From positions 1-64,000 of the forward strand of contig NZ_JABWGX010000016.1 in NCBI RefSeq assembly GCF_021730435.1: a stretch of 64,000 nucleotides of DNA. The letters run 5' to 3'. A program made the translations under genes and the position numbers. Under the pieces are notes generated by a model. It saw nothing but the letters and a program-made list of their open reading frames with translations. It was not told the origin of the DNA and did no database searches. Position 1 is the stretch's first letter. Every line of letters starts with the position of its first letter. Origin of the DNA: Xanthobacter agilis (lineage in GTDB: Bacteria; Pseudomonadota; Alphaproteobacteria; Rhizobiales; Xanthobacteraceae). Positions 1-64,000 of the stretch are shown here, piece by piece.

Positions 1-98
1 CCATGGACGAGCTCGAAGACATGCTCATGGAGCACGGCATCCTGAAGGCCGTGGACGAGAGCCAGGTCGGCAAGACCGCCTCAGAGCTCACCGCCTGA
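1..98 (+). CDS. nifH: Nitrogenase iron protein NifH, C-terminal fragment
   Basis: Only the last 31 codons from the first in-frame Met are visible (MDELEDMLMEHGILKAVDES... ending at TGA 96-98); the rest lies before the window. The acidic C-terminal helix with EDMLMEHG is typical of NifH. NifH is the homodimeric [4Fe-4S] ATPase that passes electrons one at a time to the MoFe protein. It is followed 75 bp later by nifD on the same strand, the conserved nifHDK order. Identification rests on the tail sequence plus context. The sigma-54/NifA promoter of the operon must lie upstream of the window. Confidence 0.9.
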   Translation, partial: MDELEDMLMEHGILKAVDESQVGKTASELTA

Positions 99-109
99 GC
101 ATGAAAATT

Positions 110-138
110 CCGGCCGGCTCGCGACGAGAGCCGGCCGG
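110..138 (+). other. Intercistronic hairpin between nifH and nifD
   Basis: An 11-bp perfect stem (CCGGCCGGCTC at 110-120 pairing with 128-138) encloses a 7-nt loop in the 75-bp nifH-nifD gap. No T-run follows, so it is not a classical terminator. Known precedent is that hairpins behind nifH stabilise or process the upstream message so that more Fe protein is made than MoFe protein. The role here is inferred. Confidence 0.7.
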
Positions 139-173
139 CTCGACGGCAACCCCAACGAGAGCGAGATTTCAAG

Positions 174-1679
174 ATGAGCTTGGCCGAAAAGCAGAGCGTT
201 GCTGAAATCAAGGCGCGCAATAAAGAACTCATCGCGGAAGTCCTCAAGGTCTATCCCGATAAGACCGCGAAGCGCCGCGCGAAGCATCTGAACGTTCATG
301 AGTCCGGTAAGTCCGACTGCGGCGTGAAGTCCAACATCAAGTCCATTCCGGGCGTGATGACCATCCGTGGCTGCGCCTACGCCGGTTCGAAGGGCGTGGT
401 GTGGGGTCCCATCAAGGACATGATCCACATCTCCCACGGCCCGGTCGGCTGCGGCCAGTATTCCTGGGCCGCCCGCCGCAACTACTACATCGGCACGACC
501 GGTATCGACACCTTCGTGACGATGCAGTTCACGTCCGACTTCCAGGAAAAGGACATCGTCTTCGGCGGCGACAAGAAGCTCGCCAAGATCATGGACGAAA
601 TCCAGGAGCTGTTCCCCCTCAACAACGGCATCACGGTTCAGTCCGAGTGCCCGATCGGCCTGATCGGCGACGACATCGAGGCGGTGTCGAAGGTCAAGTC
701 GAAGGAATATGACGGCAAGACCATCGTTCCCGTGCGGTGCGAGGGCTTCCGTGGCGTGTCCCAGTCCCTGGGCCATCACATCGCCAACGACGCCATCCGT
801 GACTGGATCTTCGACAAGCAGGATCCGAACCGGGTCGCGCCCTTCGAGTCTACCCCCTACGACGTCGCCATCATCGGCGACTACAACATCGGTGGTGACG
901 CCTGGTCGTCGCGTATCCTCCTGGAGGAGATGGGCCTGCGCGTGATCGCGCAGTGGTCGGGCGACGGCTCGCTGGCCGAGCTCGAGAACACCCCGATGGC
1001 GAAGCTGAACGTTCTCCACTGCTACCGCTCGATGAACTACATCTCGCGGCACATGGAAGAAAAGTTCGGTATTCCGTGGTGCGAATACAACTTCTTCGGC
1101 CCGTCCAAGATTGCCGAGTCGCTGCGCAAGATCGCCAGCTACTTCGACGACAAGATCAAGGAAGGCGCTGAGAAGGTCATCGCGAAGTACCAGCCGCTGA
1201 TGGACGCGGTGATCGCCAAGTACCGTCCGCGCCTCGAAGGCAAGACCGTGATGCTGTACGTGGGCGGCCTGCGTCCCCGTCACGTCATCGGCGCCTACGA
1301 AGACCTGGGCATGGAAGTGGTGGGTACCGGTTACGAGTTCGCCCATAACGACGACTATCAGCGCACCGCCCAGCACTACGTCAAGGATGGCACGATCATC
1401 TATGACGACGTGACCGGATACGAGTTCGAGAAGTTCGTCGAGAAGATCCAGCCCGACCTGGTCGGCTCTGGCATCAAGGAAAAGTACGTCTTCCAGAAGA
1501 TGGGCGTGCCCTTCCGCCAGATGCACTCCTGGGACTACTCGGGTCCGTATCACGGCTATGACGGCTTCGCCATCTTCGCCCGTGACATGGACATGGCCAT
1601 CAATTCTCCCGTGTGGAAGATGACCAACACCCCGTGGAAGAAGTCTCCGGCCAAGCCGACCCTGCTGGCCGCCGAGTGA
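174..1679 (+). CDS. nifD: Nitrogenase MoFe protein alpha chain NifD
   Basis: This 501-residue protein is full length for molybdenum NifD. It forms the alpha2beta2 MoFe protein with NifK and binds the FeMo-cofactor. P-cluster cysteines are visible at C67 ([10 protein letters not shown]), C93 ([10 protein letters not shown]) and C159 ([11 protein letters not shown]). The cofactor ligands are C283 (LHCYRSMNY) and H451 ([12 protein letters not shown]), and the substrate-channel histidine is in [10 protein letters not shown] near residue 201. These match the Azotobacter ligands Cys62/88/154/275 and His442 with a small offset. The ATG at 174 has only a weak purine-rich upstream sequence. nifK follows after a hairpin-containing gap. 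The spacing and residues indicate a Mo-type enzyme, not VnfD or AnfD. Confidence 0.98.
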
Positions 1680-1721
1680 TCGCGCGCGGGTAGCCACAGC
1701 TAGCCAAAGCTTGCCTTATCA

Positions 1722-1743
1722 CCCCTCCCGCACGCGGGAGGGG
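1722..1743 (+). other. Intercistronic hairpin between nifD and nifK
   Basis: A 9-bp perfect stem with a 4-nt loop (CCCCTCCCG at 1722-1730, CGGGAGGGG at 1735-1743) lies in the 112-bp nifD-nifK gap, about 50 bp before the nifK start. There is no following T-run. It is probably an mRNA processing or stability element; this is inferred from structure only. Confidence 0.65.
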
Positions 1744-1791
1744 CACCGGGGCGGGCATGTCGAGTTCAAGACCCACCATAAGGGGTTCGCT

Positions 1792-3351
1792 ATGCCACAA
1801 AATGCAGATAACGTGCTCGATCACTTCGAGCTTTTCCGTGGTCCCGAATACCAGCAGATGCTGGCCAACAAGAAGCGGCTGTTCGAGAACCCCCGCGATC
1901 CCGCCGAAGTGGAGCGGATCCGCGAGTGGGCCAAGACTCCTGAGTACCAGGAAAAGAACTTCGCTCGCGAAGCCCTGACCGTGAACCCGGCCAAGGCCTG
2001 CCAGCCGCTCGGCGCGGTGTTCGTGGCGGTCGGCTTCGAGAGCACGATCCCGTTCGTGCATGGCTCGCAGGGCTGCGTGGCGTATTATCGCTCGCACTTC
2101 TCGCGCCACTTCAAGGAGCCCACCTCCTGCGTGTCGTCGTCCATGACGGAAGACGCGGCGGTGTTCGGCGGCCTCAACAATATGATTGACGGTCTCGCCA
2201 ACACCTACAACATGTACAAGCCGAAGATGATCGCCGTCTCCACCACCTGCATGGCGGAAGTCATCGGCGACGACTTGAACGCGTTCATCAAGACCGCGAA
2301 GGAAAAGGGTTCGGTTCCGGCCGAATACGACGTTCCCTTCGCCCACACCCCGGCCTTCGTCGGCAGCCACATCACCGGCTACGACAATGCCATGAAGGGG
2401 GTTCTCGAGCACTTCTGGGACGGCAAGGCCGGTACCACCGAGAAGCTGGAGCGCGTGCCCAACGAGAAGATCAACTTCCTCGGCGGTTTCGACGGCTACA
2501 CCGTCGGCAACCTGCGCGAGATCAAGCGCATCTTCAACCTGATGGGCGTCGAGTACACCATCGTCGGTGACAATTCGGACGTGTGGGACACCCCGACCGA
2601 CGGCGAGTTCCGCATGTATGACGGCGGCACCACGCTGGAAGAGGCGGCCAACGCCATCCACGCCAAGGCCACCATTTCCATGCAGGAATACTGCACGGAG
2701 AAGACGCTGCCCTTCATCGCCAACCACGGCCATGAGGTGTTGGCGTTCAACCACCCGGTCGGCGTTTCCGCCACCGACAAGTTCCTGATGGAAGTCTCCC
2801 GCATCACCGGCAAGGAGATCCCCGAGGAACTCGCCCGCGAGCGCGGCCGTCTCGTCGACGCCATCGCCGATTCGTCCGCTCATATCCACGGCAAGAAGTT
2901 CGCCATCTATGGCGATCCGGACCTGTGCTATGGCCTGGCCGCCTTCCTGCTGGAGCTCGGCGCCGAGCCCACCACCGTGCTGGCCACCAACGGCAACAAG
3001 CGCTGGGAAGAAAAGATGCAGGCGCTCTTCGCGTCCTCGCCCTTCGGCGCGAACTGCAAGGTGTATCCCGGCAAGGACCTGTGGCACATGCGTTCGCTGC
3101 TCTTTACCGAGCCGGTGGACTTCCTGATCGGCAACACCTACGGCAAGTATCTGGAGCGCGACACGGGCACCCCGTTGATCCGTATCGGCTTCCCGATCTT
3201 CGACCGTCACCACCATCACCGTCGTCCGGTGTGGGGCTATCAGGGTGGCATGAATGTGCTCATCACCATCCTGGACAAGATCTTCGACACCATCGACCTG
3301 AACACCATCGTTCCGGCCAAGACCGACTATTCGTTCGACATCATTCGTTGA
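1792..3351 (+). CDS. nifK: Nitrogenase MoFe protein beta chain NifK
   Basis: The 519-residue product is the beta subunit of the MoFe protein. The P-cluster cysteines C70 ([10 protein letters not shown]), C95 ([10 protein letters not shown]) and C153 ([12 protein letters not shown]) fall at the same numbers as in Azotobacter NifK. That supports the ATG at 1792 over an in-frame ATG at 1711, which would add 27 residues unlike the family across the hairpin. The C terminus (TDYSFDIIR) is also typical. The gene lies between nifD and nifE in the conserved order. Confidence 0.98.
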
Positions 3352-3359
3352 TGTTCTCG

Positions 3360-3386
3360 ACCCGGGCGGGCTCTCCCCGCCCGGGT
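3360..3386 (+). other. Intercistronic hairpin between nifK and nifE
   Basis: An 11-bp perfect stem (ACCCGGGCGGG at 3360-3370 with 3376-3386) and 5-nt loop start 9 bp after the nifK stop codon. The next bases are TCAAAG rather than a T-run, so it is a poor intrinsic terminator. It may cap nifHDK mRNA against 3' exonucleases and lower nifEN expression relative to nifHDK; this function is inferred. Confidence 0.7.
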
Positions 3387-3498
3387 TCAAAGTCGTGACC
3401 GCGAGCCGCTTCGGGGCCCCGCCCGGATCGACCCGACAGGGAGAATTTAAGGAAATTTCCCCCGATCTGACACAGCCCCTTTGTTGAAGGAGAGATCC

Positions 3499-5406
3499 AT
3501 GAGCTCGCTGTCCAACACGATTCAGGCCGTCTTCAACGAACCGGGGTGCGCGAAAAACCAAAACAAATCCGAGGCGGAAAAGAAGAAGGGCTGCACCAAA
3601 CAGCTGCAACCCGGCGGTGCCGCCGGCGGATGCGCGTTCGACGGCGCGAAGATCGCCCTTCAGCCCTTCACCGATGTCGCCCACCTCGTGCATGGCCCGA
3701 TCGCCTGCGAGGGCAATTCCTGGGACAACCGCGGCGCCAAGTCGTCCGGCTCGAACATCTGGCGCACCGGCTTCACGACCGACATCAACGAGACCGACGT
3801 GGTGTTCGGCGGCGAGAAGCGCCTGTTCAAGTCCATCAAGGAGATCATCGAAAAATACGATCCGCCGGCCATTTTCGTCTATCAGACCTGCGTCCCCGCC
3901 ATGATCGGCGACGACATCGACGCGGTCTGCAAGGCAGCGAAGGAAAAGTTCGGCAAGCCGGTGATCCCGATCAACTCGCCGGGCTTCGTGGGGCCGAAGA
4001 ACCTCGGCAACAAGCTGGCGGGCGAGGCCATTCTCGAGCATGTCATCGGAACTGAGGAGCCGGAATACACGACGCCGTACGACATCAACATCATCGGCGA
4101 ATACAATCTCTCCGGCGAGCTGTGGCAGGTGAAGCCGCTGCTGGACGAGCTTGGCATCCGCATCCTGGCCTGCATCTCCGGCGACGGAAAGTATAAGGAC
4201 GTGGCCTCTTCGCACCGCGCCAAGGCGGCGATGATGGTGTGCTCCAAGGCCATGATCAATGTGGCCCGCAAGATGGAGGAGCGTTACGACATCCCCTTCT
4301 TCGAGGGCTCCTTCTACGGCATCGAGGACTCTAGCGACTCTTTGCGTGAAATCGCGCGCATGCTCATCGAGAAGGGCGCCGATCCGGAGCTGATGGATCG
4401 CACCGAGGCCATCATCGCCCGCGAGGAGAAGAAGGCCTGGGACGCAATCGCCAAGTTCAAGCCCCGCTTCAAGGGTAAGAAGGTGCTGCTCATCACGGGC
4501 GGTGTGAAGTCCTGGTCGGTGGTGGCGGCGCTGCAGGAGGCGGGACTTGAACTGGTCGGCACCTCGGTCAAGAAGTCGACCAAGGAAGACAAGGAGCGCA
4601 TCAAGGAACTCATGGGGCAGGACGCCCACATGATCGACGACATGACGCCCCGCGAAATGTACAAGATGTTGAAGGACGCGAAGGCCGACATCATGCTTTC
4701 GGGCGGCCGCTCGCAGTTCATCGCGCTCAAGGCCAACATGCCGTGGCTCGACATCAACCAGGAACGCCACCACGCCTATATGGGCTATGTGGGCATGGTG
4801 AAGCTGGTGGAGGAGATCGACAAGGCGCTCTACAACCCGATCTGGGAGCAAGTCCGCAAGCCGGCGCCCTGGGAGGATCCCGCCAAGTCGTGGCAGGCCA
4901 AGGCGATCGCCGACATGGAGGCGGAAGCCGCCGCCCTCGCCGCCGATCCGGTCGCGGCGGAGAAGGCGCGGCGCGCCAAGAAGATCTGCAATTGCAAGAG
5001 TGTCGATCTCGGCACCATCGAGGATGCCATCGCCGCGCACGGCCTGACCACGGTGGACGGCGTGCGCGAGCACACCCATGCGTCGGGCGGCTGCGGCGCG
5101 TGCGCCGTGCGTATCGAGGACATCTTCGAGGCGGTGGCGGCCATGCCGGCCGGCGCGGTGGATGCCATCGTCGATCCGGTGGCGGCGGAAGCCGCGCGCC
5201 GGGCCAAGAAGGTGTGCAATTGCATGAGTGTGGACGTGGGCACCATCGAGGACGCGATCCGCGCCCAGGGGCTCACCTCGGTGGCGGAGGTGAAGACCCA
5301 CACCAAGGCGTCCGGCGGCTGCGGCAATTGCGCCGAACGCGTGGATGACATCCTGTCCAGCGTGAACGGCGGCTCGGCCCCGGACGCGCTGGTGGCGGCG
5401 GAGTGA
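3499..5406 (+). CDS. nifE: FeMo-cofactor scaffold protein NifE with two C-terminal BFD-like [2Fe-2S] modules
   Basis: NifE pairs with NifN as the scaffold on which NifB-co matures to FeMo-cofactor. The N-terminal ~470 residues are a normal NifE, with cluster cysteines near C45, C70 (GPIACEGNSWD) and C131 (QTCVPAMIGDD). At 635 residues it is far longer than the ~475 of Azotobacter NifE. The extra part holds two tandem units with the C-x-C...C-x2-C pattern of BFD/NifU-type ferredoxin domains: C497/C499/C532/C535 and C573/C575/C608/C611. Spacing is identical (33 from C499 to C532 and from C575 to C608) and the units repeat every 76 residues. The ATG at 3499 has an AAGGAG seven bases upstream; a TTG at 3481 is the alternative. 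nifN starts 10 bp after the stop. Confidence 0.96.
   Translation: MSSLSNTIQAVFNEPGCAKNQNKSEAEKKKGCTKQLQPGGAAGGCAFDGAKIALQPFTDVAHLVHGPIACEGNSWDNRGAKSSGSNIWRTGFTTDINETDVVFGGEKRLFKSIKEIIEKYDPPAIFVYQTCVPAMIGDDIDAVCKAAKEKFGKPVIPINSPGFVGPKNLGNKLAGEAILEHVIGTEEPEYTTPYDINIIGEYNLSGELWQVKPLLDELGIRILACISGDGKYKDVASSHRAKAAMMVCSKAMINVARKMEERYDIPFFEGSFYGIEDSSDSLREIARMLIEKGADPELMDRTEAIIAREEKKAWDAIAKFKPRFKGKKVLLITGGVKSWSVVAALQEAGLELVGTSVKKSTKEDKERIKELMGQDAHMIDDMTPREMYKMLKDAKADIMLSGGRSQFIALKANMPWLDINQERHHAYMGYVGMVKLVEEIDKALYNPIWEQVRKPAPWEDPAKSWQAKAIADMEAEAAALAADPVAAEKARRAKKICNCKSVDLGTIEDAIAAHGLTTVDGVREHTHASGGCGACAVRIEDIFEAVAAMPAGAVDAIVDPVAAEAARRAKKVCNCMSVDVGTIEDAIRAQGLTSVAEVKTHTKASGGCGNCAERVDDILSSVNGGSAPDALVAAE
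4981..5334 (+). repeat. Tandem 228-bp coding repeat encoding the two BFD-like modules of NifE
   Basis: The stretch beginning at 4981 and the one beginning 228 bp later at 5209 encode near-identical modules (AKKICNCKSVDLGTIEDAI versus AKKVCNCMSVDVGTIEDAI, then ASGGCGAC versus ASGGCGNC). They are joined by similar DPVAAE-rich linkers (residues about 485-491 and 561-567). The DNA is also similar between copies. An in-frame internal duplication is the simplest explanation. Confidence 0.85.
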
Positions 5407-5416
5407 GAGGCGCGAC

Positions 5417-6814
5417 ATGGCAAAGCTCGTTCCGACCAAGAAGGCCTGCGCGGTCAATCCCTTGAAGATGAGCCAGCCGATTGGCGGCGCGCTCGCCTTC
5501 ATGGGGCTGAGGGGCTGCATGCCGCTGCTGCACGGCTCGCAAGGCTGCACGTCGTTCGGCCTCGTGCTGTTCGTGCGCCACTTCAAGGAAGCCATTCCGC
5601 TCCAGACCACCGCCATGAGCGAGGTGGCAACGGTGCTCGGCGGGCTCGAAAACGTCGAGCAGGCGATTTTGAACATCTTTAATCGCACCAAGCCCGAGAT
5701 CATCGGCATCTGCTCGACCGGCGTCACCGAGACCAAGGGCGACGACGTGGACGGCTATATCAAGCTGATCCGCGCCAAATATCCACAATTGGCGGATTTC
5801 CCTCTGGTCTATGTGTCGACGCCCGACTTCAAGGATGCGTTCCAGGACGGCTGGGAGAAGACGGTCGCCAAGATGGTTGAGGCGCTGGTGAAGACGCCGG
5901 AACCGGGCGCTGCCAAGGACCCGGCCCGCATCAATGTGCTTCCCGGCTGTCACATGACGCCCGGAGACCTCGACGAGTTGCGGACGATCATCGAGGACTT
6001 CGGCCTCGTGCCGTCGTTTCTGCCGGATCTGGCCGGCTCGCTCGATGGACACATTCCCGACGATTTCACCCCGACGACCATCGGCGGCATTGGTGTCGAT
6101 GAAGTCGCGACCATGGGCGAGGCGGCATGGACCATCGGCATCGGCGCGCAGATGCGTCGTGCGGCCGAGGCCATGGAGAAGAAGACCGGCTCCAAGGCCC
6201 GCGTGTTCGAGCGCCTGTGCGGCCTCGCGCCCAACGACGACTTCATCATGTTCCTGAGCGAGGTGTCCGGACGGCCGGTGCCCCGCAAGTATCGGCGCCA
6301 GCGCGGGCAGCTGGTGGACGCGATGCTGGATGCGCACTTCCATCTGGGTGGCCGCAAGCTCGCCATCGGCGCGGAGCCGGATCTTCTATTTGATGTCGGC
6401 TCCATGCTGCACGAGATGGGGACGCACATCGTCGCGGCGGTGACCACCACCCAGTCGCCGGTGTTCGAGCGCCTGCCGACTGAAGAGGTTCTGATCGGCG
6501 ATCTGGAAGATCTGGAGACCCTGGCCAAGGCGCGCGGCTGTGATCTGTTCCTGACCCATTCACACGGGCGGCAGGGTGCCGAGCGGCTCGGCATTCCGTT
6601 CCATCGCATCGGCATGCCCATGTTCGATCGGCTGGGGGCGGGGCACCAGCTCTCGGTCGGCTATCGCGGCACCCGCGACCTCATTTTCACCCTCGCCAAC
6701 CTTGTCATCAAGGATCACGAGGACAACCACGAGCCCACCCCCGACACTTGGCGCCCCGGCGCCGAGGGTCATGGCCACGAAACTGGCACGACTTCTGCAG
6801 CGACCCACCATTAA
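5417..6814 (+). CDS. nifN: FeMo-cofactor scaffold protein NifN
   Basis: The 465-residue NifN is the beta-like partner of NifE in the alpha2beta2 scaffold complex. The N terminus KKACAVNPLKMSQPIGGALA and the downstream LHGSQGCTSFGLVLFVRHF are NifN hallmarks. C44 in GSQGC corresponds to one of the NifEN cluster ligands and C11 lies where NifK has Cys70. A His-rich tail (GHGHETGTTSAATHH) is unusual but of unknown meaning. It starts 10 bp after nifE and is followed 24 bp later by nifX, so it is in the same transcript. Confidence 0.96.
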   Translation: MAKLVPTKKACAVNPLKMSQPIGGALAFMGLRGCMPLLHGSQGCTSFGLVLFVRHFKEAIPLQTTAMSEVATVLGGLENVEQAILNIFNRTKPEIIGICSTGVTETKGDDVDGYIKLIRAKYPQLADFPLVYVSTPDFKDAFQDGWEKTVAKMVEALVKTPEPGAAKDPARINVLPGCHMTPGDLDELRTIIEDFGLVPSFLPDLAGSLDGHIPDDFTPTTIGGIGVDEVATMGEAAWTIGIGAQMRRAAEAMEKKTGSKARVFERLCGLAPNDDFIMFLSEVSGRPVPRKYRRQRGQLVDAMLDAHFHLGGRKLAIGAEPDLLFDVGSMLHEMGTHIVAAVTTTQSPVFERLPTEEVLIGDLEDLETLAKARGCDLFLTHSHGRQGAERLGIPFHRIGMPMFDRLGAGHQLSVGYRGTRDLIFTLANLVIKDHEDNHEPTPDTWRPGAEGHGHETGTTSAATHH

Positions 6815-6838
6815 GAAGAACATAGAGGCGAAAGCATC

Positions 6839-7234
6839 ATGAAAGTCGCATTTGCTACGCAGGATATGAAGCGCGTCGACGCGCATTTCGGGTGGGCCAA
6901 GCACATCGCCATCTATGAGGTGAACCCGGACGATCACCATTTCATCGAGTCCATCGAGTTCGACGGCGACCTCAAGGAAGATGGCAACGAGGACAAGCTG
7001 GCCCCGAAGATCGAGGCCATCAAGGATTGTGCGATTCTGTACGTTGCCGCCATCGGCGGCTCCGGCGCGGCACGGGTGGTGGCGAACAACATCCATCCGA
7101 TGAAGGTGAGCCAGCCGGAAGAGATCGAGGATCTGATCGACAAGCTGTCTGAAGTGTTGAAGGGCAACCCGCCGCCCTGGCTCCGTAAGGTGCTGAACAA
7201 GGGCAAAGAACGCAACTTCGATTTCGAGGACTGA
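6839..7234 (+). CDS. nifX: Nitrogenase cofactor carrier protein NifX
   Basis: The 131-residue product has the NifX/NifY dinitrogenase-cofactor-binding fold signature: [18 protein letters not shown] at the N terminus and [15 protein letters not shown] around residues 62-76. NifX binds NifB-co or the VK-cluster and shuttles it to NifEN. It lies directly after nifN and 10 bp before a DUF269 gene, the usual nifENX-DUF269 arrangement. The conserved N terminus supports the ATG at 6839. Confidence 0.95.
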
Positions 7235-7244
7235 GGACGCACCC

Positions 7245-7718
7245 ATGGCCGAAGCAATTGCAGACACCGTCGAGGCGGTCCCCGCCGAAGAGACTCTTTT
7301 CGTCAAGGAGCTCATCAAGGTCTGGCGCGCGCAGGACACCCACGGGGCGTGGGAAAGCAAGAAGGACCTCGATCTGATCGAGCCTTATATCCTCGACAAG
7401 GAAGCGCGCCGCGCCCTGCCGATCATCGGCGATCCGGACCCGGAAACCATCTGGCGCATGGAGCTGTTCTTCAATGCGGTGTGCCTACTCATCGAGCGGG
7501 AAACGCGGGTGATGATCTCGCCGATGCTGAAGATGAGTCACGAGGGCTTTGGCCGCATGGTGCTCATCGGCGGTCGCCTGATCGTGGTGAACAAGCAGCT
7601 CCGCGACGTCCATCGCTTTGGCTTCGATAATCTCGGTAAGCTGGCGGAAGAGGGTTCAAAGTATGTCGCCTCGGGCGTCGAGATGATCCAGAAGTTCCCC
7701 GAAGTGGCCAACTACTGA
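7245..7718 (+). CDS. NifX-associated nitrogen fixation protein (DUF269)
   Basis: This 157-residue protein matches the DUF269 family that is almost always encoded next to nifX. Typical parts are [19 protein letters not shown] near the N terminus and the segment [20 protein letters not shown] around residues 108-127. No catalytic motif or cysteine cluster is visible and the biochemical role is unresolved. It begins 10 bp after nifX and ends 7 bp before the next small gene, so it is tightly coupled in the operon. Confidence 0.93.
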
Positions 7719-7725
7719 GGCGATC

Positions 7726-7926
7726 ATGAGCGACATCGATGCCCTGAAGGCGGAACTCAAGAAGCTGTCGGCCAAGGCGACCCAGGCCAAGATGGATCTT
7801 CATGACCTTTCCGAGGAGCTGCCCATCAATTGGGAGCAGATCCCGGCGGTGGCGAAGAAGGCGCATGAGGCCTTTTCGGAGCTGGAAAAAAAGCGCGCCG
7901 AACTGAAGGCCCTCGAAGCGGCGTGA
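7726..7926 (+). CDS. Small helical nif-associated protein (DUF683/CCE_0567 type)
   Basis: A 66-residue protein (MSDIDALKAELKKLSAKATQ...) made almost entirely of charged heptad-like helix, with a conserved-looking centre DLSEELPINWEQIPAVA. It resembles the short helical-hairpin proteins of the DUF683/CCE_0567 family found downstream of the DUF269 gene in many diazotrophs. The function of the family is not established. Its position, 7 bp after DUF269 and before fdxB, makes co-expression with cofactor-assembly genes nearly certain. Confidence 0.88.
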   Translation: MSDIDALKAELKKLSAKATQAKMDLHDLSEELPINWEQIPAVAKKAHEAFSELEKKRAELKALEAA

Positions 7927-7990
7927 CGGCGGGCCGCATGATGCCGGCGGCCGGTGACGCGCCGCCCGAACCTCGAAAGGTCGTTTCCCT

Positions 7991-8284
7991 ATGTCTAACG
8001 AAACCCGAGATGGTCGAGCTTGGCAGCCAGACTACCTGCTCGATATCGATGCCGGAAAATGTATCGGTTGCGGGCGCTGCTTCAAGGTCTGCGGCCGGGA
8101 TGTGATGACGCTGAAGGGTATCAATGAGGATGGCGAAGTGGTCAGCCTCGATGATGATGAGGATGATGAGGTCGAGAAGAAGGTCATGGTGATGAACGAC
8201 ATGGGTGCCTGCATCGGCTGCGGTGCTTGCGCGCGTGTTTGCCCTGCCAACTGCCAGATCCACGGGATGGAAAAGGCGGCCTGA
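7991..8284 (+). CDS. fdxB: nif-specific ferredoxin III, 2x[4Fe-4S]
   Basis: The 97-residue ferredoxin has two [4Fe-4S] motifs: C24/C27/C30/C34 (CIGCGRCFKVCGR) and C74/C77/C80/C84 (CIGCGACARVCPANC, with an extra C88). The first lacks the usual proline after the fourth cysteine. An acidic insert (SLDDDEDDE, residues 52-60) separates them, as in nif-linked ferredoxin III (FdxB). It probably supplies electrons for cofactor synthesis rather than for bulk nitrogenase turnover; this is inferred from context. nifQ follows 14 bp downstream. Confidence 0.93.
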   Translation: MSNETRDGRAWQPDYLLDIDAGKCIGCGRCFKVCGRDVMTLKGINEDGEVVSLDDDEDDEVEKKVMVMNDMGACIGCGACARVCPANCQIHGMEKAA

Positions 8285-8298
8285 TCGGAGGTGCGGCG

Positions 8299-8952
8299 AT
8301 GACGGCAGAAGAGGTCTACGACCAGCTCATCTCGACGCCGGGTCCCGTCGATTGCGACGCTTTCGACCGGCACGTCATCGCCGCCATTCTCTCGCTCGCG
8401 GTGGCCGAGGGGGCGGCGTCCGGGCAGGGGCCGCTCGAGGGCATCGGGCTCTCGGCGGATGAACTGGAGAGTGTGCTCTTCTTCTGGTTTCCGGCGGCGG
8501 CGCATGCGACGGCGTGGTGCGATGCCTCGCGTCCGGTGATCGATAAGGAAGAACAGTCGGTTCGCGACATTCTGGGCATGTATTGCTCGCAAGGGGACGC
8601 ACTGGAGCGTACGCTTGGCGCCATGATTGCGCGGCGCTGCAAGTTCCCGCATCATCTGTGGCAGGATCTCGGCTTGCGCAATCGCACCGAGTTGTCATCG
8701 CTGATGAAGCGCCATTTCGCGCCGCTGGCCCAGAAAAACCGTAACGACATGAAGTGGAAGAAGTTTCTCTACCGCATGGTGTGCGGATCGGAGGGCTTCA
8801 CCTTGTGCACCGCGCCGGTGTGCGCGGAATGCGATGACTTTCACGTCTGCTTCGGTGCGGAAGATGGTGAATCCCGGCTGGCCTGGATGCGCAACGGACG
8901 CGCTCCGGCGGCGAACGAGAATGAGACGGAGCTCCCCGCAGCCGCGGAATAG
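8299..8952 (+). CDS. nifQ: Molybdenum-donating protein NifQ
   Basis: The 217-residue product ends with the NifQ signature C-x4-C-x2-C-x5-C (C170, C175, C178, C184: CTAPVCAECDDFHVC). NifQ is an Fe-S protein that delivers molybdenum as a Mo-Fe-S cluster to NifEN/NifH for FeMo-cofactor synthesis. The ATG at 8299 follows a GGAGGTG ribosome-binding site at 8287-8293; longer in-frame extension into fdxB is unlikely to be translated. It appears to be the last gene of the nif transcript because a 630-bp non-coding stretch follows. Confidence 0.95.
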   Translation: MTAEEVYDQLISTPGPVDCDAFDRHVIAAILSLAVAEGAASGQGPLEGIGLSADELESVLFFWFPAAAHATAWCDASRPVIDKEEQSVRDILGMYCSQGDALERTLGAMIARRCKFPHHLWQDLGLRNRTELSSLMKRHFAPLAQKNRNDMKWKKFLYRMVCGSEGFTLCTAPVCAECDDFHVCFGAEDGESRLAWMRNGRAPAANENETELPAAAE

Positions 8953-9584
8953 AGGCCTTTGCAGCCCAGGTTCGGGCCTGTTCAGGATCGGGGCGTCGCG
9001 GCGCGAGGAACCGCCATAATCCAATGGTCGGGCGGTTTGGCGCGGGCGTTTTACGCACGGCGCACGGACCCCATCACGGGCTGATCTCTTTGGCGTGGTT
9101 TGCTTGTCGTGGACGAGAGCGCGGTGCCGGCCGCCGCTGTCCACACGTCGGTCGTGCTGGGGAGCAGCCGGCGTTTCGCGGGGATGGCCTTTCGCATCGG
9201 TGACCTCCAATCCCTGCACCGGACCGCAGCTATCCTTGCGGTCCCCAGCATCAAGCTCAAGATGAACCGGCTCAGGCTGCGCCTGCGCGGCGGCGCGGGG
9301 AACTGCCATTTTCCTGAAATCGGCTCACCGGTGGGTCTGCCCGCCTGCGCCCGCCGCTATGTGCCCGGTGCAATGGGGCGGTGTCACTGCGCGTGGTTGG
9401 TGCCCCGCACCGGCGCATTCTGCCCCGCAGGTTCAAACGCACGCGTGCGCCATTGATAAAACAATAATCATCGGTTTGATAGAAAATAGGTTGACCGACC
9501 TTAGCTGCGGTGTAATCGTCGAGTTGCGCCATTCGCCAAGCCGCGCCGGGTGTCATGACCTGTGCGCGCTGGATTTCTGGAGGT
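8953..9584. other. Intergenic stretch between nifQ and the sulfate transporter operon
   Basis: No supportable gene was seen in these 632 bp; the open frames here have arginine/alanine-rich compositions typical of GC-rich non-coding DNA. The last ~130 bp (9450-9520) turn AT-rich and contain the candidate promoter listed separately. No clear intrinsic terminator for nifQ was found. No -24/-12 sigma-54 element was recognised, so the sulfate genes may not belong to the NifA regulon. Confidence 0.6.
9491..9518 (+). promoter_or_regulatory. Candidate sigma-70 promoter for the sulfate transporter operon
   Basis: TTGACC at 9491-9496 and TAATCG at 9513-9518 are separated by 16 bp, just downstream of an AT-rich tract (ATAAAACAATAATCATC around 9454-9470). 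It lies about 70 bp before the transporter start. CysB-type activation through the AT-rich tract is possible but unproven. Confidence 0.4.
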
Positions 9585-9587
9585 ATG

Positions 9588-10604
9588 ATGCTCGCTCGTC
9601 CGATGTCTTTCCGCGCGCGCCTTGCTGCGCTGGTTCTGGCGGTTGCGACGGCGACGCCGGCGCTCGCTGCTGAGACCACGCTGCTGAACGTCTCCTATGA
9701 TCCCACCCGTGAGCTCTATGCGGATGTGAACAAGGCGTTCACCACCGAGTGGCTGAAGAGTCATGCCGGCGACAGCCTCACCATTCGCCAGTCACACGGC
9801 GGGTCCGGTAAGCAGGCGCGGTCGGTCATCGATGGGCTGGAAGCGGACGTGGTGACCCTCGCCCTGGCCTATGACATCGATGCCATCGCCGAGCGCGGGC
9901 TTCTTGCCGCGGACTGGCAAAAGCGTTTGCCGGATAATTCGGCGCCCTACACCTCCACCATCGTGTTCCTGGTGCGCAAGGGCAATCCCAAGGGCATCAA
10001 GGACTGGGACGATCTCGTCAAGCCCGGCATCAAGGTGGTGACACCCAATCCGAAGACCTCCGGTGGCGCGCGCTGGAACTATCTCGGCGCCTGGGGCTAT
10101 GCCCTCAAGAAGTTTGGTGGCGACGAGGCGAAAGCCAAGGATTTCGTGCAGGCGCTCTACAAGAACGCGCCGGTGCTCGACACGGGCGCGCGCGGCGCGA
10201 CGGTCACTTTCGTGGAGCGCGGTATCGGCGACGTACTCATCGCCTGGGAGAACGAAGCCTATCTCTCGGTGAACGAGCTCGGTCCCGACAAGTTCGATAT
10301 CGTGACGCCGTCCGTCTCCATCCTGGCGGAGCCGCCGGTGGCCGTCGTGGATAAGGTGGTGGACAAGAAGGGCACCCGGCAGGTGGCCGAGGACTATCTG
10401 AAATTCCTCTACACCCCGGTGGGGCAGGATATCGCCGCCCGCAACTACTACCGCCCGCGCAATCCCGAGGTGGCGGCCAAATACAAGGACAAGTTCGCGC
10501 CGGTGGAGTTGTTCACGGTGGACGAGGTGTTCGGCGGCTGGCAGAAGGCGCAGAAGACCCACTTCTCTGACGGTGGGGTGTTCGATCAGATTACCGGGCG
10601 GTAA
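9588..10604 (+). CDS. sbp: Sulfate/thiosulfate ABC transporter periplasmic binding protein
   Basis: The 338-residue protein begins with a Sec signal peptide (hydrophobic [16 protein letters not shown], predicted cut after ALA). The mature part carries the sulfate-binding signature [20 protein letters not shown] and [18 protein letters not shown]. It captures sulfate or thiosulfate for the CysT/CysA importer encoded downstream. A GGAGGT at 9579-9584 sits just before two adjacent ATGs (9585, 9588); 9588 gives the better spacing. Sbp and CysP cannot be told apart by eye. Sulfur demand of nitrogenase clusters makes the nif linkage sensible but is not proof of co-regulation. Confidence 0.9.
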
Positions 10605-10622
10605 CAATCTTCGCCGGGATCG

Positions 10623-10648
10623 CGGAGGCCACGCGCGAACGGCCTCCG
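10623..10648 (+). other. Intercistronic hairpin behind sbp
   Basis: CGGAGGCC (10623-10630) pairs perfectly with GGCCTCCG (10641-10648) around a 10-nt loop, 18 bp after the sbp stop. It is probably an mRNA-stabilising element that lets the binding protein be made in excess over the permease; inferred. Confidence 0.55.
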
Positions 10649-10690
10649 GCCTCCGAGGGGGGTGACGAAGGGCGCGGGTGGGTCCAAGGC

Positions 10691-10729
10691 CGCGGGGTGC
10701 TATGGATGCCCCGCGACCTGTTCTTTTTT
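10691..10729 (+). terminator. Terminator/attenuator-like hairpin with T-tract between sbp and cysT
   Basis: CGCGGGG (10691-10697) pairs with CCCCGCG (10709-10715) around an 11-nt loop, followed by a T-rich tract (TTCTTTTTT, 10721-10729). It lies 23 bp before the cysT start. As cysT has no separate recognisable promoter, partial termination with read-through is the likely effect. Confidence 0.5.
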
Positions 10730-10751
10730 CGCCAGCAGTGAAAAGCTAGTC

Positions 10752-11606
10752 ATGTCGAACCTTGCGCTTCCCCTTGCTCGCCGGCGTCCGAAAAGCGTTC
10801 TTCCGGGCTTTGGGCTCACTCTTGGCCTGACCCTGACCTGGCTGAGCCTCATCGTGCTGCTGCCGATGGTCGGCCTGTTCGCAAAGACCTCCGAGCTCAC
10901 TTTCTCCCGTTTCCTCGCGATCGTGACCGCCGAGCGGACCGTTCATGCCCTGCAGGTGTCGTTCGGCCTGTCGCTGGCGGCCGCGGCAGTGAACGCGGTG
11001 CTGGGGCTGATCGTGGTGTGGGTGCTGGTGCGCTATGAGTTTCCCTTCCGCCGAGTGGTGGACGCCATCGTCGACATCCCGTTCGCGCTGCCCACCGCGG
11101 TGGCCGGCATCGCCTTGACGGCGATCTATGCCGAGAACGGCTGGGTGGGGTCGTTGCTGGCGCCGCTCGGCATCCAAGTGGCTTTCACGCCACTCGGCAT
11201 CATGGTGGCGCTGGTGTTCATCGGCCTTCCATTTGTGGTGCGCACGGTGCAGCCGGTGCTCGCCGATCTGAACCAGGAGCTGGAGGAAGCCTCGGCGAGC
11301 CTCGGCGCCTCGCGCTGGCAAACCCTGTGGCGGGTGGTGCTGCCGTCCATCGGGCCGTCGCTCGTCACCGGGTTCGCGCTCGCCTTTGCCCGTGGCGTGG
11401 GCGAATACGGCTCGGTGATCTTCATCGCCGGCAATCTGCCGGGGGTGTCGGAGATCGCGCCGCTGCTGATCGTCATTCGCCTGGAGGAGTTCCGCTATGC
11501 GGATGCGACCGCCATCGCGGTGGTGATGCTGCTGGCCTCGTTCGCGCTTCTGGCCATCATCAACGGCTTGCAGCGTTGGAGCGAGCGGCGCGGGAGGGCG
11601 GGGTGA
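10752..11606 (+). CDS. cysT: Sulfate ABC transporter permease CysT (CysU)
   Basis: The 284-residue membrane protein has about six hydrophobic segments. The binding-protein-dependent permease EAA-type loop is at ELEEASASLGASRWQTLW (about residues 176-193), followed by FARGVGEYGSVIFIAGNLPG, a CysT hallmark. It forms the transmembrane channel for sulfate. The ATG at 10752 gives the usual short cytoplasmic N terminus; extension upstream would read through the hairpin. Its TGA overlaps a GTG that opens a short coupled frame before cysA. The normal CysW partner is not encoded here, so the channel is either a CysT homodimer or uses a CysW encoded elsewhere. Confidence 0.92.
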   Translation: MSNLALPLARRRPKSVLPGFGLTLGLTLTWLSLIVLLPMVGLFAKTSELTFSRFLAIVTAERTVHALQVSFGLSLAAAAVNAVLGLIVVWVLVRYEFPFRRVVDAIVDIPFALPTAVAGIALTAIYAENGWVGSLLAPLGIQVAFTPLGIMVALVFIGLPFVVRTVQPVLADLNQELEEASASLGASRWQTLWRVVLPSIGPSLVTGFALAFARGVGEYGSVIFIAGNLPGVSEIAPLLIVIRLEEFRYADATAIAVVMLLASFALLAIINGLQRWSERRGRAG

Positions 11607-11775
11607 GCGCGGTCCGAGCGGCCGCCTTAGCGCCGGCCCGGCTGCGCCGCTCGGGCGCGGTGCCCGCGCGCCTTGAAATCCGCTACAACACTCATCAGGC
11701 CGTTGCCGTCCGCGTATGCCCTGGCGCAGCGCGCGGCGTGGCGCGCGTCGCAGGCCGTCTTGCAGGAACCCGTCC

Positions 11776-11779
<4 letters not shown>
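11603..11779 (+). pseudogene. Possible internally deleted cysW relic (58-codon coupled frame)
   Basis: A GTG at 11603 overlaps the cysT stop and its TGA at 11777-11779 overlaps the cysA ATG, so this small frame is coupled on both sides exactly where cysW normally sits. The translation contains [13 protein letters not shown], which resembles the C-terminal I-E-x-x-YN-x-x-x region of CysW. After that the frame loses resemblance, while the +1 frame reads AYALAQRA. A deletion joining the first ~20 codons of cysW to its tail would produce this. The resemblance is short and judged by eye, so a chance spacer remains possible. Confidence 0.35.
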
Positions 11780-12825
<1,046 letters not shown>

Positions 12826-12840
12826 TACCAAAGGCGGCCT

Positions 12841-12926
12841 GTGAGCTTGACTCACGGGGCTTTGGTCAAGCCCGCGCGGCGCCTGAGCGAACCCACTTGG
12901 CGCCGGTCAAAGACCGGGGCCGATGG
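12841..12926 (+). repeat. Dispersed intergenic repeat, copy 1
   Basis: A stretch starting 15 bp after the cysA stop closely matches 40833-40928. Shared blocks are CTTTGGTCAAGCC, a GAGCG-ACCCAC block and the 24-bp end block 12903-12926, which matches 40905-40928 at 21 of 24 positions. The end block can fold (CCGG-TCAAAGA-CCGG). No coding function is evident. Confidence 0.6.
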
Positions 12927-12954
12927 TATGAGTGGCGCCGGTCGGGACGTTGAA

Positions 12955-12994
12955 GGCCGCCCAGGTGTCGGTCCAGGTGCCGGGCGGCCTTTTT
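12955..12994 (+). terminator. Rho-independent terminator downstream of cysA
   Basis: GGCCGCCC (12955-12962) pairs with GGGCGGCC (12982-12989) and is followed directly by TTTTT (12990-12994). It ends the sulfate operon and separates it from the convergent aldo/keto reductase gene. Confidence 0.75.
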
Positions 12995-13004
12995 GCGTTC
13001 GGGC

Positions 13005-14060
13005 TCAGGGCGCCGGGTTGCCATGGAGCTGGAAGATGGCGTTCACCTTGGCCTCGATCTCTGGCGTCAGGGTCACGCTGAGGGTCGCCAGCGTCTCCTG
13101 AAGCTGGGCGATGGAGGTGGCGCCGATGATGTTGGAGGTCACGAATGGCCGGCTGGTGACCCAGGCTTGCGCCAGAGCCACCGGGGACAGGCCCACCTCG
13201 GCGGCGAGCGCCAGATAGGCCGTGATGGCCGCGTCCGTGCCCGGCTTTTCATAGCGCTGGCCACGGTTGAACAGGGTGGAACGGGCGCCGGCGGGTCGGG
13301 CGCCGCCGAGATATTTGCCGGTGAGATAGCCCTGCGCCAGAGGGGAATAGGCCAGCAGGCCCACCCCGTCGCGGGCGGCGAACTCCGCGAGCGCCTCTTC
13401 ATAGGTGCGGTTGAGAAGGTTGTAGGCATTCTGCACCGACACCACGCGCGGGCCGATGCCCTTGCCGGCGGCGGCGAGGAAGCGCTGAAGGCCCCAGGCG
13501 GTCTCGTTGGACAGGCCGATGTGGCGCACCTTGCCCGCGGTCACGAGATCGGCGAGGGCGCCGAGGGTGTCCTCGATGGGAACCTCCGGGCTCTCATTGC
13601 TGCCGCGCGCCGGCACGGACGCGGGATTGCCGAACAAGGGCACCGCCCGGTCCGGCCAATGGAGCTGGTAGAGGTCCACATAATCGGTCTGGAGCCGGCG
13701 CAGGGAACCCTCAATGGCCTCTTGGATGTTGCGGGCGTCAAGGCGCGGGTTCGCGCCATCGGCGCGCAGCCAGTTCTGGGTCGAGCGGCCGGCGACCTTG
13801 GTGGCGAGAATCACCTTGTCGCGGCTGCCGCGCGCCTTGAGCCATGTGCCGATGATGCGCTCCGTGGAACCCTGGGTTTCGGGCCGGGGCGGGATGGAAT
13901 AGATCTCGGCGGTGTCGATGAAATTGATGCCGTGGTCGAGGGCGAGGTCGAGCTGGGCATGGCCCTCGGCTTCCGTGTTCTGCTGTCCGAACGTCATGGT
14001 GCCGAGGCAGATGGACGACACGGCAAGGCCGCTGTCTCCAAGGGGGCGATACTCGAGCAT
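13005..14060 (-). CDS. Aldo/keto reductase, Tas-like
   Basis: The 351-residue protein is an NAD(P)H-dependent aldo/keto reductase of the Tas/YajO type. The catalytic tetrad is visible as Asp and Tyr in DTAEIYSIPPR, Lys in LATKVAG and His in YQLHWPD. The cofactor end is marked by GATSIAQLQE. E. coli Tas is the closest family I recognise; the substrate is unknown. The ATG at 14060 begins the conserved MLEYRPLGDSGLAVS; an in-frame upstream ATG would add an arginine-rich, unlikely leader. It is a single-gene unit, convergent with the sulfate operon. Confidence 0.88.
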   Translation of the reverse strand: MLEYRPLGDSGLAVSSICLGTMTFGQQNTEAEGHAQLDLALDHGINFIDTAEIYSIPPRPETQGSTERIIGTWLKARGSRDKVILATKVAGRSTQNWLRADGANPRLDARNIQEAIEGSLRRLQTDYVDLYQLHWPDRAVPLFGNPASVPARGSNESPEVPIEDTLGALADLVTAGKVRHIGLSNETAWGLQRFLAAAGKGIGPRVVSVQNAYNLLNRTYEEALAEFAARDGVGLLAYSPLAQGYLTGKYLGGARPAGARSTLFNRGQRYEKPGTDAAITAYLALAAEVGLSPVALAQAWVTSRPFVTSNIIGATSIAQLQETLATLSVTLTPEIEAKVNAIFQLHGNPAP

Positions 14061-14457
14061 GGGGGCTCCGCTGAGCAGGGATCGGGTCGGGGGCTGGCGC
14101 GGAGCACACGGCGCGTTGCGCCGATGGCCGGTGCCGGGAGGCGCCATCCCTACAGCCTAGCATGGGTCGGCGGGGGTCTTTCAATGCCATTCGCCGATGA
14201 CCCAGCGTCCGGCGTGCGGCGATGCATGGAGGCGCGGCGGTGTTATGCGTCGGGTGCAGGGCCGCCGTGCGACACGCCAGAGCCGCTAGCCAAGGGGGGC
14301 GCAATAATCTATCAGGCGAGACGGCTATCCACCGCGTGAGTGCCTCCGTGGCCATCTCCGCGCGACCGAAAATTGCCGAACCCTCTCTGTCACGGACGAC
14401 GCCCGGCGGTGCCTGAGCCCTCCGGACGTGGCAGGCCGCGTTTTGGAACACGAAGAT
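14061..14457. other. Divergent intergenic region upstream of the aldo/keto reductase and MHS transporter
   Basis: Nearly 400 bp without a supportable gene. It must hold the promoters of both divergent genes, but no convincing -35/-10 pair, palindrome or terminator was recognised. Confidence 0.5.
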
Positions 14458-15822
14458 ATGTCATCGACAGCAACGACAGCTCCCCTCGCGGACGAGACCG
14501 CGCCCGCCCTCGTCAATCCGCGCTATCGCGTGATTCTCGCGAGTCTTGTGGGCACCACCATCGAGTTTTACGATTTCTACGTCTACGCCACGGCGGCGGT
14601 GCTGGTGTTCCCGCACCTGTTCTTTCCGGCCGGCAATGACACCGTGGCGCTGCTCGCCTCGTTCGCGGTGTTCGGCGCGGCCATGGTGGCGCGGCCTCTG
14701 GGCGCGGTGTTCTTCGGCCATCTGGGCGACAAGCGGGGCCGCAAGATCACGCTGGTGGGGGCGCTGCTCACCATGGGCATCGCCACCTTCCTCATCGGCG
14801 CCTTGCCCACCTTCCCCCTGGTGGGCTGGTTTGCCCCCGCCTTGCTGGTGATCCTGCGCCTCGCCCAGGGTTTCGCGCTGGGGGGCGAGTGGAGCGGCGC
14901 GGCGCTGGTCGCCACCGAGAACGCGCCGGAGGGCAAGCGCGCCCTTTACGGTACCTTCCCGCAGCTCGGCGCGCCGATCGGCTTCATCATCGCCAACGGC
15001 CTGTTCCTGGTGATCGCGGCGGTGATGCCCTCGTCCGATCCCTCGCGTCCCTCCGACGCCTTCCTGAACTGGGGCTGGCGCATTCCGTTCCTGTTCTCGG
15101 CGGTGATGGTGATCGTGGGCCTGTGGGTGCGGCTCAACCTGGTGGAGAGCCCGGCCTTCGCCAATACCGTGAAGGACGGCCGCATCGAGAAGGTGCCGCT
15201 GGTGGCGGCCTGCAAGACCTATTGGCGCGAGCTGATCCTCGGCACCTTCTACATGCTCGCCACTTATGTGCTGTTCTATCTGATGACCACCTTCTCCCTG
15301 AGCTACGGCCGCGCCACCACCACCGCCGCGCTGCCGGGCCTGGGCTACGACTACCGCACCTTCGTGCTGATGATGATCGCGGGCGTGGTGTTCTTCGGCA
15401 TCTTCACCCTGGTGTCCGGCCCCTGGGCCGACCGCTGGGGGCGCCGCCGCACGCTGATCTGGATCACGCTGGCCATCGCCGTGTTCGGCCTCGTGTGGGT
15501 GCCCATGCTCGCCGCCGGCTTCGTGGGGGTGATGGCCTGGCTGGTGCTCGGCTTCTCGCTGATGGGGCTCACCTTCGGCCCCATGGGCGCGCTGCTGCCG
15601 GAACTGTTCCCGGCCAATGTGCGCTATACGGGCTCGGGCATTTCCTACAATGTGTCGTCCATCCTCGGTGCGGCGGTGGCGCCGTTCATCGCGGTGGCGC
15701 TGTGGAGCTATGGCGGCGGCAGCCCGTTCTGGGTGGGCATCTACCTCACCGCGATGGCGGTGCTGACCCTGATTGCCCTGCTGCTCGGCAAGGAGACGCG
15801 GGACATCGACATCCACGCCTGA
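14458..15822 (+). CDS. MHS-family metabolite:proton symporter (MFS)
   Basis: The 454-residue protein has about 12 membrane segments and the MHS-family marks: TTIEFYDFYVYATAAVLVF near the N terminus, GHLGDKRGRK in the first cytoplasmic loop and RLAQGFALGGEWSGAALV. Relatives such as ShiA, KgtP and ProP import organic acids or osmolytes with protons. Substrate cannot be read from sequence. The start at 14458 leaves a short polar N terminus (MSSTATTAPLADET). It is followed by a strong terminator and is not obviously part of an operon. Confidence 0.88.
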   Translation: MSSTATTAPLADETAPALVNPRYRVILASLVGTTIEFYDFYVYATAAVLVFPHLFFPAGNDTVALLASFAVFGAAMVARPLGAVFFGHLGDKRGRKITLVGALLTMGIATFLIGALPTFPLVGWFAPALLVILRLAQGFALGGEWSGAALVATENAPEGKRALYGTFPQLGAPIGFIIANGLFLVIAAVMPSSDPSRPSDAFLNWGWRIPFLFSAVMVIVGLWVRLNLVESPAFANTVKDGRIEKVPLVAACKTYWRELILGTFYMLATYVLFYLMTTFSLSYGRATTTAALPGLGYDYRTFVLMMIAGVVFFGIFTLVSGPWADRWGRRRTLIWITLAIAVFGLVWVPMLAAGFVGVMAWLVLGFSLMGLTFGPMGALLPELFPANVRYTGSGISYNVSSILGAAVAPFIAVALWSYGGGSPFWVGIYLTAMAVLTLIALLLGKETRDIDIHA

Positions 15823-15849
15823 GGCGGGGATCTCAGCTTCGGGTGGTTC

Positions 15850-15875
15850 CGGGCGGCCGAAGGGCCGCCCGTTTT
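15850..15875 (+). terminator. Rho-independent terminator downstream of the MHS transporter
   Basis: CGGGCGGCC (15850-15858) pairs perfectly with GGCCGCCCG (15863-15871) across a GAAG loop, followed by TTTT (15872-15875). It lies between the converging MHS transporter and dctA genes; the T-run is on the plus strand. Confidence 0.8.
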
Positions 15876-15901
15876 GCTTGGGGACCTGGAGCCCCTCGGT
15901 G

Positions 15902-17173
15902 TCAGGCGTCCGGATCGGGGGCCTTGCCGTCGAGCGCGGCCCGCAGCTTCGGCAGGTCGAGCTGGCCTTCCCAGCGGGCGATGACCAGAGTGGCCACGGC
16001 GTTGCCGATGAAATTGGTGAGCGAGCGGCACTCGGCCATGAAGCGGTCGATGCCGAGCAGCAGCGCGATGCCGGCGAGCGGAATGCCCGGCACCACCTGG
16101 AGCGTCGCCGCCAGGGTGATGAAGCCGCCGCCCGCCACCGCGCCCGCCCCCTTGGAGGTCAGCATGGCGACGCCGAGGATGAGCAATTCATGTTCCAGGG
16201 TGATCGGCGTGTTCGTGGCCTGGGCGATGAACAAGGTGGCGAGCGTCATGTAGATGTTGGTGCCGTCCAGGTTGAAGGAATATCCGGTGGGCACCACGAG
16301 GCCGACGATGGATTTCGGCGCGCCGGCGGCCTCCAGCTTGCGCATCAGCGCCGGCAGGGCGCTCTCCGAGCTCGAGGTGCCGAGCACGATCAAAAGCTCT
16401 TCGCGGATGTAGCGCAGCAGCTTGAAGATGTTGAAGCCGATGACCTTGGCGATGAGGCCCAGCACCACGCCGACGAACAGGAAGGCGGTGAGGTAGAAGG
16501 TGAGGATCAGCTCCACCAGGTTGCCGATGGATTTCAGGCCGTACGCGCCCACCGTAAAGGCCATCGCGCCGAACGCCCCGATGGGCGCCGCGCGCATGAC
16601 GAGGGCGACGATGCCGAACACCAGCCGCTCCACCTGCTGCACCGCCTTCAGGATGCCCTCGCCCTGGGGTCCCATCGCATTGAGGGCGAATCCCGCCAGC
16701 ACCGACACCAGCAGCACCTGCAGGATCTCGCCGCTGGTCAGTGCGCTGACCAGGGTTTCCGGGATGATGCGCAGGAAGAATTCGCTCACCGAGGAATGGG
16801 CGGCCTGGGTGGCGAAGCCGCTCACCGCCTTGGCGTCGAGGGTCGCGGGGTCGATGTTGAAGCCGTCGCCGGGCCGGAGCGTGCGGCCGACGATGAGGCC
16901 GATGACCAGCGCAAAGGTCGAGACCACCTCGAAATAGAGCAGCGCCTTGCCGCCCACCAGGCCGACCCGCTTCACGTTCCCCATGGAGGAGATGCCCACC
17001 ACCACGGTGCAGAACACCACCGGGGCGATGATCATCTTCACCAGCTTGATGAAGCCGTCACCGAGCGGCTTCATGGCCTCGCCGAGATGGGGGAAGGCGA
17101 CGCCCAGCACGACCCCGACCGCCACCGCAAACAGCACCTGGATGTAAAGGACTTTGTAGAATGGCCGCCGCAT
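15902..17173 (-). CDS. dctA: C4-dicarboxylate:proton/sodium symporter DctA
   Basis: The 423-residue protein is a DAACS-family symporter. Diagnostic stretches are [19 protein letters not shown] (about residues 47-65), the serine-rich [18 protein letters not shown] and [16 protein letters not shown], which form the substrate site. DctA imports succinate, fumarate and malate, the main carbon fed to many diazotrophs. The neighbouring dctB/dctD sensor-regulator pair is not adjacent here. The initial [17 protein letters not shown] supports the start. Confidence 0.93.
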
Positions 17174-17306
17174 GGCTCCCCCCGTCGCGCGGCGTCGATG
17201 CGCGCGCCGGTGCCTTGTATAGCGTGTCGCCGCCGGAGTGGGGACGTTGTCGCGCGTTCACCGGCCGGGAGCACGGACCCGCGCGGGGCGGGCCCGTGAC
17301 GAGGGG

Positions 17307-19529
17307 TCAGAACTTCACCGTGACCCGCGTGTTGATGGAGCGGCCCATGCCCGCCACCGGATAGCCCCAGGCGGTGGAGCTGCCCATCATGGAGGGTACC
17401 TGGTAGTTCACGAGGTTCGCGCCGCCCAGCGGCAGGTCGTATTCGGTGTCGAAGATGTTCTCGATGCCGAAATCCACCCGCACCATCTGCCATTCATAGG
17501 CGGTCCGGAAGTTGAGGAGCGCATAGGAGCTGGTTTCCAACTCGTTGCGCACCTGGTTCACCAGCACCTTGGAGCCCACGAGCTGCAATTCCAGGCTGGT
17601 GGTCCAGTTGCCGAGGGTGTTGTCCACCGCCAGCGTGCTGTTGACCGGCATCATGTGGTAGAGGTTCACGCCGTCGGTGCGCTGGCCCTGCACGAAGTTC
17701 AGGCTGCCGCGGAAGGTGCCCTGGCCATAGGTGTCGCTGTTCCACAGGGCCAGCTTGCCGTCGATATTGACGCCGTAAAGCCACGCATCGTGGTTGGCGA
17801 ATTGCAGGTAGACGAAGTTGTCGGTGGTGATGAGGTTGCTGGGCAGATTGCTCAGGCAGCCGGCGAGGGTGCAGCGGTCGGCGTCGATATAGTTCACCAC
17901 ATAGCTGTAATAGGGCGAAACCTTAAGCTGCCACACCTGCTGCGCCGGATCGTGCCAGGTGGCGGTGAAGGAGGCCGTGTGGGCAGCTTCCGGCTCCAGG
18001 TCCAGATTGCCCACATAGCCGTTGCCGTCGCCGTACCAGCCGATCATCTTCATGGCCATGGCGCTGGTGGACCACGCATAGCGCTCGTAGAGGTTGGGCG
18101 AGCGGGTCTTGCGGGCGAGGCCCAGCTCGTAAAGGCTGGCGGCGTCCGGCTCGTAGCGCAGGCTGACGGTGCCGTCGAAATTGATGTCGGTTCGGGCGTG
18201 GCTCTGGGCGTTGAACAATGCGGCGTCGAGGCCGTACATCATCTCATTGTAGCCCTGCACGTCACCGGTGTTCATCCACACGATGTCGTTGCGCAGGCCG
18301 ATGACCGTGGTCCATTTGTCGGTCAGCTCCTTCTCCCACTCGGCATAGGTGCCGACCCGCAGGCGCTGGCCGTTGTTGATGTTCTCGAAGGTGTCCGGGC
18401 CCATCATCATGGAGCCGTCCACCGGCGGCCACCAATCGTCGAGATTGTTATAGAACACCTCGTTGCCGATCCGCATCAGCGTGTCGGGGCTGAGGCCCAC
18501 GGTCGCCTTCACCGTATAGCCGAGGTCGGTGGAGCGGGTGTCCATCGGCATGTCGCCGTCCTTGTCGGGCGCGATGAAGCCCATGGTGTGGCGGACGCGG
18601 TTGAAGAAGGTGGTGGCTTCCAGCTTGCCCCAGTCGAACATCCCCTCGTAACGGCCGTTCACGAAGATGCTCTTGTTCTCCACCATGTCCATGTATTGGT
18701 TGACGAAGCCCTCGGAGGGGATGAACTGCCCGCCCACCTGTAGGGTGAAGATGTTGTCCGCCAGCTTTTTCGAGATCGAGAGCGCATGGTTCTGCGTCTC
18801 GTACATGGTGGACTTGATGGTGGTGCCATTGCCGGACGTGTAGTCGCTGGCCCGTGCCCAGCCGCCGGTATAGGTCACGCTGGTGTCGGCGTTGGAGACG
18901 GTGGCGTTGGCGTCCACGCCGTAGGCATTGCCGTTGGAGCGGTAGAAGCCCGAGACGCTGCCCGACACCTGGAGCTGATTCCCGGGCGTGAAACGGGCGG
19001 GGGCGACGGTGACATCGACTTTGGCGCCCGTATAGTCGCCGCCGACGCTCACCGGCGCGGTGCCATAATAGACCTTCGTGGTCGAGATCATCGCCGGGTT
19101 CACGAACGACATGGGCGGGTTCATCTCGTTCGGACAGGCGGGGCTGAAGATCATGCCGTTGATGGCCACCTGCACCCGGTCGGCGCCCATGCCGTTCACC
19201 GCCGGCAGGCTGGAGACGCCGCCCGCGCCCCAGGCCGCGCCGCCGGGAATGCCGCCGATGAGAGCTCCCGAATCGCTGGTGAAGAGGGTCGCGGCGGCGG
19301 CCTCGGCGCCGGAGATGGTGGCGGTGTCGGGGGTGAGGGCGGTGCCTTCGCCTCCGGTCTGGCCGCCGGCGTCGGTCGCCGGAGGACGCACCACCACCGT
19401 GGGCAGGATCGAGGCCGGCGCGGTCTGCGCGGCCGCCGGCGGCGCGAGCAGCGGGCCGAGCACCGCGAGCGAGGGACACAGGAGGGCCGTGGACAGGCGC
19501 AGTGCGCGCGCCGAGGGGAGGGATCTCAT
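17307..19529 (-). CDS. TonB-dependent outer-membrane receptor, OprC/NosA-like (copper)
   Basis: The 740-residue precursor has a signal peptide (ending near PPAAAQ), a TonB-box-like TVVVRPP (44-50), a plug domain and a beta-barrel ending in aromatic F. The plug contains C132-PNE-M136 followed by further Met residues (NPPMSFVNPAM). This CxxxM arrangement is the copper-binding motif described for Pseudomonas OprC. The adjacent DUF2946 and PCuAC genes also point to copper. The start at 19529 gives a proper signal peptide; the in-frame upstream ATG would add 32 arginine-rich residues. Role: energised uptake of copper across the outer membrane (inferred). Confidence 0.88.
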   Translation of the reverse strand: MRSLPSARALRLSTALLCPSLAVLGPLLAPPAAAQTAPASILPTVVVRPPATDAGGQTGGEGTALTPDTATISGAEAAAATLFTSDSGALIGGIPGGAAWGAGGVSSLPAVNGMGADRVQVAINGMIFSPACPNEMNPPMSFVNPAMISTTKVYYGTAPVSVGGDYTGAKVDVTVAPARFTPGNQLQVSGSVSGFYRSNGNAYGVDANATVSNADTSVTYTGGWARASDYTSGNGTTIKSTMYETQNHALSISKKLADNIFTLQVGGQFIPSEGFVNQYMDMVENKSIFVNGRYEGMFDWGKLEATTFFNRVRHTMGFIAPDKDGDMPMDTRSTDLGYTVKATVGLSPDTLMRIGNEVFYNNLDDWWPPVDGSMMMGPDTFENINNGQRLRVGTYAEWEKELTDKWTTVIGLRNDIVWMNTGDVQGYNEMMYGLDAALFNAQSHARTDINFDGTVSLRYEPDAASLYELGLARKTRSPNLYERYAWSTSAMAMKMIGWYGDGNGYVGNLDLEPEAAHTASFTATWHDPAQQVWQLKVSPYYSYVVNYIDADRCTLAGCLSNLPSNLITTDNFVYLQFANHDAWLYGVNIDGKLALWNSDTYGQGTFRGSLNFVQGQRTDGVNLYHMMPVNSTLAVDNTLGNWTTSLELQLVGSKVLVNQVRNELETSSYALLNFRTAYEWQMVRVDFGIENIFDTEYDLPLGGANLVNYQVPSMMGSSTAWGYPVAGMGRSINTRVTVKF

Positions 19530-19710
19530 GGGGTTTCCACCAGACTTTTGCCATTGCGGGCGGCGTGCGCGACGACCATGCGCACCGGGGCGTCGGCCGG
19601 GAGCCAAGCTCCGCGCAGACGTCACCCGGTTCCGCGCGTGGCGGCCGAGGCGCGCCCGTCAGGATCAGGAAAAGGGAATTGACGAGCCCACGCCGGTGGC
19701 GGGGCAAGGA

Positions 19711-20088
19711 TCAGGCAAAAGCTGGAGGCGCGCGGGGCTGGCTGGGTCGGCGATGTTCGGCGACCCGCAGGCCGTCCCGCAGGATCACCCGGTACCGCAG
19801 CTCGATGGCGATGCGGTCCATGTGGGGTGTTTCGACCGGCGGTGGCAGCACCACCGCATCCACCCGCGAGAGGCACAGGGGACAGTGCGCGGCGGCCTTT
19901 TGTGGACCGTCGTCGTCGTTGCCGGAGGTTGCGCCGTTAACGCACAGGGGCATGGACAGGGACGATGCGCCGCCCACGAGGCTGGCGCCGAGCGCGGTCA
20001 TCAGCATCACCTGAAGCACGAGCGCGTACGCGGCGGCCCAAGCCACCGTGTGCTGCAACGCCTTCAATCGTGAATGCCGCCCGCGCAT
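19711..20088 (-). CDS. DUF2946-like membrane/periplasmic protein, probable copper-linked
   Basis: The 125-residue product has one N-terminal hydrophobic segment (TVAWAAAYALVLQVMLMTALGA, printed here only in part) and a lumenal part with AAHCPLCLSRV. The CPxC motif after a signal anchor is the mark of DUF2946 proteins, which often lie next to copper genes. The start at 20088 skips nine unlikely leader codons. It lies 181 bp upstream of the TonB receptor on the same strand, so the two are probably co-transcribed. Metal binding is inferred from the cysteines. Confidence 0.75.
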   Translation of the reverse strand: MRGRHSRLKALQHTVAWAAAYALVLQVMLMTALGASLVGGASSLSMPLCVNGATSGNDDDGPQKAAAHCPLCLSRVDAVVLPPPVETPHMDRIAIELRYRVILRDGLRVAEHRRPSQPRAPPAFA

Positions 20089-20396
20089 ATCCCGCTCCCC
20101 TTGGCTGGCTAACACAGGAGTTAACGAAAAGAAACGGCCTTCGGACCGGCGCCTTGCCGCGCCCCCATCGGGGCGGGCCGGCTGCGACGCGGCGTCCGGC
20201 CTTCACGCGGTGGCTTGACGGCAGTCGCGTGGCTCGCTCTGCTCCCGCTCATAGGGGGCGTCCGCCGCTTGCGGCGCGGGACGATCGGGGGCTCACGGGC
20301 GACCTTGGCGCGTCGGATGCGTCTTGCGGATGGCATGACGTCCGTGCGAAGCGGAGGCAGGATCGCGGCGCGATCTGGAACGAAGGGGGTGTCGCG
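20089..20396. other. Divergent control region of the copper locus
   Basis: About 308 bp separate the two divergent DUF2946-like genes and should contain both promoters. An AT-richer patch TTAACGAAAAGAAACGG at about 20122-20138 stands out from the GC-rich background. No clear palindrome or canonical promoter was identified. Confidence 0.45.
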
Positions 20397-20798
20397 GTGG
20401 CCACCGGTTCGGCATTCAGGATCATCGCGGGGCGGGGCTGGATCGCCCTTGCGGTGGCCTATGCGCTGGTGGTCCAGCTCGTCCTTGCCGGCGGCGCGGT
20501 CGCGCGCGCGGCGGGGCCGGACGGGGACGGCGTCTTCAGTTCGCTGCTCTGTCGCTCCAGCGTCGGAGCGGGTCGCGGTGATGCGCCGGCGTCCGGCGAT
20601 GTGCCCGCGTGCTGCCAGTTTGGATGCTGTATCCTCAATGTGATGGCGCCGGCGCCGCCCGCAGGGGTGTTCGCCGCCCCCGCGCGGGCCTTGGTTCGCG
20701 CGTCGCGCCGGGTCTCCGGCGGGGCCGCCGCTTTCTCCGGATGGCGGCGGATGGCGCACCGCGCGCGGGCCCCGCCGGCCGCCGTTGGCGCCATCTGA
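20397..20798 (+). CDS. Second DUF2946-like small membrane protein
   Basis: The 133-residue protein starts with a hydrophobic anchor (WIALAVAYALVVQLVLAGG), followed by a cysteine cluster PACCQFGCCILN near residues 78-89. The anchor strongly resembles that of the divergent DUF2946 gene at 19711-20088, although the CPxC is replaced by a CC...CC pattern. The GTG at 20397 has an AAGGGGG ribosome-binding site about eight bases upstream; start assignment is uncertain. It lies about 120 bp before the PCuAC gene on the same strand. Copper handling is inferred. Confidence 0.6.
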   Translation: MATGSAFRIIAGRGWIALAVAYALVVQLVLAGGAVARAAGPDGDGVFSSLLCRSSVGAGRGDAPASGDVPACCQFGCCILNVMAPAPPAGVFAAPARALVRASRRVSGGAAAFSGWRRMAHRARAPPAAVGAI

Positions 20799-20917
20799 AG
20801 CCTTCACCTTTTATTTCCCGAACCGTCGATGCCTCAAGCCGGTGGCAGAGCCGCCGCCCGCGTGGCGCTCACGGTCATGCCGCGCGACCCGCCAGCGGGC
20901 GCGCCAGGAGATCCATC

Positions 20918-21454
20918 ATGTCCCAACCGTTCCAGATGTTCCCTTCCGCCCATAAGGGCTTCTCCCTCAAGGGGCTTTTCATCGCGTCGGCGCTCTCGTT
21001 CGCGGTCGTGCCGATGGCGGCTCCGGTGCTGATGGCGCATGAGTACAAGGCCGGCAGCCTCGAGATCGATCATCCCTGGGCGCGCGCGACGCCCGATGGG
21101 GCCGCGGTCGGTGCCGGCTATGTGGTGCTGAAGAACACCGGCACCACCCCCGATCGCCTGGTGTCGGCCACGGCGCCTTTCGCGGGCCATGTGGAGATCC
21201 ACGAAATGGCCATGGCCAACGGCGTGATGACCATGCGCCCCCTGCCGGACGGACTTGCCATCCCCGCCGGCGGGACGGTGACGCTGAAGCCCGGCTCCTA
21301 CCACATCATGTTCATGGAGCTGAAGCAGCCCCTGAAGGCCGGCGAGCTGCTGGACGGCACCCTGACCTTCGAGAAGGCGGGCACCGTGCCCGTCAAGTTC
21401 AAGGTGGAGCCGGTGGGCGCCGCCTCCTCGGGGCACGATCACTCGGGCCACTGA
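20918..21454 (+). CDS. PCuAC-family periplasmic copper chaperone
   Basis: The 178-residue protein has an N-terminal export segment (LFIASALSFAVVPMAAPVLMA) and a PCuAC (DUF461) domain. The copper site is H95, M106, H129 and M131 (HEMAMANGVMTM ... SYHIMFM), fitting the H(M)x10M...HxM pattern. Family members carry Cu(I) to cytochrome oxidase, often together with Sco proteins. A His-rich tail (GHDHSGH) may bind more metal. An AGGAGATCC ribosome-binding site precedes the ATG. With the TonB receptor and DUF2946 genes it resembles the Bradyrhizobium pcu copper-uptake locus. Confidence 0.9.
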   Translation: MSQPFQMFPSAHKGFSLKGLFIASALSFAVVPMAAPVLMAHEYKAGSLEIDHPWARATPDGAAVGAGYVVLKNTGTTPDRLVSATAPFAGHVEIHEMAMANGVMTMRPLPDGLAIPAGGTVTLKPGSYHIMFMELKQPLKAGELLDGTLTFEKAGTVPVKFKVEPVGAASSGHDHSGH

Positions 21455-21654
21455 CGCGGGACCGCTGGGGCGCCTCCGCCGGCGCGCGGCGCACGGCGCA
21501 CGGCGCACGCTGGAGCGGCTTTGCGCGACAGTGCTGAAAACAACCTCCGGCCCGCGTTCGTGCGGCGCGGGCCGGGGCTCGCCGGTTTGGGGCCGGTCCC
21601 GGCGGGGATGGCCCCGAAGCGGGGGCGGCACAAGGGACGAGGACGGCGGCGGCG

Positions 21655-22908
21655 TCAGCCGGCGCGCCGCTCCGGTTGCGCGGGCGGGTGCATCTTCCCG
21701 CCGACCGCTCCGGCCCCGCCGCTGAGGCCGTTGCCGCCATAGAGCCACTCCACCGCGTCATACCAATCCTCGCCGGTGTAGGAGCGCATGATGGTGTTGC
21801 GCAGGGCCGCATGGGCGCCAGCGGGGTGGTAGATGTGCTCGCCGATGGCCCGCGATTGGAGCTGAATGCGCGCGGTGCGCAGCACCCGCAGGTGCTGATA
21901 GGCTTTCAGCGCCGTCTCCAGATCGCCGGGGTGGCTGTCCACGCAATGGGCGAGGGCCACGGCGTCCTCCATGGCCATGCAGGCGCCCTGGGCGAAATAT
22001 TGCAATTGGGGATGGGCGGCGTCGCCCAGCAGCGCCACGCGGCCCTCGGTCCAGCGTTCAATCGGGTCGCGGTCGCACAAGACCCAGAGCTTCCAGTCGG
22101 CGCCGTGGCGGATGATCTTCTGCGCCCGCGGGTGCACATGGGTGAAGCTCTGCATTACCTCGTCAGCCGTCACCGGCTTGCCGGCCACCGGCTCCGGCGC
22201 GTCGTTGTGGCAGGTGACGACCAGGTTGAAGACCTTCCAGCCCGACAGCGGGTAATGCACGATGTGACACTTCGGTCCCGCCCACAGGGTGGCGGCGTTC
22301 CAGCGCAGATCCTCCGGCATCTGCGCGGTGGGGATCACGGAGCGGTAGGTGGTGTGGCCCGACACCCGCGGCGTGCCGTCGCCCACCAGTTGTTGGCGTA
22401 CACTGGAGCGCAGTCCGTCGGCGCCGATGAGGGCGAGGCCCCGCTCGGGGCCCGCGGCAAGGCGGGCGCTTACCCCGCTCTCGTCCTGGTCATAGCCCAG
22501 CACCTCGCTGCTGGTGCGCAGCTCGATCAGGGGACTGGCCTGGCAGGCGCGCAGCAGCACGCCGTAGAGATCGCCCCGATGGATCACCCCATAGGGGTTG
22601 CCGAAGCGCCGGCGAAACGGCTCGTCGAGCATGATGTGGGTGATTTCCTCGGCGGTGAGCGCATCCATCAGCCGCAGCCGGTCGATATAGACCGCCACCG
22701 CCCGCGCGGCATCGCCGACGCCGAGGGCATCGAAGGAGTGAAAGGCGTTGGGGCCGAGCTGGATGCCGGCGCCGATTTCGCCGAGCACCGGCGCCTTCTC
22801 CAGGACCAGGCTGGCGACCCCCTTGCGGGCAAGGCCGAGGGCCGCGGCGAGGCCGCCGATGCCGCCGCCGGAAATGAGCATGCGGGGGGGCGTGTTGTGA
22901 CCGCTCAT
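21655..22908 (-). CDS. FAD-dependent aromatic hydroxylase, probably 3-hydroxybenzoate 6-monooxygenase
   Basis: The 417-residue flavoprotein is a class A monooxygenase: FAD-binding SGGGIGGLAAAL (13-24), the DG motif IGADGLRSSVR and the GD motif ALLGDAAHPQLQYFAQGA. It lies immediately downstream of genes for gentisate breakdown, so hydroxylation of 3-hydroxybenzoate to gentisate (2,5-dihydroxybenzoate) is the best guess. Salicylate 1-hydroxylase is related, but it yields catechol and would not feed the neighbouring enzymes. It is the last gene of the minus-strand operon. Confidence 0.82.
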   Translation of the reverse strand: MSGHNTPPRMLISGGGIGGLAAALGLARKGVASLVLEKAPVLGEIGAGIQLGPNAFHSFDALGVGDAARAVAVYIDRLRLMDALTAEEITHIMLDEPFRRRFGNPYGVIHRGDLYGVLLRACQASPLIELRTSSEVLGYDQDESGVSARLAAGPERGLALIGADGLRSSVRQQLVGDGTPRVSGHTTYRSVIPTAQMPEDLRWNAATLWAGPKCHIVHYPLSGWKVFNLVVTCHNDAPEPVAGKPVTADEVMQSFTHVHPRAQKIIRHGADWKLWVLCDRDPIERWTEGRVALLGDAAHPQLQYFAQGACMAMEDAVALAHCVDSHPGDLETALKAYQHLRVLRTARIQLQSRAIGEHIYHPAGAHAALRNTIMRSYTGEDWYDAVEWLYGGNGLSGGAGAVGGKMHPPAQPERRAG

Positions 22909-22952
22909 GGCGTGTCCTCCGATTTCATTTTGATTTTGGAAAGGTCCGGCCT

Positions 22953-23633
22953 TCAGGGTTCGGCGTCGGGCTGCGCGTCCGGATGGGCCGCCGCGAAGGC
23001 GGGGAGCGCGGCCAGCGCGGCGTCGATGGCGGCCAGCCGGGGCACGGCCGAGAGATCGCAGCCGAACCGCCGGGCATTGTGCATCTGCGGCACCAGGCAG
23101 ATGTCGGCGAGGCCGGGGGCGTCACCGAAGCAGAAGCGGCCCTGGCCGTTGCGCGCCAGCAGTGCTTCGCAGGCGAGGAGGCCCTCGCCGACCCAATGGC
23201 GGTACCATTGATCCACGGTCGCTTGATCGTGGCCGAGCGGCCCCTTGAGATAGGCGAGCACCCGCAGGTTGTTGAGCGGATGGATCTCGGCGGCGATGGC
23301 GAGGGCGAAGGCGCGCACCTGGGCGCGCGCCAGCGGATCCCGCGGCAGCAGCGGCGGGGCGGGGTGGGTCTCCTCCAGCCATTCGATGATGGCGAGCGAC
23401 TGGGTGAGGGCGGTGCCGTCCACCTCCAGCGCCGGCACCAGGCGTTGTGGATTCACCGCGACGTAGTCGGGGCGGAGGTGTTCGCCGCCGCCGCGCCGCA
23501 GGTGCACCGGCACGAGCGCCGGCGCCACCCCCTTGAGATTGAAGGCGATACGGCAGCGGTAGGACGCCGACGAGCGGAAATAGCCGAAGAAGCGCAGCGC
23601 GGGCTCGGCCTGGGGGCGCGGGGCGAGGCTCAT
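22953..23633 (-). CDS. Maleylpyruvate isomerase, glutathione-dependent (zeta GST type)
   Basis: The 226-residue protein is a zeta-class glutathione transferase. The active-site motif FFGYFRSSASYRCRIAFNLK (15-34) has the SSxxxR-I pattern of maleylacetoacetate/maleylpyruvate isomerases, and NPQRLVPALEVDG and LTQSLAIIEWLEE complete the thioredoxin-like domain. It converts maleylpyruvate from gentisate ring cleavage to fumarylpyruvate. The ATG at 23633 overlaps the end of the upstream hydrolase gene by 4 bp. Maleylacetoacetate isomerase is the alternative but the neighbours favour gentisate. Confidence 0.88.
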   Translation of the reverse strand: MSLAPRPQAEPALRFFGYFRSSASYRCRIAFNLKGVAPALVPVHLRRGGGEHLRPDYVAVNPQRLVPALEVDGTALTQSLAIIEWLEETHPAPPLLPRDPLARAQVRAFALAIAAEIHPLNNLRVLAYLKGPLGHDQATVDQWYRHWVGEGLLACEALLARNGQGRFCFGDAPGLADICLVPQMHNARRFGCDLSAVPRLAAIDAALAALPAFAAAHPDAQPDAEP

Positions 23634-24358
23634 GCTTCGGCGGGCCCGATGGCGAGCCGTACCGGCTGAAGGCCGTCGATGGTGCCTTCCAGCCGGGCGC
23701 CCGGCAGCACCGCGCCGACGCCGGCGGGCGTTCCGGTATAGATCAGGTCTCCCGGCGCAAGGTGATAGTATTTCGACAGATGCGAGACCAGCTCGGCGAC
23801 GCTCCACACAAGGTCGGAAAGATGCGCCTCCTGGCGCGCCGTGCCATCCACGGTGAGGGCGATGCGCTGCGGACCCACGGCGCCGAACGCGGCGGCCGGG
23901 GTGATCGGGGCGATGACCGCCGATTGCTCGAACGCCTTGCCCAGATCCCAGGGCCGCCCCTTGGCGCGGGCATCGAGCTGCAGGTCGCGGCGCGTCATGT
24001 CGAGCCCGCAGGCATAGCCGAACACGGCGTTGAGCGCGTCGGCTTCCGGCACGCGGAACGCCGGCGCGCCCAGCGCCACCACCAGCTCCATTTCGTAATG
24101 GTAATTGGCGGTGCCCGGCGGATAGGCGATCACCGCGTCCGAGGGCGCGATGGCGGTGGCCGGCTTGGTGAAATAGAATGGCGCTTCGCGATCCACGGCG
24201 TGGCCCATCTCCCGGGCGTGTTCCGCATAATTGCGGCCGACGCAGAAGATGCGGTGGACCGGATAGAGCGCGGTGCTGCCGGTGACGGGAACCAGCGGCA
24301 GGGCCGGGGCCGGAAACAGCAAAGGCGGGGCCTGCATCGCGGGCGTGGGGGTGTTCAT
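23630..24358 (-). CDS. Fumarylpyruvate hydrolase (FAH family)
   Basis: The 242-residue protein carries the FAH fold marks IFCVGRNYAEHAREMG (about 37-52), FTKPATAI, the metal-binding acids in YHYEMELVVALG and LIYTGTPAGVGAV near the C terminus. It splits fumarylpyruvate into fumarate and pyruvate, the final step of the glutathione-dependent gentisate route. It overlaps both neighbours (ATGA-type overlaps with the isomerase and the dioxygenase), showing a coupled operon. Confidence 0.9.
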   Translation of the reverse strand: MNTPTPAMQAPPLLFPAPALPLVPVTGSTALYPVHRIFCVGRNYAEHAREMGHAVDREAPFYFTKPATAIAPSDAVIAYPPGTANYHYEMELVVALGAPAFRVPEADALNAVFGYACGLDMTRRDLQLDARAKGRPWDLGKAFEQSAVIAPITPAAAFGAVGPQRIALTVDGTARQEAHLSDLVWSVAELVSHLSKYYHLAPGDLIYTGTPAGVGAVLPGARLEGTIDGLQPVRLAIGPAEA

Positions 24359-25407
24359 GACCGGGGGCGCTCCTCGTAATAGCCAAGCCGCTCCTGTAGC
24401 GGCCGATCATGGATGCGGATCAGGAACGCGGGCTCCGCGCCTGCCGCCGCGTGGGTGATGTCGGCGAAGACCGGCGCGGAGAAGGTGTCCGCCGGGCCGA
24501 AGGCGAAGCGCTCGCCGTTCACCACCGCGGTGCCGCGTCCGCCCACCACATGGAACACGGCGCTGGTGGAGCGGCGGGCCGGCGCCACCGTCTCGCCGGG
24601 GCGCAGCATCATGGCGGTGAAGCCCAGGGTGGGCAGGCAGCTTTCGCCGGTCTCGGGGTTCACATAGTCGAGCTCGGTGGCCTCGCCCGATGGGCCAAGG
24701 TCGGCAAGGCGCCGCAGCGCCGCCTCGGTGCGGGCCCAGGGATAGCGCAGCATGGGATAGCGCGCGGCCGGGGCGCGGCCGTGCCGCCGGCTGGGCACGA
24801 GGCCGGAGGCGAGATATTCGGCCTCGCACGCATCCGGCCGGTTGCGCGGGGCCTGTAAGGGCGCTTCCTCCGCATAGGAACCTTCGAGATAGACGAACAG
24901 CGGCAGATCGAGGGCATCCAGCCAGATCACCGGCTCGGTGCCGGCATGGCCATGGTCGTGCCAGGCGCCGCCGGGGGTAAGCACCAGGTCGCCGCGATGC
25001 ATGGGGCATTTCTCGCCGTCCACGACCGTATAGGCACCTTCGCCCTCGACGATGATGCGGGCGGCGCTCGGGGTGTGGCGATGGGCCGGCGCGGTCTCGC
25101 CGGGCAGCAGCAATTGCATGCCGGCATAGATGACCGGGGCGGCCTGCATGGCGCCCGCGCCACGGCCGGGATCGGTGAGCACCAGGACCCGGCGCTCGGC
25201 CTTTTCCACCGGCGTGAGGGCGCCGGCCTCCAGCAGCAGTGGCCGCAGCTCGGAAAAGCGCCACAGATGCGGCAGCGTCACCGGACGCGGCCCGCCGTGG
25301 GGCAGTACATCGCGCATCATCGGCCATAGCGGCGCGAGGCTGTTGCGCGCCAAGGCGGCGCGATAGGCGAGCGGCAGCTCATCCAGGGTGCCGAGGGCCA
25401 TGCCCAT
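24355..25407 (-). CDS. Gentisate 1,2-dioxygenase
   Basis: The 350-residue bicupin has the Fe(II) ligands H109 and H111 (PAHRHTPSAARI) and a third His in GGAWHDHGH (H150/H152), typical of gentisate dioxygenase. The second cupin is degenerate. It opens the ring of gentisate to maleylpyruvate. It is the first gene of the minus-strand cluster, behind an AT-rich promoter region. The later isomerase and hydrolase genes overlap it and each other. Confidence 0.92.
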   Translation of the reverse strand: MGMALGTLDELPLAYRAALARNSLAPLWPMMRDVLPHGGPRPVTLPHLWRFSELRPLLLEAGALTPVEKAERRVLVLTDPGRGAGAMQAAPVIYAGMQLLLPGETAPAHRHTPSAARIIVEGEGAYTVVDGEKCPMHRGDLVLTPGGAWHDHGHAGTEPVIWLDALDLPLFVYLEGSYAEEAPLQAPRNRPDACEAEYLASGLVPSRRHGRAPAARYPMLRYPWARTEAALRRLADLGPSGEATELDYVNPETGESCLPTLGFTAMMLRPGETVAPARRSTSAVFHVVGGRGTAVVNGERFAFGPADTFSAPVFADITHAAAGAEPAFLIRIHDRPLQERLGYYEERPRS

Positions 25408-25440
25408 CCCTTCCTCCCGATCATCGTTGGGTTATTAGTT

Positions 25441-25469
25441 ATAATACTGATGATAAGCATACTGTCTAA
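25441..25469 (-). promoter_or_regulatory. Candidate sigma-70 promoter of gentisate cluster 1
   Basis: On the minus strand TTAGAC (25464-25469) and TATTAT (25441-25446) are separated by exactly 17 bp, 34 bp before the gentisate dioxygenase start. The tract is strikingly AT-rich for this genome. The adjacent marR gene, transcribed from the same strand upstream, is the natural candidate to control it. Confidence 0.55.
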
Positions 25470-25546
25470 TATCCCGCAAGCGACGTTTGCGGTCGGTGCG
25501 GATGCTGGCGCGTCCATGGTTGCCGGAGCACGGGGCCGGGGCGCGT

Positions 25547-26167
25547 TCAGAGCCGACGGGGCGTGGCCGGTTGCGTGGGCGCCGCGCTCAGGGGCGGGGC
25601 CGGACGGGTGGGCGTGCGGCTTAATTCATTGGTGGCATGCACCAATTTTGTCATGAGGCGGACCAGCGTCGCCTGCTCGGCGGCGGCGAGCGGTGCCATC
25701 AGCCGGTCCTGCACCTGCCGCACCGGCGCGACGAGGCTGCGCAGCAGCGCCACGCCCTCGGCGGTGATGGAGAGCTGCCGCACCCGCCGGTCGCTGGGGG
25801 AGGTGATGCGGTGAATGAGGCCCTTGGCCTCAAGCCGCTCCACCACGCCGCCGATGGTGGTGCGGTCATAGCCGATGACGCCCGCGAGCGAAGCCTGATC
25901 GATGCCCGCGTGGGCTTCCACCGTGGCCAAGGCGGCATATTGAACCGGAGTGAGATCAGCGCCGACGCGGTCGATTTCTTCCGCGAACAGCGCCACCGCC
26001 ACCTGATGCAGGCGACGGACGAGGTGCCCCGGCAACCCTTCCAGCTCCAGGCCGCCGCGATCGGTTGCCGGCGCGGGGGCGCGGCCCGGGGCGGCGGCGC
26101 GGGTCTTCTGCGTCTTTGGCGTTTTGGGCGTTTTGGGCACGGCGGGCTTCCGGTGGTGACGGGGCAC
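25547..26167 (-). CDS. MarR-family transcriptional regulator
   Basis: The winged-helix domain is clear: LTPVQYAALATVEAHAGID, SLAGVIGYDRTTIGGVVERL (recognition helix) and GLIHRITSPSDRRVRQLSIT (the wing with the DxRxR). About 155 residues are confidently MarR. The start is uncertain: GTG at 26167 gives 206 residues with a low-complexity KTPKTPKTQKT leader, while an ATG at 26314 would add an improbable extension. It is probably a repressor of the gentisate operon relieved by an aromatic ligand; inferred from position. Confidence 0.82.
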   Translation of the reverse strand: MPRHHRKPAVPKTPKTPKTQKTRAAAPGRAPAPATDRGGLELEGLPGHLVRRLHQVAVALFAEEIDRVGADLTPVQYAALATVEAHAGIDQASLAGVIGYDRTTIGGVVERLEAKGLIHRITSPSDRRVRQLSITAEGVALLRSLVAPVRQVQDRLMAPLAAAEQATLVRLMTKLVHATNELSRTPTRPAPPLSAAPTQPATPRRL

Positions 26168-26447
26168 TGTCCCAGAAGCGCCCCACCCGGTCCACCCGGC
26201 CTTTCGCCCCACCGCTTCGGGGTTCGGGCACAGGTTCGCGCTGTTGCGGTGCAGTGTCGAAATGATCTTGCGGTGGGCGACAATTTGCGCGCACTCTGGG
26301 ATCATGACATTCATTTTCGTCTTCCGCGGCCGGTCTTCTTCTTGAAATCGACAGGCCGGGGCGGTCGCCTTCGGGCCGCGCGGAGCAGGCGCGCGCGGCT
26401 GCGGCGGACCGGTGCGGCATCGCCGACAGCACATCATGGGAAGGCCG

Positions 26448-27398
26448 ATGAAGTTCGAGGATCTCGACGCATTCGTTCATGTGGCGCAGCAACAGGGCTT
26501 TTCGCGCGCGGCGAGCCGGATGCGGGTGGCGCAATCGGCGCTCAGCCGGCGCGTGACGCGGCTGGAGCATCAGCTCGGCGTGCAACTGTTCTCGCGCCAT
26601 GGGCGCGGCGTGCAGCTCACCGAGCACGGCACCGCCTTGCTGGAGCGGGCCGCGGGATTGATGGCGGAGCTGAAATCCATCCGCTCCGACCTGCTCGCCC
26701 ATGCGGCGGAGCCGCGCGGCGAGGTTTCCATCGCCCTCACGCCCACCACGGCGCAGGTGCTGGTGCCGCGGCTGGTGCTGGAGCTGCGGCGGCATTTCCC
26801 GCAGATCAAGCTCATGGTGCGCGAGGGCTTCAGCGGCTTCATCCACGGCTGGGTCGCGGAAGGGGGCATCGACCTTGCGGTGCTCTACAATCCGGAGCCG
26901 AATGCGGAGCTGGAGATCGTGCCGCTCCTGAACGAGCCGCTTTATCTGGTCGCCCCCCGCGCGCGCGGCGCGTTGCCGGAGCTACCCTTGCGCAATGGCC
27001 ATGTTCCGGTGCGCGCGCTGGGCACGCTGCCGCTGATCCTGCCCAGCCATGCCCACAGCCTGCGCAGCCTTCTGGAACGCCTCGCCGCCGAGCGGCGGTT
27101 CGCCCTCGACGTGGTCAACGAAATTGACGGCATGCGCGCCATCAAGGGCATGGTGGAGGCGGGCCTCGGCTACACCGTGTTCAGTTATGCCGGCGTCTAT
27201 GAGGAGGTGAATGCCGGCACGCTGGAGATCATTCCCCTGGCCCCGCGCCTCGGCTGGGAGCTGGCGCTGGTGGAGCGCAAGCTGCAGGCGCAGACGCGGG
27301 CCCTCACCGAGGTGCGGCGCATGATCTTGCAGCAAATCCACGTGCTGCGCGAGCGTGGCTTCTGGCGGGGCGAGCTGCGCGTCGTCACCGGCGCCTGA
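26448..27398 (+). CDS. LysR-family transcriptional regulator
   Basis: The 316-residue protein starts with a LysR HTH (MKFEDLDAFVHVAQQQGFSR, AQSALSRRVTRLE) and continues into the type 2 periplasmic-binding-protein-like effector domain. It is divergent from the MarR gene. GGGAAGG six bases before the ATG at 26448 supports this start; ATG at 26436 is the alternative. The C-terminal domain resembles CynR/NAC-type LysR proteins. Target genes are not evident; gentisate cluster 1 is closest. Confidence 0.88.
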   Translation: MKFEDLDAFVHVAQQQGFSRAASRMRVAQSALSRRVTRLEHQLGVQLFSRHGRGVQLTEHGTALLERAAGLMAELKSIRSDLLAHAAEPRGEVSIALTPTTAQVLVPRLVLELRRHFPQIKLMVREGFSGFIHGWVAEGGIDLAVLYNPEPNAELEIVPLLNEPLYLVAPRARGALPELPLRNGHVPVRALGTLPLILPSHAHSLRSLLERLAAERRFALDVVNEIDGMRAIKGMVEAGLGYTVFSYAGVYEEVNAGTLEIIPLAPRLGWELALVERKLQAQTRALTEVRRMILQQIHVLRERGFWRGELRVVTGA

Positions 27399-27413
27399 GG
27401 GCGCGCGGCCGGG

Positions 27414-28427
27414 TCATTGGTTCACCACGCGCAGGCCGAGGCGCTCCGGCGGCGGCGCGGCGCACAGGACTTCGGCTTCAAACCTGGCTTTGGCGTCAAG
27501 CCTCGCTTCGGCTTCAAGTCCGGCCTTGGCATGGTGGCTCCTCACATATTGCGCGAAGGCGAGGGCGGCGCGGATCGGCTTGCGCTTGGGCGACAGGGCG
27601 CAGTGCACCGTCATGGCGAGGCGCGGCCCCTCCACCGGCAGGCGCACCAGCGTTCCGGCCGTCACCGCGCCCTCGGCCAATTGGTCGGGGCCGCAGAAGA
27701 TGCCGAGCCCGCGGATGGCCAGCTCCTGCACCATCAGGCCCTCCTGCACCTGGTAGGCCACCGCATAGTCCTCGACCCCGGCATCCGTGAGCATGGCGTG
27801 CACCATCTGGCCGAAGCGGCCGGCACGGCGGCTGGTGATGAAGGGGTGGCGGCGCAGCTCCGCCGGCGCGACGCTGACGCATGACGCCAAGGGATGGTCC
27901 GGCGCGGCGAAGAAGGAAAAGCGCTCCTCCCCCACCGGCTCGCACGGCAGATCGGGCACCACCCCATGGGCCAGCAGCAGGCCGATGTCGGAGCGGCCCT
28001 CCTGGAGATCCTCCACCACGGTTTCGTAGCGGCTGGTGTTGACGCTGAAATCGATGTTCCGGTTGTTCTTCGCGAACTCGGCGAACGGGGCGCACAGCCA
28101 GCCGGGGGCAAGGCCCCGCTGGCAGGTGATGGCGAGCGGGGTGAGTTTGACCTGCTCGGTGGCGAGCGCCAGCTCCCGGGAGAGCGCCTCCGCCTTGTCC
28201 AGCAGCTCGAGGCCCCGCTCATACAGTCGCCGGCCCTGCTCGGTGAGGCTCGACATGGTGCCCTTGCGCCGCAGGAACAGGGCGCTGCGGGTCTGCCGCT
28301 CCAGTGCTTGGATGTGGTTGCTGACCGATGGATGGGAGATGCCGAGCCGCTCGGCGGCGGCCGCGAAGCTGCCGGCCTCGACCACGGTCACGAACACATG
28401 GAGCTTGCGAAAGGTTGACGGAAACAC
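27414..28427 (-). CDS. LysR-family transcriptional regulator with repetitive C-terminal tail
   Basis: The LysR HTH spans STFRKLHVFVTVVEAGSF and ISHPSVSNHIQALERQ, followed by the effector domain (SDIGLLLAHG, AIRGLGIFCGPDQLA). A GTG at 28427 with GGGGAGG seven bases upstream gives 337 residues and the normal LysR N terminus. The last 40 residues contain a six-residue repeat (AKAGLE-AEARLD-AKARFE-AE) not usual for the family. It is divergent from the muconate-cycloisomerase-like gene, so it may regulate that operon (inferred). Confidence 0.86.
   Translation of the reverse strand: MFPSTFRKLHVFVTVVEAGSFAAAAERLGISHPSVSNHIQALERQTRSALFLRRKGTMSSLTEQGRRLYERGLELLDKAEALSRELALATEQVKLTPLAITCQRGLAPGWLCAPFAEFAKNNRNIDFSVNTSRYETVVEDLQEGRSDIGLLLAHGVVPDLPCEPVGEERFSFFAAPDHPLASCVSVAPAELRRHPFITSRRAGRFGQMVHAMLTDAGVEDYAVAYQVQEGLMVQELAIRGLGIFCGPDQLAEGAVTAGTLVRLPVEGPRLAMTVHCALSPKRKPIRAALAFAQYVRSHHAKAGLEAEARLDAKARFEAEVLCAAPPPERLGLRVVNQ
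27474..27527 (-). repeat. Three imperfect 18-bp tandem repeats in the lysR 3' end
   Basis: Units at 27474-27491, 27492-27509 and 27510-27527 share GGC-TCAA-CC-G-CTT and encode the six-residue repeat A-(K/E)-A-(G/R)-(L/F)-(E/D) of the LysR tail. They are in frame, so length variation would not disrupt the protein. Confidence 0.65.
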
Positions 28428-28506
28428 GCGATGCCTCCCCACGGCGGATCGCCCCGTGTTGGCCCCGGAGCGGTGTTGAGCGCATCCTAGCACAGTAAAA
28501 TTCCAA

Positions 28507-28547
28507 TCAACTAGTCGGTTGACTTTTTGTGGGGGCGATGGTGCTAT
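28507..28547 (+). promoter_or_regulatory. Operator A overlapping a promoter of the cycloisomerase-CoA transferase operon
   Basis: The palindrome TCAACTAGTCGGTTGA (28507-28522; 5-bp arms) shares its last four bases with a -35 TTGACT (28519-28524). A 17-bp spacer leads to TGCTAT (28542-28547). Two near-identical palindromes occur at 45306-45321 and 48869-48884. Such CTAG-centred sites are typical TetR-family operators, so repression is inferred. Confidence 0.65.
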
Positions 28548-28661
28548 TCCCCACGCCGAAGGCCGCTTCAAGAGCCTCCGGTGCCATCCCTTAAGGGTCG
28601 AAACGCATCCGCCTCGCATGCTCCCTCATGGAGCGGGCGCACCGAAGGACCGAGCCTCCCC

Positions 28662-29828
28662 ATGAAAATCGTCAAAGTCGAAATCATCCCGATCACCACC
28701 CCGCTGCGCCGACCCATCGTGATGCGGGGCACGACGATTTCGGGCATCCACTCCATCGTGTTGAAGCTCCACACCGACGAGGGGCTGATCGGCATCTCGG
28801 AATCTGGCGATACGTCTTCGTGGTATCGGGGCGAGACCCAGGATTCCATGACTGCGATGATCGCAGACTTCTTCGCGCCGCAGATTCTTCTTGGGGAAGA
28901 CCCCACCAAGATCGAGAAGATCGTGGGCCGCATGGACATCATGGCCCGCGACAACAACCAGGCCAAGGCGACGGTGGATTTCGCCCTGCACGACCTCACC
29001 GGCAAGATCCTGAATGTGCCGGTGTTCACGCTCCTTGGCGGCAAGACGGTGGATCGCGTACCGCTCGGTCTCGTGCTCTCCGCCGGCAAGCCGGAGGTGA
29101 TGGTGCCGGAAGCGCTGGCGGTGGTGAAGGAGGGCTACAGCTTCGTGAAGCTGAAGACCGGCCACGGCACGCTGAAGGACGATGTGGCCATGGTGGCGGC
29201 GGTGCGCGAGGCGGTGGGCGACGATGTCGACCTGTTCATCGATGTCAACGGCTTCTGGACCTATGACCAGGCGTTCGCAACCATCCGGGCACTGGAGAAA
29301 TACAATCTCTCCAAGATCGAGCAGCCGCTGCCGGCCTGGGACATCGAGGGCATGGCGCGCCTGCGCGGCAAGGTGGGCACCGCCATCTATGCGGACGAAG
29401 GCGCCCAGGAACTGCACGATCTCTACAACATCATCGAGAAGCGCGCCGCCGACGGCCTCATGATCAAGACCCAGAAGGCGGGCGGGCTGCTGAAGGCCAA
29501 GCGCTGGCTGACCATGGCGCGGCTCGCCAACCTGCCGGTCATCTGCGGCTGCATGGTGGGCTCGGGCCTGGAGGCGAGCCCGGCCGCCCATCTGCTGGTG
29601 GCCGACGATTGGATCTCCCGCTTCCCGCAGGAAAATGCCGGCCCGCTGCACATCCACGACGTGCTGAACAGCGCCGCCATTAAGGACGATCTGGCCCTCA
29701 ACGTGCCGCGTTTCGAGGGCGGCTACCTTTATCCCAACGATGGGCCGGGCCTCGGCATCACCATCAATGACGAGGTGCTGAAGGCCCTGGCGACCCCCGG
29801 CAAGTCGCCGCGCGTCATCACGCTCTGA
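28662..29828 (+). CDS. Enolase-superfamily enzyme, muconate cycloisomerase-like
   Basis: The 388-residue protein belongs to the mandelate racemase/muconate lactonising group. The catalytic and metal residues are in order: K163-x-K165 (FVKLKTGHG), D194 (FIDVNGFW), E220 (KIEQPLP), D245 (YADEGAQ) and K269 (MIKTQKAGG). This is the muconate-cycloisomerase pattern (KxK on one side, Lys on the other), which also covers dipeptide epimerases and racemases. Substrate cannot be assigned. The ATG at 28662 begins the family-typical MKIVKVEIIPI. It heads an operon with two CoA-transferase-family genes, which suggests an acid or its CoA ester as substrate. Confidence 0.85.
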   Translation: MKIVKVEIIPITTPLRRPIVMRGTTISGIHSIVLKLHTDEGLIGISESGDTSSWYRGETQDSMTAMIADFFAPQILLGEDPTKIEKIVGRMDIMARDNNQAKATVDFALHDLTGKILNVPVFTLLGGKTVDRVPLGLVLSAGKPEVMVPEALAVVKEGYSFVKLKTGHGTLKDDVAMVAAVREAVGDDVDLFIDVNGFWTYDQAFATIRALEKYNLSKIEQPLPAWDIEGMARLRGKVGTAIYADEGAQELHDLYNIIEKRAADGLMIKTQKAGGLLKAKRWLTMARLANLPVICGCMVGSGLEASPAAHLLVADDWISRFPQENAGPLHIHDVLNSAAIKDDLALNVPRFEGGYLYPNDGPGLGITINDEVLKALATPGKSPRVITL

Positions 29829-29834
29829 GCCCGA

Positions 29835-29856
29835 CCGGCGCCGCGCGCGGCGCCGG
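29835..29856. other. Perfect 22-bp palindrome between the cycloisomerase-like and CoA-transferase genes
   Basis: CCGGCGCCGCG followed immediately by CGCGGCGCCGG is a perfect 22-bp palindrome, 6 bp after the stop codon and 33 bp before the next start. No T-run follows. It may fold as an intercistronic mRNA hairpin. Confidence 0.55.
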
Positions 29857-29888
29857 CGCCCCCATAAGAAGATGCAAGAGGAAACCCC

Positions 29889-31115
29889 ATGAGCACGTTC
29901 ACGCCCACCGGCGGCCTGAAGGGATTGCGCATTCTCGATATCAGCCAGGCGCTGGCCGGCCCCTTCTGCAGCCAGATGCTGGCCGACCACGGAGCCGACG
30001 TCATCAAGATCGAGCCGCCTGGCGGCGACATGGCGCGCCGCGTCGGCCCGTTCGCGGCGGAAGACGACCTCAAGGCCTATGGCGGCATGTATCAGTGCTG
30101 CAACCGCAACAAGCGCGGCATGGTCCTGGATCTGAAGCGCCCCGAGGGCCGCGAGGTGCTGCTCAAGATGGTGGAAAGCGCCGACGCGGTGGTGGAGAAT
30201 TTCCGCGTCGGCGTCATGGAGCGGCTGGGCGTCGGCTATGAGGTGCTGGCGGAGCGCAATCCGCGCCTCGTCTACACCTCCATTCGCGGTTTCGGTGATC
30301 CGCGCGGCGGCCGCAGCCCCTATGCGGACTGGCCGGCGGTGGACATCGTCTCCCAGGCCATGGGCGGCCTGATGGGCCTCACCGGTCCCGACGTGGACAG
30401 CCCCATGAAGGTGGGCGCGGGGCCCGGCGACGCCATTCCCGGCCTGTTCGCGGCCTTCGCCACCATGGTGGCGCTGTGGGAGGCGCGCGCGTCCGGCAAG
30501 GGCCAGTATGTGGATGTGGGCATGGTGGATTCCGTGCTCGCCTTCTGCGAGCCGGTCACCAACATCTTCTCCTATCTCGGCAAGGTGCCGGGGCCGGTGG
30601 GCAACCGCAACCCCGAGATCGCCCCCATGGGCGCGGTGCGCGCCAAGGACGGCTGGGTGGTGCTGGCGGTGCCGCCGGGGCGCATGTGGGCCACCTTCTG
30701 CGAGGCCATCGATCGCCGGGATCTCATCGACGATCCGCGCTTTGCCACCGAGCGGGCGCGGGTGGACCATGCCGACGCGGTCTACAAGGTGATCGAGGAC
30801 TTCACCGCCACCCGCACCAAGGCGGAGCTGACCCAGATCCTGGGCGGCAAGATCCCGTTCGGCCCGGTTTACACGGCGGCCGACATCTTCGCCGATCCCC
30901 ATTTCACCGTCCGCGACATGCTGCCCACGGTGGAGCAGCCGGGCATTGAGCGGCGCATCACCGTGCCCGGCGTGCCGCCGAAGCTCAGCCGCACCCCCGG
31001 CGGCGTCCATGTGCGGGCGCCCCTCCTGGGCGAGCACACCCAGGAGGTGATGGCGGAGTTCGGCTTTTCCGCCGCCGAGGTGGAACAGCTGCGTCAGGTC
31101 GCGGCCATCGGCTGA
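29889..31115 (+). CDS. CaiB/BaiF-family (class III) CoA-transferase
   Basis: The 408-residue protein shows the family pattern LRILDISQALAGPFCSQMLADHGADVIKIE (13-42, in part), VVENFRVGVMERLGVGYE and the catalytic aspartate D181 in GAGPGDAIPG, matching Asp169 of formyl-CoA transferase. Class III enzymes move CoA between carboxylic acids via a covalent aspartyl intermediate. AGAGGAAAC precedes the ATG. It is followed 14 bp later by a second family member with a different active site, so this one is more likely to be a true transferase. The donor and acceptor acids are unknown. Confidence 0.88.
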   Translation: MSTFTPTGGLKGLRILDISQALAGPFCSQMLADHGADVIKIEPPGGDMARRVGPFAAEDDLKAYGGMYQCCNRNKRGMVLDLKRPEGREVLLKMVESADAVVENFRVGVMERLGVGYEVLAERNPRLVYTSIRGFGDPRGGRSPYADWPAVDIVSQAMGGLMGLTGPDVDSPMKVGAGPGDAIPGLFAAFATMVALWEARASGKGQYVDVGMVDSVLAFCEPVTNIFSYLGKVPGPVGNRNPEIAPMGAVRAKDGWVVLAVPPGRMWATFCEAIDRRDLIDDPRFATERARVDHADAVYKVIEDFTATRTKAELTQILGGKIPFGPVYTAADIFADPHFTVRDMLPTVEQPGIERRITVPGVPPKLSRTPGGVHVRAPLLGEHTQEVMAEFGFSAAEVEQLRQVAAIG

Positions 31116-31129
31116 CAGGGGGCGGACAG

Positions 31130-32218
31130 ATGAGCGAAGGCAAAGGTCCCCTCGCCGGCGTGCGGGTGGTGGAGTTCGCCGGCATCGGCCCGTGCCCGTT
31201 CGCGGGCATGCTGCTGGCGCAGATGGGCGCCGAGGTGCTGCGCATCGAGCGCGACGGGCACGCCAATTACCTGCCCATCCCGGAGCGGTTCGATCTGCTC
31301 AACACTGGCAAGACCCGGCTTGCCCTCGACATGAAAAGCGCGGCTGGCAAAGCGCGGATCTTCGCGATCCTCGCCAGGGCGGATGCGCTGATCGAGGGCT
31401 ACCGCCCCGGCGTGATGGAGCGCCTGGGCCTGGGGCCGGAGGCGGTGCGCGCGCACGCGCCCCGGCTCGTTTACGGCCGCGTCACCGGCTGGGGGCAGGA
31501 CGGTCCCTATGCCCAGGAGGCGGGGCATGACATCAATTATATCGCCATCACCGGCGCGCTTGCCGCCATCGGCCCGCGGGATGGGCCGCCGGTGCCGCCT
31601 CTGAACCTGGTGGGCGACTTCGCCGGTGGCCTTTATCTGTGCTTCGGCGTGGTGTCCGCGCTGCTCGCCGCCCGCTCCAGTGGCGAAGGGCAGGTGGTGG
31701 ATGCGGCCATGGTGGACGGCGCCGCCCATCTCATGACCTTCCTCTATGGATTGAACCAGGCCGGCCTGTGGCGCCTGGAGCGCGGCAGCAACGAGGCCGA
31801 CGGCGGCTTCCCCTTCTACGGGGTCTATCAGGCCGGCGACGGGCGCTGGCTGGCGGTGGCGGCGGCGGAGATGAAGTTCCGCCTGGCGTTGCTGGAGGGG
31901 CTTGGCCTCGATCGGGAATGGGCGGACATGGCCACCCGTCGCAAGGACTGGGCGCGGGTGCGCGCGGTGCTCGCGGCCGCCTTCAAGGCGCGCGACCGCG
32001 ATGACTGGGTGCGGCTGCTCGCCGGCACCGATTCCTGTGTGTCGCCAGTGCTCGACATGGCCGAGGCGCCGGCTGATCCCCACGCCGTGGCGCGGGGGCT
32101 GTTCGAGGTGGTGGACGGGGTGGTGCGCCCGGCGGCCGCGCCGCGCTTCTCGCGGCCGACGCGGGCACCGGCCATCGCCGATCCCGCCGATCTGCTCGGC
32201 CGCTGGGGGGCGGGCTGA
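31130..32218 (+). CDS. CaiB/BaiF-family protein, alpha-methylacyl-CoA racemase-like
   Basis: The 362-residue protein resembles alpha-methylacyl-CoA racemase rather than a transferase. H133 in EAGHDINYIAITG and D163 in LNLVGDFAGG keep the 30-residue spacing of His126 and Asp156 in the mycobacterial enzyme, and E247 sits near the position of Glu241. Racemases of this type epimerise 2-methyl-branched acyl-CoA esters so that S-specific acyl-CoA dehydrogenases can act. The nearby acyl-CoA dehydrogenase genes fit this. It is the last gene of the plus-strand operon and converges on the ligase gene with a 20-bp gap. Confidence 0.85.
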   Translation: MSEGKGPLAGVRVVEFAGIGPCPFAGMLLAQMGAEVLRIERDGHANYLPIPERFDLLNTGKTRLALDMKSAAGKARIFAILARADALIEGYRPGVMERLGLGPEAVRAHAPRLVYGRVTGWGQDGPYAQEAGHDINYIAITGALAAIGPRDGPPVPPLNLVGDFAGGLYLCFGVVSALLAARSSGEGQVVDAAMVDGAAHLMTFLYGLNQAGLWRLERGSNEADGGFPFYGVYQAGDGRWLAVAAAEMKFRLALLEGLGLDREWADMATRRKDWARVRAVLAAAFKARDRDDWVRLLAGTDSCVSPVLDMAEAPADPHAVARGLFEVVDGVVRPAAAPRFSRPTRAPAIADPADLLGRWGAG

Positions 32219-32238
32219 GCCGAGGCGCCGCCCCCCGC

Positions 32239-33813
32239 TCAGGCGTCCGCGCGGGGGGCGGCGTGGTCCGGGGTGATGCCGGCGTGCTGGCGGCGGAACA
32301 GTTCCATCAGCTCACCCTTGGCGATCTTGCCCAAGGCGGTGCGCGGCAGCGCCGGCAGCATCAGCATGTGGCGCGGAAGCTTGTAGCGGGCGAGTCGCCC
32401 GTCGCACCAGGCGCGCAGCTCCTCCAGGGTGGGCGGCACCGTGCTCGCCGGCACCAGCGCGGCGCACACCACCTCGCCGAACGTCTCGTCCTTCACGCCG
32501 AACACGGCCACCTCGGCAATGCCGGGATGGGCGATGAGCAGGTCTTCCACCTCACGCGGGAAGATGTTCTCGCCGCCGGAGATGATGAGGAAGTTCATGC
32601 GCTCCACCAAAGTGAAGAAACCGTCCTGGTCGCGCCGGGCGATGTCCCCGGTGTGGATCCAGCCGTCGCGGATGGCGGCGCGGGTGGCCGCCGGGTCGGC
32701 CCAATAGCCCATCATGCCGCTGGTGTCGGCATGGACGATCACCTCGCCGGCCTCGCCCTCGGCCACGTCGCGGCCGGCGTCGTCCACGATCCGGCTCAGG
32801 GTGTTGAACACCGGGCGGCCGGTGGCGCGCGGATGGTCGCCGGCATGTTCGGGGCGCAGGCAGGCGATGAGCCCGGCATCGGTGGTGCCATAGCCCTGGA
32901 AGAAGGAGACGTGGGGCAGCGCCCGGCGCGCCCGCGCCAGTAGCTCGGCGGCGATGGGCATGGCTCCATAATGCACCACCCGCAGCGAGGACAGGTCGAG
33001 CCCGCCGCTCTCCACCACCGGCAGCAGGATGGACAGCATGGTGGGCACCCAATGGGTGAGGGTGATGCGATGGCGGGCGATGTCCTCCAGCACCGCGCGC
33101 GGGTCGAACGCCCCGCGATGGCACACCACGCTGGCCCCCACCATCAGCGCCGGGCCCAGCACCGAGGCGAAGCCGCCATTGTGGAACAGCGGCACCGCCA
33201 GTTGCACCACGTCCGGCTCCCGCACCTCCATTTCGATCCCGAAGGCGGTGAAGATGCGCAGGTATTTCTCGTGGGAGATCATCACCCCCTTGGCGCGGCC
33301 GGTGGTGCCGGAGGTGTACATGATGGCGGCGCAGCTCTTCGGGTCCACGGGCGGAGCGTCGAACGCATCGGGCCCGTCCTGGGTCAGCTCGCGGAGATCC
33401 GGAAGGCCGGTGGGCGCGCTGGCGCGCAGGCTCACCAGGGCCGGCGGGGCGGCGAGGCCGGCGCAGGCGATGCGTGCTTCGCTGATGAAGGGCCCTTCCG
33501 CGAACAGCAGCCTGGGGGTGCAATGGGCGATGAGGTCGCGCATTTCCCGCGCGGCGAGGCGCACGTTGACAGGCACCAGGATGGCGCCGAGCTTCGCCAC
33601 GGCCTGCGCCACCAGCGCGAACTCGGGGCAATTGAACGCGAGCAGCGCGACCCGATCGCCGTGGGTCACGCCCTGCCCGCGGAGGCGGTTCGCCAGTCGA
33701 TTGGAGAGGGTGTCGAGGTCGCGGTAGGTCAGAGCATGGTCGGCCAGGCGGATGGCGACCTTCTCCGGGCACCGGCAGGCGTTCATCCGCGAGATATCAC
33801 CAATCGTGTACAT
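32239..33813 (-). CDS. Acyl-CoA synthetase (AMP-forming, ANL superfamily)
   Basis: The 524-residue ligase has the P-loop YTSGTTGRAKG (166-176), the adenine motif FFQGYGTTDAG, the hinge-region GWIHTGDIARRDQDGF and the catalytic lysine K496 in TALGKIAKGEL. It activates a carboxylic acid to its CoA ester; the closest types are medium-chain/aromatic acid ligases. GGGAGA precedes the ATG at 33813. It is the last gene of a minus-strand operon that starts near 40541, 13 bp after the Bcr-type transporter. Confidence 0.9.
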   Translation of the reverse strand: MYTIGDISRMNACRCPEKVAIRLADHALTYRDLDTLSNRLANRLRGQGVTHGDRVALLAFNCPEFALVAQAVAKLGAILVPVNVRLAAREMRDLIAHCTPRLLFAEGPFISEARIACAGLAAPPALVSLRASAPTGLPDLRELTQDGPDAFDAPPVDPKSCAAIMYTSGTTGRAKGVMISHEKYLRIFTAFGIEMEVREPDVVQLAVPLFHNGGFASVLGPALMVGASVVCHRGAFDPRAVLEDIARHRITLTHWVPTMLSILLPVVESGGLDLSSLRVVHYGAMPIAAELLARARRALPHVSFFQGYGTTDAGLIACLRPEHAGDHPRATGRPVFNTLSRIVDDAGRDVAEGEAGEVIVHADTSGMMGYWADPAATRAAIRDGWIHTGDIARRDQDGFFTLVERMNFLIISGGENIFPREVEDLLIAHPGIAEVAVFGVKDETFGEVVCAALVPASTVPPTLEELRAWCDGRLARYKLPRHMLMLPALPRTALGKIAKGELMELFRRQHAGITPDHAAPRADA

Positions 33814-33826
33814 GGGCGTTCTCCCG

Positions 33827-35038
33827 TTATTCATTATCTTTTGAATGTATTTCGCCGCGCGCTCCGTGGTCGAGATGGCGGCCGAGGATGAGCAGGACAA
33901 AGTCGAAACCCTGGATGGCGAGCATGGCCAGCACGGTGGCGACGGCGCCGTGCTGCACCACCATGCTGCCGGCGGTGGAGGCCAGGGCGCCGATGCCCAT
34001 CTGCAGGAAGCCGATGGAAGCCGAGGCCGTGCCCCGCAGGTCGGGAAGCTGCGCCATGGCGAGCCCGGTGGCGCAGGCAAGGCCCAGCCCATGACCGAAC
34101 GCGACGACCAGCAAAGGCAGGAACAGCCCGACGAGGGTGAGCGGCACCAGGGCGACGAGCGCGAGCTGAAGCGAAAGGCCGGCAAGGCTGACGCCGGCGG
34201 CGACCAGCATCAAGCGCCGGTGGTCCACCCGCAGCAGCAGGCGCCGCGCCACCGCATTGCCCAGAATGAAGCCGAGCGGCGCGGTCATGGCCATGGCGCC
34301 GTAGGTGCTCGGAGTGCCCTTCAGCACGTCCACCACCAGGAAGGGACCGGCCGCCATGATCGTGAAATTGGTGGCGGGAAACAGTGCGGCGGCCACCGCG
34401 TTCAGCATGAAGCCACGGTGGCGCATGGCGACCGGGTAGGCGCTCACCAGGGAGATCAAGGTGAGCGGGTTGCGGTTCAGGTGGGTTTCGGGCAGGGCCT
34501 GAAGGCAGGCGCCGAACAGCACCAGCGCGCCGCCCCCGAGCAGCAGGAACACGATGCGCCAGCCCAGCCATTCGGTGATGAAGCCGCCCACCGCCGGCGC
34601 GAACATGGGCGCCACCGCCGACACCATCACCACCGTGGAGAGGGCGGAAGCGAAGCGCTCGCGCTGGAACACGTCCTGCAGCACGGCGCGCGACATCACC
34701 ATGCCCACACAGCCGCCCAGCGCCTGGATGAAGCGGGCGACCAGCAGCAGATCGAGGGTGGCGGCGAAATAGCAGGCGAACGAGGCGAGCGCGTAGAGGG
34801 CGAGGCCACCCAGCACCACGGGACGCCGGCCGATGGCGTCGGACAGGGGGCCGTGGATGATCTGGCCGAAGCTGATGCCGATGAAATAAAGGGTCAGCGT
34901 CCATTGCGCGGCCGACGGGGTGACGGCGAACTGCGCCGCCACCGCCGGCAAGGCGGGCACATAGAAATTGAGGGCAAGCGGCCCCAGGGCGGCCATGCCG
35001 GCGAGAAGGAAGAGGCTTGGCGGCCTGATGGTGCCCAC
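33827..35038 (-). CDS. Bcr/CflA-type MFS transporter
   Basis: The 403-residue protein has 12 hydrophobic segments. The DHA1-type motif A (GPLSDAIGRRPVVLGG) lies after helix 2 and LALNFYVPALPAVAAQFAV near the N terminus is typical of the Bcr/CflA subfamily. These are drug or metabolite exporters; inside a catabolic operon it may export an aromatic intermediate or import substrate. It is flanked on both sides by acyl-CoA-metabolism genes in the same direction. Confidence 0.87.
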   Translation of the reverse strand: MGTIRPPSLFLLAGMAALGPLALNFYVPALPAVAAQFAVTPSAAQWTLTLYFIGISFGQIIHGPLSDAIGRRPVVLGGLALYALASFACYFAATLDLLLVARFIQALGGCVGMVMSRAVLQDVFQRERFASALSTVVMVSAVAPMFAPAVGGFITEWLGWRIVFLLLGGGALVLFGACLQALPETHLNRNPLTLISLVSAYPVAMRHRGFMLNAVAAALFPATNFTIMAAGPFLVVDVLKGTPSTYGAMAMTAPLGFILGNAVARRLLLRVDHRRLMLVAAGVSLAGLSLQLALVALVPLTLVGLFLPLLVVAFGHGLGLACATGLAMAQLPDLRGTASASIGFLQMGIGALASTAGSMVVQHGAVATVLAMLAIQGFDFVLLILGRHLDHGARGEIHSKDNE

Positions 35039-35146
35039 GCTGCGTTCCCCTTGAAGCCCGCGAGTGTGGCCGGAGCCGGCGGGCCGCGGGCCCGCGATGC
35101 CAGCCTCGGGTTGGTGCGCGGGCGGAGCGCTGCTCCGCCCGTCCCT

Positions 35147-36283
35147 TCAGTGCCGTGGGCCGGCGGGTTCCGTGCTGGCCGCGAAGCGTTCCAGGTGATG
35201 GGCAAGATCGCCGTGAAGCGCGCCGATCACCACCAGCCGCTTCAGATAGCGCCCCGCGCCATATTCGTCGGTCATGCCCATGGCGCCGTGAAGCTGGATC
35301 GCCGCCTGGCCGATGAAGCGACCGCTGCGGGCGACCTGCACCTTCGCCGCGGCGATGAAGCGGCGCCGCACCTCCGCATCGGCGACATCCACGGCCATGG
35401 CCGCCGCGGCGGCGACAGAGCGGGCGAGCTCCAGCGCCACCTTCATGTCCACCAGCTTGTGCTGGAGCGCCTGGAACTTGCCGATGGGCGCGCCGAACTG
35501 CTTGCGGGTGCGCAGATATTCCGCCGTCAGGTCGAACAGCGCCGCCATGGCGCCGACCGCTTCGCCGGTGAGCGCGGCGACCCCGCGGTCCACCGCCTGT
35601 TCCATCGCCGGCAGCGCCGCGCCGGCGGGTCCGAGGCGGGCGGTGGCCTCGACCGTCACCGCGTTCAGGGTTAGCTCCGCCGCCGGTCGCCCGTCGAGGG
35701 TGGTGATCGCCCGCAGGACGACGCCGGGCGTCCGGGTGGGCACGAGATAAAGGCAAAGGCCCTCCGGATCGCCGTGAGCGCCCGACGCGCGGGCGCTCAC
35801 CAGCAGCAGGTCGGCCTCTGGCGCGTTGAGAACCACAGCCTTGCGGCCTGAGATCACCACCCGCTCGCCCTCGGCGCGGGCGGTGGTCGCCACCTGGGCG
35901 AGGTCGTAGCGGGCCTCAGGCTCCAGGAAGGCGGGCACCACCACCAGGTCGCCGGCGGCGAGAGCGGGCAAAAGCTGCGCCTGTTGCGTCGCCTCGCCCA
36001 GCGCCGCGATCAGGGGACCGGCCACCGCCACGGTCGGCACGAACGGGTCCGTGAGCAACTGGCGTCCCATCTCCTCGGCGACGATCATGGTCTCCACCCC
36101 GCCGCCACCCAGGCCGCCATGGGCCTCGCTGAGGGTGAGGCCGAGCAGCCCCAGCTCGGCGAAGCGGCTCCAGCGCCGGTCGGGTGCTTCCGGAGTCTTC
36201 TCCTGGCGGGCGCGGGCATCGGCCGCGAAGCGGGCCGCCATGTCGCGCAGGAGGGTCTGTTCCTCGTTCAAAATGAAATCCAT
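35147..36283 (-). CDS. Acyl-CoA dehydrogenase, small partner of a probable heteromeric enzyme
   Basis: The 378-residue flavoprotein shows ACAD parts (LGLTLSEAHGGLGGGG, TRKQFGAPIGKFQALQHKLVDM, QLHGAMGMTDEYGAGRYLKR). It lacks the catalytic YEG glutamate and its middle domain is diverged. The next gene upstream encodes a second ACAD 9 bp away. Pairs of this kind form heterotetramers in steroid, pimelate and cyclic-acid breakdown, with one subunit supplying the base. It is therefore probably a non-autonomous subunit; inferred. Confidence 0.86.
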   Translation of the reverse strand: MDFILNEEQTLLRDMAARFAADARARQEKTPEAPDRRWSRFAELGLLGLTLSEAHGGLGGGGVETMIVAEEMGRQLLTDPFVPTVAVAGPLIAALGEATQQAQLLPALAAGDLVVVPAFLEPEARYDLAQVATTARAEGERVVISGRKAVVLNAPEADLLLVSARASGAHGDPEGLCLYLVPTRTPGVVLRAITTLDGRPAAELTLNAVTVEATARLGPAGAALPAMEQAVDRGVAALTGEAVGAMAALFDLTAEYLRTRKQFGAPIGKFQALQHKLVDMKVALELARSVAAAAAMAVDVADAEVRRRFIAAAKVQVARSGRFIGQAAIQLHGAMGMTDEYGAGRYLKRLVVIGALHGDLAHHLERFAASTEPAGPRH

Positions 36284-36292
36284 GGCCGCCCC

Positions 36293-37498
36293 TCACACCC
36301 CCAGAATGGCTTTCGCCAGCACGTTGCGCTGGATCTCGTTGGCCCCGCCGTAGATCGAGATCTTGCGGGAATCGAGATAGTTGGAGGCAATGGTGGCGGC
36401 ATGGGCCGGGCCCACGGGTGCTCCATTGCCCCAGCCGTCGCGCATCACCTCCTCGTCGAACGGGATCCCATAGGGGCCGGTCAGCTCGGTAAGCAGCTCG
36501 AACATGTCCTGCCGCAGCTCGGTGCCGCGGATCTTGAGGATCGAGGCCTCGACGCCGGGTCCTGCACCAGCGCCCTTCGCTTCGCTTTCCTGGATCAGCC
36601 GCAGGCTGAGGCATTCGAGGGCCATCAGCTCGATCTCCAGCAGCGCGATGCGATCGCGCCAGCGCGGCAGGTCGATGAGCCGGGTGCCGCGATCGTGCTC
36701 GGCGGCGGCGACGCGCTTGATGCGCGCCATCTGCCGCTTGGCGTGGCCGATGCCGGCGATGCCGTGGCGCTCGAAGCCCAGCAGGTACTTGGCATAGGTC
36801 CAGCCCTTGCCGTCAGCGCCGACCCGGTTCTCAACCGGCACCCGCACATTGTCGAAGAAGCACTGGTAGAGCTCCTGCCCGCCGTCGATGGTGCGGATGG
36901 GCTGGATGCTGAGCCCGGGGCTGTTCATGTCGAGGAGGAGCAGGGTGATGCCCTCCTGCGGCTTGCCCTCGAAGCGGGTGCGCACCAGGGCGAACATCAT
37001 GTCCGCATAGGCGGCCTGGGTTTGCCAGATCTTGGTGCCGTTCACCACATAATGGTCGCCGTCCAGCACCGCGCGGGTGGCGAGCGAGGCAAGGTCGGAG
37101 CCCGCGCCCGGCTCACTGAAACCCTGGGCCCACCACAGGTCGCCGCGCCGCATGGCGGGCAGGTAGGCGGCCTTCTGCTCCGGGGTGCCGAAGGCGATGA
37201 GCACCGGCCCGATCATGTTGATGCCGCCGGTGACCGGCGGGGCGCCGCCGAGCGCCGTCTCTTCCTCGAAAATGTAGCGTTCGAGCGGGCTCCAATCGGT
37301 GCCGCCATGCTCCACCGGCCAGCCGGGGGTGATCCAGCCCTTGGCGTGGAGAATGCGATACCAGTCCACATAATCGGATTTCACGAGCCGCCGGCCCTCG
37401 TCCACCTTGGCTCGGGTGGCGGGGGAGAGAGTGTCGGCCACGAACCGCCGCACGTCCTGGCGGAAGGCTTCGAGCTCTGGGGAAAACGCGAATTTCAT
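36293..37498 (-). CDS. Acyl-CoA dehydrogenase, large partner (PimC/FadE type)
   Basis: The 401-residue protein has ACAD marks: GWPVEHGGTDWSPLERYIFEEE (partly), GFSEPGAGSDLASLATRA, VVNGTKIWQTQA and IYGGANEIQRNVLAKAILG. The usual YEG glutamate is replaced by YGG, as in long-chain and PimC-type enzymes, where the base comes from a different helix; FERHG around residue 245 is a candidate. It overlaps the NDP-forming synthetase gene by 4 bp and probably pairs with the product of the next gene. Confidence 0.88.
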   Translation of the reverse strand: MKFAFSPELEAFRQDVRRFVADTLSPATRAKVDEGRRLVKSDYVDWYRILHAKGWITPGWPVEHGGTDWSPLERYIFEEETALGGAPPVTGGINMIGPVLIAFGTPEQKAAYLPAMRRGDLWWAQGFSEPGAGSDLASLATRAVLDGDHYVVNGTKIWQTQAAYADMMFALVRTRFEGKPQEGITLLLLDMNSPGLSIQPIRTIDGGQELYQCFFDNVRVPVENRVGADGKGWTYAKYLLGFERHGIAGIGHAKRQMARIKRVAAAEHDRGTRLIDLPRWRDRIALLEIELMALECLSLRLIQESEAKGAGAGPGVEASILKIRGTELRQDMFELLTELTGPYGIPFDEEVMRDGWGNGAPVGPAHAATIASNYLDSRKISIYGGANEIQRNVLAKAILGV

Positions 37499-39681
37499 AG
37501 CAGCGCTCCCGGCCCGGCAGAGTCCGGCCCGTCCTTGGAAGAGGGAGGAGGGGAAGAGACGACGACCGCGTCGAGGGCAAGAATGCCCTGGCCCGGCGGG
37601 TAGGCGACCAGGGGATTGATGTCGATTTCCTCAAGGCTTGGCGTTTCCGCCAGCAGCCGGCCGAGCCGCACCACCGCGTGCGACACCGCCTCGATGTCGG
37701 CGGGCGGGGCGCCGCGGGCACCGTTCAGCAGGGCCGCGCCCTTCAGCCGCTGGAGTTCCGTGCGCACCTCCTCGGCGCTGCATAGGGCGGGCAGGAACAC
37801 TACGTCCTTCAGCACCTCGATCCAGACCCCGCCGAGGCCGAGCATCACCAGCGGCCCCCATTGCGGATCGCGCCGCGCGCCCAGCACCAGCTCGACGCCG
37901 CGCGCGCCCATTTTCTCGACGAGGATGCCGTCCAGGGTGAGGTCCGGCCGGGCGGCGGAGACGGATCGGGTCATGCGCGCCCAGGCGGCTTGAAGATCGC
38001 CCGGATCGCGCACATCGACGATGACGCCGCCCACGTCGCTCTTGTGGGTCAGCTCCGCCGCCTGCGCCTTCAGCACCACCGGGTAGCCGATGGCGGCGGC
38101 GATCTCGCCCGCCTCGCGCGGCGTGCGGGCCAGCCGGCCCTTGGGAATGGGGATGCCGGCGTCGGCCAGCCATGCCTTGCCTTCATATTCCGCGAGCAGG
38201 CCAAAGCGCGGGGGCGTGTTGGGCGTTGCCGGCACCGGGGCCGGGGCGCCGGTGTTGCGCCGCAGGCGGCGGCCGTGGCGGAACAGGTGAGCCATGGCGC
38301 CGATGGCCCGTGTGGCCGAGCGGAAGAACGGCAGGCGGGCCCGGCGGACGATCTCATAGGCTTCCGCGGGCAGCGGGGAATCCCCGCCCAGCATCAGCAC
38401 CGCTACCGGCACGTCGACGGTCCGCGCCGCAGCGGCGGTGGCGGTGAGCTTGGCCTGCACCACCTGCGGCGCGCCCATCAGCAGCGTCACCAGGATGCAG
38501 CCGATGTCCGGGTCGCCCGCCAGGGCGCGGATGGCACCGCCATACATGCCCTCCATGTCGCGCATCACCTGGGCGGTGAGGTCGAGCGGATTGGAGAGGT
38601 CGGCGAAGGCCGGCATGGCGCCGCGCAGCGCCTCCACGGTGGCTGGCCGGAGCACCGGCACATCCACCCCGTGACTCTCGCAGAAGTCGAGCGCGAGCCC
38701 CTTGAAGGCGCCGGAATCGGTGATGATGCCGAGCCCGCCGGTGGGGCGCTGGGGAAAGTCCAGCAGGAATTCGGCAGTGTCGATCACCTGCTCGATGTCG
38801 TCCACCAGCACCACCGCTTGGTGCCCCACCAGCGTTTCCATGGCGGCGAAGTCCGAGGCCATGGCCCCGGTGTGGGATTTGGCCGCCTCCTGGGCCCGAG
38901 CGCTGCGGCCGGAATGCAGCAGCACGATGGTCTTGCCGAGCACCCGTGCGCGCGCCGCGAGGGCGAGGAAACGCTGCGGATGCCGCAATTGCTCGGCGAA
39001 CACGGCGATGACGGCGGTGCGCGCATCCTCGACGATCTCGGCGAGAAAGTCCTCGACCGTCACCACCGCCTCGTTGCCGGTGGAGATGGCGGTGGTGAGG
39101 GCGATGCCCTTGGCCTCGGCCGCCTCCAGAAGGCAGCCCATCATGCCGCCGCTCTGGGAGATGATGGCGAGCGCGGCTTCCCCCGCGCCCGGCGGGCGCG
39201 GTCGGACCGGGCCGGAGGTGAGCGGGATCCCGTCGGCATAATTGACGAGGCCATAGCAATTGGGACCGAGCAGCGCGATGCCGTTGGCGCGCGCGATGTC
39301 GGTCATCTCCTGTTGCTCGCGGATGCCCTGCGCGCCGGTCTCCGAAAAGCCGGAGGTGAACACCACCGCCGCCCCCACCTGCCGGCGGGCGCAGGCGCGC
39401 ACGGCCTCCAGGGTGCCGGCCTGGGGAATGGCCATCATCACCACATCGACGCCGAGGGGCAGATCGTCCACGCGGCTCAGGCAGGGCCGGCCGTTGATCT
39501 CGTCACGCTTGGGATTGATGAGGTGGAGGTCGCCGTCGAATGCAAAGCGTTCGAGCGCCGCGACCGCGCGCGCGCCGATGGTCGCGGGTTCGGCGGAGGC
39601 GCCGAGAATGGCGATGGAGCGCGGTCGCAGCAGGCGCGCGACCGGCACTCCGCCCGCCATGGGCGGAGTGGTCGATGTCAT
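37495..39681 (-). CDS. NDP-forming acyl-CoA synthetase, fused alpha-beta type
   Basis: The 728-residue protein joins a CoA-binding Rossmann domain (RPRSIAILGASAEPATIGAR, 19-38), succinyl-CoA-synthetase-like domains with the phospho-histidine H270 in KSHTGAMASD, and an ATP-grasp domain (VLKAQAAELTHKSDVGGV, partly). Such single-chain enzymes activate or release acyl-CoA with ATP/ADP. Members are linked with acetate, pimelate and hydroxycinnamate use. It begins 5 bp after the hydratase/lyase-like gene. A second ligase at 32239 gives the operon two activation systems, perhaps for different intermediates. Confidence 0.88.
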   Translation of the reverse strand: MTSTTPPMAGGVPVARLLRPRSIAILGASAEPATIGARAVAALERFAFDGDLHLINPKRDEINGRPCLSRVDDLPLGVDVVMMAIPQAGTLEAVRACARRQVGAAVVFTSGFSETGAQGIREQQEMTDIARANGIALLGPNCYGLVNYADGIPLTSGPVRPRPPGAGEAALAIISQSGGMMGCLLEAAEAKGIALTTAISTGNEAVVTVEDFLAEIVEDARTAVIAVFAEQLRHPQRFLALAARARVLGKTIVLLHSGRSARAQEAAKSHTGAMASDFAAMETLVGHQAVVLVDDIEQVIDTAEFLLDFPQRPTGGLGIITDSGAFKGLALDFCESHGVDVPVLRPATVEALRGAMPAFADLSNPLDLTAQVMRDMEGMYGGAIRALAGDPDIGCILVTLLMGAPQVVQAKLTATAAAARTVDVPVAVLMLGGDSPLPAEAYEIVRRARLPFFRSATRAIGAMAHLFRHGRRLRRNTGAPAPVPATPNTPPRFGLLAEYEGKAWLADAGIPIPKGRLARTPREAGEIAAAIGYPVVLKAQAAELTHKSDVGGVIVDVRDPGDLQAAWARMTRSVSAARPDLTLDGILVEKMGARGVELVLGARRDPQWGPLVMLGLGGVWIEVLKDVVFLPALCSAEEVRTELQRLKGAALLNGARGAPPADIEAVSHAVVRLGRLLAETPSLEEIDINPLVAYPPGQGILALDAVVVSSPPPSSKDGPDSAGPGALL

Positions 39682-39686
39682 GGCGC

Positions 39687-40541
39687 TCAGGCCTCCCGGC
39701 GATAGGTGCCGAGGCCGGGGCGATAAGACTTCTCATCCAGGAACTGGCTGATGCCCTTCTTCATGCCGCGCTCGGGATCGAACAAGGTGGCTTGCGCGGC
39801 CTTGGCGCTCAGATAATCCTCCGCCTGCTCCCACGACATTTCGCGCGAGAACTTGTAGGCGAGCTTGGCGGCGTTGAGCACCACCGGGTTTTTCTCCATC
39901 AGCGTCTTGGCGACCTCCACCACGCGGGCGCGCAGCTTTTCGGCGGGCACCGCCTCGTTGACGAGCCGCATCTCGGCCGCCTTGCGACCGCTGAAGGGCT
40001 CGCCGGTCATGATGTAATAGAGCGCGTCGGCCTGGCTCATCTTGGCCGCGACGCAGCGGGTGACGTTGCCGCCCGGAATGATGCCCCAATTGATTTCGGA
40101 GAGGCCGAAGGTGGCCTCCTCCGCGGCGAAGGCGAGGTCGCACGAGACGAGCGGCACGAATCCGCCGCCGAAGCACCAGCCGTTGACCATGGCGATGGTG
40201 GGTTTCAGGAAGTAATTGAGCTTGTTGCGCTGCCAGAAGAACGCGGTCTGCCGCTGGCGCAGGGTGGCGTTGAGCGGCTGGCCCTCGGCTTCGCGGAAGT
40301 ATTCCTTGAGGTCCATGCCGGCGGTCCACGCCTCGCCGCTACCGGTCAGCACCAGGACCTTGCAGCGCTCGTCCACTTCCAGCGCCTCGAGCACCTCCAG
40401 CATTTCCGCGTTGAGCGCCGGGCTCATGGCGTTGCGTTTCTCCGGCCGGTTGAAATACACGAAGGCGATCCCGTCCTCGAACTCGACCTTCACCGTGTTT
40501 CCACCCGGAGCGGGCGCGCCGGAGCCATTGACGTCAGTCAT
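39687..40541 (-). CDS. Crotonase-family enzyme related to hydroxycinnamoyl-CoA hydratase/lyase, with changed active site
   Basis: The 284-residue protein aligns end to end by eye with Pseudomonas HCHL (feruloyl-CoA hydratase/lyase): VEFEDGIAFVYFNRPEKRNA, GEAWTAGMDLKEYFRE, TIAMVNGWCFGGGF, FGLSEINWGI. E149 (HCHL Glu143) and Y81 (Tyr75) are kept. Two key positions differ: V129 replaces Ser123 and S245 replaces Tyr239, the tyrosine that contacts the substrate 4-hydroxyl. It may cleave or hydrate an enoyl-CoA lacking a para-hydroxyl, or have lost lyase activity. It is the first gene of the minus-strand operon; the ATG at 40541 matches the family start. Confidence 0.85.
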   Translation of the reverse strand: MTDVNGSGAPAPGGNTVKVEFEDGIAFVYFNRPEKRNAMSPALNAEMLEVLEALEVDERCKVLVLTGSGEAWTAGMDLKEYFREAEGQPLNATLRQRQTAFFWQRNKLNYFLKPTIAMVNGWCFGGGFVPLVSCDLAFAAEEATFGLSEINWGIIPGGNVTRCVAAKMSQADALYYIMTGEPFSGRKAAEMRLVNEAVPAEKLRARVVEVAKTLMEKNPVVLNAAKLAYKFSREMSWEQAEDYLSAKAAQATLFDPERGMKKGISQFLDEKSYRPGLGTYRREA

Positions 40542-40784
40542 ATTTATTATTCCCTTGGTATTTTGTGCGTTTCCCGCGGATGTTGCGCTGCCGAAAAAGT
40601 CTTCATTCGGCGTGAATCCGCTGTACGATGCAATGCTATGAGTTTTCGCAAGTCGTCTGCAATCGGTCAGCCGCCTACCCATCCCGTAGCCATTTGGCTA
40701 CGGGTCAGCGGCGGCGGACAGGCCCGAGGCTACCGCCGATGGGGCCAGGGCATGCGCCGACCAGCATGGCGCCGGGCGCAACGC

Positions 40785-40814
40785 AAAACGCCGCGGGGGT
40801 GAATCCGCGGCGTT
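40785..40814 (-). terminator. Rho-independent terminator downstream of the MFS carrier
   Basis: AACGCCGCGG (40787-40796) pairs perfectly with CCGCGGCGTT (40805-40814) around an 8-nt loop. On the minus strand the stem runs into four T residues (40785-40788). It therefore ends the minus-strand MFS transcript about 120 bp past its stop codon. Confidence 0.7.
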
Positions 40815-40832
40815 GGAAGGGGGCAAGGGGCC

Positions 40833-40928
40833 ATGGGTTTGTCTCATGGGCCTTTGGTCAAGCCGGCACGGTGCTTGAGCGGACCCACAGCCTGCCCATC
40901 GGCCCCGGCCAAAAGCCGGGGCCGATGG
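40833..40928 (+). repeat. Dispersed intergenic repeat, copy 2
   Basis: This stretch abuts the stop codon of the MFS carrier gene and matches 12841-12926 downstream of cysA. CCTTTGGTCAAGCC, TTGAGCGGACCCAC and the folding end block CCGG-CCAAAAG-CCGGGGCCGATGG (40905-40928) are shared, but ten extra bases separate the blocks. Other copies may lie outside the window. Confidence 0.6.
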
Positions 40929-40930
40929 GG

Positions 40931-42376
40931 TCACTGCCGGGCGGGGCTGATCGCCGCCAGGGGCAGGGGTGGCTCCGCCGGCCTTGTCTGCGGCAGATCG
41001 GTGGCACGGGTGTCCTCGCGCAGCGAACGGGCCGCCCACAGATAGTGCAGGCCCGCCCACACCAGGAACACGGTGAAGCAGATCATGCTGAGGCGGATGC
41101 CGGTTGCCGCGGCGGCGGCGCAGGCGGTCGCTTGCGGATTGCTGGCCGCCGGGCCGGCACAGGCGGCAAGATAGGCGCCGGTTCCGGTGAAGGCGTGGCC
41201 CGCCAGGGTGTCGCTGACGAGGCCGATGGCGGCCGGGCCGAGGCCGTGGCCAATGAGGCTCATCACCAGCAGCACCACCGCCGTCGAAGAGGCCCGCATG
41301 CGCGGATGGACAGCGGCGTGGACCACCGCGAAGGTGGGCCCGTTCCACGACATCACCAGCACCAGGAACAGGAAGATGCCGGCGATGGCGAGGGTTTCGC
41401 TGCTCTGGGCGAAGGCGAGATAGGCCACCGGGGCACCGAGCACGCTGGCGAACCCCGGCACCCACGAATACCAGCGCTTGTCGCGGTGGGCGAGCAGATC
41501 GGAAAGATAGCCACCAAGGGCGATGCCGATGAAGCCGCCGACCCCAACGGTGATGCCGAAGGTGAAGCCGGCCTGGAGCAGGCTCATGCCGAAGATGCGG
41601 CCGAGATAGATGGGAATGAACTGGTTGATGGCTTGCAGGCCGAAGGCGCCGATGGCGGTGCCGATGATCATGTGCCGCGCCGCGCGTTTCGCCCACAGGC
41701 GCCGCAGTACCTCGCTGAAGGGCGGAACCTCCGCCGAGGCGGCGCCGGCGGCACCGTCATAGCGCCCCCGCGCAGGCTCCCGCAGGGTGAGAAAGGTCAG
41801 CACGCCGAGGAAGATGCCGGGCAGGCCGAGGATGATGAAGGCGTAGCGCCAACCGAATGTCTGCGCCAGCCAGCCGCCGCCGAAGGCCGCCGCGAGCACG
41901 CCGATCGGGACGCCGAGGGCGTAGACGGCGAGCGCCGTGGCGCGGCGGTGGGGCGGAAACTGATCGCCGATCAGCGAATGCGCGGCGGGGGTGCAGCCCG
42001 CTTCGCCGATGCCCACCCCGGCCCGGAACAACACCATCTGCCAGAAATTCGCCGCCATGCCGCACAGGGCCGCGAATGCCGACCAGATGACGATGCACAC
42101 GGCGATGAGCCGAACCCGGTGCGTGCGCTCCGCGAGGCGGCCGAGGGGCAGGCCGGCGACAGTATAGACGAGGGCGAAGGAGAGCCCGCCAAGGAGCCCC
42201 ACCTGGAAATCCGACAGCCCCAGGTCCGCCTTGATGGGTCGGGCGAGCACCGCGATCACGATCCGGTCGAGGAAGCTGCAGGCATAGACGAGCACCAGCA
42301 GAACCAGGAGCCAGACCTTGTAAAGGGCGGATGTTTTCTCGAATGCGGGGCGTGGCGCCGCCGTATCCTCTTTCAT
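40931..42376 (-). CDS. MFS transporter, spinster/organic-acid type
   Basis: The 481-residue protein has about 12 membrane segments with YACSFLDRIVIAVLARPIK near the N terminus, PLGRLAERTHRVRLIA as motif A, and VGIGEAGCTPAAHSLIGDQF. This pattern is seen in spinster-like and aromatic/organic-acid MFS carriers. The ATG at 42376 follows GGGAGGAAA eight bases upstream. It stands alone between two catabolic gene groups and is a candidate importer of the island's substrate (inferred). Confidence 0.86.
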   Translation of the reverse strand: MKEDTAAPRPAFEKTSALYKVWLLVLLVLVYACSFLDRIVIAVLARPIKADLGLSDFQVGLLGGLSFALVYTVAGLPLGRLAERTHRVRLIAVCIVIWSAFAALCGMAANFWQMVLFRAGVGIGEAGCTPAAHSLIGDQFPPHRRATALAVYALGVPIGVLAAAFGGGWLAQTFGWRYAFIILGLPGIFLGVLTFLTLREPARGRYDGAAGAASAEVPPFSEVLRRLWAKRAARHMIIGTAIGAFGLQAINQFIPIYLGRIFGMSLLQAGFTFGITVGVGGFIGIALGGYLSDLLAHRDKRWYSWVPGFASVLGAPVAYLAFAQSSETLAIAGIFLFLVLVMSWNGPTFAVVHAAVHPRMRASSTAVVLLVMSLIGHGLGPAAIGLVSDTLAGHAFTGTGAYLAACAGPAASNPQATACAAAAATGIRLSMICFTVFLVWAGLHYLWAARSLREDTRATDLPQTRPAEPPLPLAAISPARQ

Positions 42377-42538
42377 GCCGTTTCCTCCCGAATGATTGGG
42401 GATGGGGCAAGCCGCGCCCTCCCCGTTTCTTTTTTTGGCGATTCTTGGCGTTCCAGGAGGGGGCCAGCGATGGAGCCCCAAAAGGGCCCGCGGCCTCCTC
42501 CCGGCTTTTTCGGGTGGGTGCCCCCACGCGGCGCAGGT

Positions 42539-43966
42539 TCAGAACGGAAAGGCCCGCCGACCCTGCTGGATGGTGACCCACTTGGTCTCGGTCATCTCCT
42601 CCATGGACCATTGACCGCCCTCGCGGCCCATGCCGGAATCCTTGACGCCGCCGAACGGCGCATGGGGATTGTCCTCGATAGTGGAGCTGTTGACATGCAC
42701 CACGCCCGCTTCCAGGTGGCGGGCGAAGTGGAGTGCCCGGTCGAGGCTGCGGGTGAGCACGGCGGAGGACAGGCCGTAGCAACTGTCATTCGCCAAGGTG
42801 AGGGCGTGGTCGGCGTCGCGGGCCTTGATGACCGACGCGACCGGACCGAACAGCTCGTCCCTGAAGGCGGACATCTGCGCCGTCACGTCGGCGAGCACGG
42901 TCGGTTCGAAGAAGTTGCCCTCATGCCCGCCGCCGCACATGAGCCGCGCCCCGTCCTTGACCGCCCCGGCCACCACGCCGGCTATGAGATCGCACTGGGA
43001 GGCGCGGATGAGCGGGCCGATCACCGTGTCCGGCTGGCGCGGATCGCCCATCTTCAACTGCCGGACCTTGGCCACGAAACGCTCGAGAAACGCATCGTAG
43101 ACGGCCGCATCCACGATGATGCGCGATCCGGCCATGCAGATCTGGCCCTGGTGGATGAAGATGCCAAAGGCGGCCGTCGCCACGGCATAATCGAGGTCGG
43201 CGTCGTCCAGCACGATCACCGGGCTCTTGCCGCCCATCTCCAGGGTGATCTTCTTGCCCACCCGCGCGCATTCCACCGCCAGGAAGCGGCCGACGCGGGT
43301 GGAGCCGGTGAAGGAGATCATCTTCACCCGCGGGTCGGCGAGCAGCACCCCGCCGAGAATGGCGCCGTCGCCCGGCACGACGTTCAGCACGCCCGGCGGC
43401 AACCCGGCCTCCTGGAAGATCTCCGCCGCCTTCAAGGCGATCATCGAGGTCTCCTCGGACGGCTTCATCACCACCGTGTTGCCGGCGGCGATGGCCATGC
43501 ACACTTTCTTGGTGCCGAGCAGCAGCGGATAATTGAACGGGGCGATGGCGCCGATGACGCCCAGCGGCCGCCTGAGGGTGAAGGAAAGGCAGTCCGGCGC
43601 ATCGGAGGGGATGACGTGGCCGAAGATGCGCCGGGCCTCGCCCGCCGCCGAGCGCAGCATGGAGGCGGTGAACTCCACCTCGAAGCAGGCCTTGCCGACG
43701 GTGGAGCCGGCTTCGTCGATGAGCAGGTCCACCAGCTCCTCGCGGTGCCGCTCCAGCGCGTCCGCCATGCGGATGAGGATCAGCTCGCGCTCGGCCGCCA
43801 GGGTCTCACCCCAGGATGCGAATGCCGCTTCGGCGGCGTCGATGGCGTGCGCCATGTCCTGCGGCCAGCACATGGGCACATGGCCGATGGTGCCGCCGGT
43901 GGCGGGGTTGACGACCGCCATTTTTGGCGCGTCGGTTTCGGCGAAGCCGCCGTTGATGAAACCCAT
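42539..43966 (-). CDS. Aldehyde dehydrogenase, benzaldehyde/vanillin type
   Basis: The 475-residue NAD(P)-dependent enzyme has the catalytic C277 (HQGQICMAGSR) and general base E243 (TLEMGGKSP), with the cofactor turn SFTGSTRVGR. Its length and PFNYPLLLGTKK, IEDNPHAPFGG resemble benzaldehyde and vanillin dehydrogenases, which oxidise the aldehyde released by HCHL-type enzymes. In this island it would turn an aromatic aldehyde into a benzoate that feeds gentisate cluster 2; substrate is inferred. It is transcribed as the same-strand gene next to an acyl-CoA dehydrogenase. Confidence 0.88.
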   Translation of the reverse strand: MGFINGGFAETDAPKMAVVNPATGGTIGHVPMCWPQDMAHAIDAAEAAFASWGETLAAERELILIRMADALERHREELVDLLIDEAGSTVGKACFEVEFTASMLRSAAGEARRIFGHVIPSDAPDCLSFTLRRPLGVIGAIAPFNYPLLLGTKKVCMAIAAGNTVVMKPSEETSMIALKAAEIFQEAGLPPGVLNVVPGDGAILGGVLLADPRVKMISFTGSTRVGRFLAVECARVGKKITLEMGGKSPVIVLDDADLDYAVATAAFGIFIHQGQICMAGSRIIVDAAVYDAFLERFVAKVRQLKMGDPRQPDTVIGPLIRASQCDLIAGVVAGAVKDGARLMCGGGHEGNFFEPTVLADVTAQMSAFRDELFGPVASVIKARDADHALTLANDSCYGLSSAVLTRSLDRALHFARHLEAGVVHVNSSTIEDNPHAPFGGVKDSGMGREGGQWSMEEMTETKWVTIQQGRRAFPF

Positions 43967-44068
43967 GGGTGTCCTCTCCTGTCCCGCGGCCCATGCCGTT
44001 CGCCCGTGGAGTGTGTCCGGGGGCGGGTCGGTGGGCGGCTTGTCGTTGTTCGGCTTGGAAGGGGGGCG

Positions 44069-45217
44069 TCAGAGTGTGCGGGCGATGATCTCCTTCAAGG
44101 TCTCGTTGGAGCCGCCATAGATTTTCTGCACCCGCGCATCCACATAGAGCTGGGCGATGGGGTATTCGAGCATGTAGCCGTAGCCGCCGAAAAACTGCAG
44201 GCAGGCGTCAACGATCTCGCATTGCTTCTGACTGCACCACCATTTGGCCATGGCGCTGGTGGCCGGGTCCACCTCCTCGCCGCCGACCAGCTTCAAGATG
44301 AGCTGGTCCACGAACGTGCGGGCAATGCGCGCCTCGGTGAGGCATTCGGCCAGGCGGAAGCGGGTGTTCTGGAACCCGAACAGCGTCTGGTTGAACATCT
44401 CGCGCTGCTTGGTGTAGTCCACCGCCAACGCGATGGCCCGTTCGGCCGAGGCCACGGCGGTGAGGGAGATGGCCAGGCGCTCGCGGGTGAACACCTTCAT
44501 CAGATTGCCGAAGGCATTGCCCTCTACCCCACCGAGCAGGTTCTCCGCGGGCACCCGCAGGTCTTCCAGAAAGACCTCGCAATTGTCGAGGCTGCCCTGG
44601 CCGATCTTTTCCAGGTTCCGGCCCACATTGAAGCCCGGCCAGGAGGTGTGCGCCAGGAACAGCGACAGGCCCTTGGCACCTTCGCCGCCGGTGCGGGCGG
44701 CGATCACCGCGATGTCGGCCTGCCGGCCCAAGGTGACGAAGGTCTTGCTGCCATTGATGACATAGCTGTCGCCATCGCGCCGGGCGGTGGTGCGGATGGT
44801 CTTCACGTCGCTGCCGGCACCGGGCTCGGTGGCGCACACCGCCACCACATATGCGCCGGTGGCCAGCTTGGGCATCCATTTCAGGCGCTGTTCATGGGTG
44901 GCGCTGTGCAGCAGCAGGTGCGGCCCGCCGACGCTGCCGGGCACGAAGCCGAAGGCCGTATCCACCACGCGCACCTGCTCTTCCATGATCACCGCCTCAT
45001 GGGCGAAGGTGCCGCCACCACCACCATATTCGGTGGGTACGCTGGCGCACAACAGGCCGAGTTCGCCCGCTTTCAGCCACACCTCGCGGTCGATGATCTT
45101 GTTCTTCTTCCACTTGTCCGCATAGGGCGCGACCTCGGTTTCGAAGAAGCGCCGCGCGGTCTCGCGCACCAATGCGAGTTCTTCGTTCATCCAGGGAGAG
45201 GTGTAAGGGGCCGACAT
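44069..45217 (-). CDS. Acyl-CoA dehydrogenase
   Basis: The 382-residue enzyme is a homomeric-type ACAD: VPTEYGGGGGTFAHEAVIME, CATEPGAGSDVKTIRTTA, VINGSKTFVTLG and KIYGGSNETLKEIIARTL. As in long-chain and isovaleryl enzymes the YEG glutamate is YGG and the likely base is in helix G (TRERLAISL). It removes two hydrogens from an acyl-CoA. Its promoter region carries operator B, so it is probably co-regulated with the cycloisomerase-CoA transferase operon. The aldehyde dehydrogenase gene follows after about 100 bp. Confidence 0.9.
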   Translation of the reverse strand: MSAPYTSPWMNEELALVRETARRFFETEVAPYADKWKKNKIIDREVWLKAGELGLLCASVPTEYGGGGGTFAHEAVIMEEQVRVVDTAFGFVPGSVGGPHLLLHSATHEQRLKWMPKLATGAYVVAVCATEPGAGSDVKTIRTTARRDGDSYVINGSKTFVTLGRQADIAVIAARTGGEGAKGLSLFLAHTSWPGFNVGRNLEKIGQGSLDNCEVFLEDLRVPAENLLGGVEGNAFGNLMKVFTRERLAISLTAVASAERAIALAVDYTKQREMFNQTLFGFQNTRFRLAECLTEARIARTFVDQLILKLVGGEEVDPATSAMAKWWCSQKQCEIVDACLQFFGGYGYMLEYPIAQLYVDARVQKIYGGSNETLKEIIARTL

Positions 45218-45295
45218 GCCTGTTCCTTTTGAGCTGGTGCCGCGCGGGACCTTCAGCCGCCGCCATCCGGCGGGGGTCGCGCTGACCGCGTCAAA

Positions 45296-45324
45296 CTATA
45301 ATCTACCAACTAGACGGTTGGCAA
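45296..45324 (-). promoter_or_regulatory. Operator B inside the promoter of the acyl-CoA dehydrogenase gene
   Basis: On the minus strand TTGCCA (45319-45324) and TTATAG (45296-45301) are separated by 17 bp. The palindrome CCAACTAGACGGTTGG (45306-45321) lies in the spacer and touches the -35. It matches operators A and C. A repressor here would block RNA polymerase directly. Confidence 0.65.
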
Positions 45325-45370
45325 TTTTCTCACGGTGCGGGCGACCGATTCCGCCCATCGTGGCGCGGGG

Positions 45371-46573
45371 TCAGACGGTGACCGCGTTCACGTCGTAGGT
45401 GAACAGCCATTCGTACCGGTTGAGGATCGCCGCGCGGCTCCATTCCTGGTCGACATAGGCCTGGGCCCCGGCCTCGGTGGCGAGGGCGGGATTGTGGAAG
45501 CGCTCCGTATTCGCGGCCGCCCCCATCACCTTGCGGGCGGTCACGTCGAGGCGCGCCGCCTCGTAGCGCAGCAGGGCTTCGGGAATGTTGTCGCGATGGG
45601 CCTCGAGGCTGCGGCCCAGCACCACCGCATCCTCCAGCGCCATCACCGCGCCTTGGGCCAGGAACGGCAGCGTGGGATGGCAGGCATCGCCCAGCAGGGT
45701 GGCGCGTCCGCGCGTCCAGGCGCTCATCGGCGGGCGGCCCATGAGCGCCCATTTGAACAGCGAGGGCGCATTCTCGATCATGGCCTGAATGTCCGAATGC
45801 CAGCCGGCGAAATCAGCCTTGCACTCCGCGAGCGTGCCTTCCGCGTTCCAGGATTCGGTGTGCCAGTCGCTGCGCTCCACGGTGGCGACGAAGTTCATCA
45901 GCTGGCCGCCGCGCAGCGGGTAGCACACCACATGGGCGCCGGGGCCGACCCAATTGGTGGCCACCGGACGCGTCATGTGCTGTGGCAGGCGCTCCATGGG
46001 GATGACGCCGCGCCAGGCCATCATGCCGGAGAATTGCGCCTTGCTCTCGCCCCACAGGGCGTGGCGGATGCGCGAGTGCACGCCATCGGCGCCGATCAGC
46101 GCATCGCCGCTCACGCGGGTGCCGTTCTCCAGAGTGAGGGTGACGGTGTTATCGCTCTGCGCGCAGCCCGCCACCCGCGCCCCCAGATGCAGCGCATCGG
46201 GCTTCAAGGCCGTCACCGCGTCCACCAGCACCTGAAGCAGATCGGGCCGGAACACGGTGAGATAGGGAAAGCCGTAGCGCTCCACCGCCTCGTGGCCGAG
46301 ATCGAACAGCTTCCAGGTCTGGCCGGTGTTCCAGAGCCGGATTTCCTTGCCGTCCGCATTGCAGGACAGGGTCTTGAGGGCCTCGAACACGCCGAGGGTG
46401 TTCAGCGCGCGGTTGCCATTGGGGCTGATCTGCACGCCGGCGCCGACCTCGCGGAAGGCATCGGCCTGCTCGTAGATGTCCACGTCGAAGCCGCGTTGCA
46501 GCAGCGACAGCGCCGCCGCCATGCCGCCGATGCCACCGCCGGCGATGAGAATGTGGGCCGTCTTCGCTCCCAT
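45371..46573 (-). CDS. FAD-dependent aromatic hydroxylase (salicylate/3-hydroxybenzoate hydroxylase type)
   Basis: The 400-residue class A flavoprotein monooxygenase has ILIAGGGIGGMAAALSLL (8-25), DG motif IGADGVHSRIRHALWG and GD motif TLLGDACHPTLPFLAQGA. It is distinct from the hydroxylase at 21655. The next genes upstream in the operon are a gentisate dioxygenase and an FAH hydrolase, so it probably makes gentisate, or hydroxylates a close analogue. The start at 46573 opens MGAKTAHILIAGGG; upstream in-frame codons would add an arginine-rich leader. Confidence 0.84.
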   Translation of the reverse strand: MGAKTAHILIAGGGIGGMAAALSLLQRGFDVDIYEQADAFREVGAGVQISPNGNRALNTLGVFEALKTLSCNADGKEIRLWNTGQTWKLFDLGHEAVERYGFPYLTVFRPDLLQVLVDAVTALKPDALHLGARVAGCAQSDNTVTLTLENGTRVSGDALIGADGVHSRIRHALWGESKAQFSGMMAWRGVIPMERLPQHMTRPVATNWVGPGAHVVCYPLRGGQLMNFVATVERSDWHTESWNAEGTLAECKADFAGWHSDIQAMIENAPSLFKWALMGRPPMSAWTRGRATLLGDACHPTLPFLAQGAVMALEDAVVLGRSLEAHRDNIPEALLRYEAARLDVTARKVMGAAANTERFHNPALATEAGAQAYVDQEWSRAAILNRYEWLFTYDVNAVTV

Positions 46574-46699
46574 GGTCGTCTCTCTTCCTGAAGATGGTCT
46601 GGTTGCGGCGCCGGGACTGGCGCCGGGCAAGCCGTGGTCAAGCACCTTCCCGCGCAGTCGCGCCCTGCGCGCATGGTGAAGGCATGTCAAATCAATGTC

Positions 46700-47680
46700 T
46701 TACTTTGGTTGTGCAGGGTCGCGGATGAAGAAGCCGAGCTTGCTCAAGGTGGGCTCGTCGCTCACTTCCAGCAGCAGCGCGGGGGAGGCGGATTGCACTT
46801 CAAAGGCGTGCCAGGAGGGCACGCAGAAGACATCACCGCGCGTCCACTCGAAGCGGCGCTCGCCCACCTGTGCGGCGCCGGCGCCGGAGAGCACGGCGAG
46901 GATGCGCGAGGCCGTGGTCCGCGGCTCCGCCATCCGGCCGCCGGCGGGCATGTCGATGTAGGTGACGGCGACGGTGGGGATATGGGCATCGATGTCCAGC
47001 CGGTGGCGGCGCGTGCCGTCGGCGCGGGCCGGCGCCTGCTCCAGCTCCGCCCTCATCCGCTCCAGGCCGAACACGAACGGGCAGGCCTCGGGGTCGGGCA
47101 CGGAGGTCACCTCCTGGTGGCCCCCAGGCAGGTTCTCGCAGAACATGGGTTCGAGCCGGTGCACCAGCGGCACGTCCAGGACATCGATCCAATAGGCGTT
47201 GGCCGCGCCTTCGTTGTAGTGGCTGTGCCAATGCCAGTTGGGGGTGAGCAGGACGTCGCCCGCGCGCATGGGCAGCTTGATGCCGTTCACGACGGTGAAC
47301 ACCCCGTCCTCGGCATCGAGGATCAGGCGCATGGCATTGGCGGTGTGGCGGTGGGTGCGGGCATATTCGCCCGGCTTGATCATCTGGTAGGCGCACACCA
47401 GGGTGCGCACCGTGTCGTAATCATTGTCGTCCACCGGGTTGAACATGAGCAGGTTACGCCGCTCCGCATCCTCGGTGCTCATCCACGCGCCGGCGCGGTC
47501 CATGGCCTCGGCCGCCTCGGCATAGCGCCAGTTCAGGGGTTGGAAGCTGGTGCGCGGCTCGGGCCACAGGGACGAGCGCTTCTTGTGCCAACCGGCGGTG
47601 AGGTGGTTTTCGTTGAAGACGCGATAGAGATCGTCGAGGTTCTCGGCGCCGCGAATATCGGCGATGGCCCTGCTGGTCAT
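46700..47680 (-). CDS. Gentisate 1,2-dioxygenase-like cupin protein
   Basis: The 326-residue cupin enzyme has metal ligands H110 and H112 (YARTHRHTANAMRLIL) and H150/H152 in TPNWHWHSHYNE, the pattern of gentisate and related salicylate or hydroxynaphthoate dioxygenases. It differs clearly from the dioxygenase at 24355-25407, for example PNWHWHSH against GGAWHDHGH. It should cleave gentisate or a substituted gentisate. The FAH hydrolase gene lies 10 bp upstream. No maleylpyruvate isomerase gene is present in this second cluster. Confidence 0.87.
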   Translation of the reverse strand: MTSRAIADIRGAENLDDLYRVFNENHLTAGWHKKRSSLWPEPRTSFQPLNWRYAEAAEAMDRAGAWMSTEDAERRNLLMFNPVDDNDYDTVRTLVCAYQMIKPGEYARTHRHTANAMRLILDAEDGVFTVVNGIKLPMRAGDVLLTPNWHWHSHYNEGAANAYWIDVLDVPLVHRLEPMFCENLPGGHQEVTSVPDPEACPFVFGLERMRAELEQAPARADGTRRHRLDIDAHIPTVAVTYIDMPAGGRMAEPRTTASRILAVLSGAGAAQVGERRFEWTRGDVFCVPSWHAFEVQSASPALLLEVSDEPTLSKLGFFIRDPAQPK

Positions 47681-47690
47681 AGGCGGCTCC

Positions 47691-48578
47691 TCACACCGGC
47701 ATTTTCTGGAAGTCGTAGGGCTTGGCGAACACGATGTTGTGCCCGCGCGCGCCCTGCACCACCGGCACGCTCATGCGGCCGACACCGGCGATGTCGATGG
47801 TCACCACGTCGCCATCGACGATGGGGCCCACCCCGGCCGGGGTGCCGGTGGCGAAGATGTCGCCGGGGTAGAGGGTTGTCGCCGAGGAGGCGATGGCGAT
47901 CATCTGCGGAATATCGACGATGAGATCCCGCGTGTTCGCCTGCTGCCGCAGCTCGTCATTCACCCACAGGCGCATGTCCACGTTGCCGGGGTCCGGCAGT
48001 TCGTCGGCGGTGACGATCCAGGGGCCGATGGGGGTGAAGGTCTCGTAGGACTTGCGCATCACCCGCTCTTCCTTGCCGCGCACGGTGATGTCGAGCAGGC
48101 AGCAATAGCCGAACACATGCTCCAGCGCCTTTTCCGGCGGAATTTCCCGGCCCTGCTTGCCGATCACGAGGCCGATCTCGCACTCGTGGTGGATCTGCCG
48201 GCCGGGCAGCGCCGGCAGCTCGATGGGGTCGTGCGGTCCGCTCAAGGAGGAGTTCGCCTTCAGGAAAAAACCCTGGATGTTGGCGAGCCCCTTGGAGGCC
48301 ATCTCGGTGGCGTGGTCGTGATAGTTGACCGGATAGGCGATGAGCTTGTTGGGCCAGGGAACGGGCGTCTCGAGCCGGGTGCCCTCGAATGGAATGCCGG
48401 GCGCGCTGGCGATGAGCGCGGCGATGCGGGGGCGCAGGGCTTCGAAGTCGCGGATCAGCCGGTTGATGGCCACCGGGGGCCATTCGTCGGCTGAGGCTCC
48501 GCACAGGGCGCTGAGATCGACGATCTTCCGGCCGTCGGTCACGCCCACGCGCCAGCCCTCGAAACGCACCAATTTCAT
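47691..48578 (-). CDS. FAH-family hydrolase, probable fumaryl- or maleylpyruvate hydrolase
   Basis: The 295-residue protein has the FAH catalytic domain: KLIAYPVNYHDHATEMASKG, FFLKANSSLSGP, the metal ligands in HHECEIGLVIGKQG and FATGTPAGVGPI. The long N-terminal domain differs from the short hydrolase of cluster 1. It would hydrolyse the ring-cleavage product to pyruvate and a C4 acid. Because no isomerase gene is nearby it may act directly on maleylpyruvate, or rely on the cluster 1 isomerase. The start at 48578 (MKLVRFEGWRVGV) is family-typical. It heads the three-gene operon. Confidence 0.87.
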   Translation of the reverse strand: MKLVRFEGWRVGVTDGRKIVDLSALCGASADEWPPVAINRLIRDFEALRPRIAALIASAPGIPFEGTRLETPVPWPNKLIAYPVNYHDHATEMASKGLANIQGFFLKANSSLSGPHDPIELPALPGRQIHHECEIGLVIGKQGREIPPEKALEHVFGYCCLLDITVRGKEERVMRKSYETFTPIGPWIVTADELPDPGNVDMRLWVNDELRQQANTRDLIVDIPQMIAIASSATTLYPGDIFATGTPAGVGPIVDGDVVTIDIAGVGRMSVPVVQGARGHNIVFAKPYDFQKMPV

Positions 48579-48936
48579 GGATCGACCTTTCCTGCGATGC
48601 CGGTCTCGCCGGGGCTGCCAAGCCAGGGGCCGCTCGGCGCGTCGCGTCGGCTGGAAGGCGGCGTGACCGCATCGGAATGTGGGAAGAGCGCCCGGCACCG
48701 TGGGCCATGCGGGGGACCGCCCCCACCATGCCACGTCACCCGATGAACTCGTGGACCAAAGGCTAGCAAGCGGCCCCGCCGTCACAAGTCATCTTCGGCG
48801 ATGGGAGCCATCGCGGTTTGAGATGGGACATCCGGCACAACGCGGGGCATGGTGCGGCTCTCAAATAACCAAATAGTTGGTTGGCTTTTATGTCGTGGCC
48901 GGCTATGAGGATCCTCACCGCGCCCTCCCTTGATGG
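48579..48936. other. Divergent intergenic region between gentisate cluster 2 and the alpha/beta hydrolase
   Basis: About 358 bp without a supportable gene. The right part (48860-48892) is AT-rich and contains operator C and a promoter. A promoter for the minus-strand FAH operon must also be here but no good -35/-10 pair was seen on that strand. Confidence 0.55.
48869..48909 (+). promoter_or_regulatory. Operator C overlapping the promoter of the alpha/beta hydrolase gene
   Basis: CCAAATAGTTGGTTGG (48869-48884) matches operators A and B. Its last four bases start a -35 TTGGCT (48881-48886), and a 17-bp spacer leads to TATGAG (48904-48909). The register of operator and -35 is identical to that at operator A. 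The site may also serve the divergent FAH operon. Confidence 0.6.
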
Positions 48937-49806
48937 ATGGAAGGAATGCTGGACGCGACGTCTCCCAAGACCGGGTCATATCGCTCGCAACGGCTCGATC
49001 TCCATTATGTGGAGTGGGGCCGGCGCGGCGCGCCGCCGGTGCTTCTGGTGCACGGTTTTCGTGACCATTGCCGGAGCTGGGATTTCGTGGCCCGCGCGCT
49101 TGCGCGCGATCATCACCTGTTTGCGCTCGACCTGCGCGGCCATGGCGAATCCGACTGGGCCAACGGGGGAACCTATGCGCTCGATGATTTTCTCTATGAT
49201 ATTCACCGTTTCATCCGCGCCTCCGGTTTCGACAGCGTGGCCATCATCGCCCATTCCATGGGCGGCGCCGTCTGCCTGAACTACGCCGGCCTGTTCCCGG
49301 AGCGGGTGCGCCGGCTGGTGGCCATCGAGGGCACCTGGGAATTGGAGCGTCCGCGCCCGGAGGGCGCGGGCGGGGCCGCCGACTGGCTCGATCAGCTCGA
49401 TGCGCTGAGCGCACGCCCGGCGCGCCGGCTGCCCTCGCTGGAGGCGGCGTGCGCGCGGTTCGCGGCACGCCATCCGCGTCTGAGCGCGGAGATGGCGCGT
49501 CACCTCACCTGGCATGGAGTGCATCACCATGACGATGGAACGGTGAGCTGGAAACACGACCCGTTGGTCCAAGCCCGGGCGCCGGGCCGATATGACCGGG
49601 CCGCCATCGCAGGATTGTGGGGGCGCATCCGCTGCCCGGTGCTGCTGGTGCACGGTGCCGAGAGCGACAAGGGGGACGCGGGCGCCTTGGGGCTCGACCG
49701 GCATTTTCAGGATTGCCGCACCGCCACCCTCGCGGGGGCGGGCCACTGGGTTCATCACGACCGGCTTTCGGATTTCGTCGCCCTGGCCCGGACGGCGCTG
49801 CGATAG
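48937..49806 (+). CDS. Alpha/beta-fold hydrolase
   Basis: The 289-residue protein has the hydrolase marks VLLVHGFRDH (oxyanion loop), nucleophile S107 in IAHSMGGAV, an acid near D245 (HGAESDKGD) and H270 in GAGHWVHHD. It could be an esterase, thioesterase or C-C hydrolase; catabolic context suggests release of an aromatic acid from an ester. Starts at 48937 or 48946 are both possible. It is preceded by operator C and followed by a porin gene 179 bp later. Confidence 0.84.
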   Translation: MEGMLDATSPKTGSYRSQRLDLHYVEWGRRGAPPVLLVHGFRDHCRSWDFVARALARDHHLFALDLRGHGESDWANGGTYALDDFLYDIHRFIRASGFDSVAIIAHSMGGAVCLNYAGLFPERVRRLVAIEGTWELERPRPEGAGGAADWLDQLDALSARPARRLPSLEAACARFAARHPRLSAEMARHLTWHGVHHHDDGTVSWKHDPLVQARAPGRYDRAAIAGLWGRIRCPVLLVHGAESDKGDAGALGLDRHFQDCRTATLAGAGHWVHHDRLSDFVALARTALR

Positions 49807-49985
49807 GCCCGCCGCCGCGGTCGCGCGGCGGGCAGCTTCATCCGCGAAAGGAGGAGAGCCTGTCTCGAGAATTCAACCCGGACCACGGTCCGGTCGAAGC
49901 CTCGGGACGACAGAGGAGTTTGGAAGGCGGCACCCCTCGACGGGAGCCGCACAGTCAAAACAACACCAAAGAGGTGGGGGGAGGA

Positions 49986-51467
49986 ATGACGAAGATCTAT
50001 ACCGGTTTTGTGCTTGCGGGCGTCGCCTTGGTGCACGGGCTGGGTCCGGCGATCGCCGCGGACCTGGTGAAGGCTGAGAAGGCCGAGCAATATGTGAAGG
50101 TCTGCTCGGCTTTTGGCGAAGGCTATTTCTACATCCCTGGCACGGACACATGCTTGAAGCTCGGGGGCTATCTGCGGTCCGATACGTACGTGAACGCCGT
50201 AGGCACCTTCAATCCGCCGATTTCCAACGTCTCGGGCAAGGCGTTCAATGCGCCGGGGGCCGGGGTTGCCGGCTTTCCGCTGGTGACGGCGGATTCCTCC
50301 GACTATGACACCCGGACCCGCGGCCTCTTGGCGGTGGAGACGCGCACACAGACCGATTACGGCATGGTGCGCACGCTGTTCCGCTTTGGTGAGCAGTGGG
50401 ATTCCCAGGCCCAGCCTGGGGTTTCGGCAGGCGCATCCCTGTATTTCGAGCGGGCATTCATCCAGTTCGCGGGCTTCACCGCCGGTTATGCCAATTCGTT
50501 CTTCAATGCGGGAACCGGCATCACCTACATCATGGCCACGCCCTATGCGGGCGACAATATGTGGAATACGGTTCTGGCCTATACGGCGGAGTTCGGTAAC
50601 GGGATTTCGGCCTCGCTCTCCCTGGAAGATGCCGCGAACCGGAGCACGGGCGTGCAGGCCGGCGCCGCCAGCAGCGCCTATACCGAGGCGGGCGCGCTCA
50701 TCCCCACCGCCACGGGCATGTCTTATGTAGATTATCAAGCTGGCCTGCAACTGCCTGATCTCGTTGGGAATGTCCGACTTGACCAGACATGGGGCACTTT
50801 GATGCTGTCCGGCGCCCTGCACCGCGTCGGCGCGCTCTCGCCCATGGCGGCGCCGTTCACCTCCTATGTGGGCGGGAGCGCGGACAACATGCTGGGTTGG
50901 GCGGTGGGCGCCATTACAGAATTCAAGCTGCCCATGCTGGCGCCCGGCGACCGGCTCTATCTTCAGGCGAACTACGCCGATGGCGCGCTGAACTACCTCG
51001 GCCTCTCGGGCACGCCGCAGGTGCACGCCTCCGGGCTCGGCGCGATCCAGGTGGGCTCGACCCTGCTCTCGTCCAGCGGCGCGTATTACCCCATCGCCGA
51101 TGCGGTCTGGAACAACGACACCTTGAGCTACAGCACCGAAACCGGTTGGGCGATTTCGGCGCAATACAAGCATTATTGGATGCCGACCCTGAGGAGCGGC
51201 CTCTATCTCGGCTATGTGGCGGTCAACGTGCCTGAAAATACCGTGGGTGCATTCGACGTCAACGTGGCCCAGGCGGTGGCCAACCTGGTGTGGACCCCGG
51301 CCCGCAACCTCGATATCGGCGTGGAGGTGATCTATTCGCGGGTGGATGGCGAGGTGCCGCTCGCCAATCGCGCCGCCACCACCGCCACCGGCGCCGCCAC
51401 CTATGCCACCACCGGCGGGTCCACGGATGTGTGGTCGGGCGGCATGCGGGTGCAACGCAACTTCTGA
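49986..51467 (+). CDS. Outer-membrane porin, alphaproteobacterial Porin_2 type
   Basis: The 493-residue precursor has a signal peptide (MTKIYTGFVLAGVALVHGLG... ending near AIAAD) and the mature start ADLVKAEKAEQYVKVCSAFGEGYF-type segment with two cysteines (KVCSAFG, GTDTCLKLGGYLRSD) typical of rhizobial and Brucella Omp2-like porins. Alternating beta-strands run to a C-terminal phenylalanine (QRNF). It probably admits aromatic acids for the island, inferred from position. The ATG at 49986 follows GGGGGAGGA. Confidence 0.88.
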   Translation: MTKIYTGFVLAGVALVHGLGPAIAADLVKAEKAEQYVKVCSAFGEGYFYIPGTDTCLKLGGYLRSDTYVNAVGTFNPPISNVSGKAFNAPGAGVAGFPLVTADSSDYDTRTRGLLAVETRTQTDYGMVRTLFRFGEQWDSQAQPGVSAGASLYFERAFIQFAGFTAGYANSFFNAGTGITYIMATPYAGDNMWNTVLAYTAEFGNGISASLSLEDAANRSTGVQAGAASSAYTEAGALIPTATGMSYVDYQAGLQLPDLVGNVRLDQTWGTLMLSGALHRVGALSPMAAPFTSYVGGSADNMLGWAVGAITEFKLPMLAPGDRLYLQANYADGALNYLGLSGTPQVHASGLGAIQVGSTLLSSSGAYYPIADAVWNNDTLSYSTETGWAISAQYKHYWMPTLRSGLYLGYVAVNVPENTVGAFDVNVAQAVANLVWTPARNLDIGVEVIYSRVDGEVPLANRAATTATGAATYATTGGSTDVWSGGMRVQRNF

Positions 51468-51482
51468 CAAGCGAAGGCCGGT

Positions 51483-51516
51483 GCCGGACGGGGCGTCGCG
51501 TCGTGCCCCGTCCGGC
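51483..51516 (+). terminator. Strong hairpin downstream of the porin gene
   Basis: GCCGGACGGGGC (51483-51494) pairs perfectly over 12 bp with 51505-51516 around a 10-nt loop, 15 bp after the porin stop. No T-run follows, so it is either a weak terminator or a 3'-end stabiliser. Confidence 0.5.
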
Positions 51517-51673
51517 CGGGGCCGGTGCCTTCGGCGTGTTCCTCCACATGCCGTGGCCCGGCCTCACTTCTCGTTCGCGGCTGGCGCCTGTATGATGCGC
51601 GAGGTGTTCCAGGGGATCTCATGCGGCCGGGGCTTTCGCCCGCCGGGCCATGGTGAGCGCAGGGCGTGACAAC

Positions 51674-52387
51674 ATGGCGGTGACGACCACCAAGCGGCGC
51701 AAGACTTCAAAGGCCAACAAGTTTGAAATCATCCTCAAGGAGGCCGCCCGGCTGTTCTGTGAGAAGGGCTATGAAGCCACGTCTCTCGACGATGTCGCCG
51801 ATGCCGTTAGCATTCATAAGGCGACGCTCTACCATTATATACAGAGCAAGGAGGAAATACTTTATCTCTGCCTGCTGCGCTCGTTCGAGGGCTATGAGCA
51901 GCGGCTGGAAGAGATGAAGGACACCTCGGTCTCGGTGACGGATCGCCTGCGGCGCTTCTTCAGGACCCTCATCGAGGCGCAGAATAACGAGTTTGGTCGC
52001 TGCCTGTGCCTGGTGGGGCGGCAGCCGCTGGGCACGGAGAGCGGCGAGAAGATCTTGGAGTTCCAGCGCAACATGGGCTTCGCCGTGCGCCGGCTGCTGC
52101 AGGAGGGGATCGACGACGGCAGCTTCAAGGCGTGCGACACCCGCCTTGCCGCCAACATGATCTTCGGCGCCTTCAACTCGGTGCCGAAATGGCGTCGCCC
52201 GGATGCCGGCACGAGTACCCGGCAGATCGCCGAAACTTATCTCGATCTGTTCATCTCCGGCATCACCGCGCGCCCGGAGGCGGCGAAAGGCGGCCCGCCG
52301 GAGGAGATCCAAGGAGAAATCCAAGGGAAGGCGCGTCCGGCGCCGAGATCGGGCCGCCGGCAGGCCGGGCCGCGCACCCGCGGCTGA
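51674..52387 (+). CDS. TetR-family transcriptional regulator
   Basis: The 237-residue protein has an N-terminal TetR DNA-binding domain: KFEIILKEAARLFCEKGYEA, SLDDVADAVSIHKATLYHYI and KEEILYLCL. The ligand domain resembles the FadR/KstR2-like TetR_C group (FNSVPKWRRPDAGTSTRQIAE, partly), which often senses acyl-CoA. The C-terminal tail is basic and repetitive. It is the only TetR gene seen in the window, and the three CTAG-centred palindromes of the island are TetR-like, so it is the candidate repressor. No copy of the operator lies in front of it. Start at 51674 is preferred over 51650. Confidence 0.86.
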   Translation: MAVTTTKRRKTSKANKFEIILKEAARLFCEKGYEATSLDDVADAVSIHKATLYHYIQSKEEILYLCLLRSFEGYEQRLEEMKDTSVSVTDRLRRFFRTLIEAQNNEFGRCLCLVGRQPLGTESGEKILEFQRNMGFAVRRLLQEGIDDGSFKACDTRLAANMIFGAFNSVPKWRRPDAGTSTRQIAETYLDLFISGITARPEAAKGGPPEEIQGEIQGKARPAPRSGRRQAGPRTRG

Positions 52388-52443
52388 GCGGCGTCCCGGT
52401 TTTCCCGTCGAGGGCGATGGCGCGCTCGGGATGGCGCGCGTCT

Positions 52444-53166
52444 TCACCGCACCGCGGCACCCAGGGAAAGCCGCTGTTCCAGCTCCGCCGCGGCCTCCTT
52501 GCGTTCGCTGTAGCGGTCCGTGAGGTAGGGGGCGATGTCGCGGGTCAGCAGCGTGAACTTGATGAGCTCCTCCATCACATCCACCACCCGGTCGTAAAAG
52601 GCCGAGGGCGTCATGCGTCCCGCGTCGTCGAACTCGCCATAGGCCTTCGCCACCGACGATTGGTTGGGAATGGTGAGCATGCGCATCCACCGGCCGAGGA
52701 TGCGCATCTGGTTGACGGCGTTGAAAGATTGCGAGCCGCCGCAGACCTGCATCAGGGCCAGCGTGCGCCCCTGGGTCGGCCGGATGGCGCCGAGGGACAG
52801 GGGGATCCAGTCGATCTGCGCCTTCATCACCGCGCTCATGGCGCCATGCCGCTCCGGGCTGCACCAGACCTGCCCTTCGGACCAGAGGGTCAGTTCGCGC
52901 AGCTCCTGCACCTTGGGGTGCTCCACCGGCGCCCCATCCGGCAGCGGCAGGCCGTCGGCATGGAAGATGCGGGTTTCGGCGCCCAAGCGCTTGAGCAGGC
53001 GTTCCGCCTCCAGCGTCAGCAGCCGGCTGTACGAGCGCTCCCGGAGCGAGCCGTAGAGCAGGAGGATGCGCGGCGGGTGGCGGGACGGCGACGCCGGGAG
53101 CAGACGATCGAGCGAGGGGATGTCGAGAAGGGTGGCATCCAGGTTGGGTAAGGTGTCGTCGATCAC
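52444..53166 (-). CDS. arsH: ArsH, NADPH-dependent FMN reductase/organoarsenical oxidase
   Basis: The 240-residue flavoprotein begins its flavodoxin-like fold with [18 protein letters not shown] (33-50) and has [23 protein letters not shown] and [16 protein letters not shown], all ArsH marks. ArsH oxidises trivalent organoarsenicals or acts as an NADPH:FMN oxidoreductase. It is the last gene of the arsenic operon and overlaps acr3 by 4 bp. Confidence 0.93.
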
Positions 53167-54218
53167 GGAAGGCTCCTCGCCGGGTCGCGTGCAGTGGCCC
53201 CGCTCTCATACCAGCCCTTGGAGCGGTTCACGATCCACACCACCGAGAGCATCACCGGCACCTCGATCAGCACCCCCACCACGGTGGCGAGCGCCGCGCC
53301 GGAGGTGAAGCCGAACAGGGAGATGGCCGCCGCCACCGCCAGCTCGAAGAAGTTCGAGGCCCCGATCAGCGCCGAGGGACCGGCGACGCAGTGCGCCTCC
53401 CCGGCGATGCGGTTCAGCACATAAGCGAGGCCGGCGTTGAAATAGACCTGGATCAGGATCGGCACCGCGAGCAGCGCGATCACCAGCGGCTGGGCGATGA
53501 TGGCTTCGCCCTGGAAGCCGAACAGCAGCACCAGCGTCGCCAGCAGCGCCACCAGCGACATGGGTCCGAGCCGCGCCAGAACGGCCTCCAGCGCCGCCGG
53601 CCCGCCGTGCGCCAGCAGCCGGCGGCGCAGCAGCTGCGCCGCGATCACCGGAATGACGATGTAAAGCACCACAGAGAGCACCAGCGTGCCCCAGGGCACG
53701 GTGATGGCGGACAGGCCCAGCAGCAAGGCGACGATGGGGGCGAAGGCCACCACCATGATGGCGTCGTTGAGCGCCACCTGCGACAGGGTGAAGTGCGGTT
53801 CGCCCTTGGTCAGGTTCGACCACACGAACACCATGGCGGTGCAGGGGGCGGCCGCGAGGATGATGAGGCCGGCGATATAGCTGTCGATCTGGTCGGCCGG
53901 CAGCAGCGGGCGGAACAGCCAGCCGATGAACAGCCAGCCGAGCAGCGCCATGGAGAACGGCTTCACCGCCCAGTTCACCAGCAGCGTCACGCCGATGCCG
54001 CGCCAGTGCTTGCCCACCTCGCCGAGGGCGGCGAAGTCGATCTTCAGCAGCATGGGCACGATCATCAGCCAGATGAGGATCGCCACCGGCAAATTGACCT
54101 GGGCGATCTCGATCGCGCCGATGGCGTGGAACACCGCTGGCGCCAGATGGCCGAGCAGCACCCCCACAATGATGCAGAGGCCGACCCAGAGCGTGAGATA
54201 GCGCTCGAACAAGGACAT
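53163..54218 (-). CDS. acr3: Arsenite efflux permease ACR3
   Basis: The 351-residue membrane protein has ten hydrophobic segments and the ACR3 signature [22 protein letters not shown] (in part), with the conserved cysteine in APCTAMVF. It extrudes arsenite made by the two arsenate reductases upstream. The start at 54218 ([15 protein letters not shown]) is family-typical; the frame extends further upstream but through arsC and out of family. Confidence 0.94.
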
Positions 54219-54235
54219 GTTGAACCTCCGATGAG

Positions 54236-54658
54236 TCAGCCGCCGACAGGGTGGCCGGCGTGGTCCACCACGCGCGTGCCGTCCTCCTTGGTGAAGGCGC
54301 CCTGCTGCGGTGGCAGCAGGTCCAGCACCAGCTCCGACGGGCGGCACAGGCGCACGCCCTTGGGCGAGACCACGATGGGCCGGTTGATGAGGATGGGATG
54401 GGCCATCATGGCGTCCAGCAGCGCGTCGTCGCTCAGGGCGGGGTTGTCGAGGCCCAGCTCCCCAAAGGGCGTGCCTTTCTCGCGCAGCACGTCCCGAACC
54501 GAGAGGCCGGCGCGGGCGATGAGCTGGCTCAGAAGCGCGCGCGAGGGCGGCGTCTTCAGATATTCGATGATGTGTGGCTCGACGCCGGCGTTGCGGATCA
54601 GCGCCAGCGTGTTGCGCGAGGTGCCGCAATCGGGGTTGTGGTAGATGATGACATCCAT
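54236..54658 (-). CDS. arsC: Arsenate reductase ArsC, glutaredoxin-dependent type
   Basis: The 140-residue enzyme has its active cysteine C11 in IYHNPDCGTSRNTLAL and the arginine/asparagine region HPILINRPIVVSPKGVRLCRP. It reduces arsenate with glutathione and glutaredoxin. It lies 17 bp before acr3 and 9 bp after an unrelated arsenate reductase gene. Confidence 0.94.
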   Translation of the reverse strand: MDVIIYHNPDCGTSRNTLALIRNAGVEPHIIEYLKTPPSRALLSQLIARAGLSVRDVLREKGTPFGELGLDNPALSDDALLDAMMAHPILINRPIVVSPKGVRLCRPSELVLDLLPPQQGAFTKEDGTRVVDHAGHPVGG

Positions 54659-54667
54659 GGTGGCACC

Positions 54668-55207
54668 TCAGGCGACGTCGGGGCGGGGCGTGGTTGAGCC
54701 GCCAAGGCGGCCGATCTCGCGCAGCTTGGTACCGAGGGCGAGGCGGTCCAGCTTGGCGAAGGGCAGGGCCGTGAACACCGAGATGCGGTTCTTCAGATAA
54801 CGGAAAGCGGCGACGAACGCGGCCTCCTTCTGGATATCGGAGCCTTGCACCGCCGCGGGGTCCTCGATGCCCCAATGGGCGGTCATCGGCTGGCCCGGCC
54901 AGATGGGGCAGGTTTCGCCCGCGGCGTTGTCGCAGACGGTGAAGACGAAATCCATGATGGGCGCGCCCGGCGCGGCGAACTCCAGCCAGCTCTTGGAGCG
55001 CAGGCCCTCGGCCGGATAATCGCCGGCTTGCAGCACCTTGAGCGCGAACGGGTTGACCGCGCCCTTGGGATGGCTGCCCGCCGAAAAGGCGCGGAAGCGG
55101 CCGGCGCCGTCCTTGGCCAGGATGCTTTCGGCGAGGATGGAACGGGCGGAATTGCCGGTGCACAGGAACAGCACGTTGAAGACGTGCCCGGTGGACGTGT
55201 CAGGCAT
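54668..55207 (-). CDS. arsC: Arsenate reductase, low-molecular-weight phosphatase type
   Basis: The 179-residue protein starts with the P-loop FLCTGNSARSILAES (C16) and contains FVFTVCDNAAGETCPIWPG, which supplies the second and third redox cysteines of the thioredoxin-type ArsC family. It overlaps arsR by 8 bp. Having both arsenate reductase classes in one operon gives two electron routes (thioredoxin and glutathione). Confidence 0.92.
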   Translation of the reverse strand: MPDTSTGHVFNVLFLCTGNSARSILAESILAKDGAGRFRAFSAGSHPKGAVNPFALKVLQAGDYPAEGLRSKSWLEFAAPGAPIMDFVFTVCDNAAGETCPIWPGQPMTAHWGIEDPAAVQGSDIQKEAAFVAAFRYLKNRISVFTALPFAKLDRLALGTKLREIGRLGGSTTPRPDVA

Positions 55208-55592
55208 GGGTGTCCTCGGTTTTAGCGCTCTCGGTGTTGGAGCTCTCGGATTCGGGTTCGCAGACGCATGACAAAGCGCTCACGGCCGGCGCGCAGACGT
55301 CCGGGTGGCCGTTGCAGCAATCCTTCATCAGGAAGGCGATGAGGCCGGAGAGTGTCGGCAGGGCGGCGCTGTAGATGATCGAACGCCCCTCCCGGCGCGA
55401 GCAGACGAGGCCTGCCTGCTCCAGGTGGCTCAGATGGAACGACGTGCGCGAGGATGAGGCGCCGCCCATGGCCGCGCCGATGGCGCCGGCCGGCAGGCCC
55501 TCCGGTCCCGCCCGGACCAGGAGGCGCACAATGCGCAGCCGCGTCTCCTGGGAGAGCGCGGCGAAGGCGGTGAGGGCCTGGGGTTCGTTCAT
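55200..55592 (-). CDS. arsR: Arsenic-responsive repressor ArsR
   Basis: The 130-residue winged-helix protein has QETRLRIVRLLVRAG, SRTSFHLSHLEQAGLVCSRREG and SIIYSA. Likely arsenite ligands are the vicinal C92/C93 with C100 in DCCNGHPDVC; C109 and C111 follow. It heads the operon arsR-arsC-arsC-acr3-arsH and should bind the palindrome just upstream of its own start. Confidence 0.94.
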   Translation of the reverse strand: MNEPQALTAFAALSQETRLRIVRLLVRAGPEGLPAGAIGAAMGGASSSRTSFHLSHLEQAGLVCSRREGRSIIYSAALPTLSGLIAFLMKDCCNGHPDVCAPAVSALSCVCEPESESSNTESAKTEDTHA

Positions 55593-55595
55593 GAC

Positions 55596-55617
55596 ATATC
55601 AATAACTATTGAGATAT
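55596..55617 (-). promoter_or_regulatory. Putative ArsR operator
   Basis: ATATCAATA-AC-TATTGAGATAT (55596-55617) is a nearly perfect inverted repeat immediately before the arsR start, in an AT-rich patch. Sequences of this form (ATATCAAT...ATTGATAT type) are typical ArsR sites, so autoregulation is inferred. Confidence 0.65.
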
Positions 55618-56142
55618 TGAATTAATAGGCCGGCAGGATCGAGAATGCAACCCTCCGGTGGGCGCGGTGCGCTTGATTTTCGCCTCCCCACCGACGCGGC
55701 CATCCCCAGGGGCGGGGGCGCCGCAAATCGGCCATCCGGGGCGGCTGAGGGCTGCATCGTCGTGCGGCAGCGCGGGGGCCGGGCCTTGGCGTCAACCCTC
55801 GGGCATTTTCGCAGAGAATGCAGAGCTTGCGCATGAGAGCCTGGCGGAACGCGCCGAAGTCGCGCGGATGGGGCGCTGCCGCACACGCTCCGTTGTCGGC
55901 GAACCCCGCGCCGGTCTCGAAGGGATATGGCGGCCGCGCTTTCCCGGCATCCGGACCGCCGCGCCCAAAACTCAGTTGAGACGGACGGCAGCCGTGATCG
56001 TGCGCCTTTCCGCTTGGACCGCGGTGCGGCGAAATCGCGATGCGGCGGCGTCAACAGTGCCCGCACCTACATGTGCCCCTGAGTGCCGCGCGCGGGCCTT
56101 GGGTGAGGCCCGCGCGTGGTCGGTGTCGGTGGACGGCGTCCG
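55618..56142. other. Intergenic stretch between arsR and the aldehyde dehydrogenase
   Basis: About 525 bp without a supportable gene; the open frames are arginine/proline/alanine-rich and match no family I recognise. No terminator with a T-run was seen for the minus-strand aldehyde dehydrogenase that ends at 56143. Confidence 0.5.
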
Positions 56143-57669
56143 TCAAAGGGCGATGACGACCGACTTGGTCTCCAGATAGCCGTCGAGGGATTGGCGCCCG
56201 AAATCCTTGCCGAAGCCGGACTGCTTGTAGCCGCCGAACGGCAGGGCCGCGTCGAAGGCGCTGTGGCAGTTCACCCAGACGCTGCCGCTGCGCAGCTTCG
56301 GCACCAGCCGGTGAACCGCCGACAGATCCTTCGACCAGATGCTGGCACCCAGGCCATAGGGCGTGTCGTTGGCGCGGCGGGCCACATCGTCGAGGTCCTC
56401 GAAGGGGCTTGCCACCAGCACCGGGCCGAAGATCTCCTCGCGGGAGACGCGGGCGGTATCGGCCACGTTGGAAAGCACGGTCGGGCGCACGAAATAGCCC
56501 TGGTTGCCCGCGCGCGCGCCGCCGGCCACAAGTTCCGCCCCCTCGGCGCGACCGAGGTCGATGTAGTCGCACACCCGCTCGAGTTGCTCGGCGGACACCA
56601 GCGGCCCCATCTGCGCCTGCGGGTCCAGGCCGTGGCCCATGGACATCTTCTCGGCGATGGCGCCGATGTCGGCCACCACATTGTCATAGATCTTCTTGTG
56701 CACGAACAGGCGCGAGCCGGCGCAGCAGACCTGGCCATGATTGAAGAAGATGGCCCCGGCCGCGCCCGCCGCCGCGTCGGCCACCGCAAAGTCCGGCAGC
56801 ACGATGACCGGCGACTTGCCGCCCAGTTCCAGGGTCAGCCGGGTCATGTTGTCCATGGCCACCTTGCCGATGATCTTTCCGACTTCCGTCGAGCCGGTGA
56901 AGCTGATTTTGTCGATGGCCGGATGTGAGGTGAGTGGCGCGCCCGCGCCCGGTCCATCGCCGGTGACGATGTTCACCACGCCGTTCGGAAAGCCCGCCTC
57001 GGCGATGAGTTCGCCCAGGAACAGGGCCGAGAGCGGGGTCTGTTCCGCCGGCTTCAGCACCACTGTGCAGCCGGCCGCCAGCGCCGGCGCCAGTTTCATG
57101 GCGGTGATGAGGAACGGGAAGTTCCACGGCACCACCGCCGCCACCACCCCCACCGGCTCCTTGCGGATGAAGGCGGTCACCTCCAGCCCCAGGGCGCGGG
57201 GGAAGGAGGGCTCCACGGTCGCGCCCTCGATCTTGGTGGCCCAGCCGGCCATGTAGCGGTAGAGCTGGGTGGCGAGCTTCACGTCCACCATCTGCGCCAC
57301 CGCCGCCGACTTGCCGTTGTCGAGGGATTCGATCTGGGCAATGGTCTGGGCATTGGCCTCGATGAGGTCGGCGAGGGTCCACAGCGCGCGCTGGCGCTCC
57401 TCCGGCGTGAAGCGCGACCAGGGGCCGCCATCGAACGCCGCGCGGGCGGCTGCAATCGCCCGCTCCACATCCTGCGGCCCGGCTGCGGGCACGCGGGCCA
57501 GCAGTTCCTCCGTCGCCGGATTGAGCACCTCCATGGCGCCTCCGGCGGCGGCTTCGCTCCAGCTCCCATCGATCAGCATCTTGTGGCTGACGCGGCCGAT
57601 GAATGCGGCGGCGCGGGGGGTGAGCAGCTTCACCGCATCCGCGGTCGACAGGCGGACGATCTCGGTCAT
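56143..57669 (-). CDS. NAD-dependent aldehyde dehydrogenase
   Basis: The 508-residue enzyme has catalytic C315 (NHGQVCCAGSR), base E281 (TLELGGKSP) and SFTGSTEVGK. PWNFPFLITAMKLAPALAAG and EEIFGPV complete the class 1/2 ALDH pattern. AAGGAG with 7-bp spacing favours the ATG at 57669; an ATG at 57675 is too close to it. With the PQQ alcohol dehydrogenase upstream on the same strand it forms an alcohol-to-acid module. Confidence 0.92.
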   Translation of the reverse strand: MTEIVRLSTADAVKLLTPRAAAFIGRVSHKMLIDGSWSEAAAGGAMEVLNPATEELLARVPAAGPQDVERAIAAARAAFDGGPWSRFTPEERQRALWTLADLIEANAQTIAQIESLDNGKSAAVAQMVDVKLATQLYRYMAGWATKIEGATVEPSFPRALGLEVTAFIRKEPVGVVAAVVPWNFPFLITAMKLAPALAAGCTVVLKPAEQTPLSALFLGELIAEAGFPNGVVNIVTGDGPGAGAPLTSHPAIDKISFTGSTEVGKIIGKVAMDNMTRLTLELGGKSPVIVLPDFAVADAAAGAAGAIFFNHGQVCCAGSRLFVHKKIYDNVVADIGAIAEKMSMGHGLDPQAQMGPLVSAEQLERVCDYIDLGRAEGAELVAGGARAGNQGYFVRPTVLSNVADTARVSREEIFGPVLVASPFEDLDDVARRANDTPYGLGASIWSKDLSAVHRLVPKLRSGSVWVNCHSAFDAALPFGGYKQSGFGKDFGRQSLDGYLETKSVVIAL

Positions 57670-57846
57670 GTTCATGCTCCTTGCGATTTTTTTAAGGATC
57701 GGCGGCGCGCGGGGCGGCCGCGCGCCGGGTCTGTCCGCGACGCCGCAGGCCATCGCTCCGGTTTTCCGCCGGTGCCGAATGGGCCGCGCAGGCGCCGCCT
57801 GGGCTTCGGCGAAGGCTCGCGAGCAAAGCCCACGGGCCTTCGGTCT

Positions 57847-60000
57847 TCAGGGCTTGGCGGCGGGCGCGGCGGCGTTCTGCGCCGGAGCGAGGGCCTTCTG
57901 CTCCGTATCGACGACGTAGGCCTTGATGGCCGACACGTCCGCCTGCGTGAGGCGCCCGGCGAAGGAGGGCATGCCGGCGGCCTGCAGCACGCCCTTCAGC
58001 ACGATGTCGGAGAAGGCGCCCCGCACGTCGTCCGATGACTGGCGCAGGTCCGGTGTGCGGCCGGTGGTCTTCAGGCTGACGCCGTGGCAGCGCGAGCAGT
58101 TGGAGTGGTAGAGCAGGCTGCCCCTGGCGATGGTGTCGGCGCTCGCCTGCTGGCGGTCCCGGCGCAGGTTGGGCGGCTGGCGCACTGCGGCGGAGTCGGT
58201 GGGCTCCTCCAGCTTCGCCGTGCCGCCGACCTTGAACACCAGCAGGCGATTCTTGAGCCCGGTGCGCGGGGCCTGCATGGCCTCGCCGCCGAACATCACC
58301 GCCGCGCCGGCCCAGCCGGTGAGCACCGCCACATATTGCTGCCCGTCGAGCGCATAGGACACGGGCGCGGCGACGATGCCATCGCGGCCCGGAAACTCCC
58401 ACAGCGTCTTGCCGCTGTCGGCGGCATAGGCGAGGAAGCGGCCTTCCGCCGTGCCCTGGAACACGAGGTTGCCGGCGGTGGTCAGGGTGCCGCCGTTCCA
58501 GATGTAGGGGTAGGGCACGCGCCACGCCGCCTTCTGGCGCACCGGGTCCCAGGCCACCAGCGCGCCGCTGACGAGATCGCGCGGCATCTCGGTGAAGTCG
58601 GAGAAGCCGGTGGCGGTGTTGAAGCTGTGCGGAACGAAGGTGAAGTCCTTCTCGTTGCGGTAGACGCCCGGCACCTCCTGGTAGGGAATATAGACGAGGC
58701 CGGTCTTCGGATTGAACGACATGGACATCCAATTGTGCGCGCCGAACGGGCTCGGCCACATCACGATCGGCTTGTCCTCATAGCGCACGCCGGGCGCCTC
58801 CACGGGCCGTCCGGTGCTCAGATCGATGCGTTCGGCCCAGGTGACCTTGCCGAATTTCTCCGCGGAGATGAGCTTTCCGGTCTGCCGGTCGAGCACATAG
58901 AAGAAGCCGTTCTTCGGCGCCTGCATCAGCACCTTGCGGGTGGCCCCGTCGATCTCGAGATCGGCGAGGATCATCTGCTGGGTGGCGGTGAAGTCCCAGG
59001 CGTCTCCCGGCGTCACTTGGTAATACCAGGCGAGGCGGCCGGTATCGGGCTTGATGGCGAGGATGGAGGACAGGAACAGGTTGTCGCCGCCGCCGGGGCT
59101 GCGGATGTCGCGGTTCCAGGGCGAGCCGTTGCCGGTGCCCACATAGAGCAGGTCGAGCTCGGGATCATAGGCCATGGAATCCCAGACCGTGCCGCCGCCC
59201 CCATATTTCTTCCAGTAATCGTCGCCCTTCCAGGTCTTGGCGGCCATCTCCAGCTCGGGATGCTCATACGGCTTTGCAGGATCGCCGGGGACCGTGTAGA
59301 AGCGCCAGACGAGCTTGCCGGTGTCTGCGTCGTAAGCGCTGAAGAAGCCGCGCACGCCGAATTCCGCGCCGCCATTGCCGATCACCACCTTGCCTTTGAC
59401 GACACGGGGCGCGCCGGTGATCGTATAGGGCTTGCTCGGGTCGAAGGTCTGCTGCTGCCACACCACTTTTCCGGTGCCGCGATCGAGCGCCACCAGCCGG
59501 CCGTCCACGGTGCCGACGAACACCTTGTCGCCCCACAGCGCCACGCCCCGGTTCACGGCGTCGCAGCACAGGTCGTTGCCTTTGGCGCGGTCCACCTGAG
59601 GGTCGTAGTGCCACAGGATCTTGCCGGTCCGGGCGTCGATCGCCACCACCTGGCTCCAGGCCATGGAGGCATAGAGCACGCCGTCCGCCACCAGCGGCGT
59701 CGCCTCGAAGCCGCGATCGGTGTCGAAGTCGAGAGAAAAGGCAAGGCCGAGCTGGTTGACGTTCCGATCATTGATCTGGTCGAGCGGCACATAGCGCTGC
59801 TCGGCATAGCCGCGCCCGTGGCTCAGCCATTGGTCACCGCCCTTTTCAAGGCCGATGATGCGTTCCGCCGTTACGTCGGCCGCCCGCGCGGCCACCGGCG
59901 ACAGCGCCAGCGCGGCGGCGAGCAGCCGCGCCAGCCGGCTGCCGGCTGTCCGGACCTGTCGGCCCGATCCCCCTCGGCTGGGGTGTTCCCTGGACACCAT
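57847..60000 (-). CDS. PQQ- and haem-dependent alcohol dehydrogenase (type II quinohaemoprotein)
   Basis: The 717-residue periplasmic enzyme has a signal peptide (LARLLAAALALSPVAARAAD). An eight-bladed quinoprotein domain follows, with the vicinal disulfide C145/C146 (NDLCCDAVNRG). The C-terminal cytochrome c domain has haem motif C635-SR-C638-H639 and a likely axial Met677 (AAGMPSF). It oxidises alcohols to aldehydes in the periplasm. The next gene downstream is an aldehyde dehydrogenase and the upstream gene encodes an outer-membrane protein. Regulation by the divergent AcoR-like activator is likely but not shown. Confidence 0.94.
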   Translation of the reverse strand: MVSREHPSRGGSGRQVRTAGSRLARLLAAALALSPVAARAADVTAERIIGLEKGGDQWLSHGRGYAEQRYVPLDQINDRNVNQLGLAFSLDFDTDRGFEATPLVADGVLYASMAWSQVVAIDARTGKILWHYDPQVDRAKGNDLCCDAVNRGVALWGDKVFVGTVDGRLVALDRGTGKVVWQQQTFDPSKPYTITGAPRVVKGKVVIGNGGAEFGVRGFFSAYDADTGKLVWRFYTVPGDPAKPYEHPELEMAAKTWKGDDYWKKYGGGGTVWDSMAYDPELDLLYVGTGNGSPWNRDIRSPGGGDNLFLSSILAIKPDTGRLAWYYQVTPGDAWDFTATQQMILADLEIDGATRKVLMQAPKNGFFYVLDRQTGKLISAEKFGKVTWAERIDLSTGRPVEAPGVRYEDKPIVMWPSPFGAHNWMSMSFNPKTGLVYIPYQEVPGVYRNEKDFTFVPHSFNTATGFSDFTEMPRDLVSGALVAWDPVRQKAAWRVPYPYIWNGGTLTTAGNLVFQGTAEGRFLAYAADSGKTLWEFPGRDGIVAAPVSYALDGQQYVAVLTGWAGAAVMFGGEAMQAPRTGLKNRLLVFKVGGTAKLEEPTDSAAVRQPPNLRRDRQQASADTIARGSLLYHSNCSRCHGVSLKTTGRTPDLRQSSDDVRGAFSDIVLKGVLQAAGMPSFAGRLTQADVSAIKAYVVDTEQKALAPAQNAAAPAAKP

Positions 60001-60072
60001 GGATATCCTCCCAAATGCGTTCTTGTTTGCTTTGATCGATAGTTACGCGAACGATCAGATCTGGCCCACGCT

Positions 60073-61023
60073 TCAAAACACCTGCATCAGGCGCACGGTG
60101 CCGCGGAAATCCTCTTCGAACCCGCCGGAGGTGTTGAAATCGCGCTGCACCATTCCCATCACCTGGAAGGTGGGGGTGATGAACTTGGAGAGTTCAAACC
60201 GCAATTGGTCCTTCTGTGTCGCGGCGCCGGTGGCCACGCCATCGAGATACTGGGAGCCACCCCAGTATCTCGAATAACCCGCCGCCGCCGACCAGGTTTC
60301 GGCGAAGGCGTAGGAAAGCCAGAGCTGGAACTGGTAGGTGTTGTCCTGGGACAGGGTCTGGGTGCCGGTGCCGGCATCGGAATTGTTGCCGTACCACATG
60401 ACGTCGCCGGCAATCTGGAACGCGAAGCCGTTGGCGAAGCCCTGGTAATAGCCAGCCTGGAGATCCAGCTTCCAGCGGTTCTCGCCCATGTTGAGGGCGT
60501 CATTCTCGTCGTATTGACCCAGGGGCAGATAGAGAAACGGGGTTATGCCAAAATAGCTCTGGGTCGTCTTGTCGTTGTAGAGCCACAGCGTGCTGACGAG
60601 GATCGGGTCGGCGAGCCCGGCGGCGGAGCTTAGTTCGCTGCCGTTGAGGCGGGCATTATAGGCGGTGCCGGCCGGCAGCAGCACCTGGATGTCGGCGCGG
60701 AACCCGCCGATGTCGAAATAATGCACGTACCTCAGGATATCCACATAGGTGTCGATGCCGGTATTGTTTGATAGCGTTTGGCCGGATGTGGTCGTGTATT
60801 GAGAGCTCGTGGTATAGGTGCTGTAGAACAAGAGCAGATTGGTGCCCGCCGGAGCCGGCACATAGTCGCTGGAATTGACGTCCACGGCCTGGGCCGCCTG
60901 CGGCGCCAGGATCGCCATGGCGATCGCGAGCCCCGTCGCGCCCGCCGTCGCGCGCCATCCCCCGGCATCGCCTGTCAAAGGCGCGGGCCGCAGCCGCCCC
61001 CTCGTGACCAGACTCCTCTTCAT
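60073..61023 (-). CDS. Outer-membrane protein of the phenol MetA-pathway family
   Basis: The 316-residue precursor has a Sec signal (AIAMAILAPQAAQAVD) and a beta-barrel-like mature part with many aromatic turns (SSDYVPAPAGTNLLLFYS, in part; YFGITPFLYLPLGQYD). This matches the 'putative MetA-pathway of phenol degradation' family of outer-membrane proteins found in hydrocarbon and alcohol catabolic operons. It ends in F. GGGAGG precedes the ATG at 61023. It lies 72 bp upstream of the PQQ dehydrogenase and is probably co-transcribed; a channel for alcohol substrates is inferred. Confidence 0.83.
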   Translation of the reverse strand: MKRSLVTRGRLRPAPLTGDAGGWRATAGATGLAIAMAILAPQAAQAVDVNSSDYVPAPAGTNLLLFYSTYTTSSQYTTTSGQTLSNNTGIDTYVDILRYVHYFDIGGFRADIQVLLPAGTAYNARLNGSELSSAAGLADPILVSTLWLYNDKTTQSYFGITPFLYLPLGQYDENDALNMGENRWKLDLQAGYYQGFANGFAFQIAGDVMWYGNNSDAGTGTQTLSQDNTYQFQLWLSYAFAETWSAAAGYSRYWGGSQYLDGVATGAATQKDQLRFELSKFITPTFQVMGMVQRDFNTSGGFEEDFRGTVRLMQVF

Positions 61024-61467
61024 CCGTTTCCTCCCCCGTGTGTTGTCCTTGGCCTGCGCGGTCCGCTTGGAGCCGATGCGCGCCGGCGGACATGGCTCCG
61101 CCGGCGCCCTGGACGGCGTGCCGGCGACATGCCCGATCGGCCTGCCGATGGGGCATGCCTTGAAGACCTTTGAAGTATGTGGCTTCGATATTCGGCTAGG
61201 TTCCGTGCATTCTATTTTTGATGTACGAACATCGCGGAACTTCAACTTCTCCCCGTCGCATTCTTTTTGCATCGTGCGCCGATGGAGGAGAGAGCAAGAC
61301 GCGGGCCAATTGCGCGCAACGCTCGACGGCGCTGGAAAGGCGTTTATATTTCAATAGACTGGACCAAGGATCGAAGTCTCTGCCAAGACCAAGGACACGT
61401 CCGCCGCTGGCCAAGTTGTTCCATCGGTGAGACAGTGTCTCAAAAATGAGACAATCGGGAGGAACGG
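61024..61467. other. Divergent control region between the outer-membrane protein and the AcoR-like activator
   Basis: About 444 bp without a supportable gene. The right end holds three activator half-sites, listed separately. A -24/-12 sigma-54 promoter was searched for by eye on the minus strand and not found with correct GG-N10-GC spacing. Confidence 0.5.
61428..61453. promoter_or_regulatory. Activator binding sites: three TGAGACA half-sites
   Basis: TGAGACA (61428-61434), G, TGTCTCA (61436-61442) form a perfect inverted repeat; AAAA and a third TGAGACA (61447-61453) follow. Adjacent halves therefore make two overlapping palindromes. The site lies 15 bp before the start of the AcoR-like activator gene, so binding would both repress its own gene and act as an upstream activating sequence for the divergent genes; inferred. 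Confidence 0.65.
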
Positions 61468-63375
61468 ATGAGGACTGACCCAATGCCCCGGGACCAAAGG
61501 CGCTCCCTCGCGCGCCGCTGCTTCCTGGAAGGCGAACCGGTCCCGGAGGGGCTGGTTTCGGCTTCCGTGCTCCGCTCCTGGGAGCGATCCCGACACTATG
61601 GCCTCAGCGTCGGGGACAAGGTTCTTCACGGCCCGATCCGGGCTCCGGACCTGCGCGATGCCAGGGCCGGCCTGCAGGCGCTGCTGAATATCGCCGTGCC
61701 GGAACTCGGGCGCCTGCACGAAGCCCTGCCGCACGGGCAATGGATGCTCGCCTGCATCAGCGACGCGGGCGTGGTGCTCACCTCGATCGGCCGCGTCAAG
61801 GCGGGGGAGCTGTCGTCCGGCTTGCGCGCCGGCAACCGGCTGCACGAGCCGGCGGCTGGCACCACCGGCCCCGGCTGCGCCTTGGCGGAGCGCCGACCCG
61901 TCATCATTTCAGCCGGCGAGCATTATCTCGACGAGGCGAGCCGCTTCAGTTGCGCCGCGGTGCCGCTGTTCGACCACCTGGGGCGGATGGTCGGCGTGCT
62001 CAATGCCAGCAGCAGCAGCGATTGCCGCCCCATCCAGTTGCTCGACGCCCTGGTGCTGTCGTCCAAGGCCATTCAGCGCGAACTGGTACGCCATCAGACG
62101 GCCGCCGCCTATCTGCACTTCCACGCCCGCGCCGACATGCTCGGCACGCCGCTGGAAGGGGTGCTCGCGATCGGCCCGGACGGGGAGATCGTCGGCGCCA
62201 ATGACGACGCGCGCGGCGCCTTGCGCGAGGGCGCGGCCGATCTGGAGGGGCTGGCGGTGGAAGCTCTGCTCGGCTGTTCCCTGGCACGCCTCCTGGACGG
62301 CGTGGGCGATGCCCCGCGCCGGCTGGTCCTTGGCAATGGGCTGTGCCTGCACGCGCGGGTCGAGCGGCCGCGGAAGGCGCGGCTTGCCCTTGCGGCAGGC
62401 CGGCCCGGCGCCGATCGGGGGGCGGCCGAGGAGACGGAGCCAGCGATCTCCCGCGCTCTGCGTCATGTCACCCATGCCATGCAGCGGCAGCTTCCGGTGC
62501 TGATCCAGGGTGAAACCGGCACCGGCAAGGAAGTGTTCGCCCGCGCCAGCCACGCGGCGAGCGCCCGCGCCCAGGGGCCGTTCGTGGCGGTCAATTGCTC
62601 GGCCATCCCCGCCGATCTGATCGAGGCCGAACTGTTCGGCTATGAGGATGGCGCGTTCACGGGGGCGCGTCGCGGCGGCGCGTCCGGCCGGTTCGAGCAG
62701 GCCCATGGCGGCACCGTCCTGCTCGACGAAATCGGCGACATGCCCCTGGCGCTTCAGCCGAAACTGTTGCGGGTGCTGCAGGAGCGGCGCATCGCCCGGC
62801 TCGGCGGCGGGGCGGAACGCCCGATCGACGTGGCGGTGGTGTGCGCCACCCATCTCGATCTTGAGGCGCTGGTGGCACAGAAGCGGTTTCGCGAGGATCT
62901 CTATTACCGCATCAATGGCGTGCGGGTGAGCCTTCCGCCGCTGCGGGAACGGGCGGATTTCCCGCAGATCGTGGCGCACATCCTGCAACGGGAGGGGGGT
63001 GGGTTCCAGCTCTCGGACGATGCGTTCGCCATCATCGCGGCCTTTTCCTGGCCGGGCAATATCCGCCAGCTCGATACGGTGCTCCGGTTCGCCATCACCG
63101 CTCTGGAATGCGAGGGGGAACGGGGCGGGATCATCGAAATCGATCATCTGCCCGACGACTTCCGCGCGGCGGCGAGGCGCGCGCCGGGCCTGTCCGCTCC
63201 GGGCGCGCGCCTCACGCAGGAGGTGTCCAGCCTGGAGCGCGGGATCGTGCGCGAGGCGCTGGCCGCCCGCGACGGCAACCGCACCCATGCCGCCCGCGAC
63301 CTCGGCATTTCCCGCGCCACGCTCTACCGCAAGCTCGGACCGGCCGTCCGACGCCCGCCCGACGACCCGGTGTGA
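61468..63375 (+). CDS. AcoR-type sigma-54-dependent transcriptional activator
   Basis: The 635-residue protein has an N-terminal AcoR/GAF-type sensor (SVLRSWERSRHYGL; EPAAGTTGPGCALAERRPV) and a central AAA+ domain with Walker A GETGTGKE, the sigma-54 contact loop GAFTGAR and Walker B GTVLLDEIGDM. A Fis-type HTH lies at the end (ARDLGISRATLYRKLG). Relatives control acetoin, propane, mimonoid and alcohol oxidation genes. GGGAGGAA precedes the ATG. It is divergent from the PQQ alcohol dehydrogenase operon, its likely target. Confidence 0.92.
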   Translation: MRTDPMPRDQRRSLARRCFLEGEPVPEGLVSASVLRSWERSRHYGLSVGDKVLHGPIRAPDLRDARAGLQALLNIAVPELGRLHEALPHGQWMLACISDAGVVLTSIGRVKAGELSSGLRAGNRLHEPAAGTTGPGCALAERRPVIISAGEHYLDEASRFSCAAVPLFDHLGRMVGVLNASSSSDCRPIQLLDALVLSSKAIQRELVRHQTAAAYLHFHARADMLGTPLEGVLAIGPDGEIVGANDDARGALREGAADLEGLAVEALLGCSLARLLDGVGDAPRRLVLGNGLCLHARVERPRKARLALAAGRPGADRGAAEETEPAISRALRHVTHAMQRQLPVLIQGETGTGKEVFARASHAASARAQGPFVAVNCSAIPADLIEAELFGYEDGAFTGARRGGASGRFEQAHGGTVLLDEIGDMPLALQPKLLRVLQERRIARLGGGAERPIDVAVVCATHLDLEALVAQKRFREDLYYRINGVRVSLPPLRERADFPQIVAHILQREGGGFQLSDDAFAIIAAFSWPGNIRQLDTVLRFAITALECEGERGGIIEIDHLPDDFRAAARRAPGLSAPGARLTQEVSSLERGIVREALAARDGNRTHAARDLGISRATLYRKLGPAVRRPPDDPV

Positions 63376-63812
63376 GGGCGATCCGCGCCGCGCGCCGCCG
63401 ACGCCGGTCGCAAGCGGCGCTGGCATCCATCGGCAATCGCGGCCGAAGACGGGCACGCAGAGTCTTGCTGCCGCATGAGGTTATAGCGAAGGGGCAGAAT
63501 GCGCGGCGGAAGGAGCGGGTGGCGGTGCCGGAGCATTTCATCGACCTGCGCCAGCGTCGAGACCCTTGCCTTCCGCAAGGGCCTTACCGCCGACCATCTT
63601 CATCGCCGACCATGGGGATGATCCGCGCGCGCCATCGCCAAGGCGGCGGCGCGGCTCAATGCGGTGCGGGCGAACGGGCTGAACCCGGCGGATCCGGTGC
63701 GGCCGGCGCTGGTGCCGGGCGATCGGGATCGCATCCCGCCGGTGAGCCTGGACAAAAGCCGCGCGGCGCCCGTCCCCCTCCGGCCCGGCGCGAACACCGG
63801 GGCCGAACGGCC
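63376..63812. other. Intergenic stretch after the AcoR-like activator
   Basis: No supportable gene in 437 bp. Short peptides such as AKAAARLNAVRANGLNPADP on the plus strand look protein-like but lack a start and a recognisable family, so a decayed gene is possible but not demonstrable. Confidence 0.4.
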
Positions 63813-64000
63813 TCAACCGGCGCGGGTTTCTCCGCTCGCGCCCTTGGCGGCCACCTCGGGGGTGCGAATGCGCACGCCGGAGGCGCGGCAGCGGGAGGCG
63901 AATTCCGGCGGCGGCGGGCTGTCGGACACGATGGTGTCGACGGCGGACAATTGGCACACCTTCACCGGCGCCTCGCGCCCGAACTTGGTGTGGTCGGCGA
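63813..64000 (-). CDS. DeoR/GlpR-family transcriptional regulator, C-terminal fragment
   Basis: The last 61 codons of a minus-strand gene are visible, ending at 63813-63815; its 5' part lies beyond the window. ADHTKFGREAPVKVCQLSAV followed by DTIVSD matches the conserved C-terminal end of DeoR/GlpR-type sugar-phosphate-responsive regulators. The target genes are not visible. Confidence 0.8.
   Translation of the reverse strand, partial: ADHTKFGREAPVKVCQLSAVDTIVSDSPPPPEFASRCRASGVRIRTPEVAAKGASGETRAG

Follow-up and report, generated by a model that had tools for sequence, protein, structure and literature searches.

A 20-bp operator shared by three gene units of Xanthobacter agilis and its predicted TetR-family regulator

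Introduction

Three sites in a catabolic region of Xanthobacter agilis, designated A, B, and C, share a short sequence pattern, which raises the question of whether they are operators of a single regulator and, if so, which genes it controls. The window considered here is the whole stretch of 64,000 nucleotides that contains the sites (contig NZ_JABWGX010000016.1, positions 1 to 64,000; Table 1). In proteobacteria, TetR regulons over catabolism, such as those of FadP, LiuQ, and PsrA, have been reconstructed by comparative genomics; these comprise fatty-acid or branched-chain amino-acid genes, unlike the aromatic-acid set found here (PMC5343134).

Table 1. Operators and genes of the predicted regulon, with positions in the window
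Feature	Position	Strand	Remarks
Operator A	28503-28522	+	20 bp (16-mer 28507-28522); upstream of cycloisomerase-CoA-transferase operon
Operator B	45302-45321	-	20 bp (16-mer 45306-45321); predicted to serve acyl-CoA dehydrogenase unit
Operator C	48865-48884	+	20 bp (16-mer 48869-48884); alpha/beta hydrolase gene 61 bp on
Enolase-superfamily enzyme (MR_MLE; cycloisomerase-like)	28662-29828	+	first gene after A; near PDB 2qde
Class III CoA-transferase 1	29889-31115	+	site-A operon
Class III CoA-transferase 2	31130-32218	+	site-A operon
MFS transporter	40931-42376	-	likely last of operator-B unit; gene order as in G014
Aldehyde dehydrogenase	42539-43966	-	best PDB match a 4-hydroxybenzaldehyde dehydrogenase
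Acyl-CoA dehydrogenase	44069-45190	-	downstream of B; start by codon scoring, 45217 possible too
Gentisate cluster 2	45371-48578	-	FAD monooxygenase, gentisate dioxygenase-like cupin protein, FAA hydrolase
Alpha/beta hydrolase	48946-49806	+	downstream of C; start 48937 possible too
Porin (Porin_2)	49986-51467	+	between hydrolase (gap 179 bp) and TetR (gap 206 bp)
TetR-family regulator	51674-52387	+	predicted binder of the three operators (Pfam, co-occurrence, clade, fold)

Identity and Rarity of the Operator Sites

The three 16-mers of the original prediction are present and all match YCAAMTAGWYGGTTGR. The 16-bp operator it described is real as a shared core, but the full operator spans 20 bp, with the consensus YCAACCAACYRGTTGGTTGR, a near-palindrome made up of two overlapping 16-bp dyads offset by 4 bp. 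A misses two of the 20 consensus positions, while B and C each miss three. A genome scan did not return the crowd of random matches that would have spoken against a regulon: the exact 16-bp pattern occurs three times in 4,812,515 bases, each time inside the window, with one further match at one mismatch (C14:62494) and 16 at two.

Chance resemblance in intergenic DNA might be argued from the looser scan, since the 16-bp pattern at up to two mismatches exceeds its mirrored control only about twofold (20 vs. 9, with no control match at up to one mismatch in the same genome), and two-mismatch matches carry little meaning for that reason. However, with the 20-bp consensus at up to three mismatches, A, B, and C are the sole matches in the genome and the control gives none. 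Because the 16-bp pattern was derived from A, B, and C themselves, the independent test is a weight matrix trained on the loci of other genomes, from which the window and its nearest relative, G014, were excluded. A (24.17), B (21.12), and C (17.33) are the three top-scoring positions of the window, followed by one at 13.76, and a score of 17.33 was reached twice in 9.6 Mb of random sequence, or about 0.013 times per 64 kb. In G014, the 16-mer of A is identical, that of B is conserved, and that of C is partly conserved (13/16). The three sites far exceed chance expectation, and coincidence is a negligible explanation for them; their identity, rarity, and conservation are established in this analysis. 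The C14:62494 match, which precedes a short-chain dehydrogenase gene by 18 bp, was excluded, since it is absent from the 20-bp matches at up to three mismatches and since a scan of 13 sister genomes with at most one mismatch allowed returned fewer matches for the pattern (3) than for its control (5).

Promoter-like pairs occur at all three sites. TTGACT-17-TGCTAT at A, where operator A overlaps the -35 element (28519-28524), and TTGGCT-17-TATGAG at C are both weak (8/12) and fail a strict scan. At B, the pair lies on the minus strand (TTGCCA-18-TATAGT, 10/12, 45324 to 45295). The 17-bp spacing originally proposed for every site thus applies to A and C, whereas that at B is 18 bp. The proposed placement holds: at both A and C the -35 starts within the operator's final 4 bp, and operator B sits in the spacer. 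A terminator-like reading of site B was rejected, as the supposed stem is formed by the operator's own palindrome.

Coupling of the Operator to a TetR Clade

The operator is present at 26 of the 27 loci that carry an ortholog of the TetR protein, in alpha-, beta-, and gammaproteobacteria, a count that is partly circular given that the matrix was drawn from mostly the same loci and that the loci are not independent lineages. The single miss (L098) scores 17.0 against a cut-off of 17.3, yet has a site matching 18 of 20 positions. Among loci with a cycloisomerase-like gene but no such TetR, the operator was found at none of nine; these represent few lineages (Rhodococcus, Cupriavidus, G519, and one 3.3-kb fragment), and no TetR ortholog was detected at E 1e-20 in the five of these genomes searched whole. 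The Cupriavidus loci also lack the CoA-transferases.

A motif-free search of 65 upstream regions from 22 TetR-bearing loci returned CAACC-N8-GGTTG as the commonest gapped palindrome, found in 32 regions and 21 loci, and the N4 form in 24 regions and 17 loci; the maxima for gapped palindromes in 20 shuffles were 3-6. Within 1.5 kb of the TetR gene, a 12/12 site occurs in 21 of 28 ortholog rows vs. none of 27 paralogous TetRs (28-36% identity). Sites matching 11/12, a level of match inside the shuffle range, occur in three ortholog rows and one paralog. The operator-linked orthologs form one clade with support of 100/100, and their recognition helix carries HKAT, vs. T/S-K in the paralogs. In 32 of 38 contexts, a -10-like hexamer lies 16-18 bp beyond a TTGAC located at the operator end, vs. 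17% when shuffled. In 18 of 20 beta- and gammaproteobacterial TetR loci, the gene for CoA-transferase 1 is preceded by an operator and followed, in the same orientation, by the TetR gene; in the window, the TetR gene has no operator immediately upstream of it. The coupling of operator and TetR gene is established by these counts.

Many aromatic pathways are under MarR or LysR control, and the window encodes a MarR (25547-26140) and two LysR proteins (26448-27398 and 27414-28397). The second LysR gene is divergent from site A and adjoins it in the window, in G014, and in Phaeospirillum (L078). Nevertheless, among the fetched stretches its homologs occur in these three only, as against the operator at 26 of 27 TetR-positive loci, and MarR homologs are limited to the window, G014, and a 35% match in L126, whose distance to the operators is about 9 kb; no pattern match lies near the MarR gene. 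Most operator loci in the fetched stretches lack window-like copies of any of the three, which were rejected as binders, and it is very unlikely that the sites belong to them. The TetR protein that had been named as the likely binder is instead strongly supported by comparative genomics and likely binds A, B, and C, and the same predicted operator-TetR pairing recurs in various other bacteria.

The Regulator and Its Structural Relatives

The TetR protein contains an N-terminal helix-turn-helix (PF00440 TetR_N, 51.5 bits vs. a cut-off of 24) and a C-terminal helical ligand/dimer domain (PF17932 TetR_C_24, 69.6 bits vs. 26.4). It scores 50.5 bits against the Bacillus FadR equivalog NF053878, below the NCBIfam cut-off of 200, and it was not found in the viral contigs searched. 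The acyl-CoA-responsive TetR group comprises PfmR, AibR, KstR2, and FadR. The AF2 model (mean pLDDT 80) places PfmR, AibR, and KstR2 at fold-match ranks 1-7 and 10-11, with B. subtilis FadR first appearing at rank 21. PfmR of Thermus thermophilus (PDB 3vpr; Foldseek E 6.3e-9) is the best PDB match in both sequence and fold, with 33-34% identity over the fold alignment, a likeness of protein sequence and fold alone that does not imply orthology. AibR (PDB 5k7f, 5k7h, 5k7z; isovaleryl-CoA and operator complexes) is similar at the fold level (TM-score by target about 0.8, about 26% identity) and may serve as a model for release by acyl-CoA, though its pathway differs. Since DarR, a cyclic-nucleotide binder, holds rank 8, fold matches point weakly to an acyl-CoA ligand.

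DarR binds a 20-bp palindromic operator of overlapping palindromes, TAGATACTCCGGAGTATCTA, as a dimer of dimers (Nat Commun 2023, PMC10636190). The operator described here resembles it in length and overlapping palindromes, and the proteins are fold neighbors, but the operator letters differ.

Proposed Regulon and Mechanism

A, B, and C are very probably operators through which the TetR protein represses at least three units, and we infer the binding, its stoichiometry, and the operon extents from comparative and positional data. One TetR dimer, or two at full 20-bp sites, would cover the -35 region or spacer and block RNA polymerase. Repression at A would affect the cycloisomerase-like enzyme and both CoA-transferases; at B, the acyl-CoA dehydrogenase, aldehyde dehydrogenase, and transporter; and at C, the hydrolase, porin, and TetR, the porin probably sharing one transcription unit with its neighbors. 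Because the TetR gene would belong to the site-C unit, it is predicted to be autoregulated.

Some TetR proteins act as activators, and the ligand could also be a corepressor. DarR, a fold neighbor, binds DNA more strongly with its ligand (PMC10636190). The operator, however, overlaps the -35 or spacer in the window and the -35 in many orthologs, a blocking position, making activation or corepression improbable, and repression with release by the inducer is preferred.

Membership of the units at A, B, and C in the predicted regulon is well-supported, as originally proposed. Gentisate cluster 2, which had been included with the hydrolase, is a weaker candidate: site C lies 61 bp from the hydrolase gene, compared with 286 bp from the cluster's first gene. 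Since site C faces the hydrolase-porin-TetR unit, control of the cluster leans on analogy with Phaeospirillum, where the orthologous gentisate genes carry their own operator, and its membership is possible. The best NCBIfam names for the cluster proteins score under their cut-offs.

Inducer and Pathway

Given that the regulon holds CoA-transferases and an acyl-CoA dehydrogenase, the inducer is most likely an acyl-CoA (an aryl-acyl-CoA) formed as an intermediate in the breakdown of aromatic acids. A broader reading is put forward tentatively, at somewhat less than even confidence: an undescribed pathway for aromatic side chains, distributed over alpha-, beta-, and gammaproteobacteria, may have this TetR protein as its dedicated sensor of acyl-CoA. 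The protein would read the 20 bp as a pair of overlapping dyads, the two ends of which can carry the -35 boxes of two divergent promoters, and in one relative, G081, the fusion of two TetR units would have produced a natural single-chain repressor. The pathway in this reading would comprise the enolase-superfamily enzyme, paired class III CoA-transferases, acyl-CoA dehydrogenase, and aromatic-aldehyde dehydrogenase. A literature search, with subscription journals mostly outside its scope, found no account of the present regulon, no paper that connects TetR with gentisate and class III CoA-transferase, and nothing on 2QDE with Azoarcus; the operator letters turned up a single paper, which judging from its title deals with a pioneer factor.

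The aldehyde dehydrogenase does not reach the cut-off of any NCBIfam model (best, lactaldehyde dehydrogenase, 437.6 vs. 650). The enoyl-CoA hydratase-family (ECH) gene at 39687-40493 scores 432.9 against p-hydroxycinnamoyl-CoA hydratase/lyase, above the cut-off of 276, but no operator precedes its gene block. The inducer is narrowed by gene content, namely the aromatic-like aldehyde dehydrogenase (by PDB match), the CoA-transferases, the gentisate genes, and the hydroxycinnamoyl-CoA hydratase/lyase, and therefore the pathway substrate is testable through regulon reporters. The cycloisomerase-like protein was not found in plasmids at E 1e-80. The solved structure close to it, PDB 2qde, bears a family name only; the present analysis gives the catabolic cluster around this enolase-superfamily enzyme a predicted operator and regulator, together with the set of genes under their control.

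Operator Sequence and Distribution

The units behind sites A, B, and C (Table) are well supported as members of a predicted TetR regulon, a new one whose regulator family is already known. The original prediction stands, with a longer operator and a smaller certain regulon. Its three 16-mers lie where it placed them and fit its consensus, and the genome scan it proposed as a check (4,812,515 bases, 66 contigs) returned three perfect matches to the 16-bp pattern, all inside the window, with one further match at one mismatch and 16 at two. Since a mirrored control pattern gave nine matches at up to two mismatches, two-mismatch matches carry little meaning; the one-mismatch 16-mer on contig C14 is probably a chance match. 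Across 13 sister genomes, the pattern with up to one mismatch gave three hits in total against five for the control.

Because the 16-bp pattern was derived from the sites themselves, the genomes of relatives were examined. A contig search with the cycloisomerase-like protein yielded 40 loci, of which 35 close relatives (56-98% identity) were kept and five distant ones (24-35%, L112-L116) dropped. In 300-bp regions upstream of the CoA-transferase 1, acyl-CoA dehydrogenase, and cycloisomerase-like genes, the most frequent gapped palindrome was CAACC-N8-GGTTG (32 of 65 regions, 21 of 22 TetR-bearing loci, counting the window). Next came shifted versions of it and an N4 form (24 regions, 17 loci); in 20 swap shuffles the top palindrome reached 3-6 regions at most. 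No gapped palindrome occurred in more than three of the 25 regions of the remaining 14 loci, which include four whose TetR falls beyond the fetched stretch (L077, L078, L091, L103) and three pieces of already counted genomes (L106, L108, L110). The operator is therefore 20 bp long, with the consensus YCAACCAACYRGTTGGTTGR, and the 16-bp element first described is part of it. Sites A, B, and C agree with this consensus at 18, 17, and 17 of 20 positions and are the sole places in the genome within three mismatches (control, 0).

A symmetric matrix was built on 65 site positions drawn from 23 of 24 loci (68 distinct sequences, counting both strands), excluding the window and its nearest relative, G014. 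Its three top-scoring positions in the window were A (24.17), B (21.12), and C (17.33), ahead of the next at 13.76; in 9.6 Mb of first-order random sequence, a score of 17.33 was reached twice.

Features of the window and of related loci
Feature	Position	Strand	Remarks
Site A	28507-28522		Before cycloisomerase-like gene, CoA-transferases 1 and 2
Site B	45306-45321		Before acyl-CoA dehydrogenase, aldehyde dehydrogenase, transporter
Site C	48869-48884		Before hydrolase, porin, TetR
TetR	51674-52387	+	
MarR	25547-26140		
LysR (two)	26448-27398, 27414-28397		
First gentisate-type cluster	21655-25407		Beside MarR gene
Gentisate cluster 2	45371-48578	-	
ECH-to-AMP-ligase block	32239-40493		Hydroxycinnamoyl-CoA hydratase/lyase, NDP-forming acyl-CoA synthetase-like protein, two acyl-CoA dehydrogenases, MFS, AMP-ligase
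Nitrogenase cofactor assembly genes	174-8952		Oxidored_nitro proteins, NifQ, DUF269
One-mismatch 16-mer	L004:1501-1516 (G000:C14:62494-62509)		18 bp upstream of short-chain dehydrogenase gene
Phaeospirillum site	L126:11706-11721		
G081 open frame	L057:9609-10943	-	444 aa, two TetR units

G014, from a different genus of the same family, carries the same genes at 79-98% identity, with a TetR 83% identical over 229 residues; its operators A (16-mer identical) and B are readily recognised, and C matches at 13/16. The more compact cluster of genome G081 shares TetR domains (45-47% identity), acyl-CoA dehydrogenase (59%), CoA-transferases (63% and 61%), and cycloisomerase-like protein (61%), and has operator-like sites in four intergenic gaps; at a threshold of E 1e-8, homologs of the MarR, LysR, and gentisate proteins were absent from the 20 kb fetched. 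A single G081 open frame encodes a pair of TetR units, 47% and 45% identical to the window TetR and each with the HKATLYHY helix; judged by its sequence, it is a natural single-chain TetR pair. Mce3R (406 aa, among the PDB matches), which contains two TetR units, is a possible parallel.

Co-occurrence of TetR and Operator

The proposal that TetR is the repressor holds, as a prediction, on co-occurrence. At a matrix score of 17.3 under the base composition of each locus, the operator was found in 26 of 27 TetR-positive loci (26 genomes; L078 and L126 share one), a partly circular count in that most positive loci also trained the matrix and loci are not independent lineages, and in 0 of 9 TetR-negative loci (8 genomes; L117 and L118 share one); L106, L108, and L110 were left out of this scoring. 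The sole miss, L098, scored 17.0 and has an 18/20 site before both target genes. All TetR-negative loci carry the cycloisomerase-like gene, accompanied in Rhodococcus by CoA-transferases and aldehyde dehydrogenase and in Cupriavidus only by gentisate genes and a transporter hit. In the five of eight TetR-negative genomes searched whole, a TetR ortholog was absent at E 1e-20; four other genomes (G583-G586) have a TetR of 46-59% identity, in three of them outside the stretch first fetched. Because TetR and operator are both absent from L093, L095, and L101 (Rhodococcus) and L100, L102, and L111 (Cupriavidus), where the cycloisomerase-like gene is present, these loci are probably under another regulator.

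Of 28 ortholog rows (26 genomes), 21 have a 12/12 site no more than 1.5 kb from the TetR gene and three have an 11/12 site, which is within shuffle range; in the other four (window, G014, L082, L094) sites lie farther away. Among 27 paralogous TetRs, one reaches 11/12 within that distance and the others at most 10. All 30 ortholog rows group in a single clade (support 100/100), itself unsurprising for groups defined by identity. Their recognition helix reads H-K-A-T, with T or S replacing H in 27/27 paralogs; the telling point is that helix and site change together between orthologs and paralogs.

Promoters and Probable Autoregulation

In orthologs, the operator end often makes the TTGAC of a -35, and a -10-like hexamer (4/6 or better) follows 16-18 bp beyond in 32 of 38 contexts, against 17% in shuffles. 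Sixteen loci have GTCAA-N12-TTGAC, in which each end of a single operator supplies a -35 start; it mostly separates the acyl-CoA dehydrogenase gene from a divergently transcribed aldehyde dehydrogenase gene. Sites A and C of the window each overlap a weak -35, and B sits, as predicted, in a spacer, though of 18 bp, not 17. An operator over the -35 or in the spacer thus fits repression by occlusion, in which predicted TetR binding would block the promoter.

Autoregulation is likely, since the TetR gene follows operator-preceded genes: in 18 of 20 beta/gamma TetR loci (exceptions, L082 and L096, the latter cut by a contig start) it lies behind CoA-transferase 1 in the same orientation, with the operator in the region upstream of that transferase gene, and in the window it lies behind site C, downstream of the hydrolase and porin (gaps of 179 and 206 bp). 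The two overlapping dyads of the window-type operator resemble the 20-bp operator of DarR, which is bound by a dimer of dimers (PMC10636190); by analogy, TetR might bind similarly.

Extent of the Predicted Regulon and Candidate Inducer

Gentisate cluster 2, originally placed in one regulon with the units that A, B, and C precede, is a possible member: it lies 286 bp from site C, but its Phaeospirillum orthologs (72-78% identity) have a site of their own ~70 bp upstream. Its names gentisate dioxygenase and 3-hydroxybenzoate 6-monooxygenase score below NCBIfam cut-offs. The other, distinct gentisate-type cluster is without an operator of this type.

The regulon includes two class III CoA-transferases (PDB matches of CoA-transferase 1 include benzylsuccinate CoA-transferase, though not as best), one acyl-CoA dehydrogenase, and an aldehyde dehydrogenase whose top PDB match is 4-hydroxybenzaldehyde dehydrogenase and for which every NCBIfam model falls below its own cut-off. 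A p-hydroxycinnamoyl-CoA hydratase/lyase nearby scores above its NCBIfam cut-off. With respect to the acyl-CoA dehydrogenase 3 unit, G014 has the ECH-to-AMP-ligase block in a different place. In the window this block lacks an operator, and the 20-bp genome search gave no fourth place.

The AF2 model of TetR (mean pLDDT 80; residues 1-13 <50, 201-237 about 54-68) has PfmR, AibR with isovaleryl-CoA, and KstR2 as best fold matches, with DarR, which has a different kind of ligand, at rank 8 and FadR at rank 21. Tentatively, the inducer could be an aryl-acyl-CoA, perhaps from a meta-hydroxyphenylpropanoid feeding 3-hydroxybenzoate to gentisate. The window also holds nitrogenase cofactor assembly genes, so the host may fix nitrogen.
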